DNA from: Odiellus spinosus
Lineage: Eukaryota; Arthropoda; Arachnida; Opiliones; Phalangiidae
Reading direction: 5' to 3'
NCBI GenBank assembly: GCA_963920705.1
Contig: OY987225.1
Coordinates: 11,194,158-11,258,157, forward strand
Length of the DNA: 64,000 nucleotides
The stretch's first letter is position 1; every line of letters begins with the position of its first letter. The translations under genes were made by a program, and so were the position numbers. A model generated the notes under the pieces. The model had not been told where the DNA came from and did no database searches. It was given only the letters and a program-made list of their open reading frames with translations. Of the stretch, positions 1 through 64,000 are shown piece after piece.

Positions 1-762
1 AAAACATGATTCGAAAAACATGATTCGAAAAGCGTGATTCGAAAAGCGTGATTCGAAAAACGTGATTCGAATAACGTGATTCGAATAGCATGATTCGAAA
101 AGCACGATTCGAAAGGAATGATTCGAAAAGCATGATTCGAAAAGCATGATTCGAAATGCATGATTCGAAAAGCATGATTCGAAACGCATGATTCGAAAAG
201 CATGATTCGAAAAGCATGATTCGAAAAGCATGATTCGAAAAGCATGATTCGAAAAGCATGATTCGAAAAGCATGATTCGAAAAGCATGATTCGAAAAGCA
301 TGATTCGAAAAGCATGATTCTAAAAACGTGATTCGAAAAGCGTGATTCGAAAAGCGTGATTCGAAAAACGTGATTCGAAAAGCGTGATTCGAAAAACGTG
401 ATTCGAATAACGTGATTCGAATAGCGTGATTCGAAAAACGTGATTCGAAGTACGTGATTCGAAAAACGTGATTTGAAAAACGTGATTCGAAAAACGTGAT
501 TCGAAAAACGTGATTCGAAAAACGTGACTCGAATAACGTGATTCGAATAGCGTGATTCGAAAAGCGTGATTCGAAAAACGTTATTCGAATAGCGTGATTC
601 GAAAAACGTGATTCGAAAAACGTGATTCGAAAAACGTGATTCGAATAGCGTGATTCGAAAAACGTGATTCGAAAAACGTGATTCGAAAAGCGTGATTCGA
701 AAAACGCGATTCGAAAAACGTGATTCGAATAGCGTGATTCGAAAAACGTGATTCGAAAAACG

Positions 763-1294
763 TGATTCGAAAAACGTGATTCGAAAAGCGTGATTCGAAA
801 AACATGATTCGAAAAACGTGATTCGAATAGCGTGATTCGAAAAGCTTGATTCGAAAAACATGATTCGAATAACATGATTCGAATAGCATGATTCGAATAG
901 CATGATTCGAATAGCATGATTCGAATAGCATGATTCGAAAAACATAATTCGAAAAACATGATTCGAAAAGCGTGATTCGAAAAGCGTGATTCGAAAAACG
1001 TGATTCGAATAACGTGATTCGAAAAGCGTGATTCGAAAAACGTGATTCGAAAAGCGTGATTCGAAAAACATGATTCGAAAAACGTGATTCGAATAGCGTG
1101 ATTCGAAAAGCTTGATTCGAAAAACATGATTCGAATAACATGATTCGAATAGCATGATTCGAATAGCATGATTCGAATAGCATGATTCGAATAGCATGAT
1201 TCGAAAAACATAATTCGAAAAACATGATTCGAAAAGCGTGATTCGAAAAGCGTGATTCGAAAAACGTGATTCGAATAACGTGATTCGAAAAGCG
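763..1294 (+). repeat. Tandem duplication of a 266-bp (19-monomer) unit
   Basis: Two adjacent copies, about 763-1,028 and 1,029-1,294, share AAGCTT (at 843 and 1,109), an AATAACATG monomer, four AATAGCATG monomers and the rare CATAATTCG (943 and 1,209), all offset by exactly 266 bp. Confidence 0.85.
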
Positions 1295-2229
1295 TGATTC
1301 GAAAAACGTGATTCGAAAAACGTGATTCGAAAAGCGTGATTCGAAAAACGTGATTCGAAAGACGTGATTCGAAAAACGTGATTCGAAAAGCGTGATTCGA
1401 AAAACGTGATTCGAAAAACGTGATTCGAAAAGCGTGATTCGAAAAGCATGGTTCGAAAAGCATAATTCGAAAAGCATGATTCGAAAAACATGATTCGAAA
1501 AGCATGATTCGAAAAGCATGATTCGAAAAGCATGATTCGAAAAACAAGATTCGAAAAGCATGATTCGAAAAGCATGATTCGAAAGGAATGATTCGAAAAG
1601 CATGATTCGAAAAGCATGATTCGAAAAGCGTGATTCGAAAAGCGTGATTCGAAAAGCGTGATTCGAAAAGCGTGATTCGAAAAACGTGATTCGAAAAGCG
1701 TGATTCGAAAAACGAGATTCGAATAACGTGATTCGAACAGCGTGATTCGAAAAGCGTGATTCGAAAAGCGTGATTCGAAAAACGTGATTCGAAAAACGTG
1801 ATTCGAAAAACGTGATTCGAAAAACGTGATTCGAAAAACGTGATTCGAAAAACGTGATTCGAAAAACGTGATTCGAAAAGCGTGATTCGAAAAACGTGAT
1901 TCGAAAAACGTGATTCGAAAAACGTGATTCGAAAAGCGTGATTCGAAAAACGTGATTCGAATAACGTGATTCGAATAGCGTGATTCGAAAAGCGTGATTC
2001 GAAAAACGTGATTCGAAAAACGTGATTCGAAAAGCGTGATTCGAAGAACGTGATTCGAATAACGTGATTCGAATAGCGTGATTCGAAAAACGTGATTCGA
2101 AAAACGTGATTCGAAAAGCGTGATTCGAAAAACGAGATTCGAAAAACGTGATTCGAAAAACGTGATTCGAAAAACGTGATTCGAAAAACGTGATTCGAAA
2201 AGCATGGTTCGAAAAGCATAATTCGAAAA

Positions 2230-5200
2230 GCATGATTCGAAAAACATGATTCGAAAAGCATGATTCGAAAAGCATGATTTGAAAAGCATGATTCGAAAAG
2301 CATGATTCGAAAAGCACGATTCGAAAGGAATGATTCGAAAAGCATGATTCGAAAAGCATGATTCGAAAAGCATGATTCGAAAAACGTGATTCGAAAAGCG
2401 TGATTCGAAAAGCATGATTCGAAAAGCATGATTCGAAAAACGTGATTCGAAAAGCGTGATTCGAAAAACGTGGTTCGAAAAACGTGATTCGAAAAGCGTG
2501 ATTCGAAAAGCTTGATTCGAAAAACATGATTCGAATAACATGATTCGAATAGCATGATTCGAAAAACATGATTCGAAAAACGTGATTCGAAAAGCGTGAT
2601 TCGAAAAGCGTGAAACGAAAAACGTAATTCGAAAAACGTGATTCGAAAAGCGTGATTCGAAAAACGTGATTCGAATAACGTGATTCGAATAGCGTGATTC
2701 GAAAAGCGTGATTCGAAAAGCTTGATTCGAAAAACGTGATTCGAAGAACGTGATTCGAAAAACGTGATTTGAAAAACGTGATTCGAAAAACGTGATTCGA
2801 AAAACGTGATTCGAAAAACGTGACTCGAATAACGTGATTCGAATAGCGTGATTCGAAAAGCGTGATTCGAAAAATGTGATTCGAATAGCGTGATTCGAAA
2901 AGCTTGATTCGAAAAACATGATTCGAATAACATGATTCGAATAGCATGATTCGAATAGCATGATTCGAATAGCATGATTCGAATAGCATGATTCGAAAAA
3001 CATGATTCGAAAAACATGATTCGAAAAGCGTGATTCGAAAAGCGTGATTCGAAAAACGTGATTCGAATAACGTGATTCGAATAGCGTGATTCGAAAAGCG
3101 TGAGTCGAAAAACGTGATTCGAATAGCGTGATTCGAAAAACGTGATTCGAAAAGCGTGATTCGAAAAGCGTGATTCGAAAAACGTGATTCGAAAAGCGTG
3201 ATTCGAAAAGCGTGATTCGAAAAACGTGATTCGAAAAGCGTGATTCGAAAAACGTGATTCGAAAAACGTGATTCGAAAAACGTGATTCGAAAAACGTGAT
3301 TCGAAAAGCGTGATTCGAAAAGCTTGATTCGAAAAAATTGATTCGAAAAACATGATTCGAATAACATGATTCGAATAGCATATTTCGAATAGCATGATTC
3401 GAAAAACATGATTCGAAAAACATGATTCGAAAAACGTGATTCGAAAAGCGTGATTCGAAAAGCGTGATTCGAAAAACGTGATTCGAAAAACGTGATTCGA
3501 AAAGCGTGATTCGAAAAACTTGATTCGAAAAACGAGATTCGAAAAACGTGATTCGAAAAACGTGATTCGAAAAACGTGATTCGAAAAGCATGGTTCGAAA
3601 AGCATAATTCGAAAAGCATGATTCGAAAAACATGATTCGAAAAGCATGATTCGAAAAGCATGATTCGAAAAGCATGATTCGAAAAGCATGATTCGAAAAG
3701 CACGATTCGAAAGGAATGATTCGAAAAGCATGATTCGAAAAGCATGATTCGAAATGCATGATTCGAAAAGCATGATTCGAAACGCATGATTCGAAAAGCA
3801 TGATTCGAAAAGCATGATTCGAAAAACATGATTCGAATAACATGATTCGAATAGCATGATTCGAATAGCATGATTCGAAAAACATGATTCGAAAAACATG
3901 ATTCGAAAAACGTGATTCGAAAAGCGTGATTCGAAAAGCGTGATTCGAAAAACATGATTCGAAAAGCATGATTCGAAAAGCATGATTCGAAAAGCATGAT
4001 TCGAAAAGCATGATTCGAAAAGCATGATTCGAAAAACATGATTCGAAAAGCATGATTCGAAAAGCATGATTTGAAAAGCATGATTCGAAAAGCATGATTC
4101 GAAAAGCACGATTCGAAAGGAATGATTCGAAAAGCATGATTCGAAAAGCATGATTCGAAAAGCATGATTCGAAAAACGTGATTCGAAAAGCGTGATTCGA
4201 AAAGCATGATTCGAAAAGCATGATTCGAAAAACGTGATTCGAAAAGCGTGATTCGAAAAACGTGGTTCGAAAAACGTGATTCGAAAAGCGTGATTCGAAA
4301 AGCTTGATTCGAAAAACATGATTCGAATAACATGATTCGAATAGCATGATTCGAAAAACATGATTCGAAAAACGTGATTCGAAAAGCGTGATTCGAAAAG
4401 CGTGAAACGAAAAACGTAATTCGAAAAACGTGATTCGAAAAGCGTGATTCGAAAAACGTGATTCGAATAACGTGATTCGAATAGCGTGATTCGAAAAGCG
4501 TGATTCGAAAAGCTTGATTCGAAAAACGTGATTCGAAGAACGTGATTCGAAAAACGTGATTTGAAAAACGTGATTCGAAAAACGTGATTCGAAAAACGTG
4601 ATTCGAAAAACGTGACTCGAATAACGTGATTCGAATAGCGTGATTCGAAAAGCGTGATTCGAAAAATGTGATTCGAATAGCGTGATTCGAAAAGCTTGAT
4701 TCGAAAAACATGATTCGAATAACATGATTCGAATAGCATGATTCGAATAGCATGATTCGAATAGCATGATTCGAATAGCATGATTCGAAAAACATGATTC
4801 GAAAAACATGATTCGAAAAGCGTGATTCGAAAAGCGTGATTCGAAAAACGTGATTCGAATAACGTGATTCGAATAGCGTGATTCGAAAAGCGTGAGTCGA
4901 AAAACGTGATTCGAATAGCGTGATTCGAAAAACGTGATTCGAAAAGCGTGATTCGAAAAGCGTGATTCGAAAAACGTGATTCGAAAAGCGTGATTCGAAA
5001 AGCGTGATTCGAAAAACGTGATTCGAAAAGCGTGATTCGAAAAACGTGATTCGAAAAACGTGATTCGAAAAACGTGATTCGAAAAACGTGATTCGAAAAG
5101 CGTGATTCGAAAAGCTTGATTCGAAAAAATTGATTCGAAAAACATGATTCGAATAACATGATTCGAATAGCATATTTCGAATAGCATGATTCGAAAAACA

Positions 5201-5612
5201 TGATTCGAAAAACATGATTCGAAAAACGTGATTCGAAAAGCGTTATTCGAAAAGCGTGATTCGAAAAACGTGATTCGAAAAACGTGATTCGAAAAGCGTG
5301 ATTCGAAAAACTTGATTCGAAAAACGAGATTCGAAAAACGTGATTCGAAAAACGTGATTCGAAAAACGTGATTCGAAAAGCATGGTTCGAAAAGCATAAT
5401 TCGAAAAGCATGATTCGAAAAACATGATTCGAAAAGCATGATTCGAAAAGCATGATTCGAAAAGCATGATTCGAAAAGCATGATTCGAAAAGCACGATTC
5501 GAAAGGAATGATTCGAAAAGCATGATTCGAAAAGCATGATTCGAAATGCATGATTCGAAAAGCATGATTCGAAACGCATGATTCGAAAAGCATGATTCGA
5601 AAAGCATGATTC
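2230..5612 (+). repeat. Direct duplication offset by 1,792 bp (128 monomers)
   Basis: Segments of about 2,230-3,820 and 4,022-5,612 match in order: CATGATTTG (2,273/4,065), GTGGTTCG (2,471/4,263), the unusual GTGAAACGA (2,611/4,403), the CATGGTTCG start (3,589/5,381), CACGATTCG (3,701/5,493) and GAAATGCATG (3,751/5,543). The roughly 200 bp between them (3,820-4,022) is CATG-type sequence. A further relative lies at about 11,750-13,411 (GTGAAACGA at 12,089). Confidence 0.85.
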
Positions 5613-7919
5613 GAAAAGCATGATTCGAAAAGCATGATTCGAAAAGCATGATTCGAAAAGCATGATTCGAAAAGCATGATTCTAAAAACGTGATTCGAAA
5701 AGCGTGATTCGAAAAGCGTGATTCGAAAAACGTGATTCGAAAAACGTGATTCGAAAAGCGTGATTCGAAAAACGTGATTCGAATAACGTGATTCGAATAG
5801 CGTGATTCGATAAGCGTGATTCGAAAAACGTGATTCGAAGAACGTGATTCGAAAAACGTGATTTGAAAAACGTGATTCGAAAAACGTGATTCGAAAAACG
5901 TGATTCGAAAAACGTGACTCGAATAACGTGATTCGAATAGCGTGATTCGAAAAGCGTGATTCGAAAAACGTTATTCGAATAGCGTGATTCGAAAAACGTG
6001 ATTCGAAAAACGTGATTCGAAAAACGTGATTCGAATAGCGTGATTCGAAAAACGTGATTCGAAAAACGTGATTCGAAAAGCGTGATTCGAAAAACGCGAT
6101 TCGAAAAACGTGATTCGAAAAACGTGATTCGAAAAGCTTGATTCGAAAAACATGATTCGAATAACATGATTCGAATAGCATGATTCGAATAGCATGATTC
6201 GAATAGCATGATTCGACTAGCATGATTCGAATAGCATGATTCGAAAAACATGATTCGAAAAACATGATTCGAAAAGCGTGATTCGAAAAGCGTGATTCGA
6301 ATAACGTGATTCGAATATCGTGATTCGAAAAGCGTGATTCGAAAAACGTGATTCGAAAAACGTGATTCGAAAAGCGTGATTCGAAAAGCGTGATTCGAAA
6401 AACGTGATTCGAATAACGTGATTCGAATAGCGTGATTCGAAAAGCGTGAGTCGAAAAACGTGATTCGAATAGCGTGATTCGTAAAACGTGATTCGAAAAG
6501 CGTGATTCGAAAAGCGTGATTCGAAAAACGTGATTCGAAAAGCGTGATTCGAAAAGCGTGATTCGAAAAACGTGATTCGAAAAGCGTGATTCGAAAAACG
6601 TGATTCGAAAAACGTGATTCGAAAAACGTGATTCGAAAAACGTGATTCGAAAAGCGTGATTCGAAAAGCTTGATTCGAAAAAATTGATTCGAAAAACATG
6701 ATTCGAATAACATGATTCGAATAGCATATTTCGAATAGCATGATTCGAAAAACATGATTCGAAAAACATGATTCGAAAAACGTGATTCGAAAAGCGTGAT
6801 TCGAAAAGCGTGATTCGAAAAACGTGATTCGAAAAACGTGATTCGAAAAGCGTGATTCGAAAAACTTGATTCGAAAAACGAGATTCGAAAAACGTGATTC
6901 GAAAAACGTGATTCGAAAAACGTGATTCGAAAAGCATGGTTCGAAAAGCATAATTCGAAAAGCATGATTCGAAAAACATGATTCGAAAAGCATGATTCGA
7001 AAAGCATGATTCGAAAAGCATGATTCGAAAAGCATGATTCGAAAAGCACGATTCGAAAGGAATGATTCGAAAAGCATGATTCGAAAAGCATGATTCGAAA
7101 TGCATGATTCGAAAAGCATGATTCGAAACGCATGATTCGAAAAGCATGATTCGAAAAGCATGATTCGAAAAGCATGATTCGAAAAGCATGATTCGAAAAG
7201 CATGATTCGAAAAGCATGATTCGAAAAGCATGATTCTAAAAACGTGATTCGAAAAGCGTGATTCGAAAAGCGTGATTCGAAAAACGTGATTCGAAAAACG
7301 TGATTCGAAAAGCGTGATTCGAAAAACGTGATTCGAATAACGTGATTCGAATAGCGTGATTCGATAAGCGTGATTCGAAAAACGTGATTCGAAGAACGTG
7401 ATTCGAAAAACGTGATTTGAAAAACGTGATTCGAAAAACGTGATTCGAAAAACGTGATTCGAAAAACGTGACTCGAATAACGTGATTCGAATAGCGTGAT
7501 TCGAAAAGCGTGATTCGAAAAACGTTATTCGAATAGCGTGATTCGAAAAACGTGATTCGAAAAACGTGATTCGAAAAACGTGATTCGAATAGCGTGATTC
7601 GAAAAACGTGATTCGAAAAACGTGATTCGAAAAGCGTGATTCGAAAAACGCGATTCGAAAAACGTGATTCGAAAAACGTGATTCGAAAAGCTTGATTCGA
7701 AAAACATGATTCGAATAACATGATTCGAATAGCATGATTCGAATAGCATGATTCGAATAGCATGATTCGAATAGCATGATTCGAATAGCATGATTCGAAA
7801 AACATGATTCGAAAAACATGATTCGAAAAGCGTGATTCGAAAAGCGTGATTCGAATAACGTGATTCGAATATCGTGATTCGAAAAGCGTGATTCGAAAAA
7901 CGTGATTCGAAAAACGTGA
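4812..7919 (+). repeat. Tandem duplication of a 1,554-bp (111-monomer) unit
   Basis: Adjacent copies at about 4,812-6,365 and 6,366-7,919 share GAGTCG (4,894/6,448), AAAAATTG (5,129/6,683), CATGG (5,381/6,935), TTCTAAAAACG (5,683/7,237), TTCGATAAG and GTTATT (5,971/7,525). One clear difference is a GACTAG monomer near 6,213, absent from the second copy. The first copy overlaps the end of the 1,792-bp duplication, so that event and this one are nested. Confidence 0.88.
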
Positions 7920-8930
7920 TTCGAAAAGCGTGATTCGAAAAACGTGATTCGAAAGACGTGATTCGAAAAACGTGATTCGAAAAGCGTGATTCGAAAAACG
8001 TGATTCGAAAAACGTGATTCGAAAAGCGTGATTCGAAAAGCATGGTTCGAAAAGCATAATTCGAAAAGCATGATTCGAAAAAAATGATTCGAAAAGCATG
8101 ATTCGAAAAGCATGATTCGAAAAGCATGATTCGAAAAACATGATTCGAAAAGCATGATTCGAAAAGCATGATTCGAAAGAAATGATTCGAAAAGCATGAT
8201 TCGAAAAGCATGATTCGGAAAGCGTGATTCGAAAATCGTGATTCGAATAACGTGATTCGAACAGCGTGATTCGAAAAGCGTGATTCGAAAAGCGTGATTC
8301 GAAAAACGTGATTCGAAAAACGTGATTCGAAAAACGTGATTCGAAAAACGTGATTCGAAAAACGTGATTCGAAAAACGTGATTCGAAAAACGTGATTCGA
8401 AAAGCGTGATTCGAAAAACGTGATTCGAAAAACGTGATTCGAAAAGCGTGATTCGAAAAACGTGATTCGAATAACGTGATTTGAATAGCGTGATTCGAAA
8501 AGCGTGATTCGAAAAACGTGATTCGAAAAACGTGATTCGAAAAGCGTGATTCGAAGAACGTGATTCGAATAACGTGATTCGAATAGCGTGATTCGAAAAA
8601 CGTGATTCGAAAAACGTGATTCGAAAAGCGTGATTCGAAAAACGAGATTCGAAAAACGTGATTCGAAAAACGTGATTCGAAAAACGTGATTCGAAAAACG
8701 TGATTCGAAAAGCATGGTTCGAAAAGCATAATTCGAAAAGCATGATTCGAAAAACATGATTCGAAAAGCATGATTCGAAAAGCATGATTTGAAAAGCATG
8801 ATACGAAAAGCATGATTCGAAAAGCACGATTCGAAAGGAATGATTCGAAAAGCATGATTCGAAAAGCATGATTCGAAAAGCATGATTCGAAAAACGTGAT
8901 TCGAAAAGCGTGATTCGAAAAGCATGATTC
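7237..8930 (+). repeat. Segment repeated 6.16-6.17 kb downstream, first copy
   Basis: It matches 13,411-15,090. The offset is 6,174 bp at TTCTAAAAACG (7,237/13,411) and 6,160 bp, one monomer less, from GAAAGACG (7,951/14,111) through AAAATCG (8,231/14,391), TTTGAATAG (8,481/14,641) and CATGATTTG (8,783/14,943). It shows a few private substitutions, such as CGGAAAG near 8,217. Confidence 0.82.
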
Positions 8931-8944
8931 GAAAAGCATGATTC

Positions 8945-11716
8945 GAAAAACGTGATTCGAAAAGCGTGATTCGAAAAACGTGGTTCGAAAAACGTGATTC
9001 GAAAAGCGTGATTCGAAAAGCTTGATTCGAAAAACATGATTCGAATAACATGATTCGAATAGCATGATTCGAAAAACATGATTCGAAAAACGTGATTCGA
9101 AAAGCGTGATTCGAAAAGCGTGAAACGAAAAACGTAATTCGAAAAACGTGATTCGAAAAGCGTGATTCGAAAAACGTGATTCGAATAACGTGATTCGAAT
9201 AGCGTGATTCGAAAAGCGTGATTCGAAAAACGTGATTCGAAAAACGTGATTCGAAAAGCGTGATTCGAAAAACGTGATTCGAAAAGCGTGATTCGAAAAG
9301 CTTGATTCGAAAAACATGATTCGAATAACATGATTCGAATAGCATGATTCGAAAAACATGATTCGAAAAACGTGATTCGAAAAACGTGATTCGAAAAGCG
9401 TGATTCGAAAAACGTGATTCGAAAAACGTGATTCGAAAAGCGTGATTCGAAAAGCTTGATTCGAAAAATATGATTCGAATAACATGATTCGAATAGCATG
9501 ATTCGAATAGAATGATTCGAAAAACATGATTCGAAAAACATGATTTGAAGAACGTGATTCGAAAAGCGTGATTTGATAAGCTTGATTCGAAAAGCGTGAT
9601 TCGAAAAACGAGATTCGAAAAACGTGATTCGAAAAACGTGATTCGAAATGCATGGTTCGAAAAGCATAATTCGAAAAGCATGATTCGAAAAACATGATTC
9701 GAAAAGCATGATTCGAAAAGCATGATTCGAAAAGCATGATTCGAAAGGAATGATTCGAAAAGCATGATTCGAAAAGCATGATTCGAAAAGCATGATTCGA
9801 AAAGCATGATTCGAAAAGAATGATTCGAAAAGCATGATTCGAAAAGCATGATTCGAAAAGCATGATTCGAAAAGCATGATTCGAAAAGCGTGATTCTAAA
9901 AACGTGATTCGAAAAGCGTGATTCGAAAAGCGTGATTCGAAAAATGTGATTCGAAAAACGTGATTCGAAAAGCGTGATTCGAAAAACGTGATTCGAAAAA
10001 CGTGATTCGAAAAACGTGATTCGAAAAGCGTGATTCGAAAAACGTGATTCGAATAACGTGATTCGAATAGCGTGATTCGAAAAGCGTGATTCAAAAAACC
10101 TGATTCGAAAAACGTGATTCGAAAAGCGTGATTCGAAGAACGTGATTCGAATAACGTGTTTCGAATAGCGTGATTCGAAAAACGTGATTCGAAAAACGTG
10201 ATTCGAAAAGCGTGATTCGAAAAACGAGATTCGAAAAACGTGATTCGAAAAACGTGATTCGAAAAACGTGATTCGAAAAACGTGATTCGAAAAGCATGGT
10301 TCGAAAAGCATAATTCGAAAAGCATGATTCGAAAAACGTGATTCGAAAAGCGTGATTCGAAAAACGTGGTTCGAAAAACGTGATTCGAAAAGCGTGATTC
10401 GAAAAGCTTGATTCGAAAAACATGATTCGAATAACATGATTCGAATAGCATGATTCGAAAAACATGATTCGAAAAACGTGATTCGAAAAGCGTGATTCGA
10501 AAAGCGTGAAACGAAAAACGTAATTCGAAAAACGTGATTCGAAAAGCGTGATTCGAAAAACGTGATTCGAATAACGTGATTCGAATAGCGTGATTCGAAA
10601 AGCGTGATTCGAAAAACGTGATTCGAAAAACGTGATTCGAAAAGCGTGATTCGAAAAACGTGATTCGAAAAGCGTGATTCGAAAAGCTTGATTCGAAAAA
10701 CATGATTCGAATAACATGATTCGAATAGCATGATTCGAAAAACATGATTCGAAAAACGTGATTCGAAAAACGTGATTCGAAAAGCGTGATTCGAAAAACG
10801 TGATTCGAAAAACGTGATTCGAAAAGCGTGATTCGAAAAGCTTGATTCGAAAAATATGATTCGAATAACATGATTCGAATAGCATGATTCGAATAGAATG
10901 ATTCGAAAAACATGATTCGAAAAACATGATTTGAAGAACGTGATTCGAAAAGCGTGATTTGATAAGCTTGATTCGAAAAGCGTGATTCGAAAAACGAGAT
11001 TCGAAAAACGTGATTCGAAAAACGTGATTCGAAATGCATGGTTCGAAAAGCATAATTCGAAAAGCATGATTCGAAAAACATGATTCGAAAAGCATGATTC
11101 GAAAAGCATGATTCGAAAAGCATGATTCGAAAGGAATGATTCGAAAAGCATGATTCGAAAAGCATGATTCGAAAAGCATGATTCGAAAAGCATGATTCGA
11201 AAAGAATGATTCGAAAAGCATGATTCGAAAAGCATGATTCGAAAAGCATGATTCGAAAAGCATGATTCGAAAAGCGTGATTCTAAAAACGTGATTCGAAA
11301 AGCGTGATTCGAAAAGCGTGATTCGAAAAATGTGATTCGAAAAACGTGATTCGAAAAGCGTGATTCGAAAAACGTGATTCGAAAAACGTGATTCGAAAAA
11401 CGTGATTCGAAAAGCGTGATTCGAAAAACGTGATTCGAATAACGTGATTCGAATAGCGTGATTCGAAAAGCGTGATTCAAAAAACCTGATTCGAAAAACG
11501 TGATTCGAAAAGCGTGATTCGAAGAACGTGATTCGAATAACGTGTTTCGAATAGCGTGATTCGAAAAACGTGATTCGAAAAACGTGATTCGAAAAGCGTG
11601 ATTCGAAAAACGAGATTCGAAAAACGTGATTCGAAAAACGTGATTCGAAAAACGTGATTCGAAAAACGTGATTCGAAAAGCATGGTTCGAAAAGCATAAT
11701 TCGAAAAGCATGATTC
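8945..11716 (+). repeat. Tandem duplication of a 1,386-bp (99-monomer) unit
   Basis: Copies at about 8,945-10,330 and 10,331-11,716 share every rare variant I checked at exactly 1,386 bp: GTGGTTCG (8,981/10,367), GTGAAACGA (9,121/10,507), GATTTGAAG (9,541/10,927), GAAATGCATGG (9,646/11,032), TTCTAAAAACG (9,897/11,283) and TTCAAAAAACCTG (10,091/11,477). This is one of the youngest-looking duplications in domain A. Confidence 0.9.
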
Positions 11717-13066
11717 GAAAAACATGATTCGAAAAGCATGATTCGAAAAGCATGATTTGAAAAGCATGATTCGAAAAGCATGATTCGAAAAGCACGATTC
11801 GAAAGGAATGATTCGAAAAGCATGATTCGAAAAGCATGATTCGAAAAGCATGATTCGAAAAACGTGATTCGAAAAGCGTGATTCGAAAAGCATGATTCGA
11901 AAAGCATGATTCGAAAAACGTGATTCGAAAAGCGTGATTCGAAAAACGTGGTTCGAAAAACGTGATTCGAAAAGCGTGATTCGAAAAGCTTGATTCGAAA
12001 AACATGATTCGAATAACATGATTCGAATAGCATGATTCGAAAAACATGATTCGAAAAACGTGATTCGAAAAGCGTGATTCGAAAAGCGTGAAACGAAAAA
12101 CGTAATTCGAAAAACGTGATTCGAAAAGCGTGATTCGAAAAACGTGATTCGAATAACGTGATTCGAATAGCGTGATTCGAAAAGCGTGATTCGAAAAGCT
12201 TGATTCGAAAAACGTGATTCGAAGAACGTGATTCGAAAAACGTGATTTGAGAAACGTGATTCGAAAAACGTGATTCGAAAAACGTGATTCGAAAAACGTG
12301 ACTCGAATAACGTGATTCGAATAGCGTGATTCGAAAAGCGTGATTCGAAAAATGTGATTCGAATAGCGTGATTCGAAAAGCTTGATTCGAAAAACATGAT
12401 TCGAATAACATGATTCGAATAGCATGATTCGAATAGCATGATTCGAATAGCATGATTCGAATAGCATGATTCGAAAAACATGATTCGAAAAACATGATTC
12501 GAAAAGCGTGATTCGAAAAGCGTGATTAGAAAAACGTGATTCGAATAACGTGATTCGAATAGCGTGATTCGAAAAGCGTGAGTCGAAAAACGTGATTCGA
12601 ATAGCGTGATTCGAAAAACGTGATTCGAAAAGCGTGATTCGAAAAGCGTGATTCGAAAAACGTGATTCGAAAAGCGTGATTCGAAAAGCGTGATTCGAAA
12701 AACGTGATTCGAAAAGCGTGATTCGAAAAACGTGATTCGAAAAACGTGATTCGAAAAACGTGATTCGAAAAACGTGATTCGAAAAGCGTGATTCGAAAAG
12801 CTTGATTCGAAAAAATTGATTCGAAAAACATGATTCGAATAACATGATTCGAATAGCATATTTCGAATAGCATGATTCGAAAAACATGATTCGAAAAACA
12901 TGATTCGAAAAACGTGATTCGAAAAGCGTGATTCGAAAAGCGTGATTCGAAAAACGTGATTCGAAAAACGTGATTCGAAAAGCGTGATTCGAAAAACTTG
13001 ATTCGAAAAACGAGATTCGAAAAACGTGATTCGAAAAACGTGATTCGAAAAACGTGATTCGAAAAG

Positions 13067-13411
13067 CATGGTTCGAAAAGCATAATTCGAAAAGCATGAT
13101 TCGAAAAACATGATTCGAAAAGCATGATTCGAAAAGCATGATTCGAAAAGCATGATTCGAAAAGCATGATTCGAAAAGCATGATTCGAAAAGCATGATTC
13201 GAAAAGCACGATTCGAAAGGAATGATTCGAAAAGCATGATTCGAAAAGCATGATTCGAAATGCATGATTCGAAAAGCATGATTCGAAACGCATGATTCGA
13301 AAAGCATGATTCGAAAAGCATGATTCGAAAAGCATGATTCGAAAAGCATGATTCGAAAAGCATGATTCGAAAAGCATGATTCGAAAAGCATGATTCGAAA
13401 AGCATGATTCT
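13067..13411 (+). repeat. CATG-monomer block, example with landmarks at both ends
   Basis: It starts at CATGGTTCG-CATAATTCG and ends at TTCTAAAAACG. Almost every monomer between has CATG instead of CGTG, and the interior order is CACGATTCG, GAAAGGAATG, GAAATGCATG, GAAACGCATG. Equivalent blocks with both ends are at 5,381-5,683, 6,935-7,237, 9,651-9,897, 11,037-11,283, 18,035-18,295, 19,657-19,847 and 23,269-23,556; a block cut by the window start ends at 321. Lengths vary by whole monomers, here longer by three than at 6,935. Confidence 0.85.
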
Positions 13412-15090
13412 AAAAACGTGATTCGAAAAGCGTGATTCGAAAAGCGTGATTCGAAAAACGTGATTCGAAAAACGTGATTCGAAAAGCGTGATTCGAAAAA
13501 CGTGATTTGAATAACGTGATTCGAATAGCGTGATTCGATAAGCGTGATTCGAAAAACGTGATTCGAAGAACGTGATTCGAAAAACGTGATTTGAAAAACG
13601 TGATTCGAAAAACGTGATTCGAAAAACGTGATTCGAAAAACGTGACTCGAATAACGTGATTCGAATAGCGTGATTCGAAAAGCGTGATTCGAAAAACGTT
13701 ATTCGAATAGCGTGATTCGAAAAACGTGATTCGAAAAACGTGATTCGAATAGCGTGATTCGAAAAACGTGATTCGAAAAACGTGATTCGAAAAGCGTGAT
13801 TCGAAAAACGCGATTCGAAAAACGTGATTCGAAAAACGTGATTCGAAAAGCTTGATTCGAAAAACATGATTCGAATAACATGATTCGAATAGCATGATTC
13901 GAATAGCATGATTCGAATAGCATGATTCGAATAGCATGATTCGAATAGCATGATTCGAAAAACATGATTCGAAAAACATGATTCGAAAAGCGTGATTCGA
14001 AAAGCGTGATTCGAATAACGTGATTCGAATATCGTGATTCGAAAAGCGTGATTCGAAAAACGTGATTCGAAAAACGTGATTCGAAAAGCGTGATTCGAAA
14101 AACGTGATTCGAAAGACGTGATTCGAAAAACGTGATTCGAAAAGCGTGATTCGAAAAACGTGATTCGAAAAACGTGATTCGAAAAGCGTGATTTGAAAAG
14201 CATGGTTCGAAAAGCATAATTCGAAAAGCATGATTCGAAAAAAATGATTCGAAAAGCATGATTCGAAAAGCATGATTCGAAAAGCATGATTCGAAAAACA
14301 TGATTCGAAAAGCATGATTCGAAAAGCATGATTCGAAAGAAATTATTCGAAAAGCATGATTCGAAAAGCATGATTCGAAAAGCGTGATTCGAAAATCGTG
14401 ATTCGAATAACGTGATTCGAACAGCGTGATTCGAAAAGCGTGATTCGAAAAGCGTGATTCGAAAAACGTGATTCGAAAAACGTGATTCGAAAAACGTGAT
14501 TCGAAAAACGTGATTCGAAAAACGTGATTCGAAAAACGTGATTCGAAAAACGTGATTCGAAAAGCGTGATTCGAAAAACGTGATTCGAAAAACGTGATTC
14601 GAAAAGCGTGATTCGAAAAACGTGATTCGAATAACGTGATTTGAATAGCGTGATTCGAAAAGCGTGATTCGAAAAACGTGATTCGAAAAACGTGATTCGA
14701 AAAGCGTGATTCGAAGAACGTGATTCGAATAACGTGATTCGAATAGCGTGATTCGAAAAACGTGATTCGAAAAACGTGATTCGAAAAGCGTGATTCGAAA
14801 AACGAGATTCGAAAAACGTGATTCGAAAAACGTGATTCGAAAAACGTGATTCGAAAAACGTGATTCGAAAAGCATGGTTCGAAAAGCATAATTCGAAAAG
14901 CATGATTCGAAAAACATGATTCGAAAAGCATGATTCGAAAAGCATGATTTGAAAAGCATGATTCGAAAAGCATGATTCGAAAAGCACGATTCGAAAGGAA
15001 TGATTCGAAAAGCATGATTCGAAAAGCATGATTCGAAAAGCATGATTCGAAAAACGTGATTCGAAAAGCGTGATTCGAAAAGCATGATTC
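13411..15090 (+). repeat. Segment repeated 6.16-6.17 kb upstream, second copy
   Basis: Partner of 7,237-8,930, differing by about one monomer and scattered substitutions (for example TTTGAATAA near 13,507). Similarity ends near 15,090, where a GCGTG monomer replaces the CATG monomer of the first copy. Confidence 0.82.
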
Positions 15091-17749
15091 GAAAAGCGTG
15101 ATTCGAAAAACGTGATTCGAATAGCGTGATTCGAAAAGCTTGATTCGAAAAACATGATTCGAATAACATGATTCGAATAGCATGATTCGAATAGCATGAT
15201 TCGAATAGCATGATTCGAATAGCATGATTCGAAAAACATGATTCGAAAAACATGATTCGAAAAGCGTGATTCGAAAGCGTGATTCGAAAAGCGTGATTCG
15301 AATAACGTGATTCGAATAGCGTGATTCGAAAAGCGTGATTCGAAAAACGTGATTCGAATAGCGTGATTCGAAAAACGTGATTCGAAAAACGTGATTCGAA
15401 AAACGTAATTCGAAAAGCGTGATTCGAAAAACGTGATTCGAAAAACGTGATTCGAAAAGCGTGATTCGAAAAGCTTAATTCGAAAAACATGATTCGAAAA
15501 ACATGATTCGAATAACATGATTCGAATAGCATGATTCGAATAGCATGATTCGAAAAACATGATTCGAAAAACATGATTCGAAAAACGTGATTCGAAAAGC
15601 GTGATTCGAAAAGCGTGATTCGAAAAACGTGATTCGAAAAACGTGATTCGAAAAGCGTGATTCGAAAAACGTGATTCGAAAAACGAGATTCGAAAAACGT
15701 GATTCGAAAAACGTGATTCGAAAAACGTGATTCGAAAAGCATGATTCGAAAAGCATGGTTCGAAAAGCATAATTCGAAAAGCATGATTCGAAAAACATGA
15801 TTCGAAAAGCATGATTCGAAAAGTATGATTCGAAAGGAATGATTCGAAAAGCATGATTCGAAAAGCATGATTCGAAAAGCGTGATTCGAAAAGCGTGATT
15901 CGAAAAGCGTGATTCGAAAAGCGTGATTCGAAAAACGTGATTCGAAAAGCGTGATTCGAAAAGCGTGATTCGAAAAACGTGATTCTAAAAACGTGATTCG
16001 AAAAGCGTGATTCGAAAAACGTGATTCGAATAACGTGATTCGAATAGCGTGATTCGAAAAGCGTGATTCGAAAAGCGTGATTCGAAAAACGTGATTCGAA
16101 AAACGTGATTCGAAAAACGTGATTCGAAAAACGTGATTCGAAAAGCGTGATTCGAAAAACGTGATTCGAAAAACGTGATTCGAAAAACGTGATTCGAAAA
16201 GCGTGATTCGAAAAACGTGATTCGAAAAACGTGATTCGAAAAGCGTGATTCGAAAAGCTTGATTCGAAAAACATGATTCGAATAACATGATTCGAATAGC
16301 ATGATTCGAATAGCATGATTCGAAAAACGTGATTCGAAAAACGTGATTAGAAAAACGTGATTCGAAAAGCGTGATTCGAAAAACGTGATTCGAAAAACGT
16401 GATTCGAAAAGCGTGATTCGAAAAGCTTGATTCGAAAAACCTGATTCGAATAACATGATTCGAATAGCATGATTCGAATAGCATGATTCGAAAAACATGA
16501 TTCGAAAAACATGATTCGAAAAACGTGATTCGAAAAGCGTGATTCGAAAAGCGTGATTCGAAAAACGTGATTCGAAAAACGTGATTCGAAAAGCGTGATT
16601 CGAAAAACGTGATTCGAAAAACGAGATTCGAAAAACGTGATTCGAAAAACGTGATTCGAAAAACGTGATTCGAAAAGCATGATTCGAAAAGCATGGTTCG
16701 AAAAGCATAATTCGAAAAGCATGATTCGAAAAACATGATTCGAATAGCATGATTCGAATAGCATGATTCGAAAAACATGATTCGAAAAACATGATTCGAA
16801 AAGCGTGATTCGAAAAGCGTGATTCGAATAACGTGATTCGAATAGCGTGATTCGAAAAGCGTGATTTGAAAAACGTGATTCGAATAGCGTGATTCGAAAA
16901 ACGTGATTCGAAAAACGTGATTCGAAAAGCGTGATTCGAAAAACGTGATTCGAAAAACGTGATTCGAAAAACGTAATTCGAAAAGCGTGATTCGAAAAAC
17001 GTGATTCGAAAAACGTGATTCGAAAAGCGTGATTCGAAAAGCTTGATTCGAAAAACATGATTCGAAAAACATGATTCGAATAACATGATTCGAATAGCAT
17101 GATTCGAATAGCATGATTCGAAAAACATGATTCGAAAAACATGATTCGAAAAACGTGATTCGAAAAGCGAGATTCGAAAAGCGTGATTCGAAAAACGTGA
17201 TTCGAAAAACGTGATTCGAAAAGCGTGATTCGAAAAACGTGATTCGAAAAACGAGATTCGAAAAACGTGATTCGAAAAACGTGATTCGAAAAACGTGATT
17301 CGAAAAGCATGATTCGAAAAGCATGGTTCGAAAAGCATAATTCGAAAAGCATGATTCGAAAAACATGATTCGAAAAGCATGATTCGAAAAGCATGATTCG
17401 AAAGGAATGATTCGAAAAGCATGATTCGAAAAGCGTGATTCGAAAAGCGTGATTCGAAAAGCGTGATTCGAAAAGCGTGATTCGAAAAACGTGATTCGAA
17501 AAGCGTGATTCGAAAAGCGTGATTCGAAAAACGTGATTCGAAAAACGTGATTCGAAAAGCGTGATTCGAAAAACGTGATTCGAATAACGTGATTCGAACA
17601 GCGTGATTCGAAAAGCGTGATTCGAAAAGCGTGATTCGAAAAACGTGATTCGAAAAACGTGATTCGGAAAACGTGATTCGAAAAACGTGATTCGAAAAAC
17701 GTGATTCGAAAAACGTGATTCGAAAAACGTGATTCGAAAAACGTGATTC

Positions 17750-20700
17750 GAAAAACGTGATTCGAAAAACGTGATTCGAAAAAAATGATTCGAAAAACGT
17801 GATTCGAAAACGTGATTCGAAAAAAATGATTCGAAAAACGTGATTCGAAAAGCGTGATTCGAATAGCGTGATTCGAAAAACGTGATTCGAAAAGCGTGAT
17901 TCGAAGAACGTGATTCGAATAACGTGATTCGAATAGCGTGATTCGAAAAACGTGATTCGAAAAACGTGATTCGAAAAGCGTGATTCGAAAAACGAGATTC
18001 GAAAAACGTGATTCGAAAAACGTGATTCGAAAAGCATGGTTCGAAAAGCATAATTCGAAAAGCATGATTCGAAAAACATGATTCGAAAAGCATGATTCGA
18101 AAAGCATGATTCGAAAAGCATGATTCGAAAAGCATGATTCGAAAAGCACGATTCGAAAGGAATGATTCGAAAAGCATGATTCGAAAAGCATGATTCGAAA
18201 AGCATGATTCGAAAAGCATGATTCGAAAAGCATGATTCGAAAAGCATGATTCGAAAAGCATGATTCGAAAAGCATGATTCGAAAAGCATGATTCTAAAAA
18301 CGTGATTCGAAAAGCGTGATTCGAAAAGCGTGATTCGAAAAACGTGATTCGAAAAACGTGATTCGAAAAGCGTGATTCGAAATACGTGATTCGAATAACG
18401 TGATTCGAATAGCGTGATTCGAAAAGCGTGATTCGAAAAGCGTGATTCGAAAAACGTGATTCGAAGAACGTGATTCGAAAAACCTAATTCGAAAAGCGTG
18501 ATTCGAAAAACGTGATTCGAAAAACGTGATTCGAAAAACGTGACTCTAATAACGTGATTCGAATAGCGTGATTCGAAAAACGTGATTCGAATAGCGTGAT
18601 TCGAAAACGTGATTCGAAAAACGTGATTCGAAAAACGTGATTCGAAAAACGTGATTCGAAAAACGTGATTCGAAAAACGTGATTCGAAAAACGTGATTCG
18701 AAAAGCGTGATTCGAAAAGCGTGATTCGAAAAACGTGATTCGAAAAACGTGATTCGAATAGCGTGATACGAAAAGCTTGATTCGAAAAACATGATTCGAA
18801 TAACATGATTCGAATAGCATGATTCGAATAGCATGATTCGAATAGCATGATTCGAATAGCATGATTCGAAAAACATGATTCGAAAAACATGATTCGAAAA
18901 GCGTGATTCGAAAAGCGTGATTCGAAAAGCGTGATTCGAATAACGTGATTCGAATAGCGTGATTCGAAAAGCGTGATTCGAAAAACGTGATTCGAATAGC
19001 GTGATTCGAAAAACGTGATTCGAAAAACGTGATTCGAAAAGCGTGATTCGAAAAACGTGATTCGAAAAACGTGATTCGAAAAACGTAATTCGAAAAGCGT
19101 GATTCGAAAAACGTGATTCGAAAAACGTGATTCGAAAAGCGTGATTCGAAAAGCTTGATTCGAAAAACATGATTCGAAAAACATGATTCGAATAACATGA
19201 TTCGAATAGCATGATTCGAATAGCATGATTCGAAAAGCGTGATTCGAAAAGCGTGATTCGAAAAACGTGATTCGAAAAGCGTGATTCGAAAAGCGTGATT
19301 CGAAAAACGTGATTCGAAAAACGTGATTCGAAAAACGTGATTCGAAAAACTTGATTCGAAAAACGTGATTCGAAAAACGTGATTCGAAAAACGTGATTCG
19401 AAAAAAATGATTCGAAAAACGTGATTCGAAAACGTGATTCGAAAAAAATGATTCGAAAAACGTGATTCGAAAAGCGTGATTCGAATAGCGTGATTCGAAA
19501 AACGTGATTCGAAAAGCGTGATTCGAAGAACGTGATTCGAATAACGTGATTCGAATAGCGTGATTCGAAAAACGTGATTCGAAAAACGTGATTCGAAAAG
19601 CGTGATTCGAAAAACGAGATTCGAAAAACGTGATTCGAAAAACGTGATTCGAAAAGCATGGTTCGAAAAGCATAATTCGAAAGGAATGATTCGAAAAGCA
19701 TGATTCGAAAAGCATGATTCGAAAAGCATGATTCGAAAAGCATGATTCGAAAAGCATGATTCGAAAAGCATGATTCGAAAAGCATGATTCGAAAAGCATG
19801 ATTCGAAAAGCATGATTCGAAAAGCATGATTCGAAAAGCATGATTCTAAAAACGTGATTCGAAAAGCGTGATTCGAAAAGCGTGATTCGAAAAACGTGAT
19901 TCGAAAAACGTGATTCGAAAAGCGTGATTCGAAAAACGTGATTCGAATAACGTGATTCGAATAGCGTGATTCGAAAAGCGTGATTCGAAAAGCGTGATTC
20001 GAAAAACGTGATTCGAAGAACGTGATTCGAAAAACGTAATTCGAAAAGCGTGATTCGAAAAACGTGATTCGAAAAACGTGATTCGAAAAACGTGACTCGA
20101 ATAACGTGATTCGAATAGCGTGATTCGAAAAACGTGATTCGAATAGCGTGATTCGAAAACGTGATTCGAAAAACGTGATTCGAAAAACGTGATTCGAAAA
20201 ACGTGATTCGAAAAACGTGATTCGAAATACGTGATTTGAAAAACGTGATTCGAAAAGCGTGATTCGAAAAGCGTGATTCGAAAAACGTGATTCGAAAAAC
20301 GTGATTCGAATAGCGTGATACGAAAAGCTTGATTCGAAAAACAGGATTCGAATAACATGATTCGAATAGCATGATTCGAATAGCATGATTCGAATAGCAT
20401 GATTCGAATAGCATGATTCGAAAAACATGATTCGAAAAACATGATTCGAAAAGCGTGATTCGAAAAGCGTGATTCGAAAAGCGTGATTCGAATAACGTGA
20501 TTCGAATAGCGTGATTCGAAAAGCGTGATTCGAAAAACGTGATTCGAATAGCGTGATTCGAAAAACGTGATTCGAAAAACGTGATTCGAAAAGCGTGATT
20601 CGAAAAACGTGATTCGAAAAACGTGATTCGAAAAACGTAATTCGAAAAGCGTGATTCGAAAAACGTGATTCGAAAAACGTGATTCGAAAAGCGTGATTCG

Positions 20701-20785
20701 AAAAGCTTGATTCGAAAAACATGATTCGAAAAACATGATTCGAATAACATGATTCGAATAGCATGATTCGAATAGCATGATTCGA
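17750..20785 (+). repeat. Tandem duplication with a unit of about 1.55-1.62 kb
   Basis: Copies at about 17,750-19,235 and 19,370-20,785 share a 13-bp monomer (17,806/19,428, offset 1,622), a CATG run that is five monomers shorter in the second copy, a further 13-bp monomer (18,603/20,155), GTGATACG (18,761/20,313) and CGTAATTCG (19,084/20,636), all then offset by 1,552. The offset shift shows copy-number change inside the CATG run after the duplication. Confidence 0.83.
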
Positions 20786-22165
20786 AAAACATGATTCGAA
20801 AAACATGATTCGAAAAACGTGATTCGAAAAGCGTGATTCGAAAAGCGTGATTCGAAAAACGTGATTCGAAAAACGTGATTCGAAAAGCGTGATTCGAAAA
20901 GCGTGATTCGAAAAACGTGATTCGAAAAACGTGATTCGAAAAGCGTGATTCGAAAAACGTGATTCGAAAAACGAGATTCGAAAAACTTGATTCGAAAAAC
21001 GTGATTCGAAAAACGTGATTCGAAAAGCATGATTCGAAAAGCATGGTTCGAAAAGCATAATTCGAAAAGCATGATTCGAAAAACATGATTCGAAAAGCAT
21101 GATTCGAAAAGCATGATTCGAAAGGAATGATTCGAAAAGCATGATTCGAAAAGCATGATTCGAAAAGCGTGATTCGAAAAGCGTGATTCGAAAAGCGTGA
21201 TTCGAAAAGCGTGATTCGAAAAACGTGATTCGAAAAGCGTGATTCGAAAAGCGTGATTCGAAAAACGTGATTCGAAAAACGTGATTCGAAAAGCGTGATT
21301 CGAAAAACGTGATTCGAATAACGTGATTCGAACAGCGTGATTCGAAAAGCGTGATTCGAAAAGCGTGATTCGAAAAACGTGATTCGAAAAACGTGATTCG
21401 AAAAACATGATTCGAAAAACGTGATTCGAAAAGCGTGATTCGAAAAACGTGATTCGAAAAACGTGATTCGAAAAGCGTGATTCGAAAAGCTTGATTCGAA
21501 AAACATGATTCGAATAACATGATTCGAATAACATGATTCGAATAGCATGATTCGAATAGCATGATTCGAAAAACATGATTCGAAAAACATGATTCGAAAA
21601 ACGTGATTCGAAAAGCGTGATTCGAAAAGCGTGATTCGAAAAACGTGATTCGAAAAACGTGATTCGAAAAGCGTGATTCGAAAAGCGTGATTCGAAAAAC
21701 GTGATTCGAAAAACGTGATTCGAAAAGCGTGATTCGAAAAACGTGATTCGAAAAACGAGATTCGAAAAACTTGATTCGAAAAACGTGATTCGAAAAACGT
21801 GATTCGAAAAGCATGATTCGAAAAGCATGGTTCGAAAAGCATAATTCGAAAAGCATGATTCGAAAAACATGATTCGAAAAGCATGATTCGAAAAGCATGA
21901 TTCGAAAGGAATGATTCGAAAAGCATGATTCGAAAAGCATGATTCGAAAAGCGTGATTCGAAAAGCGTGATTCGAAAAGCGTGATTCGAAAAGCGTGATT
22001 CGAAAAACGTGATTCGAAAAGCGTGATTCGAAAAGCGTGATTCGAAAAACGTGATTCGAAAAACGTGATTCGAAAAGCGTGATTCGAAAAACGTGATTCG
22101 AATAACGTGATTCGAACAGCGTGATTCGAAAAGCGTGATTCGAAAAGCGTGATTCGAAAAACGTG
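20640..22165 (+). repeat. Tandem duplication of a 784-bp (56-monomer) unit
   Basis: Copies at about 20,640-21,423 and 21,424-22,165 share AAGCTT (20,704/21,488), CTTGATT (20,985/21,769), CATGGTTCG (21,042/21,826) and AACAGCG (21,331/22,115), each about 784 bp apart. One AATAACATG for AAAAACATG difference occurs after AAGCTT. Confidence 0.85.
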
Positions 22166-23769
22166 ATTCGAAAAACGAGATTCGAAAAACGTGATTCGAA
22201 AAACGTGATTCGAAAAACGTGATTCGAAAAACGTGATTCGAAAAACGTGATTCGAAAAACGTGATTCGAAAAGCGTGATTCGAAAAGCGTGATTCGAATA
22301 GCGTGATTCGAAAAACGTGATTCGAAAAACGTGATTCGAAAAACGTGATTCGAATAACGTGATTCGAATAGCGTGATTCGAAAAGCGTGATTCGAAAAAC
22401 GTGATTCGAATAGCGTGATTCGAAAAACGTGATTCGAAAAACGTGATTCGAAAAGCGTGATTCGAAAAACGTGATTCGAAAAACGTGATTCGAAAAACGT
22501 GATTCGAAAAGCGTGATTCGAAAAACGTGATTCGAAAAACGTGATTCGAAAAGCGTGATTCGAAGAGCTTGATTCGAAAAACATGATTCGAATAACATGA
22601 TTCGAATAGCATGATTCGAATAGCATGATTCGAAAAACGTGATTCGAAAAACATGATTCGAAAAACGTGATTCGAAAAGCGTGATTCGAAAAACGTGATT
22701 CGAAAAACGTGATTCGAAAAGCGTGATTCGAAAAGCTTGATTCGAAAAACATGATTCGAATAACATGATTCGAATAGCATGATTCGAATAGCATGATTCG
22801 AAAAACATGATTCGAAAAAAATGATTCGAAAAACGTGATTCGAAAAGCGTGATTCGAAAAGCGTGATTCGAAAAACGTGATTCGAAAAACGTGATTCGAA
22901 AAGCGTGATTCGAAAAACGTGATTCGAAAAACGAGATTCGAAAAACGTGATTCGAAAAACGTGATCAGAAAAACGTGATTCGAAAAGCATGATTCGAAAA
23001 GCATGGTTCGAAAAGCATAATTCGAAAAGCATGATTCGAAAAACATGATTCGAAAAGCATGATTCGAAAGGAATGATTCAAAAAGCATGATTCGAAAAGC
23101 ATGATTCGAAATGCATGATTCGAAAAGCATGATTCGAAAAGCATGATTCGAAAAGCATGATTCGAAAAGCGTGATTCGAAAAGCGTGATTCGAAAAGCGT
23201 GATTCGAAAAGCGCGATTCAAAAAACGTGATTCGAATAACGTGATTCGAAAAACGTGATTCGAAAAGCATGGTTCGAAAAGCATAATTCGAAAAGCATGA
23301 TTCGAAAAACATGATTCGAAAAGCATGATTCGAAAAGCATGATTCGAAAAGCATGATTCGAAAAGCATGATTCGAAAAGCACGATTCGAAAGGAATGATT
23401 CGAAAAGCATGATTCGAAAAGCATGATACGAAAAGCATGATTCGAAAAGCATGATTCGAAAAGCATGATTCGAAAAGCATGATTCGAAAAGCATGATTCG
23501 AAAAGCATGATTCGAAAAGCATGATTCGAAAAGCATGATTCGAATAGCATGATTCTAAAAACGTGATTCGAAAAGCATGATTCGAAAAACATGATTCGAA
23601 AAGCATGATTCGAAAAGCATGATTCGAAAAGCATGATTCGAAAAGCATGATTCTAAAAACGTGATTCGAAAAGCGTGATTCGAAAAGCGTGATTCGAAAA
23701 ACGTGATTCGAAAAACGTGATTCGAAAAGCGTGATTCGAAAAACGTGATTCGAATAACGTGATTCGAAT

Positions 23770-24900
23770 AGCGTGATTCGAAAAGCGTGATTCGAAAGGC
23801 GTGATTCGAAAAACGTGATTCGAAGAACGTGATTCGAAAAACGTGATTCGAAAAACGTGATTCGAAAAACGTGATTCGAAAAACGTGATTCGAAAAGCGT
23901 GATTCGAAAAGCGTGATTCGAAAAACGTGATTCGAAAAACGTGATTCGAATAGCGTGATTCGAAAAGCTTGATTCGAAAAACATGATTCGAATAACATGA
24001 TTCGAATAGCATGATTCGAATAGCATGATTCGAATAGCATGATTCGAATAGCATGATTCGAAAAACATGATTCGAAAAACATGATTCGAAAAGCGTGATT
24101 CGAAAAGCGTGATTCGAAAAACGTGATTCGAATAACGTGATTCGAATAGCGTGATTCGAAAAGCGTGATTCGAAAAGCGTGATTCGAAAAACGTGATTCG
24201 AAAAACGTGATTCGAAAAACGTGATTCGAAAAGCGTGATTCGAAAAACGTGATTCGAAAAACGTGATTCGAAAAGCGTGATTCGAAAAGCTTGATTCGAA
24301 AAACATGATTCGAATAACATGATTCGAATAGCATAATTCGAATAGCATGATTCGAATAGCATGATTCGAATAGCATGATTCGAAAAACATGATTCGAAAA
24401 ACATGATTCGAAAAGCGTGATTCGAAAAGCGTGATTCGAAAAACGTGATTCGAATAACGTGATTCGAATAGCGTGATTCGAAAAGCGTGATTCGAAAAAC
24501 GTGATTCGAATAACGTGATTCGAATAGCGTGATTCGAAAAACGTGATTCGAAAAACGTGATTCGAAAAGCATGATTCGAAAAGCATGATTCGAAAAGCAT
24601 GATTCGAAAAGCACGATTCGAAAGGAATGATTCGAAAAGCATGATTCGAAAAGCATGATACGAAAAGCATGATTCGAAAAGCATGATTCGAAAAGCATGA
24701 TTCGAAAAGCATGATTCGAAAAGCATGATTTGAAAAGCATGATTCGAAAAGCATGATTCGAATAGCATGATTCTAAAAACGTGATTCGAAAAGCATGATT
24801 CTAAAAACGTGATTCGAAAAGCGTGATTCGAAAAGCATGGTTCGAAAAGCATAATTCGAAAAGCATGATTCGAAAAGCATGATTCGAAAAGCGTGATTCT
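23770..24900 (+). repeat. Segment repeated about 2.3-2.5 kb downstream, first copy
   Basis: Partner of 26,040-27,377. The shared rare features are AAAGGCG (23,798/26,065), CATAATT after AATAG (24,332/26,781), two TTCTAAAAACG monomers 28 bp apart (24,773 and 24,801 against about 27,250 and 27,278) and the AAAATCG end. Offsets change from 2,267 to 2,449 to 2,477 because of monomer gains and one 13-bp monomer near 25,489. Confidence 0.75.
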
Positions 24901-26039
24901 AAAAACGTGATTCGAAAATCGTGATTCGAAAAGCGTGATTCGAAAAATGTGATTCGAAAAACGTGATTCGAAAAGCGTGATTCGAAAAACGTGATTCGAA
25001 TAACGTGATTCGAATAGCGTGATTCGAAAAGCGTGATTCGAAAAGCGTGATTCGAAAAACGTGATTCGAAGAACGTGATTCGAAAAACGTGATTTGAAAA
25101 ACGTGATTCGAAAAACGTGATTCGAAAAACGTGATTCGAAAAACGTGACTCGAATAACGTGATTCGAATAGCGTGATTCGAAAAACGTGATTCGAAAAAC
25201 GTGATTCGAAAAACGTGATTCGAAAAACGTGATTCGAAAAACGTGATTCGAAAAACGTGATTCGAAAAACGTGATTCGAAAAGCGTGATTCGAAAAGCGT
25301 GATTCGAAAAACGTGATTCGAAAAACGTGATTCGAATAGCGTGATTCGAAAAGCTTGATTCGAAAAACATGATTCGAATAACATGATTCGAATAGCATGA
25401 TTCGAATAGCATGATTCGAATAGCATGATTCGAATAGCATGATTCGAAAAACATGATTCGAAAAACATGATTCGAAAAGCGTGATTCGAAAGCGTGATTC
25501 GAAAAGCGTGATTCGAATAACGTGATTCGAATAGCGTGATTCGAAAAGCGTGATTCGAAAAACGTGATTCGAATAGCGTGATTCGAAAAACGTGATTCGA
25601 AAAACGTGATTCGAAAAGCGTGATTCGAAAAACGTGATTCGAAAAACGTGATTCGAAAAACGTAATTCGAAAAGCGTGATTCGAAAAACGTGATTCGAAA
25701 AACGTGATTCGAAAAGCGTGATTCGAAAAGCTTGATTCGAAAAACATGATTCGAATAACATGATTCGAATAGCATGATTCGAATAGCATGATTCGAATAG
25801 CATGATTCGAATAGCATGATTCGAAAAACATGATTCGAAAAACATGATTCGAAAAGCATGATTCGAAAGGAATGATTCGAAAAGCATGATTCGAATAACA
25901 TGATTCGAATAGCATGATTCGAATAGCATGATTCAAAAAACATGATTCGAAAAACATGATTCGAAAAACATGATTCGAAAAACGTGATTCGAAAAACGTG
26001 ATTCGAAAAACGTAATTCGAAAAGCGTGATTCGAATAGC

Positions 26040-27377
26040 GTGATTCGAAAAGCGTGATTCGAAAGGCGTGATTCGAAAAACGTGATTCGAAGAACGTGAT
26101 TCGAAAAACGTGATTTGGAAAACGTGATTCGAAAAACGTGATTCGAAAAACGTGATTCGAAAAACGAGATTCGAATAACGTGATTCGAATAGCGTGATTC
26201 GAAAAGCGTGATTCGAAAAACGTGATTCGAATAGCGTGATTCGAAAAACGTGATTCGAAAAACGTGATTCGAAAAACGTGATTCGAAAAACGTGATTCGA
26301 AAAACGTGATTCGAAAAACGTGATTCGAAAAACGTGATTCGAAAAGCGTGATTCGAAAAGCGTGATTCGAAAAACGTGATTCGAAAAACGTGATTCGAAT
26401 AGCGTGATTCGAAAAGCTTGATTCGAAAAACATGATTCGAATAACATGATTCGAATAGCATGATTCGAATAGCATGATTCGAATAGCATGATTCGAATAG
26501 CATGATTCGAAAAACATGATTCGAAAAACATGATTCGAAAAGCGTGATTCGAAAAGCGTGATTCGAAAAACGTGATTCGAATAACGTGATTCGAATAGCG
26601 TGATTCGAAAAGCGTGATTCGAAAAGCGTGATTCGAAAAACGTGATTCGAAAAACGTGATTCGAAAAACGTGATTCGAAAAGCGTGATTCGAAAAACGTG
26701 ATTCGAAAAACGTGATTCGAAAAGCGTGATTCGAAAAGCTTGATTCGAAAAACATGATTCGAATAACATGATTCGAATAGCATAATTCGAATAGCATTAT
26801 TCGAATAGCATGATTCGAATAGCATGATTCGAAAAACATGATTCGAAAAACATGATTCGAAAAGCGTGATTCGAAAAGCGTGATTCGAAAAACGTGATTC
26901 GAATAACGTGATTCGAATAGCGTGATTCGAAAAGCGTGATTCGAAAAACGTGATTCGAATAACGTGATTCGAATAACGTGATTCGAATAACGTGATTCGA
27001 ATAGCGTGATTCGAAAAACGTGATTCGAAAAACGTGATTCGAAAAGCATGATTCGAAAAGCATGATTCGAAAAGCATGATTCGAAAAGCACGATTCGAAA
27101 GGAATGATTCGAAAAGCATGATTCGAAAAGCATGATACGAAAAGCATGATTCGAAAAGCATGATTCGAAAAGCATGATTCGAAAAGCATGATTCGAAAAG
27201 CATGATTTGAAAAGCATGATTCGAAAAGCATGATTCGAATAGCATGATTCTAAAAACGTGATTCGAAAAGCATGATTCTAAAAACGTGATTCGAAAAGCG
27301 TGATTCGAAAAGCATGGTTCGAAAAGCATAATTCGAAAAGCATGATTCGAAAAGCATGATTCGAAAAGCGTGATTCT
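26040..27377 (+). repeat. Segment repeated about 2.3-2.5 kb upstream, second copy at the A/B boundary
   Basis: This copy of 23,770-24,900 has two extra AATAACGTG monomers near 26,960. It ends domain A: the earlier copy continues from AAAATCG into GCGTG and AATGTG monomers, whereas this copy passes straight into subfamily B at about 27,401. Confidence 0.75.
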
Positions 27378-29211
27378 AAAAACGTGATTCGAAAATCGTG
27401 ATTCGAAAAACGTGATTCGAAAAACGTGGTTCGAAAAACGTGATTCGAAAAACGTGATTCGAAAAACGTGATTCGAAAAACGTGATTCGAAAAACGTGAT
27501 TCGAAAACTAGATTCGAAAAACGTGATTCGAAAAACGAGGTTCGAAGGAAGTGGTTCGAAAAACGTGGTTCGAAAAACGTGGTTCGAAAAACGTGATTCG
27601 AAAAACGTGATTCGAAAAACGTGATTCGAAAAATGTGATTCGAAAAACGTGATTTGAAAAACGTGATTCGAAAAACGTGATTCGAAAAGCGTGATTCGAA
27701 AAACGTGATTCGAAAAACGTCAGTCGAAAAACGTGATTCGAAAAACGTGATTCGAAAAACGAGATTTGAAAAACGTGATTCGAAAAACGTGATTCGAAAA
27801 ACGTGGTTCGAAAAACGTGATTTCTAAAACGTGATTCGAAAAACGTGGTTCGAAAAACGTGGTTCGAAAAACGTGATTCGAAAAACGTGATTCGAAAAAC
27901 GTGATTCGAAAAACGTGATTCGAAAACTAGATTCGAAAAACGTGATTCGAAAAACGAGGTTCGAAGGAAGTGGTTCGAAAAACGTGGTTCGAAAAACGTG
28001 GTTCGAAAAACGTGATTCGAAAAACGTGATTCGAAAAACGTGACTCGAAAAACGTGATTCGAAAAACGTGATTCGAAAAACGTGACTCGAAAAACGTGAT
28101 TCGAAAAACGAGATTTGAAAAACGTGATTCGAAAAACGTGATTCGAAAAACGTGGTTCGAAAAACGTGATTCGAAAAACGTGATTCGAAAAACGCGATTC
28201 GAAAAACGTGATTCGAAAAACGTGATTCGAAAAACGTGACTCGAAAAACGTGATTCGAAAAACGTGATTCGAAAAACGTGATTCGAAAAACGTGATTTGA
28301 AAAACGTGATTCGATAAACGTGATTCGAAAAACGTGATTCGAAAAACGTGATTCGAAAAACGTGATTCGAAAAACGTGATTCGAAAAACGTGATTCGATA
28401 AACGTGATTCGAAAAACGTGATTCGAAAAACGTGATTCGAAAAACGAGATTTGAAAAACGTGATTCGAAAAACGTGATTCGAAAAACGTGGTTCGAAAAA
28501 CGTGATTCGAAAAACGTGATTCGAAAAACGTGGTTCGAAAAACGTGGTTCGAAAAACGTGGTTCGAAAAACGTGATTCGAAAAACGTGATTCGAAAAACG
28601 TGATTCGAAAAACGTGATTCGAAAAACGTGATTCGAAAACTAGATTCGAAAAACGTGATTCGAAAAACGAGGTTCGAAGAAAGTGGTTCGAAAAACGTGG
28701 TTCGAAAAACGTGATTCGAAAAACGTGGTTCGAAAAACGTGATTCGAAAAACGTGATTCGAAAAACGTGATTCGAAAAACGTGATTCGAAAAACGTGGTT
28801 CGAAAAACGTGGTTCGAAAAACGTGGTTCGAAAAACGTGATTCGAAAAACGTGATTCGAAAAACGTGATTCGAAAAACGTGATTCGAAAACTAGATTCGA
28901 AAAACGTGATTCGAAAAACGAGGTTCGAAGGAAGTGGTTCGAAAAACGTGGTTCGAAAAACGTGGTTCGAAAAACGTGATTCGAAAAACGTGATTCGAAA
29001 AACGTGATTCGAAAAACGTGATTCGAAAAACGTGATTTGAAAAACGTGATTCGAAAAACGTGATTCGAAAAGCGTGATTCGAAAAACGTGATTCGAAAAA
29101 CGTCAGTCGAAAAACGTCATTCGAAAAACGTGATTCGAAAAACGTCATTCGAAAAACGTGATTCGAAAAACGTCATTCGAAAAACGTGATTCGAAAAACG
29201 TCATTCGAAAA

Positions 29212-29229
29212 ACGTTTTTCGAAAAACGT
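29212..29229. repeat. Perfect 18-bp local palindrome
   Basis: ACGTTTTTCGAAAAACGT arises where the bases before TTCG read TTT instead of GAT or CAT. The two neighbouring A-tracts then face each other around TTCGAA, with no change of array orientation. It lies within a GTCATT block and is the longest perfect local palindrome of this type that I noticed. Confidence 0.85.
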
Positions 29230-31175
29230 CATTCGAAAAACGTCATTCGAAAAACGTCATTCGAAAAACGTCATTCGAAAAACGTCATTCGAAAAACGTC
29301 ATTCGAAAACTAGATTCGAAAAACGTGATTCGAAAAACGAGGTTCGAAGAAAGTGGTTCGAAAAACGTGGTTCGAAAAACGTGGTTCGAAAAACGTGATT
29401 CGAAAAACGTGATTCGAAAAACGTGATTCGAAAAACGTGATTCGAAAAACGTGATTCGAAAAACGAGGTTCGAAGAAAGTGGTTCGAAAAACGTGGTTCT
29501 AAAAACGTGGTTCGAAAAACGTGATTCGAAAAACGTGATTCGAAAAACGTGATTCGAAAAACGTGATTCGAAAAACGTGGTTCGAAAAACGTGGTTCGAA
29601 AAACGAGGTTCGAAAAACGTGATTCGAAAAACGTGATTCGAAAAACGTGATTTGAAAAACGTGATTCGAAAAACGTCATTCGAAAAACGTGATTCGAAAA
29701 ACGAGATTCGAAAAACGAGATTCGAAAAACGAGATTCGAAAAACGTGATTCGAAAAACGTGATTCGAAAAACGTGACTCGAAAAACGTGATTCGAAAAAC
29801 GTGATTCGAAAAACGTGACTCGAAAAACGTGATTCGAAAAACGTGATTCGAAAAACGTGGTTCGAAAAACGTGATTCGAAAAACGTGATTCGAAAAACGT
29901 GATTCGAAAAACGTGATTCGAAAAACGTGGCTCGAAAAACGAGGTTCGAAGAAAGTGGTTCGAAAAACGTGGTTCGAAAAACGTGATTCGAAAAACGTGG
30001 TTCGAAAAACGTGATTCGAAAAACGTGATTCGAAAAACGTGATTCGAAAAACGTGATTCGAAAAACGTGGTTCGAAAAACGTGGTTCGAAAAACGAGGTT
30101 CGAAAAACGTGATTCGAAAAACGTGATTCGAAAAACGTGATTTGAAAAACGTGATTCGAAAAACGTGATTTGAAAAACGTGATTCGAAAAACGTCATTCG
30201 AAAAACGTCATTCGAAAAACGTGATTCGAAAAACGAGATTCGAAAAACGAGATTAGAAAAACGTGATTCGAAAAACGTGATTCGAAAAACGTGACTCGAA
30301 AAACGTGATTCGAAAAACGTGGTTCGAAAAACGTGATTCGAAAAACGTGATTCGAAAAACGTGATTTGAAAAACGTGATTCGAAAAACGTCATTCGAAAA
30401 ACGTGATTCGAAAAACGAGATTCGAAAAATGAGATTCGAAAAACGAGATTCGAAAAACGTGATTCGAAAAAAGTGATTCGAAAAACGTGACTCGAAAAAC
30501 GTGATTCGAAAAACGTCATTCGAAAAACGTGATTCGAAAAACGAGATTCGAAAAACGAGATTCGAAAAACGAGATTCGAAAAACGTGATTCGAAAAACGT
30601 GATTCGAAAAACGTGACTCGAAAAACGTGATTCGAAAAACGTGATTCGAAAAACGAGATTCGAAAAACGAGATTCGAAAAACGAGATTCGAAAAACGTGA
30701 TTCGAAAAACGTGATTCGAAAAACGTGACTCGAAAAACGTGATTCGAAAAACGTGATTCGAAAAACGTGACTCGAAAAACGTGATTCGAAAAACGTGATT
30801 CGAAAAACGTGGTTCGAAAAACGTGATTCGAAAAACGTGATTCGAAAAACGTGATTCGAAAAACGTGGTTCGAAAAATGTGGTTCGAAAAACGAGGTTCG
30901 AAAAACGTGATTCGAAAAACGTGATTCGAAAAACGTGATTTGAAAAACGTGATTCGAAAAACGTCATTCGAAAAACGTGATTCGAAAAACGAGATTCGAA
31001 AAACGAGATTCGAAAAACGAGATTCGAAAAACGTGATTCGAAAAAAGTGATTCGAAAAACGTGACTCGAAAAACGTGATTCGAAAAACGTGATTCGAAAA
31101 ACGTGACTCGAAAAACGTGATTCGAAAAACGTGATTCGAAAAACGTGATTCGAAAAACGTGATTCGAAAAACGTG

Positions 31176-32240
31176 ATTCGAGTTACGTGATTCGAATAGC
31201 GTGATTCGAAAAGCGTTTTTCGAAAAACGTGATTCGAGTAGCGTGATTCGAAAAACGTGATTCGAAAAACGTGATTCGAAAAACGTGATTCGAAAAATGT
31301 GATTCGAAAAATGTGATTCGAATAGCATGATTCGAATAGCATGATTCGAATAGCATGATTCGAAAATCATGATTCGAATAGCATGATTCGAATAGCATGA
31401 TTCGAAAAACGTGATTCGAAAAGCGTGATTCAAAAAACGTGATTCGGATAGCGTGATTCGAAAAGCTTGATTCGAAAAACATGATTCGAATAACATGATT
31501 CGAATAGCATGATTCGAATAGCATGATTCGAAAAACATGATTCGAAAAACATGATTCGAAAAACGTGATTCGAAAAGCGTGATTCGAAAAGCGTGATTCG
31601 AAAAACGTGATTCGAAAAACGTGATTCGAAAAACGTGATTCGAAAAACGTGATTCGAAAAACGTGATTCGAAAAGCGTGATTCGAAAAGCGTGATTCGAA
31701 AATTGTGATTCGAAAAACGTGATTCGAAAAGAGTGATTCCAAAAGCGTGATTCGAAAAACGTGATTCGAAAAACGTGATTCGAATAACGTGATTCGATTA
31801 GCGTGATTCGAAAAGCGTGATTCGAAAAACGTGATTCAAATAGCGTGATTCGAAAAACGTGATTCGAAAAACGTGATTCGAAAAGCGTGATACGAAAAGC
31901 GTGATTCGAAAAACGTGATTCGAAAAACGTGATTCGAAAAACGTGATTCGAAAAGCGTGATTCGAAAAGCGTGATTCGAAAAGCGTGATTCGAAAAACGT
32001 GATTCGAATAACGTGATTCGAATAGCGTGATTCGAATAGCGTGATTCGAAAAGCTTTATTCGAAAAACGTGATTCAAATAGCGTGATTCGAAAAACATGA
32101 TTCGAAAAACGTGATTCGAAAAGCGTGATTCGAAAAACGTGATTCGAAAAACGTGATTCGAAAAACGTGATTCGAAAAACGTGATTCGAAAAGCGTGATT
32201 CGAAAAGCGTGATTCGAAAAACGTGATTCGAAAAACGTGA
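31176..32240 (+). repeat. A-like island inside domain B (1)
   Basis: The stretch contains GCGTG, AATAGCATG, AATAACATG and an AAGCTT monomer (31,466), variants typical of domain A and absent from flanking B sequence. It opens with a CGAGTTACG monomer and a local palindrome. It also has variants not seen in domain A, such as AATTGTG, TTCCAAAAG, GCTTTATT and TTCAAATAG, so it is a distinct relative rather than a recent copy of a domain A module. Confidence 0.8.
31214..31229. repeat. Perfect 16-bp local palindrome in A-like island 1
   Basis: CGTTTTTCGAAAAACG follows a GCG monomer, formed by GA to TT before TTCG. The same palindrome is at 46,668-46,683 and, as the mirror image in the right arm, at 49,326-49,341. 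Confidence 0.85.
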
Positions 32241-33600
32241 TTCAAAAACGTGATTCGAAAAACGTGATTCGAAAAACGTGATTCGAAAAACGTGATTCGA
32301 AAAACGTGATTCGATAAACGTGATTCGAAAAACGTGATTCGAAAATCGAGATTCGAAAAACATGATTCGAAAAACGTGATTCGAAAAACGAGATTCGAAA
32401 AACGTGATTCGAAAAACGTCATTCGAAAAACGTGATTCGAAAAACGTCATTCGAAAAACGTCATTCGAAAAACGTCATTCGAAAAACGTCATTCGAAAAA
32501 CGTCATTCGAAAAACGTCATTCGAAAAACGTCATTCGAAAAACATCATTCGAAAAACGTCATTCGAAAAACGTCATTCGAAAAACTTGATTCGAAAAACG
32601 GGATTCGAAAAACGTGATTCGATAAACGTGATTCGAAAAACGTGATTCGAAAAACGTGATTCGAAAAACGTGATTCGAAAAACGAGATTTGAAAAACGTG
32701 ATTCGAAAAACGTGATTCGAAAAACGTGGTTCGAAAAACGTGATTCGAAAAACGTGATTCGAAAAACGTGATTCGAAAAACGTGGTTCGAAAAACGATGT
32801 TCGAAAAACGTGGTTCGAAAAACGTGATTCGAAAAACGTGATTCGAAAACTAGATTCGAAAAACGTGATTCGAAAAACGAGGTTCGAAGGAAGTGGTTCG
32901 AAAAACGTGGTTCGAAAAACGTGGTTCGAAAAACGTGATTCGAAAAACGTGATTCGAAAAACGTCATTCGAAAAACGTGATTCGAAAAACGTCATTCGAA
33001 AAACGTCATTCGAAAAACGTCATTCGAAAAACGTCATTCGAAAAACATCATTCGAAAAACGTCATTCGAAAAACGTCATTCGAAAAACGTCATTCGAAAA
33101 ACGTCATTCGAAAAACGTCATTCGAAAAACGTGATTCGAAAAACGGGATTCGAAAAACGTGATTCGATAAACGTGATTCGAAAAACGTGATTCGAAAAAC
33201 GTGATTCGAAAAACGTGATTCGAAAAACGAGATTTGAAAAACGTGATTCGAAAAACGTGATTCGAAAAACGTGGTTCGAAAAACGTGGTTCGAAAAACGT
33301 GATTCGAAAAACGTGATTCGAAAACTAGATTCGAAAAACGTGATTCGAAAAACGAGGTTCGAAGAAAGTGGTTCGAAAAACGTGGTTCGAAAAACGTGAT
33401 TCGAAAAACGTGATTCGAAAAACGTGATTCGAAAAACGTGATTCGAAAAACGTGATTCGAAAAACGAGGTTCGAAGAAAGTGGTTCGAAAAACGTGGTTC
33501 GAAAAACGTGGTTCGAAAAACGTGATTCGAAAAACGTGATTCGAAAAACGTGATTCGAAAAACGTGATTCGAAAAACTTGGTTCGAAAAACGTGGTTCGA
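31560..33600 (+). repeat. 2,041-bp module, first tandem copy
   Basis: It repeats directly as 33,601-35,630, with all checked landmarks 2,041 bp apart: TTCAAATAG, the 13-bp TTCAAAAACG monomer, the GTCATT block (32,404/34,445), CTTGATT-CGGGATT, the CGATGTTCG monomer and the CTAG signature (32,847/34,888). 2,041 is three short of 146 monomers, as expected from shortened monomers within it. The module starts within an A-like island and ends at CTTGGTTCG. Confidence 0.88.
32404..32590 (+). repeat. GTCATT monomer block (example)
   Basis: A run of monomers with GTCATT in place of GTGATT. Other runs are near 29,105-29,310, 32,960-33,134, 34,445-34,630, 35,000-35,145, 36,075-36,315, 36,605-36,820, 37,125-37,315, 39,100-39,325, 40,655-40,845, 42,660-42,885, 44,140-44,365, 47,815-47,900 and 48,345-48,540, and as GAATGACG runs in the right arm (51,660-51,860, 54,650-54,860, 56,095-56,290, 58,090-58,280, 59,560-59,770, 61,565-61,750, 62,055-62,260, 62,565-62,790 and 63,735-63,870). 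The change removes the TGA on the plus strand, so short plus-strand open frames appear exactly here. It also creates ACGTCA, the core half of a CRE/bZIP site; binding is not implied. Confidence 0.85.
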
Positions 33601-34270
33601 AAAACGTGATTCGAAAAGCGTGATTCGAAAAGCGTGATTCGAAAAACGTGATTCGAAAAACGTGATTCGAAAAACGTGATTCGAAAAACGTGATTCGAAA
33701 AACGTGATTCGAAAAGCGTGATTCGAAAAGCGTGATTCGAAAATTGTGATTCGAAAAACGTGATTCGAAAAGAGTGATTCCAAAAGCGTGATTCGAAAAA
33801 CGTGATTCGAAAAACGTGATTCGAATAACGTGATTCGATTAGCGTGATTCGAAAAGCGTGATTCGAAAAACGTGATTCAAATAGCGTGATTCGAAAAACG
33901 TGATTCGAAAAACGTGATTCGAAAAGCGTGATACAAAAAGCGTGATTCGAAAAACGTGATTCGAAAAACGTGATTCGAAAAACGTGATTCGAAAAGCGTG
34001 ATTCGAAAAGCGTGATTCGAAAAGCGTGATTCGAAAAACGTGATTCGAATAACGTGATTCGAATAGCGTGATTCGAATAGCGTGATTCGAAAAGCTTTAT
34101 TCGAAAAACGTGATTCAAATAGCGTGATTCGAAAAACATGATTCGAAAAACGTGATTCGAAAAGCGTGATTCGAAAAACGTGATTCGAAAAACGTGATTC
34201 GAAAAACGTGATTCGAAAAACGTGATTCGAAAAGCGTGATTCGAAAAGCGTGATTCGAAAAACGTGATTC
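33601..34270 (+). repeat. A-like island inside domain B (2)
   Basis: This copies the later part of island 1 through the 2,041-bp tandem duplication. It lacks the CATG and AAGCTT part, so the duplication edge falls inside the island. Private change: TACAAAAAG in place of TACGAAAAG near 33,932. Confidence 0.82.
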
Positions 34271-35630
34271 GAAAAACGTGATTCAAAAACGTGATTCGAA
34301 AAACGTGATTCGAAAAACGTGATTCGAAAAACGTGATTCGAAAAACGTGATTCGATAAACGTGATTCGAAAAACGTGATTCGAAAATCGAGATTCGAAAA
34401 ACATGATTCGAAAAACGTGATTCGAAAAACGAGATTCGAAAAACGTGATTCGAAAAACGTCATTCGAAAAACGTGATTCGAAAAACGTCATTCGAAAAAC
34501 GTCATTCGAAAAACGTCATTCGAAAAACGTCATTCGAAAAACGTCATTCGAAAAACGTCATTCGAAAAACGTCATTCGAAAAACATCATTCGAAAAACGT
34601 CATTCGAAAAACGTCATTCGAAAAACTTGATTCGAAAAACGGGATTCGAAAAACGTGATTCGATAAACGTGATTCGAAAAACGTGATTCGAAAAACGTGA
34701 TTCGAAAAACGTGATTCGAAAAACGAGATTTGAAAAACGTGATTCGAAAAACGTGATTCGAAAAACGTGGTTCGAAAAACGTGATTCGAAAAACGTGATT
34801 CGAAAAACGTGATTCGAAAAACGTGGTTCGAAAAACGATGTTCGAAAAACGTGGTTCGAAAAACGTGATTCGAAAAACGTGATTCGAAAACTAGATTCGA
34901 AAAACGTGATTCGAAAAACGAGGTTCGAAGGAAGTGGTTCGAAAAACGTGGTTCGAAAAACGTGGTTCGAAAAACGTGATTCGAAAAACGTGATTCGAAA
35001 AACGTCATTCGAAAAACGTGATTCGAAAAACGTCATTCGAAAAACGTCATTCGAAAAACGTCATTCGAAAAACGTCATTCGAAAAACGTCATTCGAAAAA
35101 CGTCATTCGAAAAACGTCATTCGAAAAACGTCATTCGAAAAACGTGATTCGAAAAACGCGATTCGAAAAACGTGATTCGATAAACGTGATTCGAAAAACG
35201 TGATTCGAAAAACGTGATTCGAAAAACGTGATTCGAAAAACGAGATTTGAAAAACGTGATTCGAAAAACGTGATTCGAAAAACGTGGTTCGAAAAACGTG
35301 GTTCGAAAAACGTGATTCGAAAAACGTGATTCGAAAACTAGATTCGAAAAACGTGATTCGAAAAACGAGGTTCGAAGAAAGTGGTTCGAAAAACGTGGTT
35401 CGAAAAACGTGGTTCGAAAAACGTGATTCGAAAAACGTGATTCGAAAAACGTGATTCGAAAAACGTGATTCGAAAAACGTGATTCGAAAAACGAGGTTCG
35501 AAGAAAGTGGTTCGAAAAACGTGGTTCGAAAAACGTGGTTCGAAAAACGTGATTCGAAAAACGTGATTCGAAAAACGTGATTCGAAAAACGTGATTCGAA
35601 AAACTTGGTTCGAAAAACGTGGTTCGAAGA
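33601..35630 (+). repeat. 2,041-bp module, second tandem copy
   Basis: It has the same order of landmarks as 31,560-33,600. Differences include CGCGATT for CGGGATT near 35,159, fewer CATCATT variants in the second GTCATT block, and an ACTAGGTTCG monomer at the end. A third relative at 46,958-48,559 is cut by the inversion and has a shorter first GTCATT block (about 6 monomers against 13). Confidence 0.85.
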
Positions 35631-37579
35631 ACTAGGTTCGAAAAACGTGATTCGAAAAACGTGATTCGAAAAACGTGATTTGAAAAACGTGATTCGAAAA
35701 ACGTCATTCGAAAAACGTGATTCGAAAAACGAGATTCGAAAAACGTGATTCGAAAAACGTGGTTCGAAAAACGTGGTTCGAAAAACGTGGTTCGAAAAAC
35801 GTGATTCGAAAAACGTGATTCGAAAAACGTGATTCGAAAAACGTGATTCGAAAAACGTGATTCGAAAACTAGATTCGAAAAACGTGATTCGAAAAACGAG
35901 GTTCGAAGGAAGTGGTTCGAAAAACGTGGTTCGAAAAACGTGGTTCGAAAAACGTGATTCGAAAAACGTGATTCGAAAAACGTGATTCGAAAAACGTGAT
36001 TCGAAAAACGTGATTTGAAAAACGTGATTCGAAAAACGTGATTCGAAAAGCGTGATTCGAAAAACGTGATTCGAAAAACGTCAGTCGAAAAACGTCATTC
36101 GAAAAACGTGATTCGAAAAACGTCATTCGAAAAACGTGATTCGAAAAACGTCATTCGAAAAACGTGATTCGAAAAACGTCATTCGAAAAACGTGATTCGA
36201 AAAACGTGGTTCGAAAAACGTCATTCGAAAAACGTCATTCGAAAAACGTCATTCGAAAAACGTCATTCGAAAAACGTCATTCGAAAAACGTCATTCGAAA
36301 AACGTCATTCGAAAAACGTGATTCGAAAAACGGGATTCGAAAAACGTGATTCGATAAACGTGATTCGAAAAACGTGATTCGAAAAACGTGATTCGAAAAA
36401 CGTGATTCGAAAAACGAGATTTGAAAAACGTGATTCGAAAAACGTGATTCGAAAAACGTGGTTCGAAAAACGTGGTTCGAAAAACGTGATTCGAAAAACG
36501 TGATTCGAAAAACGTGATTCGAAAAACGTGATTCGAAAAACGTGATTTGAAACGTGATTCGAAAAACGTGATTCGAAAAGCGTGATTCGAAAAACGTGAT
36601 TCGAAAAACGTCAGTCGAAAAATGTCATTCGAAAAACGTGATTCGAAAAACGTCATTCGAAAAACGTGATTCGAAAAACGTCATACGAAAAACGTGATTC
36701 GAAAAACGTCATTCGAAAAACGTCATTCGAAAAACGTCATTCGAAAAACGTCATTCGAAAAACGTCATTCGAAAAACGTCATTCGAAAAACGTCATTCGA
36801 AAAACGTCATTCGAAAAACTTGATTCGAAAAACGGGATTCGAAAAACGTGATTCGATAAACGTGATTCGAATAACGTGATTCGAAAAACGTGATTCGAAA
36901 AACGTGATTCGAAAAACGAGATTTGAAAAACGTGATTCGAAAAACGTGATTCGAAAAACGTGGTTCGAAAAACGTGATTCGAAAAACGTGATTCGAAAAA
37001 CGTGATTCGAAAAACGTGGTTCGAAAAACGATGTTCGAAAAACGTGGTTATAAAAACGTGATTCGAAAAACGTGATTCGAAAACTAGATTCGAAAAACGT
37101 GATTCGAAAAACGTGATTCGAAAAACGTCATTCGAAAAACGTGATTCGAAAAACGTCATTCAAAAAACGTGATTCGAAAAACGTCATTCGAAAAACGTCA
37201 TTCGAAAAACGTCATTCGAAAAACGTCATTCGAAAAACGTCATTCGAAAAACGTCATTCGAAAAACGTCATTCGAAAAACGTCATTCGAAAAACGTCATT
37301 CGAAAAACGTGATTCGAAAAACGTGATTCGAAAAACGTGATTCGATAAACGTGATTCGAAAAACGTGATTCGAAAAACGTGATTCGAAAAACGTGATTCG
37401 AAAAACGAGATTTGAAAAACGTGATTCGAAAAACGTGATTCGAAAAACGTGGTTCGAAAAACGTAGTTCGAAAAACGTGATTCGAAAAACGTGATTCGAA
37501 AACTAGATTCGAAAAACGTGATTCGAAAAACGAGGTTCGAAGAAAGTGGTTCGAAAAACGTGGTTCGAAAAACGTGGTT

Positions 37580-40560
37580 CAAAAAACGTGATTCGAAAAA
37601 CGTGATTCGAAAAACGTGATTCGAAAAACGTGATTCGAAAAACGTGATTCGAAAAACGAGGTTCGAAGAAAGTGGTTCGAAAAACGTGGTTCGAAAAACG
37701 TGGTTCGAAAAACGTGATTCGAAAAACGTGATTCGAAAAACGTGATTCGAAAAACGTGATTCGAAAAACTTGGTTCGAAAAACGTGGTTCGAAAAACGAG
37801 GTTCGAAAAACGTGATTCGAAAAACGTGATTCGAAAAACGTGATTTGAAAAACGTGATTCGAAAAACGTCATTCGAAAAACGTGATTCGAAAAACGAGAT
37901 TCGAAAAACGAGATTCGAAAAACGAGATTCGAAAAACGTAATTCGAAAAACGTGATTCGAAAAACGTGACTCGAAAAACGTGATTCGAAAAACGTGATTC
38001 GAAAAACGTGACTCGAAAAACGTGATTCGAAAAACGTGATTCGAAAAACGTGGTTCGAAAAACGTGATTCGAAAAACGTGATTCGAAAAACGTGATTCGA
38101 AAAACGTGATTCGAAAAACGAGATTTGAAAAACGTGATTCGAAAAACGTGATTCGAAAAACGTGGTTCGAAAAACGTGATTCGAAAAACGTGATTCGAAA
38201 AACGTGGTTCGAAAAACGTGGTTCGAAAAACGTGGTTCGAAAAACGTGATTCGAAAAACGTCATTCGAAAAACGTGATTCGAAAAACGTCATTCGAAAAA
38301 CGTGATTCGAAAAACGTGGTTCGAAAAACGTGATTCGAAAAACGTGATTCGAAAAACGTGATTCGAAAAACGAGGTTCGAAGAAAGTGGTTCGAAAAACG
38401 TGGTTCGAAAAACGTGATTCGAAAAACGTGGTTCGAAAAACGTGATTCGAAAAACGTGATTCGAAAAACGTGATTCGAAAAACGTGATTCGAAAAACGTG
38501 GTTCGAAAAACGTGGTTCGAAAAACGTGATTCGAAAAACGTGATTCGAAAAACGTGATTCGAAAAACGTGATTCGAAAAACGTGATTCGAAAACTAGATT
38601 CGAAAAACGTGATTCGAAAAACGAGGTTCGAAGGAAGTGATTCGAAAAACGTGATTCGAAAAACGTGATTCGAAAAACGTGATTCGAAAAACGTGATTTG
38701 AAAAACGTGATTCGAAAAACGTGATTCGAAAAACGTGATTCGAAAAACGAGATTTGAAAAACGTGATTCGAAAAACGTGATTCGAAAAACGTGGTTCGAA
38801 AAACGTGATTCGAAAAACGTGATTCGAAAAACGTGATTCGAAAAACGTGGTTCGAAAAACGATGTTCGAAAAACGTGGTTCGAAAAACGTGATTCGAAAA
38901 ACGTGATTCGAAAACTAGATTCGAAAAACGTGATTCGAAAAACGAGGTTCGAAGGAAGTGGTTCGAAAAACGTGGTTCGAAAAACGTGGTTCGAAAAACG
39001 TGATTCGAAAAACGTGATTCGAAAAACGTGATTCGAAAAACGTGATTCGAAAAACGTGATTTGAAAAACGTGATTCGAAAAACGTGATTCGAAAAACGTC
39101 AGTCGAAAAACGTCATTCGAAAAACGTGATTCGAAAAACGTCATTCGAAAAACGTGATTCGAAAAACGTCATTCGAAAAACGTGATTCAAAAAACTTCAT
39201 TCGAAAAACGTCATTCGAAAAACGTCATTCGAAAAACCTCATTCGAAAAACGTCATTCGAAAAACGTCATTCGAAAAACGTCATTCGAAAAACGTCATTC
39301 GAAAAACGTCATTCGAAAAACGTGATTCGAAAAACGGGATTCGAAAAACGTGATTCGATAAACGTGATTCGAAAAACGTGATTCGAAAAACGTGATTCGA
39401 AAAACGTGATTCGAAAAACGTGATTCGAAAAACGTGATTCGAAAAACGTGATTCGATAAACGTGATTCGAAAAACGTGATTCGAAAAACGTGATTCGAAA
39501 AACGTGATTCGAAAAACTTGATTCGAAAAACGTGATTCGAAAAACGTGATTCGAAAAACGTGGTTCGAAAAACGTGATTCGAAAAACGTGATTCGAAAAA
39601 CGTGGTTCGAAAAACGTGATTCGAAAAACGTGATTCGAAAAACGTGGTTCGAAAAACGTGGTTCGAAAAACGTGGTTCGAAAAACGTGATTCGAAAAACG
39701 TGATTCGAAAAACGTGATTCGAAAAGCGTGATTCGAAAAACGTGATTCGAAACTAGATTCGAAAAACGTGATTCGAAAAACGAGGTTCGAAGGAAGTGGT
39801 TCGAAAAACGTGGTTCGAAAAACGTGATTCGAAAAACGTGATTCGAAAAACGTGATTCGAAAAACGTGATTCGAAAAACGTGATTTGAAAAACGTGATTC
39901 GAAAAACGTGATTCGAAAAACGTGATTCGAAAAACGTGATTCGAAAAACGTGATTCGAAAAACGTGATTCGAAAAACGTGATTCGAAAAGCGTGATTCGA
40001 AAAACGTGATTCGAAACTAGATTCGAAAAACGTGATTCGAAAAACGAGGTTCGAAGGAAGTGGTTCGAAAAACGTGGTTCGAAAAACGTGATTCGAAAAA
40101 CGTGATTCGAAAAACGTGATTCGAAAAACGTGATTCGAAAAACGTGATTCGAAAAACGTGATTCGAAAAACGTGATTCGAAAAACGTGATTCGAAAAACG
40201 TGATTCGAAAAACGAGATTTGAAAAACGTGATTCGAACAACGTGATTCGAAAAACGTGGTTCGAAAAACGTGATTCGAAAAACGTGATTCGAAAAACGTG
40301 GTTCGAAAAACGTGGTACGAAAAACGTGGTTCGAAAAACGTGATTCGAAAAACGTGATTCGAAAAACGTGATTCGAAAAACGTGATTCGAAAAACGTGAT
40401 TCGAAAACTAGATTCGAAAAACGTGATTCGAAAAACGAGGTTCGAAGGAAGTGGTTCGAAAAACGTGGTTCGAAAAACGTGGTTCGAAAAACGTGATTCG
40501 AAAAACGTAATTCGAAAAACGTGATTCGAAAAACGTGATTCGAAAAACGTGATTTGAAAA
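37580..40560 (+). repeat. Segment repeated 5.0 kb downstream (first copy)
   Basis: It matches about 42,590-45,545: GTCAGTCG (39,098/44,141, offset 5,043) and 12-bp CTAG monomers (39,751/44,751 and 40,015/45,015, offset 5,000). Its first part (about 37,100-38,700) also matches 40,630-42,240 at an offset of 3,533 bp, so at least two overlapping duplication events are recorded here. Confidence 0.78.
39746..39766 (+). repeat. Shortened CTAG monomer, 12-bp form (example)
   Basis: ATTCGAAACTAG is two bases shorter than the standard unit. The 13-bp form ATTCGAAAACTAG is the usual one across domain B. The 12-bp form is found at about 39,746, 40,010, 44,746 and 45,010, and inverted near 51,003, 51,270, 53,979, 54,255, 58,893 and 59,159. 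Other short monomers: TTTGAAACG near 36,547 (inverted near 62,321), TTCAAAAACG near 32,243, 34,284 and 47,641, and simple one-A losses near 15,275, 17,806, 18,603, 19,428, 20,155 and 25,489. Confidence 0.85.
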
Positions 40561-42589
40561 ACGTGATTCGAAAAACGTGATTTGAAAAACGTGATTCGAA
40601 AAACGTGATTCGAAAACTAGATTCGAAAAACGTGATTCGAAAAACGTGATTCGAAAAACGTCATTCGAAAAACGTGATTCGAAAAACGTCATTCAAAAAA
40701 CGTGATTCGAAAAACGTCATTCGAAAAACGTCATTCGAAAAACGTCATTCGAAAAACGTCATTCGAAAAACGTCATTCGAAAAACGTCATTCGAAAAACG
40801 TCATTCGAAAAACGTCATTCGAAAAACGTCATTCGAAAAACGTGATTCGAAAAACGTGATTCGAAAAACGTGATTCGATAAACGTGATTCGAAAAACGTG
40901 ATTCGAAAAACGTGATTCGAAAAACGTGATTCGAAAAACGAGATTTGAAAAACGTGATTCGAAAAACGTGATTCGAAAAACGTGGTTCGAAAAACGTAGT
41001 TCGAAAAACGTGATTCGAAAAACGTGATTCGAAAACTAGATTCGAAAAACGTGATTCGAAAAACGAGGTTCGAAGAAAGTGGTTCGAAAAACGTGGTTCG
41101 AAAAAAGTGGTTCAAAAAACGTGATTCGAAAAACGTGATTCGAAAAACGTGATTCGAAAAACGTGATTCGAAAAACGTGATTCGAAAAACGAGGTTCGAA
41201 GAAAGTGGTTCGAAAAACGTGGTTCGAAAAACGTGGTTCGAAAAACGTGATTCGAAAAACGTGATTCGAAAAACGTGATTCGAAAAACGTGATTCGAAAA
41301 ACTTGGTTCGAAAAACGTGGTTCGAAAAACGAGGTTCGAAAAACGTGATTCGAAAAACGTGATTCGAAAAACGTGATTTGAAAAACGTGATTCGAAAAAC
41401 GTCATTCGAAAAACGTGATTCGAAAAACGAGATTCGAAAAACGAGATTCGAAAAACGAGATTCGAAAAACGTAATTCGAAAAACGTGATTCGAAAAACGT
41501 GACTCGAAAAACGTGATTCGAAAAACGTGATTCGAAAAACGTGACTCGAAAAACGTGATTCGAAAAACGTGATTCGAAAAACGTTGTTCGAAAAACGTGA
41601 TTCGAAAAACGTGATTCGAAAAACGTGATTCGAAAAACGTGATTCGAAAAACGTGGTTCGAAAAACGTGATTCGAAAAACGTGATTCGAAAAACGTGATT
41701 CGAAAAACGTGATTCGAAAAACGTGATTCGAAAAACGAGGTTCGAAGAAAGTGGTTCGAAAAACGTGGTTCGAAAAACGTGATTCGAAAAACGTGGTTCG
41801 AAAAACGTGATTCGAAAAACGTGATTCGAAAAACGTGATTCGAAAAACGTGATTCGAAAAACGTGGTTCGAAAAACGTGGTTCGAAAAACGTGATTCGAA
41901 AAACGTGATTCGAAAAACGTGATTCGAAAAACGTGATTCGAAAAACGTGATTCGAAAACTAGATTCGAAAAACGTGATTCGAAAAACGAGGTTCGAAGGA
42001 AGTGATTCGAAAAACGTGATTCGAAAAACGTGATTCGAAAAACGTGATTCGAAAAACGTGATTTGAAAAACGTGATTCGAAAAACGTGATTCGAAAAACG
42101 TGATTCGAAAAACGAGATTTGAAAAACGTGATTCGAAAAACATGATTCGAAAAACGTGATTCGAAAAACGAGGTTCGAAGGAAGTGATTCGAAAAACGTG
42201 ATTCGAAAAACGTGATTCGAAAAACGTGATTCGAAAAACGTGATTTGAAAAACGTGATTCGAAAAACGTGATTCGAAAAACGTGATTCGAAAAACGAGAT
42301 TTGAAAAACGTGATTCGAAAAACGTGATTCGAAAAACGAGATTTGAAAAACGTGATTCGAAAAACATGATTCGAAAAACGTGGTTCGAAAAACGTGATTC
42401 GAAAAACATGATTCGAAAAACGTGATTCGAAAAACGTGATTCGAAAAACGTGGTTCGAAAAACGATGTTCGAAAAACGTGGTTCGAAAAACGTGATTCGA
42501 AAAACGTGATTAGAAAACTAGATTCGAAAAACGTGATTCGAAAAACGAGGTTCGAAGGAAGTGGTTCGAAAAACGTGGTTCGAAAAACG

Positions 42590-45545
42590 TGGTTCGAAAA
42601 ACGTGATTCGAAAAACGTGATTCGAAAAACGTGATTCGAAAAACGTGATTCGAAAAACGTCAGTCGAAAAACGTCATTCGAAAAACGTGATTCGAAAAAC
42701 GTCATTCGAAAAACGTGATTCGAAAAACGTCATTCGAAAAACGTGATTCAAAAAACTTCATTCGAAAAACGTCATTCGAAAAACGTCATTCGAAAAACGT
42801 CATTCGAAAAACGTCACTCGAAAAACGTCATTCGAAAAACGTCATTCGAAAAACGTCATTCGAAAAACGTCATTCGAAAAACGTGATTCGAAAAACGGGA
42901 TTCGAAAAACGTGATTCGATAAACGTGATTCGAAAAACGTGATTCGAAAAACGTGATTCGAAAAACGTGATTCGAAAAACGTGATTCGAAAAACGTGATT
43001 CGAAAAACGTGATTCGATAAACGTGATTCGAAAAACGTGATTCGAAAAACGTGATTCGAAAAACGTGATTCGAAAAACTTGATTCGAAAAACGTGATTCG
43101 AAAAACGTGATTCGAAAAACGAGATTTGAAAAACGTGATTCGAAAAACGTGATTCGAAAAACGTGGTTCGAAAAACGTGATTCGAAAAACGTGATTCGAA
43201 AAACGTGGTTCGAAAAACGTGGTTCGAAAAACGTGGTTCGAAAAACGTGATTCGAAAAACGTCATTCGAAAAACGTGATTCGAAAAACGTCATTTGAAAA
43301 ACGTGATTCGAAAAACGTGGTTCGAAAAACGTGATTCGAAAAACGTGATTCGAAAAACGTGATTCGAAAAACGAGGTTCGAAGAAAGTGGTTCGAAAAAC
43401 GTGATTCGAAAAACGAGGTTCGAAGAAAGTGGTTCGAAAAACGTGGTTCGAAAAACGTGATTCGAAAAACGTGGTTCGAAAAACGTGATTCGAAAAACGT
43501 GATTCGAAAAACGTGATTCGAAAAACGTGATTCGAAAAACGTGGTTCGAAAAACGTGGTTCGAAAAACGTGATTCGAAAAACGTGATTCGAAAAACGTGA
43601 TTCGAAAAACGTGATTCGAAAAACGTGATTCGAAAACTAGATTCGAAAAACGTGATTCGAAAAACGAGGTTCGAAGGAAGTGATTCGAAAAACGTGATTC
43701 GAAAAACGTGATTCGAAAAACGTGATTCGAAAAACGTGATTTGAAAAACGTGATTCGAAAAACGTGATTCGAAAAACGTGATTCGAAAAACGAGATTTGA
43801 AAAACGTGATTCGAAAAACGTGATTCGAAAAACGTGGTTCGAAAAACGTGATTCGAAAAACGTGATTCGAAAAACGTGATTCGAAAAACGTGGTTCGAAA
43901 AACGATGTTCGAAAAACGTGGTTCGAAAAACGTGATTCGAAAAACGTGATTCGAAAACTAGATTCGAAAAACGTGATTCGAAAAACGAGGTTCGAAGGAA
44001 GTGGTTCGAAAAACGTGGTTCGAAAAACGTGGTTCGAAAAACGTGATTCGAAAAACGTGATTCGAAAAACGTGATTCGAAAAACGTGATTCGAAAAACGT
44101 GATTTGAAAAACGTGATTCGAAAAACGTGATTCGAAAAACGTCAGTCGAAAAACGTCATTCGAAAAACGTGATTCGAAAAACGTCATTCGAAAAACGTGA
44201 TTCGAAAAACGTCATTCGAAAAACGTGATTCAAAAAACTTCATTCGAAAAACGTCATTCGAAAAACGTCATTCGAAAAACGTCATTCGAAAACGTCATTC
44301 GAAAAACGTCATTCGAAAAACGTCATTCGAAAAACGTCATTCGAAAAACGTCATTCGAAAAACGTGATTCGAAAAACGGGATTCGAAAAACGTGATTCGA
44401 TAAACGTGATTCGAAAAACGTGATTCGAAAAACGTGATTCGAAAAACGTGATTCGAAAAACGTGATTCGAAAAACGTGATTCGAAAAACGTGATTCGATA
44501 AACGTGATTCGAAAAACGTGATTCGAAAAACGTGATTCGAAAAACGTGATTCGAAAAACTTGATTCGAAAAACGTGATTCGAAAAACGTGATTCGAAAAA
44601 CGTGGTTCGAAAAACGTGATTCGAAAAACGTGATTCGAAAAACGTGGTTCGAAAAACGTGGTTCGAAAAACGTGGTTCGAAAAACGTGATTCGAAAAACG
44701 TGATTCGAAAAACGTGATTCGAAAAGCGTGATTCGAAAAACGTGATTCGAAACTAGATTCGAAAAACGTGATTCGAAAAACGAGGTTCGAAGGAAGTGGT
44801 TCGAAAAACGTGGTTCGAAAAACGTGATTCGAAAAACGTGATTCGAAAAACGTGATTCGAAAAACGTGATTCGAAAAACGTGATTTGAAAAACGTGATTC
44901 GAAAAACGTGATTCGAAAAACGTGATTCGAAAAACGTGATTCGAAAAACGTGATTCGAAAAACGTGATTCGAAAAACGTGATTCGAAAAGCGTGATTCGA
45001 AAAACGTGATTCGAAACTAGATTCGAAAAACGTGATTCGAAAAACGAGGTTCGAAGGAAGTGGTTCGAAAAACGTGGTTCGAAAAACGTGATTCGAAAAA
45101 CGTGATTCGAAAAACGTGATTCGAAAAACGTGATTCGAAAAACGTGATTTGAAAAACGTGATTCGAAAAACGTGATTCGAAAAACGTGATTCGAAAAACG
45201 TGATTCGAAAAACGAGATTTGAAAAACGTGATTCGAAAAACGTGATTCGAAAAACGTGGTTCGAAAAACGTGATTCGAAAAACGTGATTCGAAAAACGTG
45301 GTTCGAAAAACGTGGTACGAAAAACGTGGTTCGAAAAACGTGATTCGAAAAACGTGATTCGAAAAACGTGATTCGAAAAACGTGATTCGAAAACTAGATT
45401 CGAAAAACGTGATTCGAAAAACGAGGTTCGAAGGAAGTGGTTCGAAAAACGTGGTTCGAAAAACGTGGTTCGAAAAACGTGATTCGAAAAACGTGATTCG
45501 AAAAACGTGATTCGAAAAACGTGATTCGAAAAACGTGATTTGAAA
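42590..45545 (+). repeat. Segment repeated 5.0 kb upstream (second copy)
   Basis: Partner of 37,580-40,560. It has a private 13-bp GTCATT monomer near 44,285 that is also present, inverted, near 51,727 and 54,725. That private deletion confirms this copy, not the 37.6-kb one, is the left-arm source matching the duplicated right-arm segment. Confidence 0.78.
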
Positions 45546-46631
45546 AACGTGATTCGAAAAACGTGATTCGAAAAACGTGATTCGAAAAACGTGATTCGAA
45601 AAACGTCAGTCGAAAAACGTCATTCGAAAAACGTGATTCGAAAAACGTCATTCGAAAAACGTGATTCGAAAAACGTGATTCGAAAAACGTGATTCGAAAA
45701 ACGTGATTCGAAAAACGTGATTTGAAAAACGTGATTCGAAAAACGTGATTCGAAAAACGTGGTTCGAAAAACGTGATTCAAAAAACGTGATTCGAAAAAC
45801 GTGATTCGAAAAACGTGATTCGAAAAACGTGGTTCGAAAAACGTGATTCGAAAAACGTGATTCGAAAAACGTGATTCGAAAAACGAGGTTCGAAGAAAGT
45901 GGTTCGAAAAACGTGGTTCGAAAAACGTGATTCGAAAAACGTGGTTCGAAAAACGTGATTCGAAAAACGTGATTCGAAAAACGTGATTCGAAAAACGTGA
46001 TTCGAAAAACGTGGTTCGAAAAACGTGGTTCGAAAAACGAGGTTCGAAAAACGTGATTCGAAAAACGTGATTCGAAAAACGTGATTTGAAAAACGTGATT
46101 CGAAAAACGTCATTCGAAAAACGTGATTCGAAAAACGAGATTCGAAAAACGAGATTCGAAAAACGAGATTCGAAAAACGTGATTCGAAAAACGTGATTCG
46201 AAAAACGTGACTCGAAAAACGTGATTCGAAAAACGTGATTCGAAAAGCGTGACTCGAAAAACGTGATTCGAAAAACGTGATTCGAAAAACGTGGTTCGAA
46301 AAACGTGATTCGAAAAACGTGATTCGAAAAACGTGATTCGAAAAACGTGGTTCGAAAAACGTGGTTCGAAAAACGAGGTTCGAAAAACGTGATTCGAAAA
46401 ACGTGATTCGAAAAACGTGATTTGAAAAACGTGATTCGAAAAACGAGATTCGAAAAACGAGATTCGAAAAACGAGATTCGAAAAACGTGATTCGAAAAAC
46501 GTGATTCGAAAAACGTGACTCGAAAAACGTGATTCGAAAAACGTGATTCGAAAAACGTGACTCGAAAAACGTGATTCGAAAAACGTGATTCGAAAAACGT
46601 GATTCGAAAAACGTGATTCGAAAAACGTGAT

Positions 46632-47645
46632 TCGAGTTACGTGATTCGAATAGCGTGATTCGAAAAGCGTTTTTCGAAAAACGTGATTCGAGTAGCGTGA
46701 TTCGAAAAACGTGACTCGAAAAACGTGATTCGAAAAACGTGATTCGAAAAACGTGATTCGAAAAACGTGATTCGAGTTACGTGATTCGAATAGCGTGATT
46801 CGAAAAGCGTGATTCGAAAAGCGTGATTCAAAAAACGTGATTCGAATAGCGTGATTCGAAAAGCTTGATTCGAAAAACATGATTCGAATAACATGATTCG
46901 AATAGCATGATTCGAATAGCATGATTCGAAAAACATGATTCGAAAAACATGATTCGAAAAACGTGATTCGAAAAGCGTGATTCGAAAAGCGTGATTCGAA
47001 AAACGTGATTCGAAAAACGTGATTCGAAAAACGTGATTCGAAAAACGTGATTCGAAAAACGTGATTCGAAAAGCGTGATTCGAAAAGCGTGATTCGAAAA
47101 TTGTGATTCGAAAAACGTGATTCGAAAAGAGTGATTCCAAAAGCGTGATTCGAAAAACGTGATTCGAAAAACGTGATTCGAATAACGTGATTCGATTAGC
47201 GTGTTTCGAAAAGCGTGATTCGAAAAACGTGATTCAAATAGCGTGATTCGAAAAACGTGATTCGAAAAACGTGACTCGAAAAGCGTGATACGAAAAGCGT
47301 GATTCGAAAAACGTGATTCGAAAAACGTGATTCGAAAAACGTGATTCGAAAAGCGTGATTCGAAAAGCGTGATTCGAAAAGCGTGATTCGAAAAACGTGA
47401 TTCGAATAACGTGATTCGAATAGCGTGATTCGAATAGCGTGATTCGAAAAGCTTTATTCGAAAAACGTGATTCAAATAGCGTGATTCGAAAAACGTGATT
47501 CGAAAAACGTGATTCGAAAAGCGTGATTCGAAAAACGTGATTCGAAAAACGTGATTCGAAAAACGTGATTCGAAAAACGTGATTCGAAAAGCGTGATTCG
47601 AAAAGCGTGATTCGAAAAACGTGATTCGAAAAACGTGATTCAAAA
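46632..47645 (+). repeat. A-like island inside domain B (3)
   Basis: This island matches island 1 at an offset of 15,398 bp. It opens with two CGAGTTACG monomers 140 bp apart (46,631 and 46,771), a small 10-monomer duplication. It carries the AAGCTT and AATAGCATG run at about 46,860-46,920. The inversion maps inside this island: its mirror image starts at the junction. Confidence 0.82.
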
Positions 47646-48559
47646 ACGTGATTCGAAAAACGTGATTCGAAAAACGTGATTCGAAAAACGTGATTCGAAA
47701 AACGTGATTCGATAAACGTGATTCGAAAAACGTGATTCGAAAATCGAGATTCGAAAAACATGATTCGAAAAACGTGATTCGAAAAACGAGATTCGAAAAA
47801 CGTGATTCGAAAAACGTCATTCAAAAAACGTCATTCGAAAAACGTCATTCGAAAAACGTCATTCGAAAAACGTCATTCGAAAAACGTCATTCGAAAAACT
47901 TGATTCGAAAAACGGGATTCAAAAAACGTGATTCGATAAACGTGATTCGAAAAACGTGATTCGAAAAACGTGATTCGAAAAACGTGATTCGAAAAACGAG
48001 ATTTGAAAAACGTGATTCGAAAAACGTGATTCGAAAAACGTGGTTCGAAAAACGTGATTCGAAAAACGTGATTCGAAAAACGTGATTCGAAAAACGTGGT
48101 TCGAAAAACGATGTTCGAAAAACGTGGTTCGAAAAACGTGATTCGAAAAACGTGATTCGAAAACTAGATTCGAAAAACGTGATTCGAAAAACGAGGTTCG
48201 AAGGAAGTGGTTCGAAAAACGTGGTTCGAAAAACGTGGTTCGAAAAACGTGATTCGAAAAACGTGATTCGAAAAACGTGATTCGAAAAACGTGATTCGAA
48301 AAAAGTGATTTGAAAAACGTGATTCGAAAAACGTGATTCGAAAAACGTCAGTCGAAAAACGTCATTCGAAAAACGTGATTCGAAAAACGTCATTCGAAAA
48401 ACGTGATTCGAAAAACGTCATTCGAAAAACGTGATTCGAAAAACTTCATTCGAAAAACGTCATTCGAAAAACGTCATTCGAAAAACGTCACTCGAAAAAC
48501 GTCATTCGAAAAACGTCATTCGAAAAACGTCATTCGAAAAACGTGATTCGAAAAACGGG
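47450..48559 (+). other. Spacer between the inverted-repeat arms
   Basis: About 1.1 kb of plus-oriented satellite has no mirrored partner next to the junction. It continues the module seen at about 32,052-33,160 and 34,093-35,150: the GCTTTATT monomer (47,451), CTTGATT plus CGGGATT (47,895 on), the CTAG signature (48,163) and a GTCATT block (48,345-48,540). Its last monomer before the flip is the CGGGATT type, which in the other copies also follows a GTCATT block. The left side is therefore collinear with its relatives up to the flip. Confidence 0.85.
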
Positions 48560-48585
48560 ATTCGAATCACGTTTTTCGAATCACG
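48542..48585. other. Orientation-flip junction
   Basis: Plus-oriented monomers end and minus-oriented monomers begin within GATTCGAATC at 48,559-48,568; ATTCGAAT (48,560-48,567) belongs equally to both strands. The surrounding 44 bp form a palindrome with one mismatched pair (48,558 G against 48,569 A). No extra bases are inserted, and the 14-bp register is preserved through the shared TTCGAA. This is the only change of array orientation in the window. Confidence 0.95.
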
Positions 48586-49400
48586 CTATTCGAATCACGT
48601 TATTCGAATCACGTTTTTCGAATCACGCTTTTCGAATCACGCTTTTCGAATCACGCTTTTCGAATCACGTTTTTCGAATCACGTTTTTCGAATCACGTTT
48701 TTCGAATCACGCTTTTCGTATCACGCTTTTCGAGTCACGTTTTTCGAATCACGTTTTTCGAATCACGCTATTTGAATCACGTTTTTCGAATCACGCTTTT
48801 CGAATCACGCTAATCGAATCACGTTATTCGAATCACGTTTTTCGAATCACGTTTTTCGAATCACGCTTTTGGAATCACTCTTTTCGAATCACGTTTTTCG
48901 AATCACAATTTTCGAATCACGCTTTTCGAATCACGCTTTTCTAATCACGTTTTTCGAATCACGTTTTTCGAATCACGTTTTTCGAATCACGTTTTTCGAA
49001 TCACGTTTTTCGAATCACGCTTTTCGAATCACGCTTTTCGAATCACGTTTTTCGAATCATGTTTTTCGAATCATGTTTTTCGAATCATGCTATTCGAATC
49101 ATGCTATTCGAATCATGTTATTCGAATCATGTTTTTCGAATCAAGCTTTTCGAATCACGCTATTCGAATCACGTTTTTTGAATCACGCTTTTCGAATCAC
49201 GCTTTTCGAATCACGCTATTCGAATCACGTAACTCGAATCACGTTTTTCGAATCACGTTTTTCGAATCACGTTTTTCGAATCACGTTTTTCGAGTCACGT
49301 TTTTCGAATCACGCTACTCGAATCACGTTTTTCGAAAAACGCTTTTCGAATCACGCTATTCGAATCACGTAACTCGAATCACGTTTTTCGAATCACGTTT
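48560..49400 (-). repeat. A-like island, inverted copy next to the junction
   Basis: Reverse complement of about 46,609-47,449, including AAGCTT (49,145), the CATGATT run, the palindrome at 49,326 and both TAACTCG monomers. It differs from its partner at a few bases, such as TTCTAATC near 48,939. Confidence 0.88.
49326..49341. repeat. Perfect 16-bp local palindrome in the right arm
   Basis: This is the mirror image of the palindrome at 46,668-46,683; the coordinates sum to 96,009, the constant for this part of the inverted repeat. It lies about 770 bp from the orientation flip, so it is not the flip point itself. Confidence 0.85.
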
Positions 49401-50205
49401 TTCGAATCACGTTTTTCGAATCACGTTTTTCGAATCACGTTTTTCGAGTCACGTTTTTCGAATCACGTTTTTCGAATCACGTTTTTCGAGTCACGTTTTT
49501 CGAATCACGTTTTTCGAATCACGTTTTTCGAATCTCGTTTTTCGAATCTCGTTTTTCGAATCTCGTTTTTCGAATCACGTTTTTCAAATCACGTTTTTCG
49601 AATCACGTTTTTCGAATCACGTTTTTCGAACCTCGTTTTTCGAACCACGTTTTTCGAACCACGTTTTTCGAATCACGTTTTTCGAATCACGTTTTTCGAA
49701 TCACGTTTTTCGAACCACGTTTTTCGAATCACGTTTTTCGAATCACGTTTTTCGAGTCACGCTTTTCGAATCACGTTTTTCGAATCACGTTTTTCGAGTC
49801 ACGTTTTTCGAATCACGTTTTTCGAATCACGTTTTTCGAATCTCGTTTTTCGAATCTCGTTTTTCGAATCTCGTTTTTCGAATCACGTTTTTCGAATGAC
49901 GTTTTTCGAATCACGTTTTTCAAATCACGTTTTTCGAATCACGTTTTTCGAATCACGTTTTTCGAACCTCGTTTTTCGAACCACGTTTTTCGAACCACGT
50001 TTTTCGAATCACGTTTTTCGAATCACGTTTTTCGAATCACGTTTTTCGAATCACGTTTTTCGAACCACGTTTTTCGAATCACGTTTTTCGAACCACGTTT
50101 TTCGAACCACTTTCTTCGAACCTCGTTTTTCGAATCACGTTTTTCGAATCACGTTTTTCGAATCACGTTTTTCGAACCACGTTTTTCGAATCACGTTTTT
50201 CGAAT

Positions 50206-53118
50206 CACGTTTTTCGAATCACGTTTTTTGAATCACGTTTTTCGAACCACGTTTTTCGAATCACGTTTTTCGAATCACGTTTTTCAAATCACGTTTTTCG
50301 AATCACGTTTTTCGAATCACGTTTTTCGAATCACGTTTTTCGAATCACGTTTTTCGAATGACGTTTTTCGAATCACGTTTTTCGAATGACGTTTTTCGAC
50401 TGACGTTTTTCGAATCACGTTTTTCGAATCACGTTTTTCGAATCACGTTTTTCGAATCACGTTTTTCAAATCACGTTTTTCGAATCACGTTTTTCGAATC
50501 ACGTTTTTCGAATCACGTTTTTCGAATCACGTTTTTCGAACCACGTTTTTCGAACCACGTTTTTCGAACCACTTCCTTCGAACCTCGTTTTTCGAATCAC
50601 GTTTTTCGAATCTAGTTTTCGAATCACGTTTTTCGAATCACGTTTTTCGAATCACGTTTTTCGAATCACGTTTTTCGAATCACGTTTTTCGAACCACGTT
50701 TTTCGTACCACGTTTTTCGAACCACGTTTTTCGAATCACGTTTTTCGAATCACGTTTTTCGAACCACGTTTTTCGAATCACGTTTTTCGAATCACGTTTT
50801 TCAAATCTCGTTTTTCGAATCACGTTTTTCGAATCACGTTTTTCGAATCACGTTTTTCGAATCACGTTTTTCAAATCACGTTTTTCGAATCACGTTTTTC
50901 GAATCACGTTTTTCGAATCACGTTTTTCGAATCACGTTTTTCGAACCACGTTTTTCGAACCACTTCCTTCGAACCTCGTTTTTCGAATCACGTTTTTCGA
51001 ATCTAGTTTCGAATCACGTTTTTCGAATCACGCTTTTCGAATCACGTTTTTCGAATCACGTTTTTCGAATCACGTTTTTCGAATCACGTTTTTCGAATCA
51101 CGTTTTTCGAATCACGTTTTTCGAATCACGTTTTTCAAATCACGTTTTTCGAATCACGTTTTTCGAATCACGTTTTTCGAATCACGTTTTTCGAATCACG
51201 TTTTTCGAACCACGTTTTTCGAACCACTTCCTTCGAACCTCGTTTTTCGAATCACGTTTTTCGAATCTAGTTTCGAATCACGTTTTTCGAATCACGCTTT
51301 TCGAATCACGTTTTTCGAATCACGTTTTTCGAATCACGTTTTTCGAACCACGTTTTTCGAACCACGTTTTTCGAACCACGTTTTTCGAATCACGTTTTTC
51401 GAATCACGTTTTTCGAACCACGTTTTTCGAATCACGTTTTTCGAATCACGTTTTTCGAATCAAGTTTTTCGAATCACGTTTTTCGAATCACGTTTTTCGA
51501 ATCACGTTTTTCGAATCACGTTTATCGAATCACGTTTTTCGAATCACGTTTTTCGAATCACGTTTTTCGAATCACGTTTTTCGAATCACGTTTTTCGAAT
51601 CACGTTTTTCGAATCACGTTTATCGAATCACGTTTTTCGAATCCCGTTTTTCGAATCACGTTTTTCGAATGACGTTTTTCGAATGACGTTTTTCGAATGA
51701 CGTTTTTCGAATGACGTTTTTCGAATGACGTTTTCGAATGACGTTTTTCGAATGACGTTTTTCGAATGACGTTTTTCGAATGAAGTTTTTTGAATCACGT
51801 TTTTCGAATGACGTTTTTCGAATCACGTTTTTCGAATGACGTTTTTCGAATCACGTTTTTCGAATGACGTTTTTCGACTGACGTTTTTCGAATCACGTTT
51901 TTCGAATCACGTTTTTCAAATCACGTTTTTCGAATCACGTTTTTCGAATCACGTTTTTCGAATCACGTTTTTCGAATCACGTTTTTCGAACCACGTTTTT
52001 CGAACCACGTTTTTCGAACCACTTCCTTCGAACCTCGTTTTTCGAATCACGTTTTTCGAATCTAGTTTTCGAATCACGTTTTTCGAATCACGTTTTTCGA
52101 ACCACGTTTTTCGAACATCGTTTTTCGAACCACGTTTTTCGAATCACGTTTTTCGAATCACGTTTTTCGAATCACGTTTTTCGAACCACGTTTTTCGAAT
52201 CACGTTTTTCGAATCACGTTTTTCAAATCTCGTTTTTCGAATCACGTTTTTCGAATCACGTTTTTCGAATCACGTTTTTCAAATCACGTTTTTCGAATCA
52301 CGTTTTTCGAATCACGTTTTTCGAATCACGTTTTTCGAATCACTTCCTTCGAACCTCGTTTTTCGAATCACGTTTTTCGAATCTAGTTTTCGAATCACGT
52401 TTTTCGAATCACGTTTTTCGAATCACGTTTTTCGAATCACGTTTTTCGAATCACGTTTTTCGAACCACGTTTTTCGAACCACGTTTTTCGAATCACGTTT
52501 TTCGAATCACGTTTTTCGAATCACGTTTTTCGAATCACGTTTTTCGAACCACGTTTTTCGAATCACGTTTTTCGAACCACGTTTTTCGAACCACTTTCTT
52601 CGAACCTCGTTTTTCGAATCACGTTTTTCGAATCACGTTTTTCGAATCACGTTTTTCGAACCACGTTTTTCGAATCACGTTTTTCAAATGACGTTTTTCG
52701 AATCACGTTTTTCGAATGACGTTTTTCGAATCACGTTTTTCGAACCACGTTTTTCGAACCACGTTTTTCGAACCACGTTTTTCGAATCACGTTTTTCGAA
52801 TCACGTTTTTCGAACCACGTTTTTCGAATCACGTTTTTCGAATCACGTTTTTCAAATCTCGTTTTTCGAATCACGTTTTTCGAATCACGTTTTTCGAATC
52901 AAGTTTTTCGAATCACGTTTTTCGAATCACGTTTTTCGAATCACGTTTTTCGAATCACGTTTATCGAATCACGTTTTTCGAATCACGTTTTTCGAATCAC
53001 GTTTTTCGAATCACGTTTTTCGAATCACGTTTTTCGAATCACGTTTTTCGAATCACGTTTATCGAATCACGTTTTTCGAATCCCGTTTTTCGAATCACGT
53101 TTTTCGAATGACGTTTTT
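50206..53118 (-). repeat. Right-arm segmental duplication, first copy
   Basis: This segment carries the same ordered landmarks as 53,180-56,106, at an offset of 2,974 bp near the start (GTTTTTTGAATC at 50,226 and 53,200) and 2,988 bp later (51,836 against 54,824; 52,716 against 55,704). The 14-bp change in offset is one monomer. Together the copies correspond to a single left-arm segment, about 42,860-45,803. The copy ends at a GAATGACG/GACTGACG junction near 53,118, which resembles 51,876 rather than the arm's expected continuation, so the edge looks recombinant. Confidence 0.85.
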
Positions 53119-53179
53119 CGACTGACGTTTTTCGAATCACGTTTTTCGAATCACGTTTTTCAAATCACGTTTTTCGAAT

Positions 53180-56106
53180 CACGTTTTTCGAATCACGTTT
53201 TTTGAATCACGTTTTTCGAACCACGTTTTTCGAATCACGTTTTTCGAATCACGTTTTTCAAATCACGTTTTTCGAATCACGTTTTTCGAATCACGTTTTT
53301 CGAATCACGTTTTTCGAATCACGTTTTTCGAATGACGTTTTTCGAATCACGTTTTTCGAATGACGTTTTTCGACTGACGTTTTTCGAATCACGTTTTTCG
53401 AATCACGTTTTTCGAATCACGTTTTTCGAATCACGTTTTTCAAATCACGTTTTTCGAATCACGTTTTTCGAATCACGTTTTTCGAATCACGTTTTTCGAA
53501 TCACGTTTTTCGAACCACGTTTTTCGAACCACGTTTTTCGAACCACTTCCTTCGAACCTCGTTTTTCGAATCACGTTTTTCGAATCTAGTTTTCGAATCA
53601 CGTTTTTCGAATCACGTTTTTCGAATCACGTTTTTCGAATCACGTTTTTCGAATCACGTTTTTCGAACCACGTTTTTCGTACCACGTTTTTCGAACCACG
53701 TTTTTCGAATCACGTTTTTCGAATCACGTTTTTCGAACCACGTTTTTCGAATCACGTTTTTCGAATCACGTTTTTCAAATCTCGTTTTTCGAATCACGTT
53801 TTTCGAATCACGTTTTTCGAATCACGTTTTTCGAATCACGTTTTTCAAATCACGTTTTTCGAATCACGTTTTTCGAATCACGTTTTTCGAATCACGTTTT
53901 TCGAATCACGTTTTTCGAACCACGTTTTTCGAACCACTTCCTTCGAACCTCGTTTTTCGAATCACGTTTTTCGAATCTAGTTTCGAATCACGTTTTTCGA
54001 ATCACGCTTTTCGAATCACGTTTTTCGAATCACGTTTTTCGAATCACGTTTTTCGAATCACGTTTTTCGAATCACGTTTTTCGAATCACGTTTTTCGAAT
54101 CACGTTTTTCGAATCACGTTTTTCAAATCACGTTTTTCGAATCACGTTTTTCGAATCACGTTTTTCGAATCACGTTTTTCGAATCACGTTTTTCGAACCA
54201 CGTTTTTCGAACCACTTCCTTCGAACCTCGTTTTTCGAATCACGTTTTTCGAATCTAGTTTCGAATCACGTTTTTCGAATCACGCTTTTCGAATCACGTT
54301 TTTCGAATCACGTTTTTCGAATCACGTTTTTCGAACCACGTTTTTCGAACCACGTTTTTCGAACCACGTTTTTCGAATCACGTTTTTCGAATCACGTTTT
54401 TCGAACCACGTTTTTCGAATCACGTTTTTCGAATCACGTTTTTCGAATCAAGTTTTTCGAATCACGTTTTTCGAATCACGTTTTTCGAATCACGTTTTTC
54501 GAATCACGTTTATCGAATCACGTTTTTCGAATCACGTTTTTCGAATCACGTTTTTCGAATCACGTTTTTCGAATCACGTTTTTCGAATCACGTTTTTCGA
54601 ATCACGTTTATCGAATCACGTTTTTCGAATCCCGTTTTTCGAATCACGTTTTTCGAATGACGTTTTTCGAATGACGTTTTTCGAATGACGTTTTTCGAAT
54701 GACGTTTTTCGAATGACGTTTTCGAATGACGTTTTTCGAATGACGTTTTTCGAATGACGTTTTTCGAATGAAGTTTTTTGAATCACGTTTTTCGAATGAC
54801 GTTTTTCGAATCACGTTTTTCGAATGACGTTTTTCGAATCACGTTTTTCGAATGACGTTTTTCGACTGACGTTTTTCGAATCACGTTTTTCGAATCACGT
54901 TTTTCAAATCACGTTTTTCGAATCACGTTTTTCGAATCACGTTTTTCGAATCACGTTTTTCGAATCACGTTTTTCGAACCACGTTTTTCGAACCACGTTT
55001 TTCGAACCACTTCCTTCGAACCTCGTTTTTCGAATCACGTTTTTCGAATCTAGTTTTCGAATCACGTTTTTCGAATCACGTTTTTCGAACCACGTTTTTC
55101 GAACATCGTTTTTCGAACCACGTTTTTCGAATCACGTTTTTCGAATCACGTTTTTCGAATCACGTTTTTCGAACCACGTTTTTCGAATCACGTTTTTCGA
55201 ATCACGTTTTTCAAATCTCGTTTTTCGAATCACGTTTTTCGAATCACGTTTTTCGAATCACGTTTTTCAAATCACGTTTTTCGAATCACGTTTTTCGAAT
55301 CACGTTTTTCGAATCACGTTTTTCGAATCACTTCCTTCGAACCTCGTTTTTCGAATCACGTTTTTCGAATCTAGTTTTCGAATCACGTTTTTCGAATCAC
55401 GTTTTTCGAATCACGTTTTTCGAATCACGTTTTTCGAATCACGTTTTTCGAACCACGTTTTTCGAACCACGTTTTTCGAATCACGTTTTTCGAATCACGT
55501 TTTTCGAATCACGTTTTTCGAATCACGTTTTTCGAACCACGTTTTTCGAATCACGTTTTTCGAACCACGTTTTTCGAACCACTTTCTTCGAACCTCGTTT
55601 TTCGAATCACGTTTTTCGAATCACGTTTTTCGAATCACGTTTTTCGAACCACGTTTTTCGAATCACGTTTTTCAAATGACGTTTTTCGAATCACGTTTTT
55701 CGAATGACGTTTTTCGAATCACGTTTTTCGAACCACGTTTTTCGAACCACGTTTTTCGAACCACGTTTTTCGAATCACGTTTTTCGAATCACGTTTTTCG
55801 AACCACGTTTTTCGAATCACGTTTTTCGAATCACGTTTTTCAAATCTCGTTTTTCGAATCACGTTTTTCGAATCACGTTTTTCGAATCAAGTTTTTCGAA
55901 TCACGTTTTTCGAATCACGTTTTTCGAATCACGTTTTTCGAATCACGTTTATCGAATCACGTTTTTCGAATCACGTTTTTCGAATCACGTTTTTCGAATC
56001 ACGTTTTTCGAATCACGTTTTTCGAATCACGTTTTTCGAATCACGTTTATCGAATCACGTTTTTCGAATCCCGTTTTTCGAATCACGTTTTTCGAATGAC
56101 GTTTTT
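53180..56106 (-). repeat. Right-arm segmental duplication, second copy
   Basis: This is a near-identical repeat of 50,206-53,118. Unlike the first copy it runs into the block of consecutive GAATGACG monomers at 56,095-56,205, which matches the left-arm order. About 60 bp (53,119-53,179) bridge the copies. Confidence 0.85.
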
Positions 56107-59100
56107 CGAATGACGTTTTTCGAATGACGTTTTTCGAATGACGTTTTTCGAATGACGTTTTTCGAATGACGTTTTTCGAATGACGTTTTTCGAATGACGT
56201 TTTTCGAATGAAGTTTTTTGAATCACGTTTTTCGAATGACGTTTTTCGAATCACGTTTTTCGAATGACGTTTTTCGAATCACGTTTTTCGAATGACGTTT
56301 TTCGACTGACGTTTTTCGAATCACGTTTTTCGAATCACGTTTTTCGAATCACGTTTTTCGAATCACGTTTTTCGAACCACGTTTTTCGAACCACGTTTTT
56401 CGAACCACTTCCTTCGAACCTCGTTTTTCGAATCACGTTTTTCGAATCTAGTTTTCTAATCACGTTTTTCGAATCACGTTTTTCGAACCACGTTTTTCGA
56501 ACATCGTTTTTCGAACCACGTTTTTCGAATCACGTTTTTCGAATCACGTTTTTCGAATCATGTTTTTCGAATCACGTTTTTCGAACCACGTTTTTCGAAT
56601 CATGTTTTTCGAATCACGTTTTTCAAATCTCGTTTTTCGAATCACGTTTTTCGAATCACGTTTTTCGAATCACGTTTTTCAAATCACGTTTTTCGAATCA
56701 CGTTTTTCGAATCACGTTTTTCGAATCACGTTTTTCGAATCACTTCCTTCGAACCACGTTTTTCGAATCACGTTTTTCGAATCATGTTTTTCGAATCACG
56801 TTTTTCAAATCTCGTTTTTCGAATCACGTTTTTCGAATCACGTTTTTCGAATCACGTTTTTCAAATCACGTTTTTCGAATCACGTTTTTCGAATCACGTT
56901 TTTCGAATCACGTTTTTCGAATCACTTCCTTCGAACCTCGTTTTTCGAATCACGTTTTTCGAATCTAGTTTTCGAATCACGTTTTTCGAATCACGTTTTT
57001 CGAATCACGTTTTTCGAATCACGTTTTTCGAATCACGTTTTTCGAACCACGTTTTTCGAACCACGTTTTTCGAATCACGTTTTTCGAATCACGTTTTTCG
57101 AATCACGTTTTTCGAATCACGTTTTTCGAACCACGTTTTTCGAATCACGTTTTTCGAACCACGTTTTTCGAACCACTTTCTTCGAACCTCGTTTTTCGAA
57201 TCACGTTTTTCGAATCACGTTTTTCGAATCACGTTTTTCGAATCACGTTTTTCGAATCACGTTTTTCGAACCACGTTTTTCGAATCACGTTTTTCGAATC
57301 ACGTTTTTCGAATCACGTTTTTCGAATCACGTTTTTCGAACAACGTTTTTCGAATCACGTTTTTCGAATCACGTTTTTCGAGTCACGTTTTTCGAATCAC
57401 GTTTTTCGAATCACGTTTTTCGAGTCACGTTTTTCGAATCACGTTTTTCGAATTACGTTTTTCGAATCTCGTTTTTCGAATCTCGTTTTTCGAATCTCGT
57501 TTTTCGAATCACGTTTTTCGAATGACGTTTTTCGAATCACGTTTTTCAAATCACGTTTTTCGAATCACGTTTTTCGAATCACGTTTTTCGAACCTCGTTT
57601 TTCGAACCACGTTTTTCGAACCAAGTTTTTCGAATCACGTTTTTCGAATCACGTTTTTCGAATCACGTTTTTCGAATCACGTTTTTCGAACCACGTTTTT
57701 CGAACCACGTTTTTCGAACCACTTTCTTCGAACCTCGTTTTTCGAATCACGTTTTTCGAATCACGTTTTTCGAATCACGTTTTTCGAATCACGTTTTTCG
57801 AATCACGTTTTTTGAACCACTTTTTTCGAACCACGTTTTTCGAACCACTTTCTTCGAACCTCGTTTTTCGAATCACGTTTTTCGAATCTAGTTTTCGAAT
57901 CACGTTTTTCGAATCACGTTTTTCGAACTACGTTTTTCGAACCACGTTTTTCGAATCACGTTTTTCGAATCACGTTTTTCAAATCTCGTTTTTCGAATCA
58001 CGTTTTTCGAATCACGTTTTTCGAATCACGTTTTTCGAATCACGTTTATCGAATCACGTTTTTCGAATCACGTTTTTCGAATCACGTTTTTCGAATGACG
58101 TTTTTCGAATGACGTTTTTCGAATGACGTTTTTCGAATGACGTTTTTCGAATGACGTTTTTCGAATGACGTTTTTCGAATGACGTTTTTCGAATGACGTT
58201 TTTCGAATGACGTTTTTCGAATGACGTTTTTCGAATCACGTTTTTTGAATGACGTTTTTCGAATCACGTTTTTCGAATGACGTTTTTCGAATCACGTTTT
58301 TCGAATCACGTTTTTCGAATCTAGTTTTCGAATCACGTTTTTCGAATCACGTTTTTCAAATCACGTTTTTCGAATCACGTTTTTCGAATCACGTTTTTCG
58401 AATTACGTTTTTCGAATCACGTTTTTCGAACCACGTTTTTCGAACCACGTTTTTCGAACCACTTCCTTCGAACCTCGTTTTTCGAATCACGTTTTTCGAA
58501 TCTAGTTTTCGAATCACGTTTTTCGAATCACGTTTTTCGAATCACGTTTTTCGAATCACGTTTTTCGAATCACGTTTTTCGAACCACGTTTTTCGTACCA
58601 CGTTTTTCGAACCACGTTTTTCGAATCACGTTTTTCGAATCACGTTTTTCGAACCACGTTTTTCGAATCACGTTGTTCGAATCACGTTTTTCAAATCTCG
58701 TTTTTCGAATCACGTTTTTCGAATCACGTTTTTCGAATCACGTTTTTCGAATCACGTTTTTCGAATCACGTTTTTCGAATCACGTTTTTCGAATCACGTT
58801 TTTCGAATCACGTTTTTCGAATCACGTTTTTCGAACCACGTTTTTCGAACCACTTCCTTCGAACCTCGTTTTTCGAATCACGTTTTTCGAATCTAGTTTC
58901 GAATCACGTTTTTCGAATCACGCTTTTCGAATCACGTTTTTCGAATCACGTTTTTCGAATCACGTTTTTCGAATCACGTTTTTCGAATGACGTTTTTCGA
59001 ATCACGTTTTTCGAATCACGTTTTTCAAATCACGTTTTTCGAATCACGTTTTTCGAATCACGTTTTTCGAATCACGTTTTTCGAATCACGTTTTTCGAAC

Positions 59101-62100
59101 CACGTTTTTCGAACCACTTCCTTCGAACCTCGTTTTTCGAATCACGTTTTTCGAATCTAGTTTCGAATCACGTTTTTCGAATCACGCTTTTCGAATCACG
59201 TTTTTCGAATCACGTTTTTCGAATCACGTTTTTCGAACCACGTTTTTCGAACCACGTTTTTCGAACCACGTTTTTCGAATCACGTTTTTCGAATCACGTT
59301 TTTCGAACCACGTTTTTCGAATCACGTTTTTCGAATCACGTTTTTCGAATCAAGTTTTTCGAATCACGTTTTTCGAATCACGTTTTTCGAATCACGTTTT
59401 TCGAATCACGTTTATCGAATCACGTTTTTCGAATCACGTTTTTCGAATCACGTTTTTCGAATCACGTTTTTCGAATCACGTTTTTCGAATCACGTTTTTC
59501 GAATCACGTTTATCGAATCACGTTTTTCGAATCCCGTTTTTCGAATCACGTTTTTCGAATGACGTTTTTCGAATGACGTTTTTCGAATGACGTTTTTCGA
59601 ATGACGTTTTTCGAATGACGTTTTTCGAATGAGGTTTTTCGAATGACGTTTTTCGAATGACGTTTTTCGAATGAAGTTTTTTGAATCACGTTTTTCGAAT
59701 GACGTTTTTCGAATCACGTTTTTCGAATGACGTTTTTCGAATCACGTTTTTCGAATGACGTTTTTCGACTGACGTTTTTCGAATCACGTTTTTCGAATCA
59801 CGTTTTTCAAATCACGTTTTTCGAATCACGTTTTTCGAATCACGTTTTTCGAATCACGTTTTTCGAATCACGTTTTTCGAACCACGTTTTTCGAACCACG
59901 TTTTTCGAACCACTTCCTTCGAACCTCGTTTTTCGAATCACGTTTTTCGAATCTAGTTTTCGAATCACGTTTTTCGAATCACGTTTTTCGAACCACGTTT
60001 TTCGAACATCGTTTTTCGAACCACGTTTTTCGAATCACGTTTTTCGAATCACGTTTTTCGAATCACGTTTTTCGAACCACGTTTTTCGAATCACGTTTTT
60101 CGAATCACGTTTTTCAAATCTCGTTTTTCGAATCACGTTTTTCGAATCACGTTTTTCGAATCACGTTTTTCAAATCACGTTTTTCGAATCACGTTTTTCG
60201 AATCACGTTTTTCGAATCACGTTTTTCGAATCACTTCCTTCGAACCTCGTTTTTCGAATCACGTTTTTCGAATCTAGTTTTCGAATCACGTTTTTCGAAT
60301 CACGTTTTTCGAATCACGTTTTTCGAATCACGTTTTTCGAATCACGTTTTTCGAACCACGTTTTTCGAACCACGTTTTTCGAATCACGTTTTTCGAATCA
60401 CGTTTTTCGAATCACGTTTTTCGAATCACGTTTTTCGAACCACGTTTTTCGAATCACGTTTTTCGAACCACGTTTTTCGAACCACTTTCTTCGAACCTCG
60501 TTTTTCGAATCACGTTTTTCGAATCACGTTTTTCGAATCACGTTTTTCGAACCACGTTTTTCGAATCACGTTTTTCGAATGACGTTTTTCGAATCACGTT
60601 TTTCGAATGACGTTTTTCGAATCACGTTTTTCGAACCACGTTTTTCGAACCACGTTTTTCGAACCACGTTTTTCGAATCACGTTTTTCGAATCACGTTTT
60701 TCGAACCACGTTTTTCGAATCACGTTTTTCGAATCACGTTTTTCAAATCTCGTTTTTCGAATCACGTTTTTCGAATCACGTTTTTCGAATCACGTTTTTC
60801 GAATCACGTTTTTCGAACCACGTTTTTCGAATCACGTTTTTCGAATCACGTTTTTCGAGTCACGTTTTTCGAATCACGTTTTTCGAATCACGTTTTTCGA
60901 GTCACGTTTTTCGAATCACGTTTTTCGAATTACGTTTTTCGAATCTCGTTTTTCGAATCTCGTTTTTCGAATCTCGTTTTTCGAATCACGTTTTTCGAAT
61001 GACGTTTTTCGAATCACGTTTTTCAAATCACGTTTTTCGAATCACGTTTTTCGAATCACGTTTTTCGAACCTCGTTTTTCGAACCACGTTTTTCGAACCA
61101 AGTTTTTCGAATCACGTTTTTCGAATCACGTTTTTCGAATCACGTTTTTCGAATCACGTTTTTCGAACCACGTTTTTCGAACCACGTTTTTCGAACCACT
61201 TTCTTCGAACCTCGTTTTTCGAATCACGTTTTTCGAATCACGTTTTTCGAATCACGTTTTTCGAATCACGTTTTTCGAATCACGTTTTTTGAACCACGTT
61301 TTTCGAACCACGTTTTTCGAACCACTTTCTTCGAACCTCGTTTTTCGAATCACGTTTTTCGAATCTAGTTTTCGAATCACGTTTTTCGAATCACGTTTTT
61401 CGAACTACGTTTTTCGAACCACGTTTTTCGAATCACGTTTTTCGAATCACGTTTTTCAAATCTCGTTTTTCGAATCACGTTTTTCGAATCACGTTTTTCG
61501 AATCACGTTTTTCGAATCACGTTTATCGAATCACGTTTTTCGAATCACGTTTTTCGAATCACGTTTTTCGAATGACGTTTTTCGAATGACGTTTTTCGAA
61601 TGACGTTTTTCGAATGACGTTTTTCGAATGACGTTTTTCGAATGACGTTTTTCGAATGACGTTTTTCGAATGACGTTTTTCGAATGACGTTTTTCGAATC
61701 ACGTTTTTTGAATGACGTTTTTCGAATCACGTTTTTCGAATGACGTTTTTCGAATCACGTTTTTCGAATCACGTTTTTCGAATCTAGTTTTCGAATCACG
61801 TTTTTCGAATCACGTTTTTATAACCACGTTTTTCGAACATCGTTTTTCGAACCACGTTTTTCGAATCACGTTTTTCGAATCACGTTTTTCGAATCACGTT
61901 TTTCGAACCACGTTTTTCGAATCACGTTTTTCGAATCACGTTTTTCAAATCTCGTTTTTCGAATCACGTTTTTCGAATCACGTTTTTCGAATCACGTTAT
62001 TCGAATCACGTTTATCGAATCACGTTTTTCGAATCCCGTTTTTCGAATCAAGTTTTTCGAATGACGTTTTTCGAATGACGTTTTTCGAATGACGTTTTTC

Positions 62101-64000
62101 GAATGACGTTTTTCGAATGACGTTTTTCGAATGACGTTTTTCGAATGACGTTTTTCGAATGACGTTTTTCGAATCACGTTTTTCGTATGACGTTTTTCGA
62201 ATCACGTTTTTCGAATGACGTTTTTCGAATCACGTTTTTCGAATGACGTTTTTCGACTGACGTTTTTCGAATCACGTTTTTCGAATCACGCTTTTCGAAT
62301 CACGTTTTTCGAATCACGTTTCAAATCACGTTTTTCGAATCACGTTTTTCGAATCACGTTTTTCGAATCACGTTTTTCGAATCACGTTTTTCGAACCACG
62401 TTTTTCGAACCACGTTTTTCGAATCACGTTTTTCGAATCACGTTTTTCAAATCTCGTTTTTCGAATCACGTTTTTCGAATCACGTTTTTCGAATCACGTT
62501 TTTCGAATCACGTTTATCGAATCACGTTTTTCGAATCCCGTTTTTCGAATCACGTTTTTCGAATGACGTTTTTCGAATGACGTTTTTCGAATGACGTTTT
62601 TCGAATGACGTTTTTCGAATGACGTTTTTCGAATGACGTTTTTCGAATGACGTTTTTCGAACCACGTTTTTCGAATCACGTTTTTCGAATGACGTTTTTC
62701 GAATCACGTTTTTCGAATGACGTTTTTCGAATCACGTTTTTCGAATGACGTTTTTCGAATCACGTTTTTCGAATGACGTTTTTCGACTGACGTTTTTCGA
62801 ATCACGTTTTTCGAATCACGCTTTTCGAATCACGTTTTTCGAATCACGTTTTTCAAATCACGTTTTTCGAATCACGTTTTTCGAATCACGTTTTTCGAAT
62901 CACGTTTTTCGAATCACGTTTTTCGAACCACGTTTTTCGAACCACGTTTTTCGAACCACTTCCTTCGAACCTCGTTTTTCGAATCACGTTTTTCGAATCT
63001 AGTTTTCGAATCACGTTTTTCGAATCACGTTTTTCGAATCACGTTTTTCGAATCACGTTTTTCGAATCACGTTTTTCGAACCACGTTTTTCGAACCACGT
63101 TTTTCGAACCACGTTTTTCGAATCACGTTTTTCGAATCTCGTTTTTCGAATCACGTTTTTCGAATGACGTTTTTCGAATCACGTTTTTCAAATCACGTTT
63201 TTCGAATCACGTTTTTCGAATCACGTTTTTCGAACCTAGTTCTTCGAACCACGTTTTTCGAACCAAGTTTTTCGAATCACGTTTTTCGAATCACGTTTTT
63301 CGAATCACGTTTTTCGAATCACGTTTTTCGAACCACGTTTTTCGAACCACGTTTTTCGAACCACTTTCTTCGAACCTCGTTTTTCGAATCACGTTTTTCG
63401 AATCACGTTTTTCGAATCACGTTTTTCGAATCACGTTTTTCGAATCACGTTTTTCGAACCACGTTTTTCGAACCACGTTTTTCGAACCACTTTCTTCGAA
63501 CCTCGTTTTTCGAATCACGTTTTTCGAATCTAGTTTTCGAATCACGTTTTTCGAATCACGTTTTTCGAACCACGTTTTTCGAACCACGTTTTTCGAATCA
63601 CGTTTTTCGAATCACGTTTTTCAAATCTCGTTTTTCGAATCACGTTTTTCGAATCACGTTTTTCGAATCACGTTTTTCGAATCACGTTTATCGAATCACG
63701 TTTTTCGAATCGCGTTTTTCGAATCACGTTTTTCGAATGACGTTTTTCGAATGACGTTTTTCGAATGACGTTTTTCGAATGACGTTTTTCGAATGACGTT
63801 TTTCAAATGACGTTTTTCGAATGACGTTTTTCGAATGACGTTTTTCGAATCACGTTTTTCGAATGACGTTTTTCGAATCACGTTTTTCGAATCACGTTTT
63901 TCGAACCACGTTTTTCGAACCACGTTTTTCGAACCACTTCCTTCGAACCTCGTTTTTCGAATCACGTTTTTCGAATCTAGTTTTCGAATCACGTTTTTCG

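Follow-up and report, generated by a model that had tools for sequence, protein, structure and literature searches.

A mirrored satellite array in Odiellus spinosus ends at a second inverted repeat: a possible record of a two-ended fold-back

We describe a large inverted repeat in a 14-bp satellite array of Odiellus spinosus, together with a second inverted repeat, outside the satellite, which starts within about 1 bp of the place where the first one ends. Judged from the sequence, the simplest reading of the two, to which we give an even chance, is that one break occurred, that both of its ends folded back and were copied, and that they were then joined to each other. Fold-back duplication as such is known, and the present case would be a variant of it; a pair of fold-backs with one common junction at a satellite edge was not found in published literature.

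The window, i.e. the whole analysed stretch of 64,000 nucleotides, corresponds to positions 11,194,158-11,258,157 of contig OY987225.1 (C1) in an assembly of 443 Mb and 286 contigs. Window numbering is carried past 64,000 into the 200 kb downstream, and the C1 position equals 11,194,157 plus the coordinate. According to TRF, forward-strand copies of the 14-bp unit AAAACGTGATTCGA occupy positions 1-48,560. They are part of a satellite array of about 533 kb, of which about 482 kb lie in one orientation and the following 51 kb are reversed, with continuity assumed across C1:10,788,640-11,068,134. The array starts near C1:10,760,645 and ends at about 99,413 (C1:11,293,570). Base skew reverses at the strand switch (48,561-48,574), where TRF calls the forward satellite as far as 48,608 and the reverse satellite from 48,561 onwards. 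Among the matches listed for eight-monomer runs on C1, all 74 left of the switch are on the plus strand and all six right of it on the minus strand, so that one strand switch is seen among them.

At the left of the array (C1:10,760,645-10,774,000) the variant unit AAAAGCATGATTCGA predominates, and the window consists mostly of AAAACGTGATTCGA. Eight-monomer runs in the forward array at C1:11,098,105-11,125,435 return at steps of about 5 kb and smaller, a periodicity that suggests higher-order repeats. Short and very uniform arrays of the 14-bp unit are also present at C1:8,118,360-8,118,880 (about 36 copies, ending in TTTGAA variants on either side) and on contig C4 (827,356-827,677 and 845,316); the large array may have come from them or have given rise to them. 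Literature searches for the satellite by phrase returned unrelated work only, and the unit searched as sequence letters gave no match. The right end of C1 carries TTAGG repeats. Elsewhere in the assembly, a 16,074 bp contig contains COX1, its frames being ordered, by eye, as in insects (ND2-COI-COII-ATP8-ATP6), which together with the TTAGG repeats indicates an arthropod; ARAGORN detected no tRNA on the examined piece of this contig. Several nuclear COX1 fragments are located on contig C17 (1.11, 2.96, 3.13, 4.24 and 4.38-4.39 Mb), some of them in opposite orientations, and are probably mitochondrial insertions into the nuclear genome that have themselves undergone duplication.

An inverted repeat with arms of at least 12.6 kb had been predicted in the satellite from the letters of the window, and comparison of the forward and reversed parts bears this out at a larger scale. 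The left arm of this first inverted repeat (IR1), called A, was delimited by shared 40-mers and alignment; it spans 10,874-47,436 on the forward strand (36.6 kb). The right arm, on the reverse strand, begins at 48,573, fills the rest of the window to 64,000 and extends 35 kb beyond it to about 99,413, reaching 50.8 kb in all. The entire reversed part of the array (48,573 to about 99,413) mirrors window positions 10,874-47,436. Inside the window, 34,871-47,436 pairs with 64,000-48,573, and the outermost paired positions add up to 98,871. The predicted arm start at 34,871 is thus matched exactly, and the predicted limit of 64,000 is the end of the window only; the actual arm end, looked for in the 200 kb downstream, is the one near 99,413, paired with about 10,874 on the left.

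All 2,024 40-mers that are unique in the forward and in the reverse part and shared between them are collinear in mirror order. Every one of them lies inside 10,868-47,436, with none left of 10,868 and none in the spacer. Two controls, with the sequence reversed without complementing or with the right part taken as written, gave no shared 40-mers. Alignment of the full arms, performed in four blocks, comprises 36,321 identities, 24 mismatches and 19 indel events, which fill 20 rows because an event of 462 bp is split. Identity over aligned bases is 99.93-99.95%, compared with a median of 0.881 (range 0.832-0.966) for random forward-forward 600-bp pairs (56 kept of 60 drawn). Six of the mismatches are situated at arm ends and one beside an ambiguously placed gap, which leaves 17 (99.95%). 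Of two 70-base arm markers, located at 25,842 and 46,765, the 443 Mb assembly contains exactly one plus-strand and one minus-strand copy each. If there was no gene conversion between the arms, a divergence of 0.05% would mean a recent event.

The indels are mostly multiples of 14, the exceptions among the large ones being those of 1,720, 6,685 and 2,946 bp. The right arm exceeds the left one in length because eight blocks of at least 154 bp, together about 14.4 kb, exist only on the right; no indel of this size adds sequence to the left arm. This one-sidedness (8 of 8) has a binomial p of 0.008, or 0.039 when the 70 bp indel is included (8 of 9). The original prediction had pointed to a duplication confined to the right arm, and the arm alignment does place a 2,946 bp block at 52,633-55,578 (reverse strand) in that arm only. 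The direction of change is less clear, and the sequence gives mixed indications as to left-arm loss or right-arm gain. The blocks are 89-99% alike to their neighbours. Seven of them entered a search for copies elsewhere in the array portion examined (the 2,946 bp block with its first 1,500 bp; the 6,685 bp block was left out): copies of at least 99% are present for the blocks of 154, 224, 462 and 2,946 bp, and none for those of 966, 1,274 and 1,720 bp. Deletion from the left arm by orientation-dependent loss is weakened as an explanation, as four of the seven blocks have such copies. Exact homology at the ends of the eight blocks is higher than in in-phase controls (P = 0.018), an excess driven by one 1,236 bp event.

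Spacer S (47,437-48,560) separates the arms by about 1.1 kb, as had been predicted. It is present in forward orientation only and has no unique 40-mer in common with the right arm; its best other match in the array portion examined is 97.3%, and we read it as the loop of a fold-back. The orientation switch, junction J1 (48,561-48,574), coincides with the satellite unit's TTCGAA core, which is identical on both strands. The reverse monomer at this position has no match to a left-arm partner; with the preceding forward monomer it forms a small palindrome centred on 48,563, in which 54 of 60 positions are paired.

A repeat scan of 99,001-264,000 revealed the second inverted repeat (IR2). Its left arm, X (99,412-105,654), starts where the reversed array stops; the right arm (110,001-116,243) is oriented opposite to X, and spacer Y (4,346 bp, between 105,654 and 110,001) would be the loop in a fold-back reading. 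The arms are 6,243 bp long and differ by four mismatches and no gaps, 6,239 of the 6,243 positions agreeing in mirror order. With IR2 beginning at the end of the right satellite arm, one fold-back becomes a pair with a common junction, J2, at 99,412 (C1:11,293,569); the joint of X and Y, J3, lies at 105,654 (C1:11,299,811). Junction homology is weak: J2 has about 1 bp and J3, judged by eye, 1-3 bp, and J1 lies inside the satellite, where homology is present at any position. In both repeats the arms are separated by a single-copy kilobase spacer (S, 1.1 kb; Y, 4.35 kb). Divergence is 18 differences in 36.3 kb for IR1 (17 by the stricter count) and 4 in 6.2 kb for IR2 (Fisher p = 0.55, a weak test with four differences).

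The joint at 105,654 cuts two mobile elements: the X side carries a truncated transposase gene, the Y side a truncated BEL/Pao gene. A frame at 109,673-110,239 is open across the inner edge of the right arm and has a weak Pfam match to DDE_Tnp_4 (E = 0.0024, below the curated cut-off). A third copy of this transposase region, at 240,683-241,766, is continuous over the edge between Y and the right arm (1,005 identities, 38 mismatches, 82 gap positions); compared with the X side, its identity in steps of 60 bp is 0.75-1.0 as far as 105,663 and drops to 0.18-0.35 thereafter. Spacer Y begins within the BEL/Pao gene, whose downstream frame contains Peptidase_A17 (Pfam, 3.5e-49) and a weak RVT_1 hit below the cut-off. 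A 94% copy on contig C2 matches from base 5 of Y, and its frame stays open over the whole 1.5 kb examined, which extends far to the upstream side of this base; among the matches listed for the first 1,546 bp of Y (40 of 62 candidates), the best one elsewhere is 94%. At the outer edge of the right arm (116,243), a copy on contig C3 is collinear across the edge, except for an insertion of about 190 bp with inverted ends. Near-identical places of the X edge are only the two IR2 arms among the matches listed (40 of 112 candidates). Since J3 cuts both genes and related copies run through both edges of the right arm, X is the derived copy.

The outer edge of IR2 (C1:11,310,400) is a TA at the place where the C3 copy carries its insertion, which we take to be MITE-like. 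Frames in the X arms, at 101,100-103,216 and 112,439-114,555, resemble, as we presume, capsid-type proteins of Polinton/adintovirus elements; a Pfam search of the two frames found no family for either. A direct tandem duplication of 4.19 kb, with 8 mismatches and 18 gap positions, occupies 151,808-160,181.

In the simplest reading of IR1 and IR2, a single break would have occurred at the satellite edge, and both broken ends would have folded back, with loops of 1.1 kb (S) and 4.35 kb (Y). Copying of the folded ends would have given the reversed satellite arm and X, and the two copied ends would have been joined to each other at 99,412. Repeats made in one event are predicted to be of indistinguishable divergence, as IR1 and IR2 are; as proof of one event the same age is open to the objection that gene conversion between the arms could equalise ages. 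Both spacers fall inside the range of human fold-back junction spacers given by Hermetz et al. 2014 (PMC3907307), which is 766-70,466 bp with a median of 3,428. The one-sided large indels are outside what this model predicts, nor does it account for the outer edge of X falling on the insertion site of the C3 copy.

Several other origins have to be weighed against the two-ended fold-back. Usual sequencing reads are far shorter than the IR1 arms. A single fold-back read, which the original prediction had considered as a cause, is untenable for arms of 37 and 51 kb that far exceed such reads and differ by base changes and kilobase indels. Simple inversion of half the array is excluded by the mirror order, because it would result in opposite orientation without it. 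ODIRA produces an inverted triplication with a further direct copy; it was rejected because neither of the two arm markers has a third copy, each being present once in each orientation in the assembly. The recent inverted duplication proposed originally remains the best reading, and among the mechanisms then named fold-back fits best. Fusion of broken sister chromatids, also named, does not hold: such U-type fusion leaves no spacer between the copies according to the relevant passages of PMC3907307 and PMC9199198, and spacers of 1.1 and 4.35 kb are present. Fold-back is favoured over it because the single-copy 1.1 kb spacer separates the arms. An assembly error that took both haplotypes of a single locus for the arms of each repeat, and joined them wrongly, head to head around an unresolved stretch, is unlikely, if worth serious consideration. 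Satellite arrays are known to misassemble (PMC13081366), a divergence of about 0.05% with indels is what two satellite haplotypes could show, and no separate alternative haplotype is seen: the two arm markers and, among the matches listed, the X edge are each found only in these two places. However, haplotype mixing needs three false joins, one of which (reversed A to X) would connect places adjacent in neither haplotype. No N stands at any junction, the sole N run in the 200 kb downstream being far outside the structure, and all 19 indels measure at least 14 bp, unlike base-level consensus noise.

One replicative path with template switches (MMBIR/FoSTeS), for which we see a rather poor chance, would likewise produce the observed order and the short homologies at the junctions. 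The fork would leave the array at S, switch strand 1.1 kb back and copy the array in reverse; it would then jump to the outer edge of X, copy X and switch back at Y. Local copy-and-paste events with multiple jumps are described for cancer genomes (PMC7025897). Such a path demands about 51 kb of copying (or 37 kb, should later growth have lengthened the right arm), followed by a jump and by another inversion that restores the original direction, whereas a two-ended break needs fewer special steps to account for both spacers; the two routes are indistinguishable in their end product. There is little probability that two unrelated inverted duplications of similar age came to be adjacent, by chance or through a fragile satellite edge. 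The flank does contain other duplications (the 4.19 kb tandem at 151,808 and several further inverted repeat pairs), but IR2 starts about 1 bp from the end of IR1 and the divergences do not differ. That IR2 is a transposon with long terminal inverted repeats, located at the array end by chance, is very improbable, even though X contains a transposon end and a transposase fragment, and at least 37 matches to that end exist elsewhere, several of them forming opposed pairs with about 7.5 kb between the members. These matches, at least 37 of them, stop at query 313-318 (116,012-116,017), while the IR2 arms extend 227 bp beyond the transposon end into flanking repeat DNA that is continued in the C3 copy, and their inner end cuts the transposase. 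We rejected this candidate, as the arms do not end at element ends.

The two-ended fold-back shares traits with several known systems. Human fold-back inverted duplications, in the sections of PMC3907307 that describe them, likewise have copies in mirror order and a single-copy (disomic) kilobase spacer. Their inverted copy leads into a telomere, a translocation or a ring, whereas in our case a second fold-back is joined to it and the chromosome goes on beyond. Inverted microhomology marks their junction of spacer and inversion; here J3 has 1-3 bp by eye, and J1 lies in the satellite, where any position has homology. In the break-induced foldback inversions of budding yeast, a break near inverted homology leads to a hairpin-capped end and an inverted duplication; these foldbacks are mostly stabilised by telomere capture or repeat recombination, and two joined fold-backs were not noticed in the accessible parts of the two sources (PMC10622511, PMC7467729). 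Cancer fold-back inversions (PMC7025897) can also adjoin another rearranged junction, there translocations. They are somatic and tied to breakage-fusion-bridge cycles; the present case belongs to an assembled genome, is of short range and shows no amplification. The macro-dyad symmetries of Tribolium, described in PMC13081366 as documented exclusively in that genus so far, resemble our array in that arthropod satellite subarrays lie in opposite orientation over tens of kb. They concern many arrays with conserved inversion sites, whereas here one switch is seen, and the arms are mirrored monomer by monomer and tied to flanking DNA.

The origin of strand switches and mirrored arms in satellite arrays is rarely visible, because arrays homogenise. 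In Odiellus spinosus the event is so recent that its three junctions, both loops and both pairs of arms can still be read, and the pair outside the satellite shows which copy is new. We tentatively propose, with somewhat less than even confidence, that a germline break at the satellite edge was repaired by fold-back of both ends, in which tens of kb were copied and the ends joined, and that the locus is a natural and heritable record of this repair. The same tens of kb of satellite, adjacent in both orientations, offer a natural test of the effect of orientation on repeat loss. If true, two-ended fold-back repair would have restored an unbroken chromosome and at the same time created a large palindrome-like satellite; satellite arrays would thereby have a direct way of gaining strand switches, and the event, if real, would tie satellite inversions to the repair of breaks in which both ends fold back.
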